From NCBI GenBank assembly GCA_030247885.1, contig JAPDRO010000007.1, forward strand, positions 317,501 to 381,500: a stretch of DNA of 64,000 nucleotides. The letters are read 5' to 3'. Shown in pieces: positions 1 through 64,000 of this stretch (position 1 is its first letter; every line of letters begins with the position of its first letter). Source of the DNA: Taxawa tesnikishii (nom. ined.). Lineage: Eukaryota > Ascomycota > Dothideomycetes > Dothideales. The notes beneath the pieces are model-generated. The model was not told where the DNA came from. It saw only the letters and a program-made list of their open reading frames with translations, and ran no database searches. A program made the translations under genes and the position numbers.

Positions 1-999
1 CAACGCCAAACACGCAGGTCGTGCCAGGGGAGTCGACAGTCAAGAATCCGCTGAAGAGCGCAAGCGAAGGAAGCGGAGGGAAAAGAGAAAGAGGAAAAGG
101 GAGAGGAAAGGAGAACAAGAGAGCACAGGCGCAAGCCCAAGCACAGATGCAGGACGAGTAATCTGACGCCGACGGCCTGGACGAAAGCTCGACACCCTCC
201 TCCGAGCAGTCCTGGAAGCGGAAGCAGGCCAGTCCGGATCCGGCGCTGGTGCGGGCAGCCTTGATCAACGAGAAACTGGAGAAAACAATCGAGGACGACG
301 GATGCCGAAGGCGACAGAACGCACACGAGCACCAAGAACAAGTGGACAAGCAGGAGGAACACGTACCGCGAGAAGACGCAAGCAAGGATACGGGAAGGCG
401 CCAACCGTCCCTGGAATTGTTGCGTGAGGGTGACCAAGTCATTGGGGGAAAGCCACCTTTCGAGCCTCGGACCAAGCAGCCCACACTCGAGGACATCGTT
501 GGAATGCGTGAAGCGAAGTTCCTGAGCCGGGCAGCGGCACTGCGTCAGCGGCTTTCCACTCGCCCCGTTGGCGGTCTCAGTGGTATGCAACCATCGAGCA
601 ACGTTGTGAAACGATCCGCTGGGACCCTTGTTCCATCCCAGACCGCTGAAGGCAGTGCTATTTCGAGAGCTCAGCAACAAATCATTAGCACGCATCGACA
701 ACCTGCTGCGCTACATCAGCGAACATCATCCCCACTTGCGCCGATTCCTGTGGCTGCCACAACCCTTGACGAGCCGGCTTTACATTCTGAACCGGGCCAC
801 CTTGGCCCAATCCCTTCAACGGTACCCGACTTCATCCCGCTCCCAGACTGTGATGATGATCCTATACCAGGCTGTGAGACTCCCAATTCACGCCACTGCT
901 ACATTCGCCACGTTAGCGGTTACCATTCTCCTTGTCCTTCAACCCGTCTCCCACACGCAAGAGGAACACCCTGGCAGCCGCGAGTGTTCGCCTGAGGAA

Positions 1000-2694
1000 G
1001 GAGAACCCGAGCTTTCTGAGGAACAAGCCGAGGTCGTCAGGTTGATCGTCGAAGAAGAGCGAAACGTGTTTTACACGGGATCCGCTGGGTGTGGGAAGTC
1101 AACGGTGTTGAAGGCGTTCGTCCGGTGTTTGAGGAGTAAAAACAAAAGGATCTGGATCACCGCACCTACTGGCATCGCTGCTCTGACCATCGGGGGACAA
1201 CCATCCATACGTTCGCTGGCTGGGGGTTAAAACATGAACAACAACCTCTCGAAGACGTTGTCAAGGCCAGCAGCGGAGTGATGGTGTGGAAGAGGCTCAA
1301 CGATCTAGACGTTCTCATCATCGACGAAATCAGCATGGTAGGGAGCCACCTCTTCGAGCGTCTCAATGCACTGTTGCAGTACGCTCGTAGAGACAGTCGT
1401 GCGTTTGGCGGCGTACAGCTCGTTGTGACAGGTGATTTCTGTCAACTTCCCCCGTCTGCCCATTCGAATACTGTCTTCGGCATGGCAACGGTCTCGAGAA
1501 GGACAGGCTTACCGGCGTCTACTTTGCCAAGCCGAGGCAGGAGTCTCCGTGTGATTGTGTCTACAAGGACAGTGACAAGTGGGCCTTCCGGAGCGATGTT
1601 TGGGAAGAGTGCGGTTTCCAGCACGTGCATCTCACGGAGATTCATCGGCAGAGTGACAAAACATTCATCGACATTCTTCAGAAGTTTCGCCTTGGTACGA
1701 TGATCACGGACGAGGACCGGAGGATCCTGCTGCATCATCCCGCAGATACGACTGGTGCCATCCAGCTATTCCGCAGGCGGGAAGACGCGCGGCGCCTCAA
1801 TGACCAGGAGTTCGCAAAGCTCAAAACGCGCAATCTCACCTTCAGATGCGCTGACGGGTTCCGGTCGTACGTCTCCAACACGAACCTATCCGCCGAGCAA
1901 GCCGAACGAGCCGAACGAGCCAGACTCGAGCTAGAGAAGGAATACGGCAAGCGATCTGACGAGGACGGGACATTGACAGCATACACGCAGCATCGCTTCG
2001 AACGGGTCCTCGAGCTCAAGTATGGAATGCTGGTCCTCCTCCTTAGCAACCTCGACATCGCCAAGGGTCTGGTCAACGGCAGTCAAGGCACCATCGTTGG
2101 CTTCCGAAGGGTGGACGCCCACGGAATGCCACGGCGCAAGGACTCCAACAAAGAGAGAAAGGATACCAGAAACCGCTTCCTTGACTCGGGCGCCTCCTAC
2201 CTTCTTGGCGATCACGCGGAACGTCGTGAAGCGCAGGTCAGGAGTTTTTCTACAAAACCGAGGACAGGGAGTGGCCCGTTGTGAGGTTCACGAATGGAGT
2301 TACGAAGACCATCTTCCCAGACTGCTCGATTACAAGCATCGGGAGTAAGGGGGCCTATTGCTTAGTTTCACGGACGCAGATCCCGCTCGTAGCGGCGTGG
2401 GCCATCACGGTCCACAAGAGCCAGGGGATGACGCTAGACAGAGTCATCGTAGACTTGAGCCGGAGCTTCGAGGAGGGTCGAGAGTACGTCGCGCTAAGCA
2501 GAGCAAGAGGTCTGGCGGGGCTGAAGGTGACGGGGCTGGGCAAGTGTACAGTGGGCGGGAACGCACAGGTCAAAGAGTTCATGTGGAAAAATTCGGACTG
2601 GCGTGAAAACTGGTTGGGAAACGACTTGGAGTTGACGCACGCTGCTTTGTTTTTAGATACCCAGATGTTGGATGTACAGATTTCGCCATCATGA
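1000..2694 (+). CDS. PIF1-family DNA helicase, reading frame broken in three places
   Basis: This encodes a superfamily 1B 5'-3' DNA helicase of the PIF1 group. Seen in order are the Walker A loop GSAGCGKST, the Walker B region LIIDEISM, motif III TGDFCQLPP, motif IV LTEIHRQ, and the C-terminal motifs TVHKSQGMTLD and REYVALSRARGLAGL. Coding passes through three frames, changing at a G5 run near 1192-1196, near 1466-1474 and near 2241-2242. Each change is what one missing base would cause, the same error seen in essential genes elsewhere in this window, so the gene may be intact in the organism. Residues upstream of about 1000 are open in two frames (249-995 and 628 onward), but I cannot tell which is the true N-terminus. 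Such extra PIF1 copies in fungi are either host paralogues or Helitron-derived. No Rep endonuclease or RPA domain is visible here, so a Helitron is not supported. Confidence 0.7.
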
Positions 2695-2696
2695 GC

Positions 2697-3119
2697 GTTC
2701 GCGCGTATCCGTGTTGTGTTTTCGTTGTGTATGCGGCCGCTAAAATTCTGCGCATCATCTCGTAATCCGGATACAGCTTGCGTAAGCTACACACAAACAA
2801 ATGTAAAAACGATGGCGTTTCGCACAGTTGGCATTGCGGTCGCTGCTCAATTAGATCATAGGTTCCGCTAGACTCCGTTGTTTATAGTCCTCGAACAGGG
2901 TGCATCGGGACAACGTTTGTATGGTAATGCTGTTGCCTTGCGATGGAAATATAAGTTGATGTTTGTAGATTACAGACGGCTGAATTCGGACTGCGAATCA
3001 AGCGAGAGTGGAAGATGTGTGAAGGTTGCCGCGTCACCCGCCCGCTTTCGCCCATTCTCCAATATCCTTTACTCACAAATTGGTGTGGGACACGCCGCCG
3101 GCAGATCCTCCAGCAAGGC
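2697..3119. other. Non-coding stretch between the helicase and the dehydrogenase relic
   Basis: No open frame here has recognisable protein character. It holds the presumed 3' region of the helicase gene and possibly the lost 5' part of the dehydrogenase relic. Confidence 0.5.
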
Positions 3120-3906
3120 AAAGAGCGCTTTGGAGGATGCCAAGTCTGCTGCTTCCAAGTCAAACTACAGCTCCACCCGGCCGACGTGAGCACGATCAAG
3201 AAAGGCTGTGGAGGGCCTCATGGCGCGAGAGGACAGGCTCGATGTCCTGACCAACAATGCCGGAGTGCTGCGTCCCGCTTCTGCTGCAGCGCCTGCTCAA
3301 GGTTTCGAGGCGCAGCTCGCAACGAATGCGCTCGGTCCCTCTCTCCTCAGCCTGCTTCTGCTACCACCACTCTTGCAGAAGACTTCTGCTTCGGCTCTCC
3401 TCGGTTCATTACGCGTGAACTGGGCGGCATCTCGTTGGGCATCGATCTGCACTCTCCTACACCGGAAGGCATGACGTTCGATGCTGCTACGGGTGCTCCG
3501 GTACGGCATGCGGGCCGGATGCGGAACTATGGCCAGTCAAGAATCGCCAACGGCCTTCCGGATTCCGAGCTCGTCAGACGTTATCCGCCTTCTCCATCCA
3601 AGATCGTCACGAACGTGTGAACCCCTGGCAAAGCGAGCTGCAGCATCATGCGTCCAGACTGGAGTCTTTGCTCCTGAACTGGATGCTGTGTCCTGTCGAG
3701 TACGGTACGAACACGGAGCCCTGGGCCGGGTGGAACGGATAGGGCAGGTAGGGAAAAGGAGCTCGGTAGGTATATCTGGCCCGGGGGCGATTTGAAGAAT
3801 TCCGGCGGACGTTGTCTTTCCGTTTCCTCTCTCCTCCCCGCTTACTAGGCTCACGGCAAAGAGTTTCTGGGAATGGTGCGACGCTGAGACGAAGGCCTAC
3901 AAGTGA
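3120..3906 (+). pseudogene. Relic of a short-chain dehydrogenase/reductase
   Basis: Fragments of a Rossmann-fold SDR of the fungal retinol-dehydrogenase-like type lie in order but in different frames. They are a beta-strand region KLQLHPADVSTIKK (about 3165-3210), the NAG motif region RLDVLTNNAGVL (about 3235-3270), ATNALGPSLLSLLLLPPLL (about 3322-3375), the catalytic-loop region RMRNYGQSRIANG (Tyr and the following Lys position, now Arg; about 3517-3555), SELQHHASRLESLLLNWM near 3620-3680, and the terminal FWEWCDAETKAYK before a stop at 3904-3906. The N-terminal cofactor glycine loop is not found. Damage includes one extra base near 3205 as well as missing bases and a lost catalytic lysine. 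It therefore differs from the pure one-base-loss pattern elsewhere and looks like a genuinely dead gene. Confidence 0.7.
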
Positions 3907-4172
3907 GTGTTACTCCGAACCCATCACGGCCAATGTACATTGGAGTCGTCTCGTTACTCGATAATCGATTGTCTTCCGGAGGGTATTATTGTTGGCGAAA
4001 CGGGACGTACTATCGTCGGGCATTGATGAATCACCCCATGCTCCATTGACGCATGTTGAGTGTGGAGAAGGCCAGTCAGAACCACCGAAACGCCGTCGCT
4101 ATGCGGACAGCCATGCCACAAAAACAAGCTCGAGCAGAAATCTCCTTCATGCAGCAGCCCATGGCGTCTCCT

Positions 4173-4819
4173 TTACTTCTCCGGTGCGTCGGGCAGCCTC
4201 TCGATAACGTACTTCCCCTTGCCCACGCTTATGATGGGTACACCAGGAATCTTCCTGATCCTCCGCTTCAGATCCCTATCGTTGGTGGCGACAATGTAAA
4301 CCCGATGCTTCATGACCCTGTCGACGATGCAATCGTCTGCGTATGTACCCTTGTGATCGCACGGTAAGCGCTCCCAGCGCTCGTCGCGCGCGATCCGCAG
4401 CGCTATCCTGTACTTTGCGCCAAGCTTTTCCAGCTCTGCCATGACGCAGGTGGTGATGACGGGCCTGCAGGTGGCGTAGAGGCAATCCATGAGTGAAGGA
4501 AGCATGTCCAGTTTGTGGTGCACGGTCAGCGAGAGGAAGTTGGTATCGACGAGGATTGAGTATGGTGGCTGCAGGGCGGTGTTGTGCTGGAAGAACATTG
4601 ACGAGGGTGCTTGTGGACTGGAGAAGGTCAGCATATGTCGTTTGAAGGTCGAGCACGATGCCGGGCGTACATTTCCCGCACGAGCTCGTCTCCGGCCTTC
4701 TTCCTGCTTTTCTGTGCCTCATCGTCGCCTTTCGTTTGGTTTTTCTTCAGGCGCGCATCCCGTTGGCCGATGACACGTTTGACCTGGGCAAACTTGCGTG
4801 TCTTCTTCTGAACGCCCAT
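4173..4819 (-). CDS. FCF1: FCF1/UTP24, PIN-domain endonuclease of the small-subunit processome
   Basis: Fcf1 is the nucleolar PIN nuclease needed for early pre-rRNA cleavage at sites A0-A2 in 40S ribosome assembly. The model is two exons, 4819-4671 and 4617-4173, with a 53-bp intron (donor gtacgc, acceptor ctccag), giving 197 aa. Yeast Fcf1 is 189 aa. The N-terminus reads MGVQKKTRKFAQVKRVIGQ, then GDELVRE joins across the intron to IPQAPSSMFFQHNTALQPPY. The PIN core follows with LVDTNFLSLTV (first acidic site), VMAELEKL, ADDCIVDRV and ATNDRDLKRR. The start at 4819 was chosen because the family begins MG(V/K)xKKTRKF; the frame is open further upstream but without conserved residues. Confidence 0.97.
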
Positions 4820-5653
4820 TTCGTATGCTAAACGTGGCTCCGACTGTATGCGCTGCCTGGTTGGAACTGAGGCGGTTTGGGCGGAAATTTCTCTCGTTAC
4901 AAGTTGTCGCAAAGTAAGGCGCATGTGACGAAGGTGCGATGCGGCAAGACGCTTGCTTGGTGGAAGCAGCGCAAGCAGCGCAAACAGCGCAAACAGCGCA
5001 AACAGCGCAAACGGTCGGGGTCCCGTTCTCAGATCCTCAGAACAACCCCCGGCGGCTTGGCGAAGAAGGTCGAACGCGAAGGACAGTCGCAGCGTGTTGC
5101 GTTTGCCCGATCAGAGCATCCTCGATTGTTCTACTCGTACTACGGGGCAAGGGCAAGGGCAACATCACACCGCCCGAGATACACCCTCGAGGCCATGTCC
5201 AGCATGCCATCGCCCCCGAAGCACTGTATGCTGATGCTATTGATCACAAACAGTGCCGTCTATTGAGGCACCGTTCATGTGCCGGGAACGATTGTCTTCG
5301 GCTGGTCATTCTATTGGTCGTATTGTATGAAACGCATCATCGTTGACGGCAATCATTCTGCGCTCTGTTGCAGCGTGTCATTGTCGGATGTGTCTATTTA
5401 CGAAATGAAGGTGAGGGCGAAGGTGAAGGTGAAGGCGGAGCGGAGGTGGTTTGGGGCTTCCGTAGCGAACAAAGCTGGTGTATGACGCTGACGCGCTTCG
5501 CGTGTCGACCGTGGACTTCCTGGACATACCAACACCGCGACAGTCCAAACTTTCCTTTCTACATACCACCACCACCCACCCCTTTCTTCCCTTGCACATT
5601 GCTACGCACACAGGGATACACAGTCCATATCGTGCGCACGCACACTCGCCGCC
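4820..5653. other. Intergenic region between divergent genes, with short tandem repeats
   Basis: This is the shared upstream region of FCF1 (minus) and the SREMR-repeat gene (plus). It holds a 9-bp tandem repeat at 4967-5011 and a GGTGAA-type hexamer run at about 5407-5440. A CT/CA-rich stretch at 5545-5590 (accaccaccacccacccc) resembles a fungal core promoter. I see no real gene in it. Confidence 0.6.
4967..5011. repeat. 9-bp tandem repeat, five copies
   Basis: The unit CAGCGCAAA (first copy CAGCGCAAG) is repeated five times without gaps. It is a multiple of three and so stays open in all frames, which explains the low-complexity open frames across it. It lies between two divergent genes. 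Confidence 0.95.
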
Positions 5654-7185
5654 ATGCCGTCGACGCGCCGCGCTGTCGTCAGCGCAACACCTCCCGCTAC
5701 TCCCTCCTTGCTACCCACCAATCCACGGACGGCCCCGCCCCCAAGAAGATGTCCAGAGAGATGCGGAAGCTGATGATAGACGGTAATACCGCCATGGGTG
5801 GATCTGGCGTAGCAAAGCCCAAGTCAGGTCATTGGCACTACATCCGGAGGCCGCCTACGCCGGACGACTTCCACCTCGAAAACAGTCCTACCAAGCTGGA
5901 GGGCACCAGGGCGGCCACCGTACATGCTGAGCAGGACGCCGCACTGCCGAAGATCAAACGGAACGCAGCAGAGGCACCACAGAATCAACCCGAAAGGTCA
6001 CCTTCAAGGTCACTGACGCCGCCGACGGGCCCCCAATCCGTTCCTTCAACGGCCACATCCGAACGTGAGGATACCGCGAGCAGAGCAGACAGTGCTCAAG
6101 CTCCTGGGGACATCAACGAGGACAAGTTCAACACCGCCGCGCCACTGTCCATAACCATACAACCTCCTTCTCCCAGCCCCACTAAGAGCACCGACAGCCG
6201 TACCACATCATACACCGTCAAGTCTTGTGCAGGAACAAAGAGGCGGATCGACGATTACTTCAGCAGGCGTGCACCGGCCCAAGATACGGGAAACGAAGAG
6301 AGAGATCGCAAGAGGCAGAAACTCGGAACGGCTTACCAACAAGCAGAGCCCGCGGAGCGCAGTACAGAAAACACCACTCAAGAGGCGGATGGAGAGCAGA
6401 CTCAGGACAAAGCAGAGACCCCGAGCAAGGCATCCCGAGAAATGCGCAGGCTGCAGATCGACGGTAGAGCCGCGCTCAGACGGCTGGATCTCTCAGTGGA
6501 TGCCGTGGACACAGATGGGGACGCAGGCAGCAAGGATGGAGAAGAGGTCTTGGCTGGAGGTGCCCGGGAAAGGGTCGCAACCGGAACCGCACAAGAAGAG
6601 ACGAACCCAATTGAAAGCACACAGTCAGAGAGGGCTACGATCGAAGAGAAGGCGAAGACATCCAAGAAAATTTCTCGGGAGATGCGGAGGCTGGAGATTG
6701 ATGGCAACGCAGCACTGAGAGGGGACACTGATCAAGAACAGACGACACGGTTGTCTTCGGCGGATGCGGTTCCACCGCCCGACATCGCGCATGAGAATCC
6801 GGATGCAACAACCCGCAGTAGTAAAAGGAAGCGGCACACAACGCTGCCACTCACTGCTACTAGTGAGGGTCTGCAGCCGCCGGCCAAGCGTGTGCGTCAC
6901 AGTCTCCCCACTGGTATCATGTACCCGACAGACGAGAACACGGATGTCGTGGGAGTCTATCTACGAGGACCGGAGAATCCGGCAAGCGATCCGCGATTCC
7001 TTGCGACGGGAGCGGTCCATCCGATCTGGTTGGACAACGCTTTGGCTTACATTGCCGGCATAGCCGAGGATTTCGAGACACAAAAGACGCTGCAGGAGAA
7101 CGTGCAAAAGGCGCTGCACAACATGCCGTTGGCTAGCGAGAGTGGATTGGATAGGGACAGGGGAAGCGATTGGAGCTCGATCTGA
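5654..7185 (+). CDS. Unrecognised protein with three SREMR-L-IDG motifs and a PIP-like box
   Basis: I do not recognise this family. From the ATG at 5749 the frame gives 478 aa. A motif of about 17 residues occurs three times: SREMRKLMIDGNTAMGG at 5752, SREMRRLQIDGRAALRRL at 6433 and SREMRRLEIDGNAALRG at 6673. The linkers are charged, Ser/Thr/Pro/Glu-rich and probably disordered, with basic clusters such as KRKRH that suggest the nucleus. KRRIDDYFSRR at about 6238 resembles a PCNA-interacting motif (K..I..YF). The C-terminal part, from about 6907, looks folded (GIMYPTDENTDVVGVYLRG, then WLDNALAYIAGIAEDF). The start is uncertain: an ATG at 5654 opens a Pro/Ala/Thr-rich frame that would join this one if a base is missing from the C5 run at 5738-5742, and copy 3 is preceded by KK as the extended copy 1 would be. 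A missing G at 7160-7163 could also lengthen the C-terminus. Confidence 0.6.
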
Positions 7186-7929
7186 AGCAGATGAGCGGTT
7201 GGCCCGTGTTGAGGAGGGACTCCAAGCTGATCAGGAAGGATTGAAGCTCTTTGGCCTCCCGTCCGGAAGACCTCTACCCACTTTCCTAATACCGACGCCG
7301 AAATGTCACCCCAGCAACCTCCATCGTAAATCACTTGCCATGCCATGCAGCCAGCCGTTTGCCTCTCCTCAGGGTTTTGTCCCGCAAGTGGTGAAGTGGT
7401 GATCCGCGCAATCCATGAAAGCGGCTCGTCGGATTTGCACTGAGAGGGTATGGGTTGAACAGGGCCGGCAGACGCTGACGCGCTTGGAAGGACGAAGGGA
7501 TGCTGTAGCGGGCGAGGGGGCTCGATGGAAGGGTGGATAAAGGCGGGTGTCAAGACATGACGATGAAAGAGGATTGAGAACTGTTGGGGATTGATGCATG
7601 CGAATGGCGCGAGATGCGATTTGACGATATCCGGTTGAGGACAAGGTATTTGCAATCGCTTGTCTTTCGTCTTCACGTATGCAGCGAATCATCGAGAGAG
7701 AAGTTCTTGTTTCCTATCTGTTCATGTCGAACAAACATCCTATCAATTTTCCACCCTTCCAGATATGCATCGCATACACGTTCGTCATGCACACTGACGC
7801 ACAAAGGGCTGCCGCGGTCTGACGGTTCTGTCGTTGCCGGACACCGAAAAGTCATCCCTGGCTGCAGCAAACTCACATCCATCCGATCGAACATTCCTGT
7901 GCCGCCACACGTCACCTTTTCCGACGTCG
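7186..7929. other. 3' region between convergent genes
   Basis: No independent gene is visible. Frame 2 from 7142 continues open with a short charged helical stretch (DERLARVEEGLQADQEG), which may be chance or the true C-terminus of the preceding gene. The remainder is presumed 3' UTR and spacer. Confidence 0.5.
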
Positions 7930-9488
7930 TCACAGCTTGAACCCTCCAGGACAGCCCACCTGGAACAAGCCCTTCGGATCGTATCTCTTGCTTACCTTCC
8001 TCAAGCCCGCCAGGTTCTCCTCTCCGTACCCGGCCAACGGATCTTGATAAGCTTGACAGTAGTTCAAGTACTTGAACGGGTGGTATAGCCCCTGGCCTTG
8101 CTCTCGTTCTCCACGTTCGCGATGAACGACTTGGCTGCCTGCGTCGCGCGCTCGGAGTCTGAGGAGTCGTCCCAGGTGACGGACAGGAGAACGTTGATGA
8201 GGTCCCCATCTGATGCGGTTAAGCCAAGACTGTTGCCGCCGAGTGTTGACGCCTTGCCGGTGACGGCGGGTGGGAGTGGCTGCAAGGCTAAAGAGATGAT
8301 CAAGCCAGGGATGTCTTCAACCTCGTCGCGGGCGTTTTCCCACAGCTTCAACAATGTCTCCAGCAGTGGGAGATTGGCACGGATGGTGGTGGTGATGAAA
8401 ATCGCGCAGGCCCCTCCTTCCAGTGTCGAGCCCATATCGAGCAGCGTGTCGGATAGCTTTGTCATACGGGTGTCGCTGTACGTGGATTCCGTTTCCCTGA
8501 ACTTCTTGAGCGACACCGCCGTCGCGTCGCCGCCTGTGTGGCGTACCGCACCGACGCACAACGATCCAATGTCCGCTTTGAACGCAGCGCTCAAGATGAC
8601 ACTCGCGTACTCGTCGTAGCAATCTCCTGCCGTCGCCAGTTCATGGAAGGCGGCCAGGAGCGCACTCCCTTTCTCATACTTGTAGTAATAGTTCCCCATC
8701 CAGAGCGGCCCCTGTTCGAAGCAGTGTACCTCGAAAGCCGTTACGATACCGAAGTTATTCGATCCTCCCTTGAGCGCGCGCCACAGCTCCGGGTGCGTAT
8801 CCTGGCTTACGGTCAACACCTCGCCGGCCGCGGTGACCATCTCGAAGGTGATGACGTTATCGCAAGCAAACCCTTTCCGTGGTGAAAAGAACGAGATACC
8901 ACCTCCAAGCGTAAGCCCTCCAACACCTACCGAACTCACGCGCCCGCCGGAGACGGCAAGCCCCTCGTCCTCAAGGAAGGCGTATGCGGCACCCCAGCGC
9001 GCACCGGGACCGATGGTGACACGTTCGCGGTCTGCATGGATGCGCACGAAGTCGAGCTTGCGGAGATCGATGGTGACGCCTGCTTCGATGTTGCTCGCTC
9101 CGCCCCAAGTCATGTGGCCGCCACTACGAACGGCGAATTGGACGTTGTGGCCTGCATCACGCACAGCAACGATCGTCTTGATGGCCTCGGCTACATCGGC
9201 TGTAGACGCTGGCTGGACGATGCAGGAGGGAGTGAGGGAGCAGTTTTGCCTGCAGAAGTAGGCGTTTGCGCTGCCGGGGTAGAGCCCTTGGCCGTCAGGG
9301 TACACCACCTTGTCGGACAGAGAAGAGAAGGAGAATGCTTCGCGGAGGAGGTCGGTGGTTTCGAGTTGCGTGGCCGTAGGCTCTGGCGGCGATGGGAGTG
9401 CCCCTGTGACAGACTCTAAGGGTCCTTTTGCATCGCTACTGGGAACCGCAAAGACTGCTGTCGCCGTGTTCTGAACTAGAGCCGACAT
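7930..9488 (-). CDS. FAD-linked oxidoreductase, PCMH/berberine-bridge type
   Basis: This is a single-exon oxidase of the PCMH-type FAD-binding family (6-hydroxy-D-nicotine oxidase and berberine-bridge-enzyme relatives) that carries FAD covalently bound. Seen are PSCIVQPASTADVAEAI, FAVRSGGHMTWGGAS with the His that normally links FAD, ISFFSPRKGFACDNVI, LWRALKGGSNNFGIVTAFE, and the C-terminal BBE segment YHPFKYLNYCQAYQDPLAGY ending KGLFQVGCPGGFKL. The second flavin-linking Cys of bicovalent members is absent (GGRVSSVGVGG), so a single bond is expected. The BBE segment lies in a shifted frame: one base is missing from the C4 run at 8089-8092. With it the protein is 519 aa. No signal peptide is evident. 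Substrate is unknown, and no cluster genes adjoin it. Confidence 0.88.
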
Positions 9489-9984
9489 GGTGCTTCGTTG
9501 GCCCTGAACGTGTGCAACAGATCGGAAGGTTTCTGCTTTGCCTCAGGAAATTTGCGCTTGTCCGACCTTTAAACCGTCAGCTTGCAGTCGCCTGCTATCG
9601 AATGCCAAGCCTAGTAGGATCTACGAAGGGACGCCTGATGCTTTGCGCTCAACCCTGGTGTAACAACGGAGAGCCGCGATTGGCTATCGCAAACGAACAG
9701 CTCCGTCAGATAACTCGAGTCGAGAGTGAGATTCGCATTAGCACTCGCATTCAAGAAGGAGCGGCTGACATCAGCCAAAACGGCCCCAGAGCTCCTGCAT
9801 AACACTTTCCGCCTGGGTCGGCTTGTGTGCCTGACAACGAGTACAATCTTGGCAACACTGAGGGGCAACGTTCACGGGACCCATGTTCAGGCTGATTGAG
9901 AGTAAGATGTTCTGCGAACCGTCCCTCGCTTGACATGTCGAGAAGTGAGCGTCAGACTAGAAGGGGCAGCTCTATATTGCCCAT
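9489..9984. other. Upstream region of the oxidase gene
   Basis: I see no gene or conserved fragment here. It should contain the promoter of the minus-strand oxidase gene. The open frames lack any protein signature. Confidence 0.5.
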
Positions 9985-10712
9985 CTCTTTCCTCTAATCC
10001 TGGGACCACGATACGATAACACCTGCGGAGATCCGCTGATGAAGACTCCATGGAAAACCACGCCGAGGTGGCCGACATTGAGAGTTTGCCTGTCGCTGGC
10101 TTGTGGGTTCATGTAGGTGCATTACACGTCGAAGGACATGATACTGCTGGCAGCCATCATGGACGAAGAAACCACACTTGTGACAGCCATGGGCAAGAGC
10201 ACGGCCACGGCGCCTCCGGTTCCAGGAAAGGTTTTGATTGTGTAAGTCATGACGAAGCCTGCACTGACCTCGTCCACGGTGAAAGCATTCGTGTAGGTCG
10301 TCATAAGCACGCTGTTGTCTGAACCACCTGTGCGGAAAGGCTGCACCAAGACCCCAAGGCACAGCAAGTGTAGCGAGCGAAGCCAAAGTACATGTGGGTA
10401 CCGTCGACTATATCCACTTCAGAGGCGAAGCTTTCCTGCCAGAATGCTGTGTCCGTTGCAACGAGCGCCAGATTGTCGAAGTTCAGAACGAGACATGAGA
10501 GCAAGGATATAATGCTGCGAATCGCCAATGGGTGAAGTGTACACCGAGTCGACGTTACTAACGGGAGCCGCTTCTTTCCAAGGAATGAACCCTGTCGTAC
10601 AAACCATGCAGGCCTTCGACGTGCTCATCCGTAAGGATTGAGATGGTGAAATAGACGATGAGGATGAGGGCAATAGTGGTGTTGAGGAAGTCGGTCAAAG
10701 GGTTGCTTTATA
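9985..10712 (-). pseudogene. Relic of a sodium/solute symporter (DUR3-like SSS family)
   Basis: Read on the minus strand, pieces of a fungal SSS-family permease (DUR3-like urea/polyamine type) occur in order: ALILIVYFTISILTDEHV near 10670, GLHGLYDRVHS near 10630, NLALVATDTAFWQESFASEV near 10440, AVPWGLGAAF near 10360, FTVDEVSAGFVMTYTIK near 10270, AVTSVVSSSMMAASSIMSFD near 10160, then TYMNPQATGKLS and VGHLGVVFHGVFISG down to about 9990. These cover only the middle third of a protein that is normally 650-700 aa. Both ends are missing and the frame changes several times with internal stops, so this is dead. It is host-type transporter sequence. Family identity rests on remembered SSS motifs, so subfamily is uncertain. 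Confidence 0.6.
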
Positions 10713-11128
10713 ACCACTGATGGCGGTGTACAACACAACTATTGTCTCCTCAGCCTAAATCTGTGGAGGAGGCTGTACGTTTTGGCAGTCTTCGAAAGAC
10801 AAGCTGCAGAAAAAGGTCCATCGGTTGCATTTGCAGATGTTTTCCGAAGGGGAGCGAAAGGAGGAAGAGGATCGCACCATTTGATGCATGTTGATTGGCA
10901 GACCTGATGACACACATGCGATGTTCACATCACTTTCCACAGGTGCCTACCGGCAATGCGGCCTGCTATTATCGTTGTCTCAGCAGTACTTGAGAAAAGG
11001 TCAAAGTCATCTCCGAACAGGCCGCCATGGCTCCGGATATCGAGTGCTGTTGGTATTCAAAGCTCGGCGGCGGTCCACTGCAATGGTCTACTGATCGACA
11101 ACAACATGGGCTTCCGTTTCCGACCTCA
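10713..11128. other. Spacer between the symporter relic and YTM1
   Basis: I see no gene. It probably includes the 3' UTR of YTM1, which ends at 11129 on the minus strand. Confidence 0.5.
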
Positions 11129-12688
11129 CTATCTGACTGTTTCGCGGTGGATCTGCACCCTCTTGTCCTCGCCCGCGCTCACCAGTCCAATACTCTCGTC
11201 CCACACAACCCCAAACACCTTGACTCCCTCGCCACCCACCGGCCGACCCTTTTCCGTCGCGCCTTCCCGCTCGACCACGAAAACGCTGTCTCCCACCATT
11301 CCTTCATCAATCCCGGTCCCTGCTCTTACACTCCGCACATCCCACACACGCACCGTTCCGTCGTGACTGCCGCTTGCCAGTGCGAAGCTGTTCATTGGAC
11401 TTGGCGCGAGGCTGACCACCGCGTTCTGATGACCGCGCAGAGTCATCACTGCGATGGTTGTCGCCGAGGCGCGTGGATCGATCAGAGTGATGTGTCTTGC
11501 GCTCGTCCCTGCTGCTACCAGATTGACCTCCTGCATCGCGGCCACTGAAAGTAGAGACTGCGCCGTACTTCTCGTGTCGACGCATGTTTGCGTCGGTAGA
11601 TCCCACGTCTTCAGGCTGTGGTCCCACGATGTTGAGTAGGCCACCGTTGAGTCATTGGGCTTGAAGGCGACGGATGAGACTGGTGCCGAGTGGCCGGAGA
11701 GAAGGGCCAGGGGCCCTCTCTGCGGAGCGGTCTTGGACGGGCCAGAGAGCTTTCGTCTCTTGGCTGAAGATATTGGGAGAAGGTTCGAGGGCGCAGTTGG
11801 AGCTGCGGACTTGGTCGTGGACCAAAGCCCTACAGTGTGGTCGGCAGACGCAGACATAATCCGAGATGAAGGCGTGTGGACAGCGAGAGCGTCCACGGAA
11901 GCAGTGTGACCATAAAGTTCCAACGCGGGCGTCAACGTCGCAGCTGCACTCGGACCCTCCGATTCCGTGTAGTTCCACAGTCTCAACGTTCGGTCGAGAC
12001 TGGACGAAACGAGCTGTGTGGGTGACAGAAACCTGGCCGCTTTCACAGAGTTTGTGTGACCGCCCTCTGCACCAGAAGCTGACGTCGCAACAACCTCTCC
12101 GGATGTGTTCCACATGCGCAACACCCCGTCATAACCACCTGACAAGATCCTGTCCTGCTGTGTATAGGCTTCCTTGGCCCATCTTGCCGCGAGCGATGTT
12201 TCAGATAGCACATCCACCGAACTGACCCAGTCATCGTGTTCGAAGCTCGCGACATGCGACGGGGAATCAATGCGCGCACGTATTCGACAGTGAGCGTCGT
12301 TTCGGCGGAGATGCCGTTCGCAGTGAGGAAGTCATCCAGAGATGTGCGCAAGAACTGCCCGTTGACAAGGAACTCGAATGGTATCGGCTGCTCGGTTTCC
12401 AGCAGGCGGTTCACCAGAGTCGAAAGTTGGTATCGGCGGAGTTCTGTGATGCTGTCAGCGACTAAGTTGTGCCGACCAAAGACACTCTTGCTCCCCGCTC
12501 TCAACTCATCCTCCAGAAGAGCAATGGCCGCGGCGCAGTACGCACCAGGTCACCTTACCGGTCGAGACGAGAATTGGCCCAGTATCCTCAGGAAGTTCGA
12601 TGTCCGGACTGCGCGAGGTCAGCTGGATCCTGACCTGCGATGTCCTGTCCGTTGCCATGGTGGACGTTGTCGCAGTCTGTGTGGCCAT
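11129..12688 (-). CDS. YTM1: YTM1, WD40 protein of the PeBoW/Nop7 complex
   Basis: Ytm1 (WDR12) joins Nop7 and Erb1 in 60S ribosome assembly and is extracted by the AAA+ ATPase Rea1/Midasin through its N-terminal NLE/UBL domain. Exon 1 is 12688-12559 ([18 protein letters not shown], then the [15 protein letters not shown] strand). A 115-bp intron follows (12558-12444), then exon 2 from 12443. The NLE domain reads [20 protein letters not shown] and [15 protein letters not shown] repeats follow, with blades such as [47 protein letters not shown] and [12 protein letters not shown]. The two domains lie in different frames. One base is missing from the G4 run at 12261-12264; adding it reads [19 protein letters not shown] and gives 481 aa. 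The gene is essential in yeast, so an assembly error is likelier than a mutation. Confidence 0.95.
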
Positions 12689-13220
12689 GATTGTGGTGTT
12701 GTGGTGTCTGACGTGCTCTGATAAAAAAAGTTCCGGACATGTGAAAACGCTGGAGACGCGCTTCCGCGGACCCGTCTAAAATGATGCCAACCCGCGGGCG
12801 CAGCCGAATAATCGCCGTCACAAGGCAAAAAGGCACCGCAACACCCTTATACGTTTCTGATTCTGTTGTTGGAATCAGCAATCCCACGCTGTTCCTCCAT
12901 GTCCATTGGTCCCTCCGATTGCCTCAGAAACATGGTAAGTCGCCGACCTCACTTCGCCGAGATACGACTTTGACTTGTGACAGTGACTTGATCTTATCTT
13001 GATCAATACCGCGCTTTCGCCGGAATGCCAAGGCTCGCTCAAGTGGTGGATCGAGCGTTCATGAGACGGGATAACATATGTTCGACCTGGATATCTACTT
13101 TCTTTATGTGAGACCTTCAAGCATGCCACCCTCGGGGTCAACCAAACGCCATGTGCCTTTCGTAAAGATGCCCGTAACAACCGCTTTGTCGTCTCTGACA
13201 CATCGCGGGTTGAGCAGTGC

Positions 13221-14138
13221 TTACAAATCGAACAACTTCTTCACCTGAGCCATCGTATCTTCAGGGTTCTTCACGCTGTGTCCAATCACCCTCTTGTCGC
13301 TGTAGATCTCATAGTCGTTGCCGCCCTCGAAAGTCTTGTCGCCGAAAAAGTGGATGTTGGTGTACTCGACACCGCCGGGAAGGTTCTTCTCATTCTCGAC
13401 GTGTTGCAGACAGTAAGTCTTGTCCCAGCCGGTAGGGAACACATCGAAGGAGATCTGACCACCAACGGAGTATCTGAAACCGTCAGCCCATTGCTCGGAG
13501 CGTCTGTTAGGGAGACGGTGCCCACTCACGTAAGACCCAGGTTCGGGAACTCCTTCTTGATTGCCTGGATGAACTTCTCCCTGATCCCGTGTTCAAGGTC
13601 GTACTTCTCGTACTCATTCCTCTCCTCCACGCTTGCATTCCTGCCGATCGGGCTGACGTTGATCATTCCGTTCCTGAACTCGATAAATGTGCCTCTCTTC
13701 TTTGGGAGCTCAAGATCCGCAATGTAGTGCAAGATGAACTTGACGAGCTTTTGGTATGGCTCCTCACCGATCCAGGCGATGAAGGAATGCGACGCGAGTG
13801 GGACGCCCATGCGGATGGCGGTAAGACCGTTCTCGGCGAAACAGAAGTCGAAGAGCGACGACACCGGTATTTCCGGGGTGCTGAGTTGCTCTTGTTGCTT
13901 GACGAGGTTAGAACCGCCAACGAAACCAATGGCAACCTTGTGACGGAGCGCGGATAGGAGCTGGAGCATTTCAGGGAGACACTCTTGGGCCTGGTCAGCA
14001 GATGGCAAGGTGGTTGCAGTGAAAGTGTGGACTTACCCGTCTCGCCGGGGTCAAGGTACCGTCAACATCGAACAAGCAGATAGTGTTCTTGACCGGGCGC
14101 TGGTCCAACGCTGGAATGATTGCTGCTGCCGCCGCCAT
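13221..14138 (-). CDS. SEC53: Phosphomannomutase (SEC53-type)
   Basis: This enzyme converts mannose-6-phosphate to mannose-1-phosphate for GDP-mannose synthesis, feeding N-glycosylation, O-mannosylation and GPI anchors. It is cytosolic and belongs to the HAD superfamily. Exons are 14138-14037, 13990-13530 and 13473-13221, with introns of 46 and 56 bp, giving 271 aa, normal for eukaryotic PMM. HAD motif I is [12 protein letters not shown] (nucleophile and acid Asp). Also seen are [40 protein letters not shown] with substrate arginines, the [19 protein letters not shown] loop and the metal-binding [18 protein letters not shown]. The start at 14138 was preferred to upstream open frame because residues before MAAAAAI show no conservation. 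No frame damage is present. Confidence 0.97.
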
Positions 14139-14964
14139 TGTGACTGCGATCCGTCTCCTGTTGCAGCTGAGGTGGGCTTGCCGGTATGTGAAGGGAGGCC
14201 GCGCTGGTTGATGCAGAAAGCGGATGAAGAGGCTTCTGGCTGACAAGACAGTAATGGCAGATGATGACAGAAGAAAGGGCCGATGGTAGAATATAAGATG
14301 CCCCTGAAATGTGTTTGCGACAACTTGGACACGAAGCTCTAGATTATGGTGGGGTTATGGCGGGGCCATGGAAGGGCGGGCGATGCGAGTGCAGACCTGC
14401 CAATGCGGTCTCAGTCGGTTCCGCAAGGGTCTATATCCGAGAGCATGGGCCTACACTACTCCGTACGTGTTGTTGTATCAGGAAAGCTGTCTTTTCCGGT
14501 CTGCAAACACCCGTTCTCGTATCCACGTGCAAACTGTCTACTTGTTCTTGCGGTGAGCGGCTATCTCCGGCGTGGGGTCTGCAGGGCCAATCTGACTTTG
14601 CGGTCCGTTCCTCTCTTCGGGCGAGGGCCAAGACGCGCACAGGAGCACACGAACAGAAACGTGATGGGGGTCAGTGTCACACTCGTTGCTTTTCAATCAA
14701 GCTAGACATGTACCGCCAGAATACTGCTACATCCAATCTTGGCCTCTTTTGCCCTCTCGCACTCACCGAATCCCGCTGGGTCTCCACCAACTCCGAAGGA
14801 CCTTGCATCTCACTGGGGACAATGGGCGCAACCCCGTTCAGAACGTCCGTGTCGCATTTCTCGTAACACAATGTGAGGCTAGGTGCATCCGTCCATGCAT
14901 GTCTTTCCGGTCACGCCACGGCATGCATCATTCGCAATCGTACTTCTTCTCCTTGCCGCCTCCC
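14139..14964. other. Spacer between eIF2-gamma and phosphomannomutase
   Basis: It lies between two minus-strand genes and contains the promoter of the phosphomannomutase gene and the 3' UTR of the eIF2-gamma gene. I see no additional gene. Confidence 0.5.
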
Positions 14965-16665
14965 TTAGTTGGCAGCCTCGGTTGGCTCCAGCGTGCTGCC
15001 GGCCAGGATTGTAGCCCAGCCGATCAGCCGCCAGTGCTTCTCGATTCTTCTGCTGAGCGCAACCTTCTCGCCGATCTCCGTGCAAGCCGGACTAGTGAGT
15101 TGCAATCTCGCAGCGTCTGCCTTGACTGCAACGACCTTGGCTCCGGTAGCGGTGGAACCGATGTTTACCATCAGAATCTCGTTCTTCGCTAGCTTGGCGA
15201 CCTTGGCCTGCTTGCCGTCGGCGGTCTTGACACCGAGCAGACGACGCAGGAGGAAGTAGTTGACCTCCAGTTCAGTGTAGATGGCTGGCAAACGGCCACG
15301 GTGACCCAGGACGAAACCAACAAGACGATCGGCACGGCACAGGGTAGGGTCGACGCGTGTACCGACACCTGAGACGGTTAGCAACGCCCTACTTGTGCGC
15401 GCGTTAGGGAAAACGGCATACCGATCAATCCGCCAGGAACGGCAAACTTCAAGTCGTTGCTTTCGGCGAACAAACTGACGATTCTGCTGTAGATCGGCCT
15501 GCATTGAATCTTGCCTTGCTCGTCCTTGCTGACGATACCGGGTCTATGCGCTCGTGAGCCTCAGGTTCTCTTGCCATGCCCATGAGGTTCTTACCTAATC
15601 TCAATCTCGTCTCCGAGCTTCAGGATACCGGTAAGGATACTGCCACCTGCAACACCACCCTTCAACTCATCGATCTCCGCACCGGGTTTGTTGACGTCGA
15701 AGGAACGAATGACAATCATGTGAGGCGAAGCAGTGAAGTCACGGACGGGAACTGGGATGTGCGAGACAAGGTATTCGTTGACAGCGTCGATGTTGTACTT
15801 GAGTTGGGCGGAGATCGGGATGATCGGGCTGCCATCGGCAACGGTACCTCTGATGAACCGGAGGATAGACTCGTGGTGCTGAAGAGCGGCCTCCTCGCGC
15901 ATGAGATCAACCTTGTTCTGCAGAATGATGATATGGCTGAGCTTCATGATTTCAATAGCTGCTAAGTGCTCCGAAGTCTGAGGCTGGGGGCAAGCTTCGT
16001 TTCCGGCAATCAGCAAAAGGGCGGCGTCCATGACGGCGGCACCTGACAACATGGTACTCATGAGAATATCGTGCCCAGGGCAGTCAACGAAGGACACGTG
16101 CCTCATCAACCGGTACCGTCCAGAGCATCCATTGCGCTCGCAAGGAACATCCACCTCTTTGTCGCTCTTGAAACTCCTGTAGCAAGTTGGCCGCGGGCAC
16201 CCAGGGTTGTCGCACTTGTAGATCTTCGCGTTGGCATAACCAAGCTTGATGGTAATGTTACGCTCCAACTCATTTTTGAACCGGACAGTCTGCACCTCCG
16301 AGATAGCCTTCACAACAGTCGACTTGCCGTGTGCGACGTGTCCGATCCTGCATATTTGTAAACACTCAACCCCCCAACCAAACATGGCAGACTCACGTTC
16401 CGATGTTGATCGTGGCTTGTCGGGAAATAATTTCGGGTGACACGGGCGTGAGTTTGCTAAGTTCGAGAGTCGACGGGTCTGGTTGTTCAGGCAGGACGGG
16501 TTTTGCAGCAGGAGCCGCTGGTGGAGCGGTCTTCTTCAGAGCTGATTTTGGCGCAGGTGCTGCCTCAGTCTCCTCGATGTCCGACTCTTCATCTTGGCCG
16601 TGCTGCGGGTCGAGGCCGGGCGAATTTGGAGGTGAGTCCTCCTCGGAGAAGCCGTTCGTTGCCAT
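14965..16665 (-). CDS. GCD11: Translation initiation factor eIF2 gamma subunit
   Basis: The gamma subunit of eIF2 binds GTP and initiator Met-tRNA and delivers it to the 40S subunit. Exons are 16665-16397, 16347-15595, 15543-15422 and 15368-14965, with introns of 49, 51 and 53 bp, giving 515 aa (yeast Gcd11 is 527). The G1 loop is split by intron 1 and reads [10 protein letters not shown]3 is DCPGH, G4 NKVD, and the [15 protein letters not shown] segment is G5. The zinc-ribbon cysteines lie in [12 protein letters not shown] and [10 protein letters not shown]. Domains II-III continue with [23 protein letters not shown] and the C-terminal [17 protein letters not shown]. The N-terminal 80 residues are acidic and Pro/Ala-rich, as is usual. 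No frame damage. Confidence 0.98.
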
Positions 16666-18117
16666 GGTTGTGACCTTGGTTCAAGGCCGGACGTGTGTTC
16701 CAAAACTTAAAGCGTGCTAGCTGCGTACTGTGGTGTTCCTTGGGAGGAGTCGTGGTGGGATGCGTGACAAGTCAATTTGGGCGTGAAGCTCTTGGAGGGG
16801 CGGTTTTCGCGAACACAGAATTGAGTCACCAATCACTGCCCGTCTTGGCACTTCCGCAGCCCTGACGTCGCTTCTTCACTCCACTTTCCGTACTGCTACT
16901 TCACCTTCACCTTCACGTCACGTCACATCAACCCGCCTTCCTTCACTCATGACCTTGTCATTAACGCTTGGTAACCGACAAAGACCGAGTTGGCCGGTTG
17001 AATGTCAAAGCCTGTGCATCCTCGAATGTTTCCCTCCGCCCATCATAGTCCTGTTTCTCTTACCACTGCTCCTTCTCACTTTCATCGGATATCATCCGTG
17101 TCGTCTTATGCGGTCACTGGCGGGTCACCGGGTACCAGACCTCGGCAGAATCGCATCTGTGTTTCTCTGTCAATCGCGAGAGCTATTAAAATGGAAGATG
17201 CAAGTGAACTCCGCCTTATGAGTCCCGAGCAACATGTAGGGCCTCAGAAGCAGAGAGACCGAGTTTATTGTTCTCAACAACCTATCCGCTCGATTGCCGA
17301 CTGCTGGTTAGGATGCCTCTCTAGGACAGCTAGTACGTCGCCAGCGGGCAACCAGCCTAGAAGCTGCCTCCCCGTACGAGCGCGTGTCTTCTAGACGTTC
17401 CTCTGAACGCGTGGGTACTATGTCCCCGCAACAACCAAACAAGGTGCGGTGGCCTTTGCACTACAGTCGAGAGAAGGGCAGGTTTTCAAGATGAGATGGT
17501 AATCGAGCAGAGCAAACGTTCGGGCAGAGCTGGTGTCTGTGAGACAGCATGAAATAGGTTGCTACCCACCTCTCCTTGTTCTTGCAAGGTCACCTCCGAC
17601 AGAAGACGAAACCGAGCATGTTGGTTTCGACGCGATGCGTTTGTTTCTTACTGTTAGTGCTGCGTCTCCTTGGTATTTCGCATGCGTTCTCACTGGCATG
17701 CACTCCATCTTTTAAATTCGTCATCTTTGACAAGTGTCCGTGTTTCCGCCTGAATGAGTGCTCAGAACGACCGAGTAACGTGGCCGAGGACAGGCTTGTT
17801 TCCACGTGATGCTACCCAGACGCACCTTCCGTCTCTGGAGGGAGCGATCCCACAATCGCCTAGACTGAGCATGTCATCAAGTCACATGCTCGGTTCCCAT
17901 AACCGCAAGATTGTGTGACTCCGACTCGAACGGAGTGGGTGGTGTAGTGTAGTATGACAGGAGATGCTCTGCATGTTCATTTGCGTACATATTTTACAAT
18001 TTCCCACGCAGCCGTCTTGACTGACCGCCCAACGCCGTTGCCGGAATGTAACGCACTGAATCGGTATCGCTCCAAAGCCCGCTCTTCGACGGGAAAAAGA
18101 CAGACTGTCCACTCCGC
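16666..18117. other. Long intergenic region between eIF2-gamma and PAM17
   Basis: About 1.45 kb without a supported gene. The right part is the 3' side of PAM17; the left part is the promoter of the eIF2-gamma gene and includes short pyrimidine-rich repeats (ttcaccttcacc and tcacgtcacgtcac near 16900-16930). I looked for a tRNA near 17930 because of a B-box-like gttcgagtc on the minus strand, but no A box or cloverleaf fits. Confidence 0.5.
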
Positions 18118-18939
18118 TCAGAGCAGGTTCTTGTCCTTCTTGCGCAGGAAGGCCTGCTGATCTTTCAACCACCGCTTGTAATCAGCCACGCTGCCGATCT
18201 TCTCGCCGTAGTAATCCGGGACTGGGTTGTTCACCGAGGAGGAAGTGGGGTCGGCGCGGAAGCGCTTGATGTGTGCATAGAACTGCTTCTCTTTCTGCAT
18301 ACCGTCAGCAGTCTTCCTCTCCCGATGCCCGGCCGTCGGCCTCGAGCGGCGGGTGTTGCTTACCCTGAGGAACTCGCCCCGCACACTGCTCTTCCACAGC
18401 GTGAACACGGCGTTGCCGAGGAACGGACCCATCAACCAGCCCACCACACCACACGCGCCCGTCGCTATGCCGAGCACAATGAATGGGTCCATGCCCGTCA
18501 TCTGGTATCCGATCGTCTCAATGTCGTAGGCTCCGATGATGGGCACCGAGACCGCCACGCTCGTGATCGCAGCGACCGCGGAAGCTCCGAGGTTGATGTG
18601 ACGTCTCGTGCGCCGAAGCTTCAGGAACTCATCCCAGCTCAGCGCCGAGCCCGGGTCGGATGGCAGCTCGGTGGAGGAAGCCTCGGGTGTGGTGGACGCC
18701 TGTCGGACAGAAGGTGACCTGGACACTTGCAGTGTCGGCCAGGATTGAGCGCCAACGGATACGCAAAGGCTAGAGGCCGGTTTCGACGTGGGTGTAGGAA
18801 ATCGGCGAAGCGGTCCGAAGCTCTTGCAGGTCGTTGTGTAGGCGGCATGGCGGAGGGTTGTCGGCGCGGCATTTCGGACGCAGGATCGCGCAGCTATGCT
18901 GCTCAGCCAGAGAAGCGTGTTGGGGCCGGAGGTGGCCAT
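18118..18939 (-). CDS. PAM17: PAM17, subunit of the TIM23 presequence translocase motor
   Basis: Pam17 is an inner-membrane protein that helps organise the Tim44/Hsp70 import motor on the TIM23 channel. Exons are 18939-18364 and 18294-18118, giving 250 aa. Seen are an Arg/Ser/Thr-rich mitochondrial presequence, the LSWDEFLKLRRTRRHINLG motif, two membrane segments (AVAAITSVAVSVPIIGAYDI and DPFIVLGIATGACGVVGWLM), GPFLGNAVFTLW, and the conserved matrix tail KEKQFYAHIKRFRADP, NPVPDYYGEKIGSVADYKRW, LKDQQAFLRKK. The 69-bp intron (18363-18295) is a multiple of three and has no stop, so the frame reads straight through it. The conserved junction FLR/KEKQFY and the donor gtaagc with acceptor tgcag show that it is an intron. 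Confidence 0.95.
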   Translation of the reverse strand: MATSGPNTLLWLSSIAARSCVRNAAPTTLRHAAYTTTCKSFGPLRRFPTPTSKPASSLCVSVGAQSWPTLQVSRSPSVRQASTTPEASSTELPSDPGSALSWDEFLKLRRTRRHINLGASAVAAITSVAVSVPIIGAYDIETIGYQMTGMDPFIVLGIATGACGVVGWLMGPFLGNAVFTLWKSSVRGEFLRVSNTRRSRPTAGHRERKTADGMQKEKQFYAHIKRFRADPTSSSVNNPVPDYYGEKIGSVADYKRWLKDQQAFLRKKDKNLL

Positions 18940-19536
18940 GGTGGTGTGGTTCAGATTTGGCGGTTGTGGTCAATGGGCGTTTCCACAATGAAAGCAGCGA
19001 GCTGGACGGGCTGGACGGGAGAGCTCGTGGCATCCACGCTTGTGACGCCCGCCAAGGAATCGCGCCGGCTCGGAGCTTTCCCATGTAATAATAGCATGTT
19101 TCAATCCGTCACTAAGCACAGGATACCATGATATCATGGCAGGGCTTGTCAAAAGTGCATCATTTCGTATAACAACATGATCACTATCGTACAGTGACAT
19201 CTCCATTGCACATCCAACATCCACTCGCATGTGAAAACCGTGGGAAGCCCCCAGAAGGATCCGCTGCAATGCACCCACGAACCAAACAAAAACGCCGTGC
19301 GGAATAGACAAGGGGTATTTAAAATCATCGCATGCGGAACCGTCCGCAGGTAGCTCGAATCGTGGGAAATGCCTTGAGTTCAACCAGGAGTGCTGATGTC
19401 CGGAGATCCTAGGTGGTAACGTAGTTCGAAGATGAAGGAGAAAAGCATGGAGGCGGAAAGGCTACTGACAATGCGGTCCCACGCAGAGTGAGAAATAGAT
19501 CGGAGGCGTAGACAGTGTTCCTCGGCCTTCAGTGTT
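18940..19536. other. Spacer between PAM17 and the RhoGAP gene
   Basis: It holds the promoter of PAM17 and the 3' UTR of the RhoGAP gene, both on the minus strand. No further gene is seen. Confidence 0.5.
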
Positions 19537-21669
19537 TCAGTGTCGCCCTGTGGACGAGGTGGGCTTCAATAAAGAGGCACCGCTCTGATCGACCGTGTCC
19601 TTCGCCGAACCGTTGACGTTGGGGAAGTTTCCTTCGCTTTCGCCGGCGAAATGCGAGGAGTGGTTGTTCGTCGTTGGGGGCCGCTGGGTTTCTGGAGTGG
19701 ATCTACCTGTCGCGGAAGGCATACTGCTGCCCGAAGAAGAAATGGCTCGTTCGTCAGGATAAAATGAAGGACCGGCGGAGCGCTCTTCAGCAAGTATGGG
19801 GTAAGGCTTGTTGAGAAATTCATACTCGGCACGGAGGTAATCGTTCTCTGGCCAGCAGCCCTGCCAGCATAAGCGCCATTCTCCGACCAAGGGGTAGAAT
19901 ATCCGGCCATCGAGCTTGAGTGATTGGTTGAAGCAACGGAACAGGTTATCCAGCGACATTTTGTTGATCTCCTGATGTGATAGGAGTAAGCTGAGATGGC
20001 AAGTGATGGCGAACAGAAGGTAATAGTTGAACGGAGGCAGATTAGATAGCTCGTCGCGCAGCGCTTGAGTGACGAGGCTCGAAGAGTTCAAGGGCGGCTC
20101 CAGAGGAACAGCCCTGGTCACCCTAGCCTGTCGGTCCTTGGGAAAGATTTCCTCGGGCAACTCCCGAATCCATTCTTTGAAGAGAGAGGCAATAGTGCTG
20201 GCGTCGTAGAGGTCGCGTTCGTTCAGGAGGTTCACATCCAGTTCTGATGGCTCGTAAGCATGTTTAGTCCGCCACTGGAAGGCAACGCACTCACCGGTAT
20301 CGAATCGTTTTCTCCATTGCTTTATGCTAGTGACACCGCCCGAAACTCGGTAGAGACCTTCCTCTTCGCATTTCCCATTGAGATAGCTACATCACTGATT
20401 AGTCCGTCGAAACATAAGCTGGGATGACCGCGACTCACTCTATGCACCTCCATGGAAGAGCAGGCATCCAGAACTCAGTCTTGTCTTTGCAGTGATCATA
20501 TGACTTCGCGATACGAGTGATGCGTGTCTGCTCAACCAGGGGCTGCTTGAGCACTCGGGGGACATAGTCTTCGTCCGCGATCAGAGCTGGCCTGCCGTCG
20601 TTGCTGCTTCCACTGCGGACGAGTTTCCCGAAGATGCCCCTTCCAGCTTTGCCCAGCCCGTCGGCGGCGCGAGAGCCTGTATTGCTGATGTGGGAGAACA
20701 GCTGGGAGGCATTGTTCTTTCTCAGGGTAGCATTCAGCGGATGTGCCTCCCTTTCCCTCTCCCGTTCCTTTTCCTTGTCCTTCTTCGGTTTCGTCTTCGA
20801 GGGCTTCTCCTCATCAGAATCCACCGCTGCAGCATGATCGGCAGATCTGTTCCGCATAGACGACTTCATAACATCGCGGAAAGTACGATCTCTGTCGGGG
20901 GCAGAGCGTGATAGAGAAGTGTCTGCAACTGTCGCGAGGCTGCTCTTCTGTGGAGCGTGTGTCTTTCTCGGCGTTGATGCTTTTGTTTTCTTCGAGGCGG
21001 ATAGCTTTTCGTTCTCACTTCGAATCGACCTGGACCTGGACAGCACTTGTGGTAGACGCTTCTTGTTCGCTTTGCCAGGTTGCGTTGTGGAAGCGGGTGA
21101 CATGTCGTAGTCATCCCGGTCCGGCAAGGCCGGAGGTGTAACAACAGCTTGCTGCTTTGGTTCCAGATCGACTTTCTTCGATATCCCCACTGTGACAGGT
21201 TAGCTTTTGCTGACCAGAATGGAGGCTCCTCAATGCAAACACGGCACGTACGGTCCGCAAGGCTTTGGGTGACACCCTCAACTCCTTTGCCGGCAACGAG
21301 ACTCAATTCCGGCGTCGAGCCAGGTGCCTTCCTGTACGGATAGAGTGTGCTCTTTGCCTTCCCCGATGACCGCCCGTCTCTTGAGCCCTCCATGGGCGAA
21401 AGCGTAGGTGATAGGGTAGCCGTGTCTTGTAACCGACTCGCCGACCTCGAGGCCCTGTAGTTGGCGAAGAAGGACCGCTGGCGATCGCGTTCGTTGCCAG
21501 GGGAGTTGGGTGAGACAGGCAGGGGAGTGAGGCATGCCACTGTGCTAAGCCCGGTATCGCGCGCATCCAACGCAGAGATATCGAAGTTTATCGGACTACT
21601 GTAGCGCGCCCTTTCTTTGAACGTATCATCCGCCGGCAGGTCGAGCTTCAAGTCGAATGCCCGCGGCAT
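19537..21669 (-). CDS. RhoGAP-domain protein
   Basis: This is a predicted GTPase-activating protein for Rho-family GTPases that control polarity and actin. Exons are 21669-21252, 21189-20439, 20386-20295 and 20243-19537, with introns of 62, 52 and 51 bp, giving 655 aa. The N-terminal 380 residues are Ser/Pro/Lys-rich with a very basic run (KPKKDKEKEREREREAH) and look disordered. The RhoGAP domain runs from about VPRVLKQPLVEQTRITRIA to VGEWRLCWQG, with EEEGLYRVSGG (arginine finger), SIKQWRKRFD, LYDASTIASLFKEWIRELPE, LPPFNYYLLFAITCHLSLL and NKMSLDNLFRCFNQSLKL. The C-terminus is again Ser/Thr-rich. No PH or BAR domain is seen. The start at 21669 is the first ATG in the frame; a GTG at 21723 extends it without support. 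Confidence 0.9.
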
Positions 21670-23358
21670 CTTCTTTACACGAGCGTCGGAGACACGGCAG
21701 ATGGAGATGGACAGAGATGTCACAGTTGCATGAGTAGAGTTGCCGGAAGACTGGAGGAAGGGCAGGTCAGTGGCTGATGTCGAACAGGTCGTGGGCTAGA
21801 CAATGCAGCTGCAGGCAGGCATCTGGCAGCTGGCAGCTGGCATGGTCGGGATGGGATGCTGCGTCGGCCCGTCCAACGGGACACACAAAGACTCACAATA
21901 CCAACAAAGACGCTGTACTCGGCTAGACCTGCTGTCTCCCGATGCCCTCTGCCCCGGAGCTCAAACTCAGGGTTAGCAGTGGTGTAGCTGTACAGGCTGC
22001 GCGTGGAGACTGGCGTACGGGACCCGGAAAGAGACGCGCTGGGTGCTGGCTGGGTCGCACAAAACACGGGAGGACGCAGTGCAATGCTCTGCTCTGCTCT
22101 GCTCTGCTCTGCTCTGCTCTGCTCTGCTCTGCTCTGCTCTGCTCTGTGGTCGATAGTGTGCGGTGCTGTTGCACGGTAGCGGAACGGTGGGGCGCGAAAA
22201 GGATGCTCTCGAAAGATGCTGGTGGTGTGGGTGTTGAAGTGCAGGAGAAGGCGGCGCTGGCGGAGGTTGAGAACGGTGGTGAGGGTCCGGCAGGGAGGGG
22301 TCAAGCAATGGCGGTGAAATGCTGCTGTAGAGGTGTAAGTAGTACGTCGCAAGCAGACAGATCAGAGCAGCTCGACGGCGATTGGAGGGGACGCTGCTGC
22401 TGGTCTGCGGGTGGAGTAGATTAAGCCGTTGGTGGGTGCATAGTATTGTCACTAAGGTGCAGGTGTGCTGCAAGTCATTGCGCTTCCCCTGTATTGTGCC
22501 TGTCCCTGTCGCTGTCCCCTGTCGCTGTGCCCTGTCCCTGAAAAATGCCCGACACCGAGCTAGCGCGCCTTTTTCCGGATCATGTGAAGGCCGACTCGCG
22601 ACTCGCCTGCGACACACTCCACGGACGCGGCTCTGCGTGTGCGTCTGTCGTGTCTGTTCCCTTCCCCGATTGCTCCCGTCTAGACGGACACTCGAAGTTG
22701 CAGAGGTGCTGCGCTGTGCTGTGCTGTGCTGTTGCTGCTGCCAATGGCGAGTCCCTCCGAGTCGTAGGAATGCCGAGCTGCCGGAAATCCGTGTGAGGGA
22801 GGCCGCAAAACGCAATGTACAGCACTCGGCAGAACTTGCACCCCTAGCGTCGGTTCTTCATCGCCGCCTCACCTCAGTACTTGCGATGCTCGAGACGGGG
22901 AAGGTGTCGCCGCTCTGGAATGTCTCGCTCGAGGCAAAGCGGACCCATGTGCGTCGCTACAGGTACGTACACATAGCACAGCTTGGCCATATGACATGCA
23001 GAGACAACCTTCTCACATTCCTCCTCTGAGGTGTGGACGTTGTCTTCCAGCTTGACTGCGTGATTACCAAACCTCCTTTCACTCTGCTTGCAAAGGCAAC
23101 AGTCGATTCGGCAACTGTTTCCTTCCCTCGCCGATAGCTCGTTGCCCCGGCTACCCGTACACATGTCCCATCTATAGACGCCATCCTTGTTCCCGTTCCT
23201 CATGATCTGCGTTTGGCGCCGCCCCGCAAATCTCGTATCAGCCTGAAACACCAGCGCTGGAACGCGACGTTTTGCACGCTGCGAAGCTTCTCTCCACGTC
23301 AACGTCAACCACAACCATCGCAAACTCCCTCTCATACCGTCTCTCATCACCCGCAGCC
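21670..23358. other. Divergent intergenic region with pentanucleotide repeat
   Basis: This 1.7-kb gap separates the RhoGAP gene (minus) from BET2 (plus) and carries both promoters and leaders. It contains the GCTCT repeat, a cctgtccctgtcgctgtccc-type degenerate repeat at about 22495-22540 and short CTG/GCT runs near 22710. The open frames across it are products of low complexity; none has protein signatures. Confidence 0.5.
22086..22145. repeat. Pentanucleotide microsatellite (GCTCT)12
   Basis: Twelve perfect copies of GCTCT span 60 bp. On the minus strand this is (AGAGC)n and lies about 420 bp upstream of the RhoGAP start, probably in its promoter or long 5' leader. As the unit is not a multiple of three, all three frames cycle through the same Glu/Gln/Ser/Arg/Ala pentapeptide, which explains the apparent open frames here. 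Confidence 0.98.
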
Positions 23359-24589
23359 ATGTCGCTTGTTGCTGGCCCCGGACGCGGCGGCTCCGGTCTG
23401 AACGACCTGCCCGACGAGCTTCAGCTGTGCATCGACAGACACGTTCAGTACATTCAGAGCCTTGATACCGTGCGCGGCACCCAGTTCAGCCTTCCTTGTC
23501 GCTGGAGCTGACGCTGACAGGATAGTAGCGAAGGAATGAGCTCGAGTACTGGTTTACTGAACATCTCCGGATGAGTGGAATCTACTGGGGCCTGACCGCA
23601 CTGCACCTGCTTGGGCATCCTGAAGCGCTGCCTAGACAAGGCGTCCTCGACTTTGTGTTCTCCTGCTTGCACGACAACGGCGGTTTCGGCGCAGCCCCGG
23701 ACATGACCCCCACATGCTATACACCGTCAGTGCTGTGCAGATTTTGGTCACCTTGAATGCTTTGGATGATCTCGAGCGGAGGGTCGAACACGGAAAGGAA
23801 AAGATCGGTCGCTGTATGCCGCAATGTGATATCATCGCATCCGGCCGGCATGGACTGACAGCAGACAGATATCGCAGGACTACAGGATCGCGGCACAGGT
23901 ACCTTTGCCGGCGATAAGTGGGGTGAAACGGACACGCGATTTCTCTACGGTGCCTTCAACGCGCTCTCACTCCTTGGCCTAATGCATCTCGTGGACGTGC
24001 AGAAAGCTGTGGAGCATGTCCGTTCGTGCGCGAACTTCGACGGAGGATACGGGCTGGGTCCCGGAGCAGAGTCGCATTCGGGTCAGATCTTTACCTGCGT
24101 CGGTGCGCTGTCAATAGCCGGAAGACTGGATCTCGTCGACGTTGACAGACTTGGTGGATGGCTCAGCGAACGACAACTGAGCAACGGAGGTCTTAACGGG
24201 CGACCGCAGAAGCTTGAGGATGTCTGCTACAGCTGGTGGGTGATGAGCAGTCTGGCCATGATTGACAGACTGCACTGGATAGATGCAGACAAACTTTCGG
24301 AGTTTATCCTCAGGTGTCAGGTAGGGTGCACGTCCTGTCGTGCAGGCGTAATGCTCACCTTGTGCAGGATCCAGAGCTTGGTGGTATTGCTGATAGGCCG
24401 GGTGACATGGTTGACGTCTTCCATACCGTTTTCGGTGTCGCCGGACTCAGCTTGCTCAAGTACCCAGGCCTTGTGGAGGTTGATCCCAGATAGTGAGTCT
24501 TTCGGTGATGTACGTGGACCGCTGTTTACTAACTACAGAACTGCAGCTGCATGCCACGAGCGGTCACGCGGCGTGCTCTAGGGAAGTGA
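23359..24589 (+). CDS. BET2: Rab geranylgeranyltransferase (GGTase II) beta subunit
   Basis: Bet2 forms the catalytic zinc subunit of RabGGTase with Bet4 and prenylates Rab GTPases presented by REP. Exons are 23359-23469, 23529-23813, 23869-24320, 24368-24492 and 24547-24589. Seen are [18 protein letters not shown] across intron 1, [20 protein letters not shown], the repeat motifs [50 protein letters not shown] (Zn ligands Asp and Cys in [10 protein letters not shown]), [14 protein letters not shown] (Zn-ligand His) and the ending [10 protein letters not shown]. One base is missing from the C4 run at 23695-23698; with it [16 protein letters not shown] reads through and the total is 338 aa, divisible by three. 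The last intron needs the second of two AGs (gaactgcag), because the nearer one would create an immediate stop. Confidence 0.95.
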
Positions 24590-25606
24590 GAAAGTGGTGT
24601 TTGTATGGTAGTGCCACATGACCAATCCCTTTGCCCCAAAAGGAGTAATGCCTTACATTACCACTACGCTGATGTTCAGCCCACACCACATCACTCTTGC
24701 AATCTAATAACCCGATTCGTTACATCTGTAGAATCCGGGATACAAGGCAAGAGAAGACGGACTGACGGGCTTCCTCCGCGTAACCGGATGCGCGACGCGT
24801 TCGGAGGCGGAGTAGCTGCACATATCTAGCACAGTAAAAGATGGGTACCAGACTCAATCGAACATGAAGAAGCCATCGCCCGCGAAGCCCGTAGTCAAGT
24901 TTCCGTCGCGTCTTTGGACGCTGCAGCACGCTGCAGCACGCTCCAGCAAGCAGTCTGGCGGCAGGCGGACAAGCGTCTCCCACGACGCCCTCGTACACTC
25001 TCCGCGCACCATCGCTCGTGCACATGTCTAGGAGGCGTCTCGCGAACCCGTCTGCTGGACCGACATTTGCAGCCGGGCATTTGAGTGTGCACGCCGTCAC
25101 GGTTGCCGTGCGTCTCGATCAAAGATGACAATGCCATCGAAATCGGAGCCGAAAGCCCGGCACGCGACTTCCCTTGTCGGTCGGGGTTCGCGATGCCCGA
25201 CCGCACCGTACCTTCCACCTTCCACCTTCCACCTTCCAACTCCTCCCACTCTCGACGAACGCAACACACGAGACGAGACGAGACGATACGAGACGAGACG
25301 GATCGAGCAGCGACGACCATCCAGCGCCATCCCGCCTCGACCCGACCCTGCTCTATCACTGCCGCTCTACAATCCCTCTTCTCTCTTTCTCTCTTTCTCT
25401 CTTTCTCTCTTTCTCTCTTTCTCTCTTTCTCTCTTTCTCCTTCTCCCCTTCGCCGCCACTCCTTCGCCCTGGACAGCACTCTCCTTCACTCTTTTGCTCC
25501 ATCCTGTCTTTGCTTCCCTTTGCTACGATTGCTGCTGCACTGCTGTTTCCTCTCCTTCGCCGCACACGCTGGCACCCATTGACGACTGCATCTTAACCGC
25601 CACACA
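24590..25606. other. Intergenic region with repeats, upstream of the zinc-finger gene
   Basis: It holds three low-complexity tracts: CCTTCCA-type 7-mers at about 25209-25236, a cgagacgagacgaga run at about 25258-25300, and the CTCTTTCT polypyrimidine repeat. CT-rich tracts just before start codons are typical of strong filamentous-fungal promoters and leaders. No gene is seen. Confidence 0.55.
25380..25437. repeat. Octanucleotide polypyrimidine repeat (CTCTTTCT)n, about 7 copies
   Basis: About seven near-perfect copies of CTCTTTCT lie 170 bp upstream of the zinc-finger gene's ATG on the coding strand. The position and strand suit a pyrimidine-rich promoter or leader element, but it may simply be a microsatellite. 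Confidence 0.9.
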
Positions 25607-27176
25607 ATGGCTTCCAACCCGTTCCCGAGCAGCAGCATCCCCTTACTCTGCAACATATGCCCAAAGAAACCAAACTTCAGCGATACCTCCCATTTACTCA
25701 CCCACATTGCCAGCAAAGGCCATCTATCCCACTACTACAAGACCAAAGTCCGCTCCAGCAACGAAGAGGCCTCCAGGAAACTCGTCGAGGAGTACGACGC
25801 TTGGTATGCAGCTTGCCACATCGAAGATCTCATGTCCGAGCGTCTCGACCAGAAGGACCGCCGCAAGTCGAGGGGGCGTTTGCCAGTCACTTCAGGTTCG
25901 TGTGCAGCCTCACCTACCGCCCAGCTACCCATTCACGAGCCATTATCTTCCATGTGCAACTTCTCCTAGACTGACGCCGTTTGGATATAGGTCCGCCGTC
26001 CAAGCCACCAACTACACGCAATCGTCTTCCCCAAGATCCACTCGACCCTCGCTTGTCTCAACGCATCAAGATGGAGCCACAGTCCCGCGGTGCATCACCA
26101 TTTGTCGACCCTACCGCCATACACAGGATTTACGGACCACCGATGCAGATGTGGCCGATCACTCCATACGTGGCTGCTCCCACCTTTAAGAAAGAAGAGG
26201 AACCATCCAGTGAGACATCCACCATACCCCTGAGAAGAAATCACCGCCGTCGAGTTCACAGCCGGTCAACGATTGAAGAGGACGAGGAGTTTGACGAACT
26301 GGATCAGCCAAGCCAGCAGGACGCGAGCAAGCTCAAAGGAGTGCTATGGCCAGGCATGAATATGTTCGATTCTGCTACACCGGATATGAGGCGGAAGCGC
26401 AACCAGAAGAAGGCAACGTCGGTTGTCGAGCATTTAGAGACTATGTCCCAGACAGTGGAGGCGACCGAACTAATTTTCTCTCCTTCTGGCTCTTTGAGAA
26501 GGGCCCGGACGATCTCTGGACAACCCGACTCTGACAGCGAACCACTGAAGGGCGAAGACACACCTCCCAAGAAGAGAAGGGCCAGCAGTCAGTCTTCCGT
26601 AGTATCGTGTCACCTGTGCAAGGCTGACTGTAATCAGGGAGAACGTCCGATCGTCGCGCTCTTGCAGAGAGGGATACCAACACGGCCACGCGCACGCGAC
26701 CACGCCGCAAGCGCGATCAGCCCCTGTTCTATGGCACTCCTAAGCCGTACTATGGCGAGGAACAAAGCGACGATGACTTGACCTATGCCAAAACCTTAAA
26801 GCGCAAGCGCAAGCTGGCGGTACACCGCGACAATGACGATGTCGAGAATGACGAAACGACTACTATGAAATACCTGACTTCCGAATTCAGGAATCCCGTT
26901 CCTCAGATTGACACCCACCGACCGGACAACTACCTCACCATGCCGAACCCTTTCCGGCCGGTCGACCCTGCATACTTTGCGCATGGCATGAGCACATTCC
27001 AGCCTGACTACATCGCGAATCCTTTCTCCTACGAACCATCTGTCCTGCCACACTGGGACTTTATCGGCCAAGATCTGAACACCGCCATCGCCAACCCACT
27101 CTTCATGGGAACGTACCAGCCCGGTGTGGACGAAGATGACGAGAGGACTATCTCGGCCGTAACTTCCGACAACTGA
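25607..27176 (+). CDS. Fungal protein with one N-terminal zinc-finger-like motif
   Basis: Exons are 25607-25895, 25991-26587 and 26638-27176 (introns of 95 and 50 bp), giving 474 aa. Residues 15-45 hold one finger, CNICPKKPNF, then HLLTHIASKGHLSHYYK, which resembles U1-like or matrin-type C2H2 fingers that bind RNA or DNA. The rest is charged and probably disordered, with acidic TIEEDEEFDELDQ, basic PPKKRRAS and RTRPRRKRDQPLFYGTPK patches that suggest nuclear localisation, and a C-terminal aromatic/Pro-rich segment (NPFRPVDPAYFAHGMSTF). The 50-bp intron was placed by the donor gtcagt, the branch-like ctgac and acceptor atcag, which restore a single frame. I recognise it only as a conserved-looking fungal hypothetical; a role in transcription is inference. 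Confidence 0.75.
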
Positions 27177-28079
27177 GGAAGTATATTCTCCGTGTGTCTT
27201 AAATTCGCCTTCTGTATCCGACACCTCTAATCTTCTCCCTGGCTGCATGCAAACGATCATCTCGATAGGAGTATCGCACACCGCCGACTGCTTCCCTTTG
27301 CCTGCCGTACCTCGCTTCTTTTACAGCTACCATTGTCCGGTTTGCAACCACATCTAATGCTTTGTCTCTTGCATGGGCGGAGTCCTCGGCTTGTCACATG
27401 AACTGCAGCGCGGAATTTCCGCTCTGCCCTTCTCGCATCACCACTGGTCCCTTTTGTCTTTTATTTCGACCACGCCAAGGATAATGGCTAACGCATGCTG
27501 CTATGAATTACGAAGCTTGTTGAATGAGCTCTTCAAGCGGAGCGGTTGTCAAACCAAGAAAGGGGAAACGTATTTAGCGCTATATACTTCGCTTCATGTA
27601 CTACCTCATGTACTACAATAGCTTGCGCCAACACCGGTCGCAGCGGCCTCGGTCCTCTCCGCTATTCGTAAAGAAGTCGCCCCTCTGTTAAAGTGCTCGG
27701 TAGTGAAATTTGACAGGCTCTGTTTGTTACATCTGAACTGCGCGCTAGGAGGTTGCTGTCTCCGTCCCGGCACACTCCAACGCTGAGTTCCAGAGCATCC
27801 GGGCGTTTCACAGTCTCTGCAACGGGCAGAAACTCTCCGCTGAGATTCAAAGCGGAAAAACAAAATCTTGCAGAAGGACTTCAGGTGCAGCATCACAAGG
27901 AACGATACAGCGTGTTGTATTACGAAAGACGAGAGAACCAAACCCTTTCCCAGACAACAGCGGTTCAGCCAAACGTTACGCCTTGCCTGTCTTCGCGGTA
28001 TACATCCTCGTGAGCAGGTTGATGCGATCCTACCGCTTCTTATCCCTGGCACTTGCTTCCATCCTCCTCACCAGCCCCT
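27177..28079. other. 3' region between convergent genes
   Basis: About 900 bp separates the stops of the zinc-finger gene (plus) and the MadBub gene (minus). It is AT-richer than its surroundings and holds no supported gene; it is probably the two 3' UTRs plus spacer. Confidence 0.5.
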
Positions 28080-31000
28080 TCAGTCCCACCCCTTCTCGCA
28101 GTTCGCGACAAGCCAGCTCTCCATTTTCTCCCTGACAGCTTTCATTCCCTTGACCAAGGGCAACCTGCCAGTCTCTTCTTGCTCCGCATGCGCAAGCGGA
28201 TTCAACAGCAGCGCGAAGAGCTCGCTCCAGATGTCGCACTGCCAGTACCTCTTCAGGGTGTCGCGGATACGGTAAGTCTTCGTCGCGCCCTGTCCCAATC
28301 CACCGCCCCTCTCCGCCACCGTTTGCATGTACTTGCCGAATAGCAGGGAGTGGACGAGGCCGGCCAGACCGTGGTAGTCGACCTGGTAGGTCCAGGGTCT
28401 CATCTCCCTCATCTCGGCGCAATCGGCTTCCGTGGTCTGCCAATCGGCGACGAACTGCACGTCGTTCCTGAAGACCTTCATGTCGATTCCTCTGCCGAAG
28501 TCGATCAGGCTCACGCCTTTGGCGGCCCATCCGTCGCTGCCATCACGGGTGTATCGCGCGCTCCAATCGGCGTCTGCGACGTTCTCGAAGCGAACGAGAA
28601 CGTTGTCGCCTTTCAGGTCGCCGTGAATGATGCCCTTGGCGTGCAACGCTTCGACGGTGCGCAGAAGCTCGATGGAGAAGAAGATGGCGAGCTGCTCGTC
28701 CATGCCTGCGCCTTCTGCACGCGCTACGTTGACCAAATCGAGCAGCGTACCTTGGTCGCGGAACTGCTCGAGCAAGAAGCCTTCGTCTCTGAACATGTGC
28801 ATCTCGTACGCCTGCACTATGCTCTCTGCTGCGCGGCTGACGCCTAGCCGGCGGTGCGCTTGCCGGATCATGTAGAATTCCCACGCGGACGGTGGGTCTT
28901 CCATCTTGATGGCTTCCAGAGACGATCGCTTCATGGCGGAGAAAGTTCCCACGCCCATCTGCGCCGGGGTGTCTTCTTCGTCCTCGGAGGTCCGAGTGTT
29001 GGAAACCCCGCTGTTCTCGACGAGGTACACGGGTGCAAACGCGCCGGCACCGAGCTCGCGCTTGACGGTGTAGACGTTGTCGGTGCCGTTGAAGCGGAGC
29101 ATGGGCGGCAAGGACAGAGTAGTCGCTGTCTTTTCTCCGTTGGTGCTGCTCCTGCCAGCTTTGCCGACGCTCTTCGCGAATTTCCTGATTTCCGCCGTCC
29201 TACTGGATTCTACATCGAGATCCTCATGATAGCCATCATAAGTAGACAAGGGAGGGCGAATCTGACTTAGGATCGCCTGCCTGATGTTTGGATCCATAGG
29301 GTTGCATTGGGTGTCATGGATTATAGGACCTTTGTTGGGAGGCTCGGATGCTGCCGCGCCAGCGAGGGCACGACCTAAAGGTTGTTTCTGCTTGCTCACA
29401 GCGGCACCAAAGGATACTATTCCCTTCGTTGTTTTGGTGCGGATGGGCTGCAGCACTTTGTGCTTGCCTCCTGCGGACTCGGAAACCAGGTCTTGGAACG
29501 GGCTGCTCCATGGTCCATCATCCGTCTCTGGGATCGAGTCGACCGCGTTGTTCGCTTTTCTGCTGGGAGTCTTCGCGTTGAAGTAGTCCTTCTCCGTCCG
29601 TCCCGTCGGTAGGCCCAGGGATGACTCTGTCTTCTCCACGATGGGGGTCATGAAAGACAGTCGACTCTGAGCCGCAAATGCTGGATTTCGAAATTGGGTC
29701 GTGACAGGCTCGTAGTCCTCTGGAGGTAGTGGAATGTATCGCGTCTTGGGCTCTTCCTCTAGCGGCGTGACAAGCTCCTGTGATTGCTCCGGAGCCTCTT
29801 CTTCATCCTCTTTCGAATTCTCCTCCAAAGGCGAGTCATGGAAGATTTGCATTCTCGCCTGCTTTGGCGCCTCAGCAGAGGCATTTTCATGTTCTCGATT
29901 TATTGCGTGCTTGCTGGCAGAGAAGTCAGACCAACCGGTAACATCAGATTTAGCATCGTCATCATCCTTCCCTCCTTCTTCTGCCGTTGCCTCTGCAGCC
30001 ATGATCTCTTTTCTTGTCTCATCGCCGTATTCACTCCCAGGTGCAGAAGAGACATTTCCTGTTTGTGTGCTCTCACCGCCGTCAGTAGTATAGTCGTCAT
30101 CGCTATCGCTTTCGCTCTCCGAATCGTCAGGGCTCTCCTCGGTTGTCTTGACCGGCTGATTGAAGATGCCATAAATCTCCTCCATAGCCTCGCGGGTATT
30201 GATCGTCATGGTGGGCTCGGCAGTGGCCTTCTTCTTGCGAATCTTAGCTCCAGTCGGGGAGTTCATATTCAGTTGGACTGGGGAACAATCAGCTCATACT
30301 CATTCGAAAGCAATCTAAACGCACTGGTTTGGGTCTCCTTCTGGACAGTTTGGACGTCCATCACTTTGATCTTGCGTGTGCGGTTTGCCCTTTCCTCCCG
30401 TCTCATCCGCCTCGCGATTTCTCTGTCTCTCTGCGAAGGCGCAGCGTTCTCATCGTTCTCATCGTTCAGCGCCATGACCTTGGATGGCTTGCTGATACTG
30501 GAAATCACACGGTCAGTAGAGACTTGATTCGGCGTCTGTTTAGCAGCTCCATCTGCAAAGATTTCAAAGCCTCGTTGTTGCTTCTGCTTGGGAGATGAAC
30601 AAGATTGGGGAGCAACCTGCGCCGCTTGATCCGCGAAAATCTGGAGGCCTCGTTGCTCTTTCTGTTCGGAAGATGGTTGAGGTTGGAAAGCCGATCCTTT
30701 AGCAACGTGCTGTTCAGACGGAAGAGGAGAATCGTCCTCGAATATCTGAAATCCTCTCTGCTTCTTGTGTTGTGTTGGAGACCCCGGAGCAACCTTTTCT
30801 TCGACAAGTTCGGCTTGCAGCCTCTTCTCTGAAGCCCAATCGCGCTGCAACCAACCCCTGTGGGCAGCCCTGAGTTCTTCAAAGCAGTACTCGAGGGAAG
30901 GGTCGTTGGGATCTGGATAAACAGCCTCTAAATTCACAAAGACGCACTCGGGTCTACCAGTTTTCGGGTTGATGATTCGTTGAGAGTCATGATTACTAGA

Positions 31001-32094
31001 TTCGTATGCTCGGGGAGAAGATGTAGATGACTGAAAACACAAAACGCGCAGAAACGCCAGCCATTAGTCCTGTGGTCGTGAACAAAGGTTCGGCTGTGAG
31101 GCGAAAGTGGGATGGTAGCTTACCTTGAAAACCTGCATCTTGGGTACCCCGGTGTTTGTCTTGCCGACTTTGAGGGTTTCGCCCACCCATGCCTTTGGTT
31201 CATGCGAGTTCTCCTTCTTCCGGGTCGCTAATGACCCTATACTATCCCATCCTTTCCGTGAATCTCTTAGTCCCAAGGTATCTTTACCGTCCACCCCTTC
31301 ATCTGAGAATATAGCCATTTTTGAGCTCTTCGTCTTCCTGTTTGCACTGGGCCGGCTATCGGACTGTTGTGCTGTGGAGGAACTGGAAGAAGCGAACGGA
31401 TCGATCTTTGCCGCCAGTGCAGGGCGAACGGTTGGGATCACTGGGCTTGTGGGCTCCGCAAGGTCCTGCGGCTGTGCCTCTTTCCTGCGCTCGAACTCTC
31501 CAAACTTTCTGAGCAAACGAGCGGCGGGTGTGGCCCCTTCTCTAGACCAAGCTTGTACACCTCTTCCGCCTGTGTCCATCTGCCCGCAGACTCCAGCCAG
31601 GCTGCAAATTCGTCATAGTACAACGCAAGCGTCTCGCCGACGCCATTGCGAGCCATGAAGACGAAGGTCTCACGCGGAGAGTCCGAGAACAGACGAATGT
31701 AGTGGAGCCATAACTTCAGGTAACGCGGATCGTTCTTGTAGTTGTTCGATGAAAGAAAGGTCCTTGTTGCGCGCTCAAGCAGAGGAAGGAGCTGTGACTG
31801 TGGTGTTGCTTGCGCGGAGGGGTATGCGTCGAGAGTCCATTTTACGTAGCGGTCGTAAACATCCAACGGATCATCAGACTCCTCAATCTGTGCGACCTCT
31901 TTCTCGTACTCCTGGCGGACGGCGCTGTTCAAGTCCTGTGTCTGAGATGCGGCTGCTGCGCCAGTGAGCGGCGGCGAGTATAGGGCAGCAAGGGCTTTCG
32001 CTGAACGACCGCTTGGGAGGGCCTGGATGTTTTCCTTGTGGTCTTCGATCACATTGAAATCGATCAAATCCTGTACCTGCACCGGCGGGGCCAT
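28080..32094 (-). CDS. BUB1: MadBub: spindle-checkpoint kinase with both Mad3/BubR1 and Bub1 features
   Basis: This kinetochore protein guards against premature anaphase. Exons are 32094-31124, 31030-30325 and 30277-28080 (introns of 93 and 47 bp). One base is missing from the C4 run at 31534-31537; with it the protein is 1291 aa. Order: KEN box at residues 20-22 (DHKENIQALP); the Mad3/Bub1 TPR domain (DPLDVYDRYVKWTLDAYP, DPRYLKLWLHYIRLFSD, GRWTQAEEVYKLGLEKGA); a second KEN box (ATRKKENSHEPKAW); three Fx[IL]Fx[DE]-like motifs (FQIFED, LQIFAD, FEIFAD), each preceded by QRG; a conserved linker PTMTINTREAMEEIYGIFNQ; and a Bub1-type kinase domain with ELGAGAFAPVYLV, AIKMEDPPSAWEFY, catalytic HGDLKGDN and LIDFGRGID. 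The kinase motifs are intact, so activity is expected. KEN boxes and kinase in one gene mark an unduplicated MadBub. It is divergent from the Nudix gene across 266 bp. Confidence 0.95.
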
Positions 32095-32360
32095 GTTGTC
32101 AGTGACGGGTGGTTTTTGCGGTCCGGGTGTCGCGTGTCGCCTGCACGCCTAGAAGAGAGCAAAGGGACGGACGTGGATGTTTACAAACAAACAGCGACGC
32201 CAAGACATTCACATGCTCGGGGCACCAGAACAGAACCCCCACGCCCGACGCCCGATTCGGCAACAATGACGTTTCGAAATCTCCAAGAGCCCGACGGCTG
32301 TGGTCACGATCGAAATTCACTCTAGTATACATGTAAATACCTTTCTGTGGTGATAATCAG
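32095..32360. promoter_or_regulatory. Short shared promoter between MadBub and the Nudix gene
   Basis: Only 266 bp separate the two start codons on opposite strands, so their regulatory DNA must overlap. I see no TATA box facing either gene and no recognisable cell-cycle element. Confidence 0.5.
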
Positions 32361-33130
32361 ATGCCGTCGCCTGCGGCCCGCCAACGCCTCGTCTCTTCTC
32401 TGTCATCTTTGCGGCCGACTGCTTCCACCCTCTGCAGGTTCAAGGGATCCTGCCCTCTCCGTCAATCGTCGCTTGTCTTGTCCTCGTCCTTCTCGCATTG
32501 CTCCGCCGCCATGAAAGCGCAGAAAGGCGAGATCACGAAAATCACCGACACCTCGACGTCCGAGACGAAATGGGTCGCCCTGCAAAAGATCGATTGGATC
32601 GATCAGAGCGGCAAAGAGCGCATCTGGGAGGTCGCATCACGCAAGACCCGCGGCAAGGCCGGCGTTGATGCAGTCGCGATGGGCAACATCATTCACCACC
32701 CATCCAAGCCTCCGACCACGATCCTGGTACTGCAGTACCGCCCTCCCATCGACAGGATTACGGTCGAATGGCCCGCAGGTTTGGTGGACGCCAACGAGAC
32801 CGTGGAGGAGGCAGCGGTGCGAGAGTTGAGAGAAGAGACCGGATACGAGGGGCGCGTCTTGAGCGTGAGTCCGGTGATTGCGGCCGATCCGGGAATGACT
32901 TCTGCAAACATGCAGCTGGCCATGATGGAGGTGCATCTGAAGGAGGGCGATGCGGAGCCAGAGCAGCATTTGGATGAGGGAGAACACATTGAGCGTGTCG
33001 TGGTGCCGTTGGAAGAGCTGTACGAGAGACTCGTCGAGTACTCGAAAAAGACGGCGTGATGGTATCAGCGAAGCTGTTTCATTGGGCGGCGGGCATGTAC
33101 TACGCGAGGACAACCATGGCGGGGAAGTGA
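32361..33130 (+). CDS. YSA1: Nudix hydrolase, ADP-sugar (ADP-ribose) pyrophosphatase
   Basis: Ysa1-type enzymes hydrolyse ADP-ribose and related nucleoside-diphosphate sugars to AMP and a sugar phosphate. The Nudix box reads GLVDANETVEEAAVRELREETGYEG and fits GX5EX7REUXEEXGU. Upstream WEVASRKTRGKAGVDAVAM and downstream SPVIAADPGMTSANMQLAMM match the family. The first ATG, at 32361, gives a 50-residue Ser/Arg/Leu-rich start that resembles a mitochondrial presequence; a second ATG at 32511 (MKAQKGEI) gives the size of cytosolic members. Both forms may be made. One base is missing from the A5 run at 33045-33049. With it the family C-terminus SAKLFHWAAGMYYAR is restored and the stop falls at 33128-33130, giving 256 aa from the first ATG. 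Confidence 0.9.
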
Positions 33131-34099
33131 AGGGACCAAAATCCGATTATCTTGCGCACGGCAACATCCCCGGACCTGACTTCTCACCGAAATGGCGACA
33201 GCCCAACGGCTGTCCCGAAACAATCACGGCTGTTAAACATCTGACTGCCATTAGCTGCAATCACACAAGACCCGTCGAGGGCCTCAGCGGAAGAAGTCCA
33301 TGCATGCGTACATCTTGAGCCAACCAACAAATACCATCTGGTCAAGACGAGTGTCTTGGCAGGAATCAGTCTATGCATGGTTGCAAAAGCTACAGGTGCC
33401 TGCTAGACCGTCTGCGGAGGGAGTTCTCTACGTCTTGGGCGGTTGTTTGTTCATACAAATCAGAAAGGGACCGGCATAGTTGATGCGCTCTGAGACCTGT
33501 TTCAACGAATTCAATTTACCGTCAATGAATGGTATCTTGTTGTCCGCCGGAAACCGAAGCCTGTATCTGAGCACTTCTCATCAGCCACGTTCCTTCTCTA
33601 CAATAGATGCCTGCACGAGGACGATATCGCCCATACTGCTGGATGAGAACACTGTCTTTCAGAGCGTCCCATGGTAATTTGTTTGGATGGTTCCAGAGGT
33701 TGTAGACCATCTTCTCGGGATGTGGCGTGTCTTGAGCCTTTCTTTCGACGACTGAAGGCTTCTTTGTTCTCTACCCACCCTACCCGCCCTATTTCTTTCA
33801 TGCATAATCTCGCTTCATTAGTAACATGGACGGGCTTCGATGCGTGCAAGATAACCCTTTGAAACCAACATGTTTTTTCCTTTCTCAACGGTTTGTTTTG
33901 TTACTGGGGTGCGAAACACCGTCCCTGAAAGCTGGAAGTTGTATGCTCGTTCATCTTACGGCGGGCTTATAAAGTATCGAGAGTCCTCCACTCCAACATC
34001 CACCCTACCGAGCACATAACGCTTCACTACCTACGACATCTTCGTCACGAGCAACGCACACAACCGCCGGCCGGCCCTCAAGAGGAAGCAATAAGATCA
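33131..34099. other. Intergenic region with TATA box
   Basis: No gene is seen in about 970 bp. A TATAAA at 33968-33973, followed by a C-rich leader about 125 bp long, faces the small plus-strand frame at 34100. Confidence 0.5.
33968..33973 (+). promoter_or_regulatory. TATA box
   Basis: A perfect TATAAA stands 127 bp before an ATG in good context (gatcaATGgc). The spacing leaves a leader of about 90-100 nt. It supports a transcribed gene at 34100 but is not proof. Confidence 0.45.
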
Positions 34100-34249
34100 A
34101 TGGCAAACATGATTGCTACTCCGTCCAGCTCCACCCCCGAATGGAAGGACAACAACAACTTCGACGCCATTATGAACCAGTACATACTCCAGTCGAAGGA
34201 CAACGATTTTAACTCAATCTTCAATCAGAATCAGTGCGTTCTGCAATAG
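34100..34249 (+). CDS. Small Asn/Asp/Gln-rich open frame, possible gene or first exon
   Basis: A 49-codon frame (MANMIATPSSSTPEWKDNNN, then FDAIMNQYILQSKDNDFNSI) follows a TATA box and a plausible leader. It is acidic, Asn-rich and unlike random translation of the flanks. It ends at TAG 34247-34249. It may instead be the first part of a longer gene. A donor-like gtgcgt at 34234 and an acceptor at ttcag 34276 would lead on, or a one-base loss would join it to the Gly/Ser-rich frame running to 34629 (SSSGFGKDSSEDYRGRDEMG). No homologue is recognised and function is unknown. Confidence 0.35.
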   Translation: MANMIATPSSSTPEWKDNNNFDAIMNQYILQSKDNDFNSIFNQNQCVLQ

Positions 34250-34711
34250 GTTTTGGTCGGTCTTCTTCAGGTTTCGGCAAAGATTCCTCAGAAGACTACC
34301 GAGGAAGGGACGAGATGGGTCCAGGATATGGCGGAGGATGGAACTCAATTTCCACGAGCCTCGGTGGCAACTCTGTCCAGGTGACAAGAGCTCCGAGTGG
34401 TTTGCTCGACGACAAAGCAGCCGGTGTGGTACCCTGCCTCGGTTTTTCCATGCTTCGCACTTCCCTATTGTACAATGAATCTAGCAGCACAATGAATCGT
34501 TATACCACTCGTACAATGCATTGCCAAACGCACAAAGAATCTGGGGACATACGGCACGCTGTGAAAGGCGGTAACACCTCAACCCTCTTCTACTTAAGCG
34601 TGCTTCTGCTACTCTCTTCTACTGTCTAGCATAAAAGACTTCTCTCAAGCTACAGAGACCGAATACTTGGCAACACCGCACCAACGAACAACCAGCAGCC
34701 TCATACACAAG
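34250..34711. other. Spacer or unresolved downstream exon
   Basis: A Gly/Ser-rich open frame to 34629 may belong to the upstream small gene. A cataaaag element at 34630-34637 could serve as the TATA-like signal for the gene starting at 34712. Confidence 0.35.
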
Positions 34712-35500
34712 ATGTCACCCTGGTCTCGTCCAAGGCCATCGTACTCGACCCGCGAACGTCGCATTGACGCCATGGCAGGCTACGGCTATGGCGATTCTAT
34801 GGACCCCTATGCCCGCGGCAACTCTGCCTACCATTCAGCTCGCGAGTACTCGGATGAGCGTGCTGGTCGAGCCGCCGAGCGCGAGCAACTTCGCGGATAC
34901 GGACAGGACCTGTCCGGGTACACTGGGGAGTTCCCCAACGATAGTGTACAGGATAACCGCTTCGGTATGTCAAGCTACTCAGAGTACAGCAGATTACTAA
35001 GTGCTCGTACTAACTACGGTCCAAGCAATCACCCTTCGTCTGCCTCCCGCTCGCGCGGTTCAGAGTTCCCTTTCTCCCCGGATTCCTACGACGTCTACCA
35101 CCGCCGTGACGCCAACTACAGCGACGTTCGCCGCGGCCCCAACCGTGGGCTTCCGTTGAACTCACGAGATGCAGGTCCACCACTCCATCGCGAAGCTTCG
35201 TACTCGCGCGAGCGCTCTATCTCCCCGCTGTCACGTAATTGCTCAAACGCGACCTACTCGCGCCCCGTGTCTCCTCTCTCTCGGTCCTCGACCACGAGAG
35301 ATTACAACCGCGGCCGCTCCAGAAGGCTCGACAGCGGATACTATGAGTCAGACCCTTACCTGTACCGTGACAGCAGCATGCAGCGCGAAGCCCACTTCTC
35401 GGTCCGGAGACCCAGCGGCGCTACATGGGGTACTGGAGCCGGGAGACACAGAGGAGCTAGGGATACCAGCCCTTGGCGAAACGGCATGCGACGCTTCTGA
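34712..35500 (+). CDS. Arg/Ser/Tyr-rich low-complexity protein
   Basis: An intron-less frame of 262 aa starts MSPWSRPRPSYSTRERR. Composition is dominated by Arg, Ser, Tyr, Asp and Gly, with repeats of RS, SYS and RDY type (EASYSRERSISPLSRN, YSRPVSPLSRSSTTRDYNRG, then GRSRRLDSGYYESDPYLYRD). This resembles disordered RS/RGG-like tails of RNA-associated proteins or desiccation/stress proteins, but no folded domain is present. The ATG at 34712 sits in good context after a CA-rich leader; an ATG at 34772 (MAGYGYGDSMDPYARGN) is a second option. Codon use is ordinary and the long uninterrupted frame with biased amino acids supports coding. Function unknown. Confidence 0.6.
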   Translation: MSPWSRPRPSYSTRERRIDAMAGYGYGDSMDPYARGNSAYHSAREYSDERAGRAAEREQLRGYGQDLSGYTGEFPNDSVQDNRFGMSSYSEYSRLLSARTNYGPSNHPSSASRSRGSEFPFSPDSYDVYHRRDANYSDVRRGPNRGLPLNSRDAGPPLHREASYSRERSISPLSRNCSNATYSRPVSPLSRSSTTRDYNRGRSRRLDSGYYESDPYLYRDSSMQREAHFSVRRPSGATWGTGAGRHRGARDTSPWRNGMRRF

Positions 35501-36478
35501 GCTCAGAGAAGTGCTGATGACTTCGGAACAGATATTAACGTTGGAGCCAGAAGAACAGAGTGAAAGGTCAGGGATCGGCCACCGAAAGTATTCAAAAGGC
35601 TCGTACGACGGGGATAACTTCAGGTGTTTGGTAACAAGGAGCTTAGAAGTGTCCTCACGATGGAATCGGATCAATGGAAATTGTAGAACATGCAGACAGG
35701 ACGTGCGGTCGAAAAGTTTTCGCCAGGAAAGGACACTGCTCATTTCCGATCACTGTGTGACCCGAGATACTGAACCGGCATGCGGACGTGAGCGAACACT
35801 TCTGAAGCTCGTAGATAAGGGCGATCTATACAGAACACCAAATGCAGAAATGACAAAAGCCAACTGGTTACGCGGCCGAAAGTATTAGTTTAGCGTATGT
35901 CGCACCAGGCTCAGGTGTTGACGATGTCGATATCTGAATGGGCTTTGGAATAGCGGGAACCGGGTGGTCTGGCTTGTGGCACACATGGCACACATGGCAC
36001 ACATGGCACACATGGCTCACATCCGCACACGAGTAACCATACTCATTCTCACCCTCAGAACGGGGTGGAGCGAGTGGAATGGACTATTCGGCATTGAGAT
36101 GCGCACGTCCTTACTCCGATATCCGACTCTACCCTGCACCATGCCCAGAGCGGAAGGTCCTTGCGCAAGGGATCATGGAGTCGGGGTAAATCAGAGTGAC
36201 TCAATCGTTGACTGACTCCCCACTCATTACTCATTGAGCCCGTGGCACGTCTTCATCAGGCGCGCAGACGATATAAGAGCCGGGACCATGCCTTCCGTAT
36301 GCAGTATGCGGACTGCAACGACTTCGGTTCGGATACACTTCACGCCGTTTGCAGCCCTCGACACCCTCTTACAACCTATCTGAACAGTACTTACTCCTGC
36401 TGTCGCGTCTCCTTCGCTTGATCAGTCGACTTTCACAAGCGTAACAACAACGTATAGTCTCCAGGCCAGCTCGTCACC
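35501..36478. other. Intergenic region with 9-bp repeat
   Basis: A plus-strand frame to about 35880 is open but lacks protein character. It contains the GGCACACAT repeat at 35978-36022 and an atataagag TATA-like element at 36271-36279, about 200 bp upstream of the acetyltransferase start. Confidence 0.5.
35978..36022. repeat. 9-bp tandem repeat GGCACACAT, five copies
   Basis: Four perfect copies and a fifth with one change (GGCTCACAT) span 45 bp. The unit contains CACAT/ATGTG cores. It lies about 460 bp upstream of the acetyltransferase gene and about 480 bp downstream of the previous stop. Confidence 0.95.
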
Positions 36479-37316
36479 ATGCCTCTCACGCTTCGCCCAA
36501 TGCGTGACTCTGACGTAGGCGCATACAGCCGCATCATAGAATCTGCCTTTGTCGAGGGCGGTGTCATGCCAATGTTTTACCCGAATGGCATCACGCCGGA
36601 GATTAGCGCTCACACACGTCGCCAAGCTCTCAAGATCCTCCGCAAGAAACCGCATGCGCACATTATGGTAGCACTGGATACGGACCTTCGACCAGAACCA
36701 GGCGACTACGTCGACCCGCAGAACCAGGACAGCGTGGACGGCAAGGTGACGGTGGAGGAGCACGGGAATGAGGAGGGACGGATTGTTGGCATAGGTTACT
36801 GGAAATTCTACGAGAAGGATCGCACTGACGAGGAGATCAGAGCGGAGGAGGAGCAAGATCGCGAGGCTGGCTTTCCGCCAGGCGCAAACGAGAAGGCAAT
36901 GGCGGCCTTCTTCGGTGCGTTGTCGAAGTGCAAGAGAGAGAAGCTGGGGAACAGGGCGCACATACGTAAGTACGCTGTCTTCTCTCGGAGTGCGCGGGAG
37001 CGGGGTCAGGTCAAGTTAAGGCGGGAGCACATGCACTGACGACTCGGATGTAGTACTCAACATACTCGCGACGGACCCAAAGCACCATCGTCGTGGTATC
37101 GGCGCAATGCAGTTGAAATGGGGTTTGGATCAGGCAGACCGATTAGGGCTCCCGTCGTATCTCGAAGCGAGCCGGATAGGCAAGCCGCTGTATGCTCGTT
37201 GGGGCTATGAAGAGATCGGGCTATTGCCGTTCGATACGAGGGATTTCGGGTTGAAAGAGAACAGAGTGCACACTCTCATGCTACGCCCACCACAAACACA
37301 GAACGGCAAGGTCTAG
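36479..37316 (+). CDS. GNAT-family N-acetyltransferase
   Basis: Exons are 36479-36965 and 37054-37316, with an 88-bp intron, giving 249 aa. The fold begins LTLRPMRDSDVGAYSRIIE (strand 1 and helix 1). It continues with GRIVGIGYWKF (strand 4), LATDPKHHRRGIGAMQLKWG, which is the acetyl-CoA pyrophosphate loop (R/Q-x-x-G-x-G/A), and YLEASRIGKPLYARWGYEEI near the end. The acidic insert DRTDEEIRAEEEQDREAGFP between strands is common in fungal members of this type. Substrate cannot be told from sequence; such proteins may act on small amines or protein N-termini. It stands alone between an RSY-rich gene and MCM7. Confidence 0.88.
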
Positions 37317-38040
37317 ATTCATATACTCAGGTTACTGCAAGGCATGATTCAGAATACCCTGAAGATAGATCGTCATGGAGGTTGAATCCTTCCCTGGCTC
37401 TTCCCCTTCACCCTGACCTTCTTTGATAACGTTCGCAACGATCAGTCCCTCTAGTCGATAGGGTTGTATTGAAAGACAGCGCTGATGTGGCACGCATCCA
37501 AGCAATCAAGTAGCATAGACGTGGAGGACGTGAAGAGTACCCCGAGTGTACTGCTTGGGTGCTATACTCCTCAGATGTTGATCATCTGACATAACCTCTC
37601 ATACCGCCTCCTAAACAGAAGGGCAACTCTACGGTTGCACGAAAATCTAACAATACTTGAAGCAAGCGCATGTCCACATCGTGACCACGTGTAATGGTAG
37701 CTGATTATCGCTATAAAGAGTATTTGACATACGCCTAGCGAAACTGGGCTTTGAGCCGCGTGCTATGTAATTACGGCAGTTTTACGGCTGGCGCGTTGTT
37801 GTCGCGAACCTTCGCGTCGTCGTCGAGGGAGTCCGGGGACGAGCTGTTTGCACCCACCAGTTACACGCTTTCACCACACACCACACCCTACACACGGTAC
37901 CGTCGCACTCCATCGCACCGCAGACCTCTACAGCACTGCAGCACTGATATCGTAACTTCTGCTGCATCACATCTCGCGTCTCTCGCACATCGGTTCCATC
38001 GCACTGCCTCCGCGCATTGTTTTGAGGAGCGCCGACCGCA
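37317..38040. other. Spacer upstream of MCM7
   Basis: It holds the 3' UTR of the acetyltransferase gene and the promoter and leader of MCM7. A CA/AC-rich stretch (caccacacaccacaccc) lies about 170 bp before the MCM7 ATG. I see no MluI cell-cycle box (ACGCGT) here. Confidence 0.5.
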
Positions 38041-40655
38041 ATGGCGCTCTTGACTTGGAGCCACAAGGTCAGCTACAAGGCCCAGCAGGGTAAGCAGTCG
38101 CATTCACCGGCGAGACGTGCGCATTGCTGAAGAACACGCAGTGGCTTTCGAGGACTTTATCCGCAATTTCAAATCCGACACCGAAGAGGCCGAGGACGCT
38201 CTGAAGAAGCTCAACCTGAACGAGAACGGCACCGACGACGAGTATGATTTCATGGACGAGTCGGACGATGGAGAAGCTGCGCGGAAGAGCAGCAGGCGCC
38301 AACACTCGAAATCCGGTAGGAAATACATGGACATGCTTCAAAGCGTTGCAGACAGGGAAATATCGCACATCACCATAGAATTGGACGATTTGGATACTGT
38401 ACGATCCGCTGCTGACGAGATTGCATCGAGCCGCTGCTTACAACTATTTAGTACGAGAAGAGTTTGTCGGAAGATGAAGCGCAACTGGATCTGACCCAGT
38501 CGATCAAGTCAAACGCGACTCATTACATTGAGGTCTTTTCCCGTGCCGTCGACCAGCTGCTGCCAGCGCCCAACCGTAAACTCACACTAAACAGCGATGT
38601 GCTCGATATAATAACGACCCAAAGGTCAAAACGTAATCAACAGATGGAAGAACTCCAGGATCATGGTATTGTGGTCGACGGCGCCGAATCGCCATTTCCC
38701 CCAGAGTTGACGCGGAGATACACGTTGAGCTTCAAGCCCAAGAAACCATCCGCGGGATCCAGCGAGGATGAGAAGGACGACAAGGCGCTTGCTGTGCGCG
38801 AGGTGCGCGGAAAGCATCTAGGCAAGCTGATCACTGTGCGTGCCATTGCTATCAGGGTGTCCGACGTGAAGCCTTCCATCCAGGTCAACGCCTATTCTTG
38901 CGACCGCTGCGAGCGGGAAGTCTTCCAGCCGGTCACCAGCAAGAACTTCACGCCCCTCACCGAATGTCCGTCCGAGGAGTGCAAGCAGAACAACTCGAAG
39001 GGACAATTGTTTCTGTCTACTCGCGCTTCCAAATTCTTGCCTTTTCAGGAAGTCAAAGTGCAGGAGATGGCCGATCAGGTGCCGGTTGGCCACATCCCAC
39101 GACAACTCACAGTGCATTGTCATGGAGCGCTTACGCGCCTGATCAACCCAGGAGATGTTGTTGATATCGCCGGCATCTTCCTTCCGACTCCGTACACTGG
39201 CTTCAAGGCGATTCGTGCTGGTCTGTTGACGGACACATATCTGGAAGCGCAGCATGTGCTCCAGCACAAGAAGGCTTACGATTCCATGGTTCTCGCTCCT
39301 TCGACCATCAAGCGGATGGGTGAACTGGAAAGGTCGGGACAGCTTTACGAGTACCTCAGCCGCTCCATCGCGCCGGAAATCTTCGGCCATCTGGATGTCA
39401 AGAAAGCTCTTCTTCTGCAGCTCATCGGTGGCGTGACAAAGGAAATGGGCGACGGCATGCATATCCGTGGTGACATCAATATCTGCCTGATGGGTGATCC
39501 TGGTGTCGCCAAGTCTCAGCTCCTGAAGTACATCACCAAGGTCGCTCCGCGAGGTGTTTACACGACCGGCCGAGGATCAAGTGGGGTTGGTCTTACTGCT
39601 GCGGTCATGCGTGATCCAGTGACGGACGAGATGGTTCTCGAGGGCGGTGCGCTCGTGCTCGCCGACAACGGCACGTGCTGTATCGATGAGTTCGACAAGA
39701 TGGACGATGCCGATCGGACTGCTATCCATGAAGTGATGGAGCAACAGACCATCTCCATTTCCAAGGCTGGCATCACAACAACCCTGAACGCCCGTACCTC
39801 CATCCTGGCTGCAGCCAATCCTCTCTATGGACGGTACAACCCGCGAATCTCTCCAGTGGAGAACATCAACCTTCCCGCGGCCCTGCTCAGCAGATTCGAC
39901 ATCCTATTCCTGATCCTGGACACGCCGACCCGCGACACAGACGAGGATCTCGCACGTCACGTCGCCTACGTGCACATGCACAACGAGCACCCCGAACCCC
40001 CGGCGGCGGTCTCATCTTCAGCCCCGACGAAGTCCGGCAATGGGTCGCACGCGCGCGATCCTTCCGGCCCGTCGTCCCCAAAGCGGTGTCCGACTACCTC
40101 GTCGGCGCGTACGTGCGGATGCGGCAGCAGCAAAGCGCGACGAGAGCGCCAAGAAGCTGTTCACGCACACCTCACCGCGTACCCTGCTCGGCGTGCTGCG
40201 TCTCTCGCAGGCGCTGGCCCGGCTGCGCTTCGCGCACGAAGTCATCACCGACGACGTCGACGAGGCCCTGCGGCTCGTCGAGGTCAGCAAGGCCTCGCTG
40301 TACGACGACGAGCGGGGCCGCGGGAGGAGCGATCTCAGCATCAACAGCCGCATCTTCAACCTCGTGCGCGGCATGAAGGAGAGCGGGGCCGCGGGCACGG
40401 CGGACGGCGCGCCGGGCGAGTTGGACATGCGCAAGGTCAGGAGAGGGTCCTTGCCAAGGGATTCACGATCCAGAATCTCGAGGCGTGTTTGGACGAGTAC
40501 GCGGCGCTGGACGTGAGTATTGCCGAACCCGTTCGCTCGATGACATGGACTGACGCGATCGATCACAGGTCTGGCAGACGGCGGCCGAAGGCTCGCGGCT
40601 CGTTTTCATCGAGACCGGCGGGCACGACGATGCGAACATGGGGGATGAGTTCTGA
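38041..40655 (+). CDS. MCM7: MCM7, subunit of the replicative MCM2-7 helicase
   Basis: Mcm7 is one of six AAA+ subunits of the replicative helicase. Exons are 38041-38089, 38142-38398, 38452-40512 and 40569-40655 (introns of 52, 53 and 56 bp). The protein is 818 aa once three missing bases are counted. It starts [20 protein letters not shown]. The zinc motif is CDRCEREVF plus CPSEECKQN. The AAA+ core shows [14 protein letters not shown] (Walker A), [22 protein letters not shown] (Walker B), [20 protein letters not shown] and LLSRFDILF (arginine finger SRFD), followed by winged-helix residues [20 protein letters not shown] and [19 protein letters not shown]. Frame slips occur at C5 39997-40001, A3 40132-40134 and GG 40440-40441, each one base short. 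The gene is essential in yeast, so the slips are almost surely assembly errors. Confidence 0.97.
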
Positions 40656-41333
40656 GCGTGTTGACGCGTTTGCGGCATGGCTGTCTGGTGGCTTCGAGAA
40701 ACAGGCAGGGGCTATGGGGTTTGAATGATGGCTGCTGCCTTACGCATGGAGCTTTGGGCTGGCGTTTCCTTTTACGGTATGTGGCAGCTCGCGGTCTGTC
40801 TGACTCGTGTTTCAGTAGATAGGAGCCACTCGAGCTTACGAGGATACCCTCTTCCCGGCGCACCGGTAACGACCACGGCGGCTTTTGTTGGACGGCGTGT
40901 CACCGTCGCTATACACTAAGGGGTTATGGGGAACGAGCACCGTGGTTCAGGCGACAAGTCAGGCATCCCGAGTTTTGCCGTTGCAACCTATTCATGTACG
41001 GTATGCAGAAGCTGCTAGTCACCCTGTGGTCGCGCTTGCCTTGCCGGTTAGACTCGTGGTTGCCTTGTCAACAGGAAGGAGGAAGTCGCGAGGGAAAACG
41101 ACGGGCGTGTGCAGTCCAAATCCAGAAGTCGGGCGGCGTAGTTTCCCCTGTGTGGCAGTTATTGGAAGGAAAGAAGACAACAACAAACGGAGCAGACAAG
41201 TAGTAGGCTTTCTGCCCTCTGGCAAAACTCTAAGGCCCCTAGACGGGGAAAAAGCCGCTATGCAGAAACCACACCCCCACGACCATGACGACTCTTCCGA
41301 CGTCTTTTCTTCGCCACTCGCCGCCGCTCCACC
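40656..41333. other. 3' region between convergent MCM7 and CDC43
   Basis: About 680 bp between two stops on opposite strands. No gene or repeat is seen. Confidence 0.5.
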
Positions 41334-42846
41334 TCATGTCGGGACGCCCCACCTCTTCCAGATGTTTCCCAATCGGGCCTTGGCTTCCTTGCTGATACAC
41401 ATGGCCCCATCGAGCGGCTTGAGCTGCTCGTCGCCCGTCAGGCTCAGAGCCGCCAGTCCGAGGTAGCTGTGGTATACGTCCGGGAGGTCGCCGGCGTGTT
41501 TTCCGAATCCGCCGAGTGCCAGGTGCGCTGTGCGTTCGAGGAGATAGCGGCGCAGCGAGTCGCGGTCGGGGAGTTGGGGTTGGGAGAGCATCTGTCGAGG
41601 AAGGAGCGTTGTTAGAACGAAGGGATTAGCCGGAAGCGGTTGAGACGTACCGATAATGCGCCCAGGACCCAGAAGGCGTAGCACGTGTCGGCGATCTTGT
41701 TGCAGCGTCCGTTGAAACCCGTCCACTCCAGGTCGAACCGGCTCGTCGGCCGCTCCTTGTAGTTCATCCGCCCTTGTTTGCTCGGGAAGGCCTCGGGATG
41801 TACGAACGAGTGTGCGTCATGGCACGTCGCCGGCGTGTCTGTCTCGTCGGCGTGAGTGTCGAACTCGTCTTCGTCGGTTATGGTCGCCGTCTGCCGTGAC
41901 AGCAGCCAATGAATCGTCCACTGAGGATTCGTGAGGCCGGGATCCTTGGGTCGCGCTTCGCGGCGCCGCCGCGAGTATTGTGCTGGCAATCGGTCGCAGA
42001 AATCGAGCGCGCCTATCGCGCAGAACGTGAAGCCAGCTGCGTGAGACGCCAGGTCAGCGGTTGCGAACTTCTCTCGCTCCAAAGCAACGCCCACTCACCG
42101 TGTGCTTCGTGATATGGTTTGTCCGATAGGCCTCCGTCATACGTCTACCATCTGATCGTCAGTAAGCCTGCCTTAGGCAGTGCCAGCGGTATGTGAGCTG
42201 CCAGAGGACCTACTTCCGCGCTGCGGATACATTGCACCAGCTTGTCCACATCGATGTCCGTGCAGCCCTCGATCTCGCCCTCGGCGTCCCCTCGCAGCAT
42301 GTACCGCACACCCGTCGCGCAGTACCCAAAGCGTGGATCCGTACCACCCTCAATCGCCCCGTTCACCAGCGTCTCGCCGAAACTCCCGTCTTTTCGCTGC
42401 AACGTGGGCAGCCATGCCAGCGTCTCTTTTCTCCTCACCCGGCTCAAGTCGTCGCCCAACACTAGCAGCGAGGCGAGCGCGAAGTAGGTCGAAGGTAGGT
42501 TGGCCGGATCCCAGCATTCGTTCTCCGGTGTCGTGTGCTCGCCCAGATCGGTGCCGGGGAAGGCGCGAAAGCCACCGTGCGGGTGTTGGTTGCGATACAC
42601 CCAGTTGATGTAGTCGGCGCGTTCGAGATCGGATGTGTTGGGCACGAGGGCGTCTAGGAGGTCAAGCCCGGAAACGACGAAGAAGGCCAAGCTCATGCGA
42701 TTGCTGTCATTGGAGGTGTAGGGCGTGGGCAGGAAGGTCTTGAGACACCGCAGAAAGTACTTGACGTGTCGGGGTTTGTCGAGAGCGGTGGGAGTGGTTT
42801 GGAACGAGGAGTAGGAGTGTTGTATTCGTGACATGGTGGTCGACAT
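41334..42846 (-). CDS. CDC43: Geranylgeranyltransferase type I beta subunit
   Basis: Cdc43 is the catalytic beta subunit of GGTase-I, which with Ram2 prenylates CaaL proteins such as Rho1 and Cdc42. Exons are 42846-42214, 42144-42099, 42036-41651 and 41591-41334 (introns of 69, 62 and 59 bp), giving 440 aa. Seen are RHVKYFLRCLKTFLP, MSLAFFVVSGLDLLDAL, HPHGGFRAFPGTDLG, PSTYFALASLLVLGDDL, QRKDGSFGETLVNG, FGYCATGVRYML, TYDGGLSDKPYHEAHAGFTF across intron 2, FNGRCNKIADTCYAFWVLGA (Zn-ligand Asp and Cys) and DLPDVYHSYLGLAAL (Zn-ligand His). An insertion of about 50 residues rich in Asp/Thr (DEDEFDTHADETDTPATC) lies between two repeats. The frame is intact. It is divergent from the C2H2 gene. Confidence 0.95.
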
Positions 42847-43301
42847 GCTGTTCGGTCGTTGCTGTGCTGAGAAGTGTGCGGGTCGGCTGGTTCGGTCACG
42901 GAGGAGAGGAGAACATTTGTTGGTTCGGACAATACCCTACCAGCGTATGCAAGAGCAAGAGCTTAACGTTATAGCATTTTGGCATGTGCCATCGCGACGG
43001 ACTTTCCTAGCATGTGGATTAGCAAAGTCCATGACGCTCGCTGTTTTGAGGGCCCACGCGGCATCCCGGCAGAGAGCACCGTCCGCCGTCCGCCCGCGTG
43101 GAAATTCGCCGATGGGGCGAGCCAAGAGATGCCACCCCAAAAATATCAAATACCTTCTTGTGGCTGAAACGTTACCACCTACACCCATCTCGGTGGAGAC
43201 GGTTCGCTAGTTCAAGACAGATCTAGGAGGCGCACCGAGTCGACGATCGTTAGGTGTACTCCCCACAATCACCATCGCCGACACCTCACTCGTCTGCCAT
43301 T
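42847..43301. promoter_or_regulatory. Shared upstream region of CDC43 and the C2H2 gene
   Basis: A 455-bp divergent intergenic region that must hold both promoters. No TATA box or clear motif is seen. Confidence 0.45.
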
Positions 43302-44009
43302 ATGACTTCCCGTTCAGCACCGTCGGATCAACTACAATGCGACATATGCCCCCGGAGATTCGAAGATCAGCAGAAATACAACTTCCATCAGTCGCAAGAC
43401 CATCTCGTTTGCCCCAGATGTACTATGCGAGCCCCCAAGATCCCCGTCCTCCTCGAGCACTGGCGGGAGACCAAGCATGCTCACGGCTGTGAGGACTGTC
43501 TCGTCAGCTTTTCCGACCCTGCCTCGCTGTCACGCCATTTGGAAGGCAACCAAGCATGCCCCGAATGTCACAAGCACTGTGCAAGCGACCAGACCCTCCA
43601 GGAGCACAGGTCTACGCACAGATTGAAATGCCTGTACTGCGACGACGCGTCCTTCAAGACCTTCTCCGAGGTGCTCGGGCACGTCGAGAGCGGCAAATGC
43701 TCGTCTGGAGCCACAGCGTTCGGCATGGCCAACACCGTCGCTCACATCCAGGCGTATGACAGCATGGTTTACGCAATGTCCCCCGAAGTCCAAAACTGCA
43801 TCACCGTGTTCGGTTACGGACCAGACGAACTTGGGAGAATCTACTTCTGCGGCGGATGCACGGCCACTTTCGAGACGTTAAACGAGCTCTTTATACATCT
43901 GGAGACTGATGGAGCGCGGTGCAAGCAGAATGGCAACGCCGGCTATTTGATCCAGTGTTTCGTGGACTCTCTGCGCGAAAAACCCTACCAGGATCCTGGA
44001 GAGCTTTGA
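43302..44009 (+). CDS. Small C2H2-type zinc-finger protein
   Basis: An intron-less frame of 235 aa starts MTSRSAPSDQLQ; earlier codons in the frame lack an ATG. Several Cys/His pairs with finger spacing occur: CDICPRRFEDQQKYNFHQSQ, CEDCLVSFSDPASLSRHLEG, ACPECHKHCASDQTLQEHRS, CLYCDDASFKTFSEVLGHVE, and CGGCTATFETLNELFIHLET, some ending in Cys rather than His. The fingers sit back to back, linked by short CPRC/CPEC turns, and the central region (ANTVAHIQAYDSMVYAMSPE) has no finger. This array is seen in fungal proteins of unknown function; DNA, RNA or protein binding are all possible. Its stop lies only 63 bp from that of the MFS gene on the other strand. Confidence 0.85.
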   Translation: MTSRSAPSDQLQCDICPRRFEDQQKYNFHQSQDHLVCPRCTMRAPKIPVLLEHWRETKHAHGCEDCLVSFSDPASLSRHLEGNQACPECHKHCASDQTLQEHRSTHRLKCLYCDDASFKTFSEVLGHVESGKCSSGATAFGMANTVAHIQAYDSMVYAMSPEVQNCITVFGYGPDELGRIYFCGGCTATFETLNELFIHLETDGARCKQNGNAGYLIQCFVDSLREKPYQDPGEL

Positions 44010-44072
44010 GTCGAGAGAGCAGCTGAACGGAACATCCAGGCGTCTTCGTGTCCTACGTCATGCCGCGACAAG

Positions 44073-45888
44073 CTATCCTGCAATCTCCTTGTGCGTGATA
44101 CCAACCTCCGCATCGTTCTTAGCAACAACGTCGATGCCCTCATCGATGCTGTTGACCCGATGCTCACCCTTAAACGCCTCCACCTTATCCGCATCACCAA
44201 ACACCCTATCCATATGCTCCAGCCCAACCCCTTGGTCTCCGGCCAAAGGAAGAAAACCAGCGCGCATCCAAGCGCGTTGATGGCCACCAGAATCCAGTAC
44301 GCGTTGTGCCCCACATTTTCGAACATGACAGGCCAGGCCTGGTTGATCCAAAGTGTCGTGATCTGCTGTCCGGCCTGAGAAATGTTGATGCCCTTGTCAC
44401 GCAGGTTGGTTGGGAAGATCTCGCTGGCGTAGATCCACGCGCAGGGACCCAGTGCGCCTGCGTAGGCCATTTGGATCACGTAAATGAAGATGACTTGGAC
44501 GATGGAGGCTGCGCGGTTGGGGTGGGCGCCGACTGGGAAGGCGTCGGCGAGGGAGGCGATGACTATGTAGCTGACGACCTGCGTGAAAATGTCAGTAATC
44601 GAACGTCAAGCGTGTCTGTCGTTGGCGTGTTGTTCGTACCATGGTTGCAGAACCACCGATCAAGGTTATCCTACGTCCCCACTTATCGACTCCTCCGGTG
44701 GTGATCAGTGTAGCCCTGTGAATTGACGGTCAGCGGAGGTTGTTGCGTCCGTGGCAAGGAAAAACTCACAGCAAACTCAGAATGCCAGCGACGACGTTGA
44801 GCAGCAGCGACAGCGTCGAAGTGGAGAACCCCAACCCCTCGAACACCGAGATACCGTACAACATCAGGGCACCGATACCCGAAATCTGTCCCAGCGCCAT
44901 GGTCGACATGCCGTACGCGATTCTCTTCCAGACCCAGTACTTTGTGAGGAACTGGCGCCAGGTGTAGTTCTCGTCGTGTTCGAGGCGGTATTGGCGTGCG
45001 GCTTGGAGCTCAAAGAACTCCGCTTGCACGGCTTCGTCCTCCTGTGGCAGCTTGCGGATCTTGGACAGCTCCTTCAGCACGCGTTGCGGCTGGTCCGGGT
45101 GGCGCTCGAGCAGCCAACGAGGTGATTCGGGAATCAGGAACGAGCAGACGATGAGGACGACGCCGGGAACGACCTGCAGTGACGTTGCAATGCGCCACGC
45201 GTTGTCCGCCGTCATCTTTTGGATGCCCAGGCCGACGCACCAGGCGATGAGAACGCCGACTTGGTAGGAGAGCTGCACGAAGGATACGACGCGGCCACGG
45301 ATGAGCGGGGAGCTGACTTCGGCCTGGTATGCTGCGAGGTTTGTGCCGATGCTGCATTGTTCCATCAGCCTTGCCGACGAATCGGATGAGCTCTGGAATA
45401 GGACTCACGTTGCTGTTCCGATTCCTGAGATGATACGGCCAACGACGATCATGGCGAAGTTTGTGGCGCCCGCTTGCAGAGCCACGCCAACCAAGAGCAC
45501 GACGGTGCCGAGTGAGAACGTGTACCGTCGGCCTAGGTACCAGATGAACCACCAGCTGATGAAGAGATTTCCGATCACGTTTCCCAGATTGACCATGCTG
45601 GCGACTACGCCCGACTTCGAGCTGGTGATGGAGAATTCATCGATGAACGCTTGTTCGCTGATGATGATCGTGTATATACCGCTGTCGAAGCCCTGGAAGC
45701 TGTTGCGATCGATCAGTAACGTTCCACAGGCGTCGGGGTAAGGCCGGGAAGACGGCTTCTCACATGTTCGCAATGGATGCAACAGCACAGATCCAGTAGA
45801 TGTACCATGCCGCCTTTGTCTGACCCAGAAACATCTTCTCTCCGGATCTTGAAACATTTGCCACGACGACCTCGGTGTTGCTGGCCAT
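44073..45888 (-). CDS. MFS sugar-type transporter
   Basis: This is a predicted 12-helix sugar:proton symporter of the plasma membrane. Exons are 45888-45764, 45699-45409, 45351-44770, 44715-44640 and 44578-44073 (introns of 64, 57, 54 and 61 bp). One base is missing from the C4 run at 44228-44231; with it the protein is 526 aa. Family signatures are FQGFDSGIYTIIISE (helix 1), VNLGNVIGNLFISWWFIW, LGRRYTFSLGTVVLLVG, GRIISGIGTATIGTNLAAYQ, PLIRGRVVSFVQLSYQVGV, PESPRWLLERHPD, DKWGRRITLIGG, GPCAWIYASEIFPTNLR and WPETKGVGLEHMDRVFG. Without the missing base the end of the protein after PETKG is garbled. Substrate cannot be deduced. Confidence 0.93.
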
Positions 45889-46569
45889 GGTTACCGATGC
45901 GGATGGAAAAGAACCAACCAACCCACGGCAGTATACCAGAAGGAGGAGAGTATGAATATATGATTATGGGAATATACGAAACTCTGATGGTAAGAACATC
46001 GAAAACCGCTATTGGGAAGAAGAGGCCGGAATCTTTATACCTCAACTCATCGCCAGACCAGGGCAGTCCTCGAACCGGTCCGTGCAACGCGCTTAATCAA
46101 AACCGCCACGAAAATCGCCGGGATGTAACCCCAGTTCCCCGCAAAGCAATGCGTACAATCCCCTCACTCTCCAGACAATGGAGCGACCGGGCTAGGACGT
46201 GATCCCAACTAGGAAGTGCTGGGTATTGGTTTCGCGTGAGGGGGCACGGCAGGTGTCCACGCCGCTACTCGATGCATGGGATTCCGACGGGGCCGGGCTT
46301 CCTCCCCCCACCCCCCAGGCGCCCCTCCGGAGGGCCTACGGCAGATCTTCTCGGATCACCCACGTGGAACGGCGGCGGGGTATGCATGGCTTGCAGTGAT
46401 GGCAGGCTCAAGCTTTCTGGTCTGGCATTCACGACAAGTGACATGTACATATCCTCCGGGGGAGAAAGGGTGTGCTGCGTGGAGGTCAACACTGTCGCCG
46501 ATGCCGCCCGCTGCCCTGTGCATCTTTGTTTTCTAGTAACCGAACACACTCATGTGATCCTTTTTCCCT
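45889..46569. other. Spacer between MDM20 and the MFS gene
   Basis: It holds the 3' UTR of MDM20 and the promoter of the MFS gene, both on the minus strand. A C8-rich tract (ctcccccc-type) lies near 46300. No gene is seen. Confidence 0.45.
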
Positions 46570-49500
46570 TTACTGCTTTGTCGGACCCAGCTTCACCCTC
46601 GTCACACCTTGCCATGCGTCGCGCGCGCTGTCAGTCACCCTATCCACAAACGACTGCAACCACGATGTCCCAAGCTCGTCCGTCTTGTTCAGATCCAATA
46701 ACGCGGCGCCCACTTCTCCACCTGTCAGAATATCGAAAGTCCTTCCTACGACGACATCTTTCTCCTCTTTGGTCGCTTGTGCCTGCAGGGCGTCCCAGTG
46801 CTGCTTGATCTCCCTTCTGAGGACGTCGATGCCTGGTTGGCCGACACGGTTTCCCTTCCGCCGGTTCTTGTTGATGTCGACCGCGATGTTGCAGAACAGC
46901 CAAGCGGCTTTCAAGAAATCAAAGAGCAGGAAATAGCTTCGCATGTACCAGCTCCAGGGAGGCGTTCTGAACTCTTCCCGGCAGAGGTCCCTGTCGAGGA
47001 ACACGCTGATTGGCAACTCCTTGATAGAATTTTGCAAAGCGTCCAGCGATGACGAGAGTTTTTCGGGATTGACGACCTCCTGCGTGAGCTGCAGATTATT
47101 CACGAGGCATGTTGCCTCGAAGAGACAGACCCAGCGAGTACGGAGGGTCTTCTCCATAGGCAGCATGTCCCTCTCGGGCTTTTCTTCTGTGAGGATCCCC
47201 TTGACAACATTGTAAGTTTCGGAGCCGTGAGCCGGCTCCTTGCCGTCTGCTAGTACGGTCCAGGTAATGTCAGCCAGGAGGTTGGTAACCAGCCAAGATG
47301 CCTGTAACTTGTGTCAGCACAATACAGACACAAGAGGCACTCGGTGCTCTCAGTAGCCAGCTGGAACTGGTTGCTAGATTCGTTGATGGAAGCACCGGCT
47401 CAGGCTCTGTTGTACTCACACCTGGGATAATGGCCCCTTGGTGGACAAGCGTTTCGGTGCTAGCCCACCCATGATCTACGCCTTGTCCCTGTACAACACT
47501 GTTGCATCCAAAGTCGAAGCTCATGTTGAAATCTCGACCGTCTCTGGTGTCTTTATACCATGCGCTTGCACCTGTTGACCATCAGACTATGTTTCGGTTC
47601 TGCTTTAGATGTCTCTTACAGTGACACCAGGAAGGGTGAACAACGTCGGGTGAAGTCCGATCAGTAAGTCGAGCGATGCGTCGGCGCTCAAGCATCTGGA
47701 TTCTCCTTGTGACACTGTGCTCTAGCTGCCAACGGAGCTCTTGCAGTTCAAAGAACAGATCGCTTTGGCCGCTCTTCAAGTACTCGTACTGCGTCTCAGC
47801 TAGCTTTGATTCCATCCTCTCAAAGTTCTCGAGAGATTTGCTCAGCATATCAAATGGATCCGCAGAAGTCTTTCCTTTCTTGCTGAAACTGAATGGGTGA
47901 TTGACGGAAATCCGAGTGAACAGGACGTGCGATACTGTTTCTTGCTGTATCTCTTTCACGCTGAGCGATTCGTACTGCTGTGCAGCCAAGGTGTGGAAGC
48001 CGAGCTCGGTGTAGAGATAGACTAGCATGACCTTGGCCTGAAAGGTATCGCCACCTGCATGCTCCAAGAGGCAAGCCGCTTGCAAGAGGTGAGGGAGCTG
48101 AGGATTTGTCAAAGTAAGCCGTATCAAAGCCGAAACTGTCAGGTAACATGCATCGACAGCCGCGTGTCTCACGGAGTCGTTTCCGGCCCGCAACAGTCGC
48201 AAGCAGTTCTTGACAAACGCGGTGACGTAGTCAGGATGAGCTCTGGTGTTGCCGATGGTCAGAAGATATTCAAGCTTCTGTGCATTGATCTCAGAGCGCA
48301 TCCAATAATGACTCTAGAAGGTACGGCGTCAGTTGTCATCTTCAACGTATGGCATACAAAAATGCGCTGGGTGACGTCCTTCGTCTGAGATATCTTTACT
48401 CGCCCGGTGCGAGGAAGAGCGGTGTGCACAACGTGAATGAGGATTTGGTAACACATGTCGTCTTTGTTGAAGAGAGACGTTGCTCCGTCCACGGTTCAAC
48501 ACAAATCCCAACGCAGGCAGACACTGTAAGGCCGTAGAGAACAATCGAGAAGAAACGAATGGCACTTACCTTGGACAGCAGCGCGTCTTGTTCAGCTTTG
48601 ATGGAGCGTACTGATTGCTCGATGCGTCTCCTAAGATCAGCCTGTGCAGTGGTGGGGAGCTGAACCACGAAGTCTCTGATGTCTGTGAAGCAGAAAGTCT
48701 GATCTTGGTAAGCATCAAAGTAAGCTTGCATGGCGTCCAAGGTGTTCGTGAAATTGGACGCCTCATCTTGACTCTCCGCGTGCAGGTGAAGGCCGATCAG
48801 CGCGAGTTTTGCGGGTCGAACTCCTTCAGCGACAGCTTCCGCTAGAAGTGGCGCAATTTCGAATGTTTTGCCTGTGCCGATGCATGCTTGCAGATAGCCA
48901 TTCCATACAGACCAATCATCGCGATGACTGGTAATGTTAGTGAACTGCATCGGCATCAGAAGTACAAAACCTTACCTGAAGCTTAGCCTCTTACCCTCCT
49001 CGTCATGTGTTTCCTTCTCTAGAAGGAAGGAGCAACGGATGCTGAGTTCATTCCATCTCTTCGTCTTGATCAAAGCGTCGATCATGGATCTCTCCGGGAT
49101 AAACGCTCCGATATTAAAGTCTGTGATTCGCTCGTCTTTTCCTTGCCGGCGCAGAACCTGCATGATCAAAACTGCCTCTGCTCGATTCTCAACAGAAGCC
49201 AGCTTTAGCATACGGGCAGCCAGCTCAAGGTGTCGGCCGGCCGTCTCTTCATCTTTTGCAACTTCCCTACAAGCTGCTGAAGAGCGATGAGGGCATACAG
49301 CCAGGCGCGCTTTTTCGGAGACTGCCTTTTCAATTCCATAACAGCCTACGAGATAGCGTTAGCCGGTGGTTGAAGCGTTATGCACGCATTAGCCGTACAG
49401 AATTTGCGTCCTGCCATCTCTGATGCGACATAGCCTGCCTGAGACGAAGCTCGTTTGCAGCGATCGGATTTCCGCACTGCTTTGCAGCATTGGACCAGAG

Positions 49501-49800
49501 ATTGTTCGCATCAGGTCCGGCAGTTAAGGGTGGCGGGTATTGCAGTTCTTGAAGCTGACATGCGCATTCGTACAGTGCATGTACGGCCGTCAGATCTGTG
49601 ATAGGCGGTTTGCGAGTAGAGAGCATGGTGATCGCCGCCCTTGCAGAGTCATATTGCCCCAAGCCACAATTAAAACGCGCTTGGTATTGCAATAGAATTG
49701 GATCGTTTGGCGATTTTTTCAAGTACTTTTGGCACTTGGAAAGACCCTCCTTGTGTTTGCCTCCGTCTAAGAAGCTACCTAAATCATTATACGAGGGCAT
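46570..49800 (-). CDS. MDM20: MDM20/NAA25, auxiliary subunit of the NatB N-acetyltransferase
   Basis: Mdm20 anchors the catalytic Nat3 to ribosomes, and NatB acetylates nascent chains starting MD, ME, MN or MQ. Exons are 49800-49399, 49345-48976, 48927-48570, 48313-47620, 47571-47420 and 47301-46570; introns are 53, 48, 256, 48 and 118 bp. One base is missing from the CCC at 49265-49267; with it the protein is 902 aa. TPR-like helices show in HKEGLSKCQKYLKKSPNDPI, YQARFNCGLGQYDSARAAI, DWSVWNGYLQACIGTGKT, RSEINAQKLEYLLTIGN, LEHAGGDTFQAKVMLVYLYT and LAAQQYESLSVKEIQQETVS. The C-terminal part has AGASWLVTNLLADITWTVLA-like residues across intron 5 and LFEATCLVNNLQLTQEVVNP. The 256-bp intron is unusually long for this locus; its ends (AAG/gtaagt, ctag/AGTCATTATTGG) keep the frame in phase 0. 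Confidence 0.9.
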
Positions 49801-50320
49801 CGTTGAGTGATGTCGATGGCTTTTGGCTCGAAAGTGAGAGAATGCCGGATGAATAATCGGCCGGTGAAGGAATTGAGGTGCTCTTGTATGGATGTTAGAA
49901 GTTCAACATGGTGTCCAGAAAGCCCGTACAAGAAACCGATCGATCTCAGTTAGAAGGAAAGTGCATTTCTGCACAGTTTCGTCTTCTCCCTGCTACTGAC
50001 AGGTACATCAGTCGTTACTCGATCTTTTGATATTCTCGGCAGTGAACAACGCCAAGCCACGGGACGGCTCGCGGCTCCAGGCCGCATGTCTGCCTGTCTA
50101 TATACCTGTTTTATCCTCTACTCTGCCTGGATGCGTATTCAACATCAGATTGCAACACCGAACACAAACACCCGAAGAGAGCCGACACATTACTGTACTC
50201 AGAGGCCTACGCCCGAAGCCTCGGCTCGTCACACAACGCTGCAGCGAGAGCAACATTGTCCGACGCATCGGAAGCCCACTTCAATCCTCCAACAAGACGA
50301 GCGGACGCAGTTCCTCAGCA
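49801..50320. promoter_or_regulatory. Divergent region between MDM20 and the F-box gene
   Basis: About 520 bp with the promoters of both genes. The plus-strand frame is open from 50027 but lacks an ATG until 50086 in another frame, so the F-box start was put at 50321. Confidence 0.45.
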
Positions 50321-52130
50321 ATGCCTACTTCACTGGATGGGTTGCCAGTGGAGTTGATATCACAAGTCATCTGCTTCATCGATTCCAAATCCGATCTCAT
50401 CTCACTCGCACGGTGTTCGCAACAATTGCATGCCATGACCGTACCGTATCTGTATGCTGACATCGCGATCATTGCGAACGATCTGCCGCGGTCCGCCTAC
50501 GAGCAATATGGCGAGCTAACACCTTACTATTACCTGCGCATGATGGCATGTTGTTTCTTCCGACATCCGGAGTATGCACGTCACGTGCGCCAGTTGACCC
50601 TCCGCTGGGATGAGGAAACCGACTATCATGAACCCGTGAAGGTAGCGATTGAACCCGAAATAGAGGAAGCAATCAAAGTACTGACGGTGGGCGGCTTTAT
50701 TGTACGTGATGTCTGCCAAAACATCGTAAGACGGCAGTGGTCTCAACAGGCCGTCGGCTCAACAAAGGACTATCTGCCGCGATGCCTCGATGTCTCCTCG
50801 CGGTAGTCAACTAAGGTCGAGCAGACAACCGCTTAAGCAACTGCTTTTTACAGGCCCGGTTTGACTGTCGAACGGCCTGTTGAGAACGCTGGCACAGGAT
50901 GCTACCGCACAGCCGATTCATCAAGCTACACCAAGAATCTGAGGGGCATACTGATCTCTGCTAGACAAAAAGTTTGATGTACGACGTCAAGCACATCCAG
51001 AACGTTTGCGTCATCTTAGCTCTATTGCTCGGTGTACTCGATCATCTCGAACGCTTGGATCTCCACACCTATCCGGTCTTTGAGAGCTTCACCCACTCGG
51101 TCGAACAATACCTGAGGTGGGGCGACATCAAGTGCTGCGAAGAACTTACAGATGTCATGGTTGTATGTCCTGGTAACCCTTTCCTTCCTCTTCAGTCGCA
51201 TGGATTCTGGTTCACATCGCCCACCATTCGCTCCATTTCCTTCTTCAAACTCTCCAGTGACGTCGCCTCCTGGGAAGAGGTAGGGTGTTGGGAGAACAAC
51301 CTCAGAAGTCTAAAGCCGAAGTCTTCCACCGTTGAGCATCTGGAGCTGAGGGCGGCCTGGTTAAACAAGGAGGAAGTACTCAGTATATTGGGGGCCCCCA
51401 AGGCATTGAAGTCGTTCATCTTCGAATATCGTTTTATTGGGCCTGGTTACCTAAGTTGTCCAGACATCTTACGCGCGTTGATGCAGCATCGCGACTCGCT
51501 CGAAGATCTTTGTCTGTCTTGGTGGGAGTGCTATACACACGATAGCCACGCCGATGAGGTCGGAGGTACGGATCTCCTCAGAGCCTTCAGAACAACTCAT
51601 AATGACTCGGTCCAGATGTTATTCACCCGCTCATCACTCCCCTCGAATCGTTTGCAGATCTTCAGAAACTCAAGCGCTTACGGATTGACATGGCAATCCT
51701 GCTCGGGGAAGCTGCGACGGAAGATGCTTCTCAGCCGGACATCGACGAGCACCGCCTCGCCGATGCTCTCCCGCCACAACTCGAGTTGCTGCACCTCACA
51801 CATGTCCAAGACTCATTCATCGAAGCGGTCCCGATGCTCGAGCAGGTACTGCAGCGGAAACGGACGAACTTTGCAAGCCTGCGGGAGATCGTGTTGGAGG
51901 CACCTTTCGCCACGGAGAAAGGGCTGTGGACGGATACCCAAGCCTTGCTACGCTTGGCGAAAGAACTCGGTATCCAGCTGACGCTGTTACACAATTACCA
52001 CAACCTCACCGCCGAGGGACCGAAGGGCCCAGAGAGAGGGTGGGGCATGGATGAAGAGGTTCGCTGGGAGGAGATCGGAGATGATTGTAACAAAAGACCT
52101 GTGTTTGACGTAGTTGAGTTGCAGCACTGA
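50321..52130 (+). CDS. F-box-like protein with leucine-rich C-terminal region
   Basis: The start MPTSLDGLPVELISQVICFI, then SLARCSQQLHAMTVPYLYAD, has the F-box pattern (LPxEL...I..f...) that would bind Skp1 in an SCF ubiquitin ligase. The rest has Leu-rich helices and strands (ILALLLGVLDHLERLDLHTY, SPTIRSISFFKLSSD, SSTVEHLELRAAWL, LPPQLELLHLTHVQD), as in fungal F-box proteins that end in an LRR-like fold. My model is exons 50321-50701, 50965-51565 and 51616-52130, which is 498 aa and in frame throughout. The 50-bp intron 2 (donor gtacgg, branch-like atgac, acceptor tccag) is convincing. Intron 1 would be 263 bp and may hide a short exon, so that part is uncertain. Target unknown. Confidence 0.65.
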
Positions 52131-53129
52131 TGAACGATTTCGCTTCCGACTCGGAGTGAGATGGGATAGTGGCGACCGCGTTTATCACAATTCAAGCCCT
52201 TCCGGTCACAATCTACTCTCGAGTGCTGATATTGCTGGTTTCGACGCCGCAGTTGATGGCGCAAGATTCGGATTGCTTATCCCACGTAGCGCTCTACATC
52301 CCCTTCAACACTTGGAAAAGCTACATGGTGGCCGGCAGGATGATATCAGGTATCGACCTTCTCAACAGGGAGCCAGTAGTGAAAGTCGATGATCCATCAC
52401 AACGCATGCCTACGTGAGTGCTCCGCGCTTCGAGTCAATGGATGTGCGACTGGACTACGCCTCTATCGGCCGCCTCTTTGAAGGGCCCTCGATCTGCTAA
52501 GAGGCTTGTGTCAATCGGTATAGATGGATCTGTGAAGCACGCCAAGAACTCTGACGATGTTTCTGTCCTCTGCCAGGCACTTGCTGCGAGAAGTACATGT
52601 GGTCACGAGGCTCTCCTCTGTGCGGTTACCAGGATGGTTGAGTTGGCAATGGTGAATGGATTCAAGCAAGATCATGTTGGCGGATGTATTTGCATATACA
52701 TTCCTGTTGTAGATCTGTTGTGGCGCGAAGAAGTAAAGGAAACTTGATGAGACCGGTGCATCCACATGAAGGAGCACGGGATGACAGTAGAGGAAAAGCG
52801 GGGAGGAAGGTCCTACAGCAAATGAAAGGAAGATGCGAAATCACTCGGTCCTTTCCCTCGACACTGCTCCTACCGACGGCATCGAGTGCACACCGTCAAT
52901 ACCTCCACTTCAAAGTCTTTCCTGCATCGTAACCTGGGGAAAATGGTGACAAAAAGCATTCGATTGCCTCTAGCTCATAGTACAGATAAACACAACGGAA
53001 TCTTTCTTTTGCATCCTTTCCCTCCACCGGATGCAAGAGAATGCTGTACAAGCTGCTTCTGCACCATGGCGCATCTAGCGTGCTGCTGCTCATGACCCCC
53101 AACCCCGCTCTTCCAGGTATCTCAGTTCT
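52131..53129. other. 3' region between the F-box gene and cytochrome c1
   Basis: About 1 kb between convergent stops. Open frames here have no protein signature, and I see no repeat or relic. Confidence 0.5.
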
Positions 53130-54413
53130 CTAACCGACGGTTCCGGCGCCCGTGATCTTGACGTCTGGGCGAGGGCTGGAGGCGCTCTTCGTCCAGGCCT
53201 CCTTAGGAGGTTGGTACACCTGGGATGGGGTATTAGCAACCGAGATGCGAGTTGTGGTGCGAGGTGATGGCGTAATGCCCGATCACTTACCAGCTTCCTG
53301 GTCTTGATGGTGGACCACTTGTATCTCTTGACCCAGACGCTGAGCAGGAACAGCGAAGTGCCAATGGCCATGACCTTCCAACCCATCTTCTTGCGGTCAT
53401 CCATCTCAGGCTCGGCAGCCCAGTTGAGGAACTCGGTGACATCCTTGGCCATCTGGGAGGTGGTGGCAGGGGTGCCATCCTCGTACTCGACGAGGCCGTC
53501 GTACAGGACTCTTGCCATTGCAATACCGGTACCCGGGAAGTATGGGTTGAAGTTGAGGCCGCTCTGGACAACGGCACCCGCTGGCGGCTCCTCTGGGTAT
53601 CCGGTCAACAAGCTGAAGATGTAATTGCAGCCACCGTGACGACCCTTGACGATCAAGCTGAGATCAGGGGGCAGAGCACCACCGTTAGCGGCACGAGCGG
53701 CCTCCTCGTTCTTGTAGGGAGGGGGAATGTAGTCAGAGAGCTTTCCGGGGCGCTTCTCGATCTCGCCTTGGTCGTTGGGCTCGGTATCGTATTCGTTCTC
53801 TTCGGCGAGCGCCTTGGCCTCGTCCACGGTCATGATGGTTCCGACCAGGGTACGGTATGGAATACGCTTGAGCGAGTGGCAGCTGGCGCAGACCTCACGG
53901 TAGACCTGGAAACCACGACGAAGGGCTTGGTGATCGAAGGTCTTGGTGAGCTTCTCGTGCTCCCATGGGTACCTGGTTGCGTGGAGACTAGATGGCAGCT
54001 ATCCGTTAGCCCGTACGTTCTGTCTGTCGTGGTGGCTGAAAACATGCGGAACGAGTGTACGCACCCCTCTTCTTGCGGTGTCATGGCATGTGCGGGTCTG
54101 CCGACGAACTGGTAGTACCAGGCACCGGCGCCGACAGCAACGACTGCGGCGGCAGAACCAATGGCGGTGTTTTTCCATTGCGAGCTAGCTTCAGAAGAGG
54201 TGGAGGTGGAGGCAGAGCGCTGTAAAACCGAGTCAATTAGCTACTGTTGGTCTTCTCAGGCACGGGGAACAGCAATTGAGGTTCTCGAGGGCGGGTTGAG
54301 GGATGATTCGGGATGGAGGTAGAGGTGGGTTTTCGTACTGTAGCTGTTCTGCTGGCAGCGCTGCGAGCGGCGCCGGCGGTGCGCGCCGACCGCAGAGTCG
54401 ACCTGGCCAACAT
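53130..54413 (-). CDS. CYT1: Cytochrome c1, haem subunit of respiratory complex III
   Basis: Cytochrome c1 passes electrons from the Rieske protein to cytochrome c in the bc1 complex and is anchored in the inner mitochondrial membrane. Exons are 54413-54339, 54219-54065, 53987-53291 and 53219-53130 (introns of 119, 77 and 71 bp), giving 338 aa. Seen are a bipartite presequence (MLARSTLRSARTAGAARSAA, then hydrophobic IGSAAAVVAVGAGAWYYQF), YPWEHEKLTKTFDHQALRRG, the haem motif VCASCHSLKRI, PNDQGEIEKRPGKLSDYIPP, RHGGCNYIFSLLTGYPEEPP, PYFPGTGIAMARVLYDGLVE with the axial Met, DVTEFLNWAAEPEMDDRKKM and the membrane anchor VMAIGTSLFLLSVWVKRYKW. The short last exon ends SPRPDVKITGAGTVG. Intron 2 uses the second of two nearby TAG sites, as shown by EEGLHATRYPW. 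Confidence 0.97.
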
Positions 54414-54972
54414 TGCGACTGACGGATGCCTCTGAGGCGGCAGGATCAGAAGAGAGGAGAGGGTGGGTTAGGGTGGTGTCGCCGTGTCTCTGGCAGCTGG
54501 AAGTGTACGGTACAGAGGCGGACTGGGAGATGTTGGCTGCTTCGACTTGCGAGCAAGTGGCCCGAGCGCCGTGGTCAAAACGACATTCCTCCTCTGATTG
54601 GCCGGACCGCCAGGTCAACTTGCACAATTGCACAAACGATTCGTGCTGTCCACCGAACACCAGCACGAACACAAACACAAACAAGAACACGAACACAAAC
54701 ACAAACATAGTGCTGTAGGATAGAAGATTGCTTGTTGGCTGCCCATGTACCGCGACAAGTACAAGACGCGAAGAACCCGGCCGGCACGAGTGCTCCGAAT
54801 TGCATCTTCTGAGCACCGCGTGTATCGAAAGAGCACTTCACACAAGCTTGGCGCGCGTACCGCATCTGCATCTGGATCTGGATCGAGCTAGTTGTGTCTG
54901 ACGCTGCTGCCTTCCACACTCACTCGCAAAATGATATTAACATTATAACCAATAGCGGCCTACACCTTTGAC
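54414..54972. promoter_or_regulatory. Divergent region between cytochrome c1 and the HTH gene
   Basis: A 559-bp shared promoter region. It contains an A/C-rich tract of acaaac and gaacac units at about 54655-54712. A gattggccgg at 54596-54605 contains the ATTGG core of a CCAAT box facing cytochrome c1, which would suit HAP-complex control of a respiratory gene; that link is inference. Confidence 0.45.
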
Positions 54973-56149
54973 ATGGCTCTCACAATGCACCCCGAGCCCA
55001 ACGCCAGCCCCGTCGAGGTTCCGGAAACGAACAACGAACAAGCTCCTGCTCCTGCTCCAGCTGCAGCACCAGCCCCAGCCCCGGTCGACCCGCTCACACT
55101 CCCACCACAGAAGCGCCCTCGCGTCGCCGTCTCTCAGGCCCAGAAAGCAGCCTTGCGCGCCTACCGCCGCGAACACCCCGAGTTGAGCCAGGACAGGATC
55201 GCAGAATGGTTTCGCGCCCACTACGGCCAGAAGGCCACCCAAGGCCAGATCTCGAATTGGCTTTCCCCCAGTACGCCTACCTCGACGAGCTCGCTGAAGC
55301 TGGCGACTTGCGTCTGGGGAACAAGAAACGACGTCCCGAACGGTGGCCGGAGCTGGAACGCCCGCTGCGGTCGTGGCATTTCGAGGAAGAGGAACAGGGC
55401 GTCAAGGTGACCGGGGATATGCTGCGCGCACAGGCGGCCGCATTCTGGCCGCAGTGTTATCCTCAGCGCGAAGTGCCGGGCTTCAGCAACGGATGGCTTG
55501 CGGGATACAGGGAGAGATACCGGGCGCATAAGCAGCAGAAGACGAGACGGGCTGACAGAGGTGCCGATACCGCAGACACGAGCGCTGCGGACGATCCTAT
55601 GCGCTGGCATGCGCAACCGGACATCTACGAGACTCCACCGGTAGGTTTCGTCGTGAGCAAACGCGTTTCGCGTTGCTGAACTCAGATCTAGCAACTCCAT
55701 TACTCCCAGCCTGCGAACTTGACCAATTCGACTCCGACTTCGAATGAACCTGAGGGAATTCTGCCCGCGTTGAGCGAAGCTGCTCGTCTCGAATCCACCG
55801 AAACGCCCGCGGAAAGGCCGTCGTGGGCTGGCGACGCAATAGCCCACGCATCCCCTACGTCTACGTCATTGTCAAGGTTGGGACTGCCGAACGGCCACCG
55901 CCAAAGGACAGTGGGATCGCCATAGAGCTAGGCACTGCATTCACCAATCTCCGAGAAGCAAACAAGCATGCCAGGGAGCTGTTCGAAGACGAAGTCTCCC
56001 AGACCCAGGGACCGTACGGCAGCATTCTGGAACAACGTTCGGAGATACTGACCGAGACGTTTCAAACAGACGGCGGAGTGAACTTGAAGTGTGGGAATCC
56101 GGAGCATGGCGGGTGTACGGTCTACGTGCAGAGGACAGAACTCAGATGA
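54973..56149 (+). CDS. CENP-B-type HTH protein with a second C-terminal domain
   Basis: An Ala/Pro-rich start leads to a helix-turn-helix of the CENP-B/ARS-binding-protein N-terminal type (SQAQKAALRAYRREHPELSQ, DRIAEWFRAHYGQKATQGQI, SNWLSPQ). A second HTH-like or CENPB half follows (GVKVTGDMLRAQAAAFWPQC, FSNGWLAGYRERYRAHKQQK). After a 69-bp intron (55641-55709), a Thr/Pro linker leads to RIPYVYVIVKVGTAERP, LGTAFTNLREANKHARELFE and CGNPEHGGCTVYVQRTEL, a compact alpha/beta segment seen at the end of other fungal proteins. One base is missing from the C5 run at 55265-55269 and probably one at 55811-55812; with both the protein is 369 aa. No DDE transposase domain is present, so this is a domesticated DNA-binding protein or a host regulator. 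Confidence 0.7.
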
Positions 56150-57094
56150 GCGCCGAGGCTCTGCTGAGTTCAACTTATCTGAAGTTGGAAATCGTGTTTG
56201 CAGCTGCAACCGGTACACGCACAGAAAACGTCCCCGACTACGCACTAGTTTTCCCGAAGCATCTGCCGGGAGGTGGTTGGATGTGCGGAGGATGTCGACA
56301 GATTTCGACGCCAAGAGCATATGGCTAACCGCGGGTCCAACATGTCGTGCTGGCGCAAGACTTGTGCGTTTTTCTACGGTACTTGCACTGGTTCCGCATA
56401 GCGAGGAGGCTTCAACAGAGTTTGTATGTACCGCGAAGGGTACCACGGAGCAAGGCGTGAACGAGGCAAAGCGAAGTGGGAAATGAGAGAACCCGGAATA
56501 TCAGGAGCAGGGAATGAAATTGCGGCTCCGACTTACCCGATTGTAGCATAACCCAGCTTGCCAAGCAGAGAGCCAGACGTCAAACTGGACTGTTGTTTTT
56601 CGGGCGCCGCTGCACGTACCGAAATGGCAGAAATTTGAAGCATCTGACGCTGCTCCAGTCGGCATCAGGTCTCCGTTCTCACATGTTTGAAGATGGGGAC
56701 GTGTTCTGGAAGCCATAGCCGTGTTGCCGTGATCAAGTTCCATGGTCGTGATGCTGGAGAAGCGCCTCGCAATCCGACTTGGTTGTTCACATGGCTGCCG
56801 GGGCTAGGAATGCGGCATGAAGAAGGATGGGACCAGAGTGGCTGCGGTTTCCGAACCACAAGAAGGGCAAAAATGTATCATTTGTCTTTGACCGGTCGTA
56901 AAGCCTTGACATTTCCCCGAAGCTACCGAGCCTTTTCGTCGACTACACGGCAAAGCAGACCCGTAATCGCAATGTAGAGAAGAGCCCCAGCGCCGTGCCA
57001 CATGCGTAGCATGCAATATCGAATTTCCTTCTCCATCCTCGCTCCTTCTGAACAACCCCAGTAGTCCCGTCCCCAGCGCTGCACTCCCGGTCGT
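56150..57094. other. 3' region between the HTH gene and RPS28
   Basis: Between convergent stops. I see no gene, RNA or repeat in it. Confidence 0.5.
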
Positions 57095-57429
57095 TTATCT
57101 CAGTCTCCTGGCCTCACGCTCAGACTCGAGCAGGCAGAGGATGTCGTCCTCACGGACTGCGACTATGTGTTAGTGGCTGGTTCGGACTCATGCGACGGCG
57201 ACGGGCGGGAGCGTACCGGGACCCTTGACGTTACGGATGATGCTGCGGGAAGTGTCATCCATGAACTCGACACGGACCTGGGTGACACCACCACGGGAGC
57301 CTGGTGGAGATTGTCAGTACAAACGTGATCCGACGGCAATTTCTCCCTGCGCGACAGTCCAGACGTACCGGTGCGGCCGAGGACGCGGGTGACCTTGACG
57401 AGCTTGACGGGGACCTTTGCGGAATCCAT
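57095..57429 (-). CDS. RPS28: 40S ribosomal protein S28 (eS28)
   Basis: eS28 is a small S1/OB-fold protein near the mRNA exit of the 40S subunit. Exons are 57429-57369, 57300-57217 and 57156-57095, with introns of 68 and 60 bp, giving exactly 68 aa. The sequence reads [68 protein letters not shown], which matches the family nearly residue for residue. The last intron ends in two candidate acceptors (tagtcgcag). Only the second gives the canonical GPVRED; the first would insert two residues. Two introns in a 207-nt coding sequence is usual for fungal ribosomal-protein genes. Confidence 0.98.
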
Positions 57430-58060
57430 TTTTGCAGGTGTGGGATGATGGGAGGGTCGGTAGAGGACTGGCTGTAGCTGGTGGTGGTGCGAAAGGTTCT
57501 TTTCTGTGCGGGCGACGGCGACGACGGGCTTCGTTACTTGGCGTGAATTTCGAGGTTCTCAGAGAGGTGGGCCGGCTGTTGCCGTTCCCGCATCTTCTGC
57601 CTGGTTGTTTGCTCTGTTCGCCCTGTTTGCTCTGTCTGCTCAGCTTGCGGTGTTTGCTTAGTTTGCTCAAGCAGGTACGGCTGGCTTTGCCGGGTACGTC
57701 AATCACTGCAGAAGACCAAGTGACTCAGAAAACAGTCGTTGGCTGCTCGTACCATTGTTGTTTCAGAGCAATCGATCTCGGCATTGCTGTTGCCTCTCAC
57801 CCTTCTGCTTGCCTTCCGCCTCCACTCTCAGTCCACTCTTTGTCTCTTCTGCGCCGCCCTCAATCCCTCCCCGAAAGCACAAGGCACTTCTCTCCGTCCA
57901 TCTCCCGCCTGCCCCTCCGACGTAACGCGGAACCCCACGTGTAGCAGCCTTCAAATCTTTATTTGCGCCCAACGGAACGCCCTTACCTATAAGAGCACAG
58001 CACATCGTCTGGTAGCACCCGCTCCCCTCCCTCTGCCTTCTCGAGTAAAATTGCGCAATC
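57430..58060. promoter_or_regulatory. Divergent region between RPS28 and HIS1
   Basis: About 630 bp containing both promoters. It has a gtttgctctgttcgccctgtttgctc-like degenerate repeat at about 57605-57670 and CT-rich stretches upstream of HIS1. I see no clear Gcn4/CpcA site (TGACTCA), though a tgactcag occurs at 57721-57728, about 335 bp upstream of HIS1, which fits general amino-acid control. Confidence 0.5.
57721..57727 (+). promoter_or_regulatory. Candidate Gcn4/CpcA site (TGACTCA)
   Basis: The perfect palindrome-like heptamer TGACTCA, the binding site of Gcn4/CpcA, stands 334 bp before the HIS1 ATG. HIS1 is a classic target of general amino-acid control in fungi, so the site is in a fitting place. 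A 7-mer can occur by chance. Confidence 0.5.
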
Positions 58061-59275
58061 ATGGATCTGGTCAACCAGTAAGTCCCGCGCTCTCCCCTTC
58101 CCTCCTTACGACCCATTGCGCGTTGCAAGAATCAGAGCCATGTCTGAAGACTGTACATTCGCTGACATCGTCTCCAGCCTCAGCGATAGATTGCTGTTCG
58201 CCATCCCCAAGAGTGCGCAACCCTCGTACCCAATTGCCTCATCCCCGCGCGCATGCTGACCCCATTCTCGCAGAGGGTCGCCTGCAACAAGCGTGCCTTG
58301 ACCTGCTCCTTGGCTCCGACATCCAGTTCCACCGTCATTCGCGCTTGGATATCGCCCTCGTCAAGAACCTGCCCATAGCCCTCATCTTCCTGCCCGCAGC
58401 CGACATTCCCACCTTCGTCGGCGAGGGTAGAGTCGATCTCGGCATTACAGGCCAAGATGTGATCGCTGAACATCAAGCATTGACCCCGCCCACCGACACA
58501 ACCGGTTGCGAGGAGGTCATGAACCTCGAGTTTGGAAAGTGCAAACTGCAGGTGCAGGTGCCGGAGAAGGGAGACATCACATCGCCGGAGCAGCTGATCG
58601 GAAAGAACATTGTCACGAGCTTCACGAGTCTGGCTGAGGCCTACTTCCGGGAGCTGGAGTCCAAGGACGGCCAGGCCGAGATCAACGGTGAGGGCAAGAG
58701 CAAGTTGAAGACGAACATCAAGTATGTTGGCGGCAGTGTCGAAGCTGCGTGCGCACTGGGTGTTGCAGACGGCATTGTAGATCTCGTCGGTGAGTCAATG
58801 ACCCGGGAGAACTGCGTGAACTCGCGCTGATTGGGGAATAAGAGTCTGGAGAGACGATGCGTGCAGCTGGCCTGAAGGCTATCTCGACGGTCGTCGAGAG
58901 CACCGCGGTGCTCATCCGCTCAAAGCACCCATCAGACCCCAAGCTCATCGACCTTATCACCGCAAGAATACGCGGTGTGATCAGTACGTACTTTGTATCC
59001 TCCTCCTCGTCCCATCAAAGCTGAATTGTCGTCTTCCAGCTGCACAAAAGTACGTCCTCTGCACTTACAACGTCGAGCGGTCCGTTCTGGAGAAGGCGAG
59101 CAAGGTGACCCCTGGCAAGCGTGCACCCACGGTCAACAGTTTGGAGGAGTCCGGCTGGGTGGCCGTCAGCGCCATGGTTTTGCGCAAGGACATTGCTACC
59201 GTCATGGACGATCTGACCAGCCTGGGCGCCTGCGACATTCTCGTCACTAAGCTCGAGAACTCGCGGACAACATGA
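58061..59275 (+). CDS. HIS1: ATP phosphoribosyltransferase (histidine pathway, first step)
   Basis: His1 joins ATP and PRPP to give phosphoribosyl-ATP, the committed and feedback-inhibited step of histidine synthesis. Exons are 58061-58077, 58178-58212, 58274-58789, 58843-58983 and 59040-59275 (introns of 100, 61, 53 and 56 bp), giving 314 aa, the long-form HisG size. The first two exons are tiny (17 and 35 nt) and encode MDLVNHLSDRLLFAIPK. Then come GRLQQACLDLLLGSDIQFHR, RLDIALVKNLPIALIFLPAA, DIPTFVGEGRVDLGITGQDV, YVGGSVEAACALGVADGIVD and LVESGETMRAAGL, the PRPP-binding region. The C-terminal regulatory ACT-like domain shows YVLCTYNVERSVLEKASKVT and MVLRKDIATVMDDLTSLGAC. The frame is intact. 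Confidence 0.97.
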
Positions 59276-59553
59276 TTGATCTCGGTGTGTCTCCTTGCCA
59301 TCGAAAGCATATGTTTGGGCGTTGGGAACCAATGCGGAGTAAGAACACGTCCGGCGTACGGCGTTTTCGAGTGTTGGTGTGAGGTGTGGCTCTGTACGCC
59401 GAAAAAGTGCATAGAAGGATAATACACTGCGCTCACGTCTTGACATATAGCTGAGCTAGACAAGACATGATGCATGTTTAGAGAACTGCAACGTGTCGCT
59501 TTTTGTACAGCGTCGTCATGGTTTCTTTCCCATCTTTTCTTGGCACGCTGCAA

Positions 59554-60676
59554 TCATGCCGACTGTCTTATGAGCTTCGCAATATGCTCACTTATGAACT
59601 TCTTATCATCCTCCGTCCCACTTCCACCACCAGCCACATGGCCCCAGATAGTCTCGACGACCTGCAACTCGCCGTCCTTGAGATGCTTGACTTCCTCCTC
59701 GCTATCCTCGGGTCTTCATTTGCTTTGTCAGCTCATCATCTGTTCGATCGAATCGACTCGGCGACTTACGGGAAATACTGATCCGTACGAGTGGGCATGA
59801 TCAGACTCTTTGCCTTTATCCTACCCAAAGTCTTGGCCAGATCGCCCTTGTCCTCCGGATAGTAGACGGTGATGTCGCCATGCTGCCACGTCCACGTCAA
59901 GCACAGCAGATCATTCGCATCGTCGCCACCGCCCCACCACGCATCAAGGTACTCCTCCAGCGACCCGAAGCCCAGCGTGCGCCACTGCTCCTGCCGGAAC
60001 CAGGCCTGGCACAGCGCCCAGGTGCTGTACACCCTACTGAACGCCCTCGTCCCCTTCTTCACCGGCTCCTTGTAGTGTCCGTCGTGGAAGTCCACCGCCG
60101 TCGTCAGCGCCGCCTTGGGGCCCTCGAGGAAACACCAGTTGTGCCACGAGGTGCGCGCGGAGCCTGCGAGACAGGCCATGCGCTCCACGAAATCCGGGTA
60201 CAGCGCCGCCATGTGGTAGGCCTGCTGCCCGCCCATGCTGAACCCGATGTACGCGTGCAACTTCTTCACCCCCAGGTGCTCGCACAGCGCGTGTTGCAGT
60301 CGGACGTTGTCCTCGTAGGTGACGTGGGGAAGCGCGGGCCGTCGAACGGGGCGGGTTGGTTCGAGGGCGATGAGGACTCGGTGCCGCCGAGGAGCCCGAC
60401 GATGATGATGTAGTATTTCTCTTGCGGGATGGGGAGGCCGGAGAGGACTGAAGAGTCCGTGTTCGAGTAGAGGTACGGCGAGGTGTTCTCGAGCGTGCCT
60501 CCGAAGCAAGTCGGCATCATGACGGCTGGGTGCGAGGGGTCGCCGAGTGCCCAGTAGGCGAGTCTGGCCGGGAAAGATGTCGAGGGAGGTTCGGAGCGAG
60601 GGGAGAGCGTGAGGGTGTGGTGAAAGTATTGCGTCTCCGGCATCTTGGCGAAGTAGCTGGGTCGTTGGCGTCCCAT
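59554..60676 (-). CDS. Alpha/beta hydrolase of the homoserine O-acetyltransferase-like family
   Basis: Exons are 60676-59770 and 59713-59554 (intron of 56 bp). One base is missing from the G4 run at 60326-60329; with it the protein is 355 aa. Seen are PARLAYWALGDPSHPAVMMP, TCFGGTLENTSPYL, EKYYIIIVGLLGGTESSSPS, NVRLQHALCEHLGVKKLHAY, the nucleophile elbow IGFSMGGQQAYHMAALYPDF with Ser in GFSMGG, and the C-terminal acid/His region SLIMPTRTDQYFPPEDSEEE and VETIWGHVAGGG. This layout is that of MetX-like (homoserine acetyltransferase) hydrolases, which in fungi include enzymes with other substrates. The start may be 60676 (MGRQRPSYFAK) or 60643 (MPETQYFHHTL); family members usually start near the second. 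Confidence 0.9.
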
Positions 60677-61892
60677 GGGCAAAGTGACTGAAGGAGGTGT
60701 GGAAGATCAAGAGACGGATAGAGCAGAGCACGATTACCTACGGATTTGTGATGCGGGAGATGCGGAAGACGTATGGAAGAGAAATGACAGAGGAGAGAGG
60801 GACAAGAGAGATGATGGGGCAGATTGACGTTGCCAGAAAAGGAAGGCAGATATCGGGCAGACATCTCTCTCGGAAGCGCTCAACTCGACTCAACTCTCTT
60901 TCCATGTTTCAACGGGATCTTTGTTGCAGACAGAGATGTTGCCCTCCAGGTTGCAGCATCTTTTCGAACCAGGCCTCAACAGCAGCGAGCGCAGCGCCCT
61001 ATTTGTTTTACATACACGTACGGTCGAGAAGGAGGGGTTGCGAATTGCGATGCCCCGCAGCGGTGACCGGTGACCGGTGACCGGTAATTGGCACAGACAT
61101 GGAATCGGGGCGTTTTGTCCTTTCGGGAGGCGGACAGTACTTTTGTCGCGCTCGACCTCTCCTCTCAGGCCGCATCTGATGACCTCTTTGGGACTTGGAA
61201 TACGAGTACTTCACTTTTCATCATCTTGCACCATCGACTTCCCCCGGCGGCCCCCACGCTCTTTGTACACCTCTGACCCACGTGTCGCGCTATATCATCG
61301 AAGCGTTTCCTCCCGTCTCTTCACCTCAAACGCACATATATTTGCACTCAGCACTGTCACCAGTTGATGCTTTCGGCTCACCTTGTGATACGTTGCTCGG
61401 CACGTTCATCATCACCTCCACGACATACACAAATGACGAACCCTTCGTTTTGTTTCAGGTCTGATTGGTCGTTTTCATTGCTTTAAGGAACAAGATAGAC
61501 AAATGAGCGGCAACTCGACAATGAAGCCGGAAAAAATATCAGTCTTCTTCCCACTTGCTACTCACAACCTGCTCCTCTACTTGTCTATGGTGCAAGTGCG
61601 TCAAATCACTATGCTGCAGGATCCGTCACCCTTACCAAATGCGACATGGCCCTTGACATCTGAGTACCGTGTCAACTCCGAACGCAGGACCTCCGTATGC
61701 ACCAATCAGCAATGCCATTACACGAGACCTATGCAGCTACTATCGAAAGACGAACCGTGATGCAACGAAAGCAACAAGTCATTAAGTCATCCAGGCTACC
61801 ACCTGAATCACCATTGCTTCCAAAGCGCGTCTTCCGCCCCGGCCCGCTCAGTGAACCGATTTGCCTGCCTCCACCGGTTCGCTCTGTCCTCG
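60677..61892. other. Intergenic region between two minus-strand genes
   Basis: About 1.2 kb with the promoter of the hydrolase gene and the 3' UTR of the dioxygenase gene. It contains the short repeat at 61061-61085 (three copies of CGGTGAC and a partial fourth). No gene is seen. Confidence 0.5.
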
Positions 61893-63151
61893 TTACTCGT
61901 CCCTAGCGCGTTTTGCTGAACGAATGGTCTCGTCCACGTCCTCCGTGCCGACATTCTCAAGGTTGACTTCATCGACATAACCCACAGCAACATCCTCATC
62001 CTGCACCACCTCCTCGTTGGTCCGCTTCAGAAACGCCTCTTGCTCGGCCAGGAACTTTTTGAACGCCTTGGTATCGAACTTTTTGCCTGCCGTGCGAGTG
62101 TTTCGGAGAACCTTCAGCTGTGTTCGCAGTCTCTCCTCCAACATCGCCAGGCGATACTCGCCAAACTCCGAGTAAAGGCGCGAGAGATCCGATATAGGGC
62201 GAACCGTTGTCAACACGGTGTCATCGGCAAGATGAGGTGACTTCGGTCTGAAGGAAGTCACCATCGTGATACGTTCTTGGGCCCCGAGGGCGCGGAGTGC
62301 TTGGTGAGTAATGTATCGTCCCTGAAGAATGACGGCACAGCCCTGCGATGGGTGTCAAAACTTGCCCTTTCGAACAGCCGAGGGTTAATATACCATCTGT
62401 GGTCCTCTGACCTTCAGGACATTGCCATTGCCAGTTCGCAAAGCAGTCTCTCCACCGATCATGTGGGTGCAGTCGCTCAACATCAAGACACATACGAACG
62501 GATACGAATCCGTATGCCAGCCGACGACTGGCTTGTCGTCCTCCCACGGGCAGCCAGCAATCCCTTCGTCGCTGGCATAGCTTTGCTTCTCGCTTTCGAT
62601 GGCAGCGAGCTCCGCTCGGGTCTCCTTTTCCGACTTTACAGAGAAGTTGACGTGGCCGATCTCGAAGTCCATCTGAGGGACCAGATCCACGCCGGCAATC
62701 TTGGAGACGATCGATAACGTCTCTGGACTGTTCCACGCGTCGTAGATGAAAGGTGCGTACCTGTCAATCCAGTCAGCTCAGTCGAGCGTTGGCTGCAAGA
62801 CGGCTGCACTCACTTTGGTGAGTACCCTCTCAGCTGGCAAGCCGCTATGTTGCTGGAGTACTTGCATCCTTCCATGATCTCCGGCTTCAGGATCTCTGAC
62901 CTCATCTGATGGATCGCTTCTGGGGAAAACAGCTGGAACGGCTGAGATACAGCCACCGGGGAGATACCGGTGTTCTCTGGATAGCCGATGTCCTTCATCA
63001 TGATGATCTCCGACGGGGCCTTGTACGCAAGGTGCTTCTCGGGATCAAAGTCGACTTCGACAAACTTGCGCTTCGATCCAACGGTCTCAATGATCGGCTT
63101 GAAGTTGGCCTTTGGCATGGCCTGTTGGGAAAGAACGTCGACGGTTGCCAT
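61893..63151 (-). CDS. Fungal 2OG-Fe(II) dioxygenase-like protein
   Basis: Exons are 63151-62814, 62760-62394 and 62342-61893 (introns of 53 and 51 bp), giving 384 aa. The double-stranded beta-helix core shows YAPFIYDAWNSPETLSIVSK, VDLVPQMDFEIGHVNFSV, then KPVVGWHTDSYPFVCVLMLS with the His-x-Asp iron ligands, MIGGETALRTGNGNVLKVRG, and GCAVILQGRYITHQALRALG with the distal His, followed by RITMVTSFRPK, whose Arg suits 2-oxoglutarate binding. The C-terminal 100 residues are charged helices (LAMLEERLRTQLKVLRN, FDTKAFKKFLAEQEAFLKR) ending in KRARDE. I recognise this as a widespread fungal family of unknown substrate. The frame is intact. Confidence 0.82.
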
Positions 63152-64000
63152 CTTGCTGGGTACTTCTGGATTTGCTCCCTCTAAGAGCTCTGTCAGCGGT
63201 CGATGGATGACTCAATCCAGGCTGCGCGTCGAAAGGACTCGGGATGCCACACAATGTACGCGCTGCCGAAGACGGTTCCTCAGAACACAGTCTAATACAC
63301 CACGTGAACTCAGAAGCTTAGTGTTTCACGGTCGCCTTGCTTCTAAATCACGCAGAGTGCGGGACCGAAAGGCACAAACAGGAACTTGCTTGGAACTTTG
63401 AGTTCGACAACGGATATCGGGGACAGCGACGATCCAGAAAGAGGTATTACTTGTGAAGAGGCGCTGCCCGACGGGTCTAAAAACCGCACGCAGGTTAAAA
63501 TGTGTATGGGATGAGATTGTCGCGGACGAAAACAGGAACCATCGCAAGAGGAGACTCTTTTAATTATGGGCTCAGAAGTCAACCTTCAGTGAGTCGCAAC
63601 TAATCTCGGGTTATGGACACGAAGACATCAGCCCTGGCCGCTCTTACTTCGCCATCGCCGACTCGGCTTTCCGCCCGTCAGTTCCCCGCCGAATCGACAG
63701 GATTCCCCGAGCCAGGCGTGATAAAGTCGCATCACTGGACCATTGTGCAGGTTCCGATACTACAGCATTGCGCTTGGTTCTGTCTCGCGTCGTCACTGTC
63801 ACGTTGACTTATCGGGGGCTTGATGAAGAAACCGGCATCCTTCATTGGATACTCGCCCCACAAGAACCACCGCAACGGACGCAGTGGTTTTGCATTTGTC
63901 ACTCAATCTGGCCGTTGTTGTGGAGGCTGCTGACCCCTCTCCGCATTTGCTGCGCAGGGTTGCGCATCACCGTGACCACGTCGATGACTGCGAAAGCAGA
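63152..64000. other. Right edge of the window, upstream of the dioxygenase
   Basis: It holds the promoter of the minus-strand dioxygenase gene. A plus-strand frame from ATG 63613 (MDTKTSALAALTSPSPTRLS, 64 codons) might be the first exon of a gene continuing off the window, but composition alone is weak evidence. Confidence 0.4.

Follow-up and report, generated by a model that had tools for sequence, protein, structure and literature searches.

Homopolymer under-calling very probably accounts for single-base frame breaks in conserved genes of the Taxawa tesnikishii assembly

Introduction

The closest described systems are genome assemblies built from nanopore reads. In the nanopore-only assembly of the fungus Drechmeria coniospora, most of the errors inspected reportedly lay in homopolymers and altered the frames of conserved genes, and these run-length errors could be corrected by polishing with short reads (PMC7500977). 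In the indel counts of the Homopolish study, P. aeruginosa after Racon had 538 insertions and 2417 deletions, and other polishing paths gave 14394 insertions to 439 deletions (Flye alone) and 704 to 324 (Racon plus Medaka) (PMC8011154).

Our study concerns a window, the whole stretch of 64,000 nucleotides of T. tesnikishii DNA that was analysed, in which conserved genes pass from one frame to another by a single base. It resembles the D. coniospora case in that homopolymer errors shift the frames of conserved genes in a fungal assembly, here probably one of long reads; it differs in that polishing of D. coniospora is described as having added more insertions than deletions, with run length mostly over-predicted, whereas losses predominate here (PMC7500977). 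With the nanopore cases of the Homopolish study it shares frame-shifting homopolymer indels, some polishing paths leaving more deletions than insertions, but those counts were made against known references and ours with a codon model (PMC8011154).

Results

Frame breaks were called with a codon-model HMM that allows introns and carries explicit splice signals; the counts reported are those at a rate of 3e-4. Over 36,453 coding bases the window shows 11 breaks of the loss type (0.30 per kb coding) and none of the gain type. Under the strictest of four penalties 9 losses and 0 gains are left, and an earlier version of the HMM, which modelled introns more crudely and ran under a stricter penalty, gave only 5 breaks, all of them losses. 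These calls agree with the original prediction that all breaks are losses and none is a gain. It had spoken of at least twelve conserved genes, but its list comes to 11 genes with 13 sites. For the ten runs listed with coordinates the base and length agree with the sequence in every case, and breaks were recovered independently by the HMM at 9 of the 13 sites, in 7 of the 11 genes (PIF1, YTM1, MadBub, MCM7 three times, MFS, the HTH gene and the hydrolase). Where coordinates were given the HMM events lie at most 13 bases from the listed run; the three MCM7 sites had been listed without coordinates, and recovery there was judged by number only. The HMM made no call at the four listed sites in the oxidase, BET2, Nudix and MDM20 genes, and two of its breaks in the window, near 2241 and 3340, are absent from the earlier list.

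On synthetic model genes the HMM gave no false breaks in 97.8 kb and recovered 63 of 72 random drops. The same HMM run on E. coli returned 28 losses and 19 gains, some of them at annotated gene junctions; E. coli was rejected as a control for specificity because events such as those at L029:1807 and 2875 fall where genes abut. One gain-type event in E. coli, L031:36235, falls inside prfB, which is annotated as joined from two pieces and is a known frameshift gene.

Profile continuity was assessed by searching the pieces on either side of each frame change separately, and matches that continue from frame to frame confirm the breaks in MCM7, PIF1, BET2 and the hydrolase. The PIF1-like helicase changes frame at 1188..1200 (plus strand), an interval that contains the G5 run 1192-1196 and the HMM event at 1193; the profile match over positions 2-70 stops at 1200, and a match over 67-156 starts at 1188 in the next frame. 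The two previously unlisted breaks, both loss-type and on the plus strand, are a second break in the region of the PIF1-like gene (2200..2281, HMM event 2241) and one just downstream (3300..3400, HMM event 3340), the latter poorly localised, with about 66 effective positions. MCM7 breaks three times on the plus strand, each time with an HMM call. At 39996..40029 the match to yeast Mcm7 98-627 runs to 39996 and MCM_lid starts from 40029 in the next frame; at 40117..40139 MCM_lid 2-39 is followed by 35-86 in the next frame; and at 40440..40447 the coding signal is back in the frame it began in, where three single losses should leave it, the returning piece scoring only -1.8 bits. In the BET2-like geranylgeranyltransferase beta subunit (23690..23714, plus strand, run 23695-23698), at which there is no HMM call, Prenyltrans 20-78 is followed by 66-98 in the next frame and then by 113-258. 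The alpha/beta hydrolase (MetX-like; 60323..60353, minus strand, run 60326-60329, HMM event 60326) matches NF005757 at 29-102 and then at 93-290 in the next frame.

Four further genes carry HMM calls. The YTM1-like gene (12250..12325, minus strand, run 12261-12264, HMM event 12253) has its NLE domain in one frame and then WD40 repeats in the next, and the CENP-B/transposase-like HTH gene (55252..55343, plus strand, run 55265-55269, HMM event 55252) has HTH_ABP1_N in one frame and HTH_Tnp_Tc5 in the next. For these two genes and the four confirmed by continuing profile matches, arithmetic on the segment coordinates shows the codon register shifting by one base in the loss direction at each frame change. 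In the Mad3/BUB1-like gene (31534..31543, minus strand, run 31534-31537, HMM event 31536) the Mad3_BUB1_I domain stops at 31543 and the coding signal goes on in the other frame. The MFS sugar transporter (44224..44231, minus strand, listed C4 run 44228-44231, HMM event 44224) matches Sugar_tr to position 443 of 452 and has its C-terminal tail in the other frame, the tail giving no relevant family match in the profile search.

The breaks in three genes are weaker candidates, read chiefly from translations. Close to the run 8089-8092 the FAD-linked oxidase (8079..8117, minus strand) appears to change frame, and a C-terminal, BBE-like reading in the second frame gives a sub-threshold match to BBE 18-39 (E 0.0095), and a search of the PDB with the tail found no match. 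For the Nudix hydrolase (33045..33056, plus strand) a NUDIX match over 17-123 of 134 lies ahead of the A5 run 33045-33049; the putative C-terminal piece in the other frame after the run gave neither a relevant family match nor an HMM call, and the candidate break there is read from the translations. A frame change near the run 49265-49267 is likewise suggested by the translations of the MDM20-like NatB subunit (49253..49267, minus strand); the pieces around it gave no relevant family match and no HMM call, and the NatB_MDM20 profile match in this gene lies only further down.

The comparison set comprised 27 other loci on 11 of the 34 contigs, making 28 loci and 281 kb with the window; L019 (25.7% G+C) was excluded from all HMM work. 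Over the 118,072 coding bases of the 27 loci there are 30 losses (0.25 per kb) and 8 gains, which gives 41 losses against 8 gains for all 28. Of the 27 loci, 15 have at least one loss and 12 have none, and every one of the 11 contigs sampled carries a loss. Five of the 8 gains lie within 100 bases of the end of a modelled gene or locus, as against 2 of the 41 losses. The breaks are not particular to the window: break density elsewhere is similar, and we rejected the idea that the window is an unusual stretch.

The losses are biased towards longer runs. Their posterior mass at runs of four or more is 0.157 against 0.033 +/- 0.013 in shuffles, none of 1000 shuffles reaching it, and random drops in 300 synthetic sequences, used as a control, place 0.046 there. 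The 8 gains show no enrichment at such runs (0.019, reached by 604 of 1000 shuffles). Per observed coding run of length one to five the loss rate is 0.00013, 0, 0.0009, 0.019 and 0.056. The earlier statement that the gap lies nearly always in a run thus stands statistically for runs of four and five; for losses at runs of two or more there is no enrichment (178 of 1000 shuffles). Losses are not all in runs: by EM about 12 of 40 fall on single bases, with a bootstrap 5-95% range of 3.8-18.4. For the gains, EM places 1.6 of 7 on runs of five (0-3.5).

Run counts, taken without the overlapping loci L036/L037 and L038/L039 (the latter pair inside the window), show few coding runs continuing from five bases to six: 3 of 79 for A/T and 0 of 68 for G/C. 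Non-coding G/C runs show a weaker cut-off (6 of 81), and non-coding A/T runs show none (29 of 146, against 0.224 from four to five). The corresponding counts in E. coli K-12 (150 kb, regions pooled) are 139 of 505 for A/T and 11 of 78 for G/C. An absolute ceiling on run length is unsupported because non-coding A/T runs lack the cut-off, and counting runs separately by region and base weakened the idea of a strict five-base ceiling as the fingerprint of a single platform. Selection could lie behind part of the coding cut-off. One C run of 18 bases is present in the assembly (L028:9908-9925).

Discussion

We hold with high confidence that homopolymers are systematically under-called in the assembly consensus and that the organism itself carries intact genes. 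The loss bias, the run bias and the steep rise of loss rate with run length fit this reading best. The interpretation in the original prediction is supported; the observation itself is partly confirmed. The frame breaks are almost certainly present in the file and not in the organism. On this reading the consensus is one base short in about 2% of the four-base runs observed in coding exons and in about 6% of those of five bases. Judged by the sampled loci, roughly one single-base loss would fall in each 3-4 kb of coding sequence of the 29.4 Mb assembly. Residual long-read consensus error left unpolished is the most likely source, the long reads having probably been incompletely polished, and reads or RNA would be expected to show longer runs.

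Slippage in a living lineage likewise prefers runs, and the rise in rate with run length is what it would give, so contracted homopolymers in a mismatch-repair-deficient or decaying lineage, with the genes truly broken, have to be weighed; we consider this very unlikely. After the HMM-called breaks the coding signal picks up again in the other frame, and losses at such a density, one per 3-4 kb of coding sequence, would leave much of the gene set broken in a genome that is probably haploid. MCM7 and YTM1 are essential in yeast. MCM7 is broken three times here, and a DNA search of the assembly found no second near-identical copy, only the gene itself and weaker matches of 67-73% identity, which are taken to be the other MCM genes; the YTM1-like gene matched only itself, with no near-identical second copy. 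By these searches neither gene has the character of a dispensable or duplicated gene that marks true pseudogenes. MCM domains occur at six places in the assembly, and one MCM gene besides MCM7 is broken: that at C3:450227-450900 passes from one frame to another within the domain, and the HMM calls two losses on the strand of this gene. Breaks near the MCM loci L035 and L036 were rejected as MCM breaks, as they lie on the strand opposite to the MCM gene.

That frames are restored by programmed or tolerated -1 ribosomal frameshifting would suit the -1 direction needed at all 11 HMM breaks in the window, but no standard XXXYYYZ slippery heptamer lies within 9 bases of any of the ten runs listed with coordinates, base, length and context vary among sites, and other loci have a similar break density; we regard this explanation as extremely improbable. 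Unrecognised introns or errors in the gene models are just as improbable. Introns do occur in these genes, and with the first, cruder HMM more breaks could be accounted for with no change of frame, yet profile positions run on with no spare DNA between them, the PIF1 pieces overlapping at 1188-1200 and the MCM_lid pieces meeting at 40139, and with explicit splice signals in the HMM a one-base change is still preferred, in most cases a loss, with enrichment in runs. A genome-wide tolerance of -1 frameshifts, in which the file gives the correct run lengths and ribosomes of the fungus slip back by one base at homopolymers in hundreds to thousands of genes, is the least probable reading of all.

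The breaks are, we conclude, almost certainly sequencing error and not biology, and under-called homopolymers in the consensus are of significance for data quality only: gene calls on this assembly will be truncated. If the rate holds assembly-wide and about half of the assembly is coding, as in the sampled loci, there would be several thousand single-base losses in exons, and gene calls, pseudogene counts and claims of gene absence would then be unreliable unless the assembly is polished with accurate reads.

Results

The window (G000:C32:317501-381500) carries introns and MCM7, Mad3/BUB1, YTM1-like and NatB genes, a content that is eukaryotic and probably that of an ascomycete fungus. Searching stop-free segments of each gene separately against profiles or structures showed how the reading frame breaks. 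Arithmetic on the segment coordinates of profile-matched pieces gives a codon register that shifts by one base every time, in the direction of a loss (a break as if the sequence were one base short; a gain is the converse). The PIF1 profile pieces 2-70 and 67-156 overlap at 1188-1200, spanning the G5 run at 1192-1196. In MCM7, frame one matches yeast Mcm7 98-627 as far as 39996; MCM_lid 2-39 lies in the second frame and 35-86 in the third, the two meeting at 40139 in the profile search. The third frame also holds a piece matching Mcm7 670-755, and the final short piece, back in frame one, scores a non-significant -1.8 bits. BET2 is covered by separate Prenyltrans pieces (20-78, 66-98 and 113-258), the middle one having four PDB matches, each to a geranylgeranyltransferase beta chain, and the hydrolase by NF005757 29-102 and then 93-290, in pieces either side of the frame change. 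YTM1 carries NLE and then WD40 in successive pieces, as the HTH gene carries HTH_ABP1_N and then HTH_Tnp_Tc5. A BBE match (E 0.0095) lends weak support to the oxidase break, and a PDB search with the oxidase tail gave no match; the Nudix and MDM20 breaks rest on reading of the translated frames. The original prediction named base and length correctly for all ten runs given with coordinates, and its 'at least twelve' genes come to 11, with 13 sites.

The HTH gene (54949-55676) is a CENP-B/Tc5-transposase-like DNA-binding gene and may be a pogo-type transposase that has been domesticated or has decayed. The MFS gene is adjoined, on the opposite strand, by a C2H2 zinc-finger gene at 43254-44006 (+) (PF13894, E 3.9e-13).

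Frame breaks were also called with a codon-position Markov HMM that models GT-AG introns explicitly and penalises a loss as heavily as a gain. Its training set, 281,150 bases in all, was the window plus 27 further loci of the assembly (29,367,862 bases, 34 contigs), with locus L019 excluded. At a rate of 3e-4 the HMM placed 11 losses (1193, 2241, 3340, 12253, 31536, 39996, 40117, 40440, 44224, 55252 and 60326) and no gains in the window's 36,453 coding bases, and 30 losses and 8 gains in 118,072 coding bases elsewhere. A roughly 30-fold range of penalties had little effect (window, 9-11 losses and no gains; elsewhere, 30-32 losses and 6-10 gains); a previous version, in which introns were modelled crudely, called 12 losses and 2 gains overall, 5 of the losses in the window. 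Losses outside the window fell in 15 of the 27 loci and on all 11 sampled contigs, and 12 loci had none. The breaks at 2241 and 3340, in or just past the PIF1-like gene, are additional to those originally predicted. L019 itself (G000:C4:20001-30000) spans 10 kb at 25.7% G+C, with CpA/TpG nearly absent; its (CpA+TpG)/(ApC+GpT) of 0.02 and TpA/ApT of 1.85 (window, 1.18 and 0.59) are of the kind expected after extreme repeat-induced point mutation.

On synthetic intronless genes drawn from the model there were no false calls in 97.8 kb and 63 of 72 random drops were recovered, an upper bound on performance because real genes are harder. E. coli is no clean control for the same HMM: in 150 kb it called 28 losses and 19 gains, and several of the calls coincide with annotated gene junctions.

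The position of each event was treated as a posterior and compared with 1000 random placements of the same posteriors in coding sequence. Loss mass at runs of at least four was 0.157, against 0.033 +/- 0.013 at random (0/1000), and 0.152 for the 11 window events taken separately (0/1000). Losses at runs of at least two were not enriched (0.598 vs 0.573; 178/1000), nor were the eight gains at runs of at least four (0.019; 604/1000). For random drops in 300 synthetic sequences the figure was 0.046 and the background 0.036; the method's own bias is therefore small. Five of 8 gains, against 2 of 41 losses, lay within 100 bases of one end of the modelled gene or locus. An EM fit to 40 losses and 7 gains (one of each, at a gene edge, was dropped) assigned about 12, 0, 4, 16 and 8 losses to observed run lengths 1 to 5 (bootstrap 5-95%: 3.8-18.4, 0-3.2, 0-11.7, 10.1-21.8 and 3.8-12.5), or 0.00013, 0, 0.0009, 0.019 and 0.056 per coding run; 1.6 of the 7 gains fell at runs of five (bootstrap 0-3.5). 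The longer runs hit were mostly G/C (posterior mass 4.7 vs 1.7).

Runs in coding exons almost end at five, continuing to six in 3/79 cases for A/T and 0/68 for G/C. Non-coding G/C runs continue in 6/81 cases, and non-coding A/T runs show no such cut-off (29/146); in E. coli, with regions not separated, the figures are 139/505 (A/T) and 11/78 (G/C). The coding cut-off agrees with under-calling, and selection may be part of it. Beyond the window and L019, the 217 kb examined hold a single run of at least nine, 18 C at 9908-9925 of locus L028, which may be a genuine microsatellite or else have arisen as an artefact of polishing.

Discussion

As for programmed frameshifting, a standard -1 slippery heptamer is absent from all ten listed runs. 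In yeast both MCM7 and YTM1 are essential, and losses this dense in genes of that kind are hard to square with true mutation in a viable haploid fungus. As to further copies, DNA searches of the assembly, which a diverged second copy would escape, returned only itself for the YTM1-like gene and, for MCM7, itself and weaker matches (67-73% identity) at other MCM places. MCM domains occur at six places, and two of the six genes carry breaks within the stretches analysed. The second is at C3:450227-450900 (locus L032), where the domain is split between frames in overlapping pieces, with one HMM loss there and a second some 170 bases past the domain start, both on the gene's strand. HMM events near two other MCM genes were rejected as MCM breaks, being on the opposite strand.

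Errors of the same class are described for a fungal nanopore-only assembly (PMC7500977), although its polished sequences leaned to insertions, unlike the losses here. Indels remaining after several polishers, as tabulated in PMC8011154, are deletion-rich for some and insertion-rich for others, and PMC12007338 presents a tool aimed at long-read assembly errors that fragment genes. We conclude that the frame breaks are almost certainly a sequencing or consensus artefact of an ordinary kind, found on every sampled contig, and that their main consequence is caution over gene calls from this assembly.
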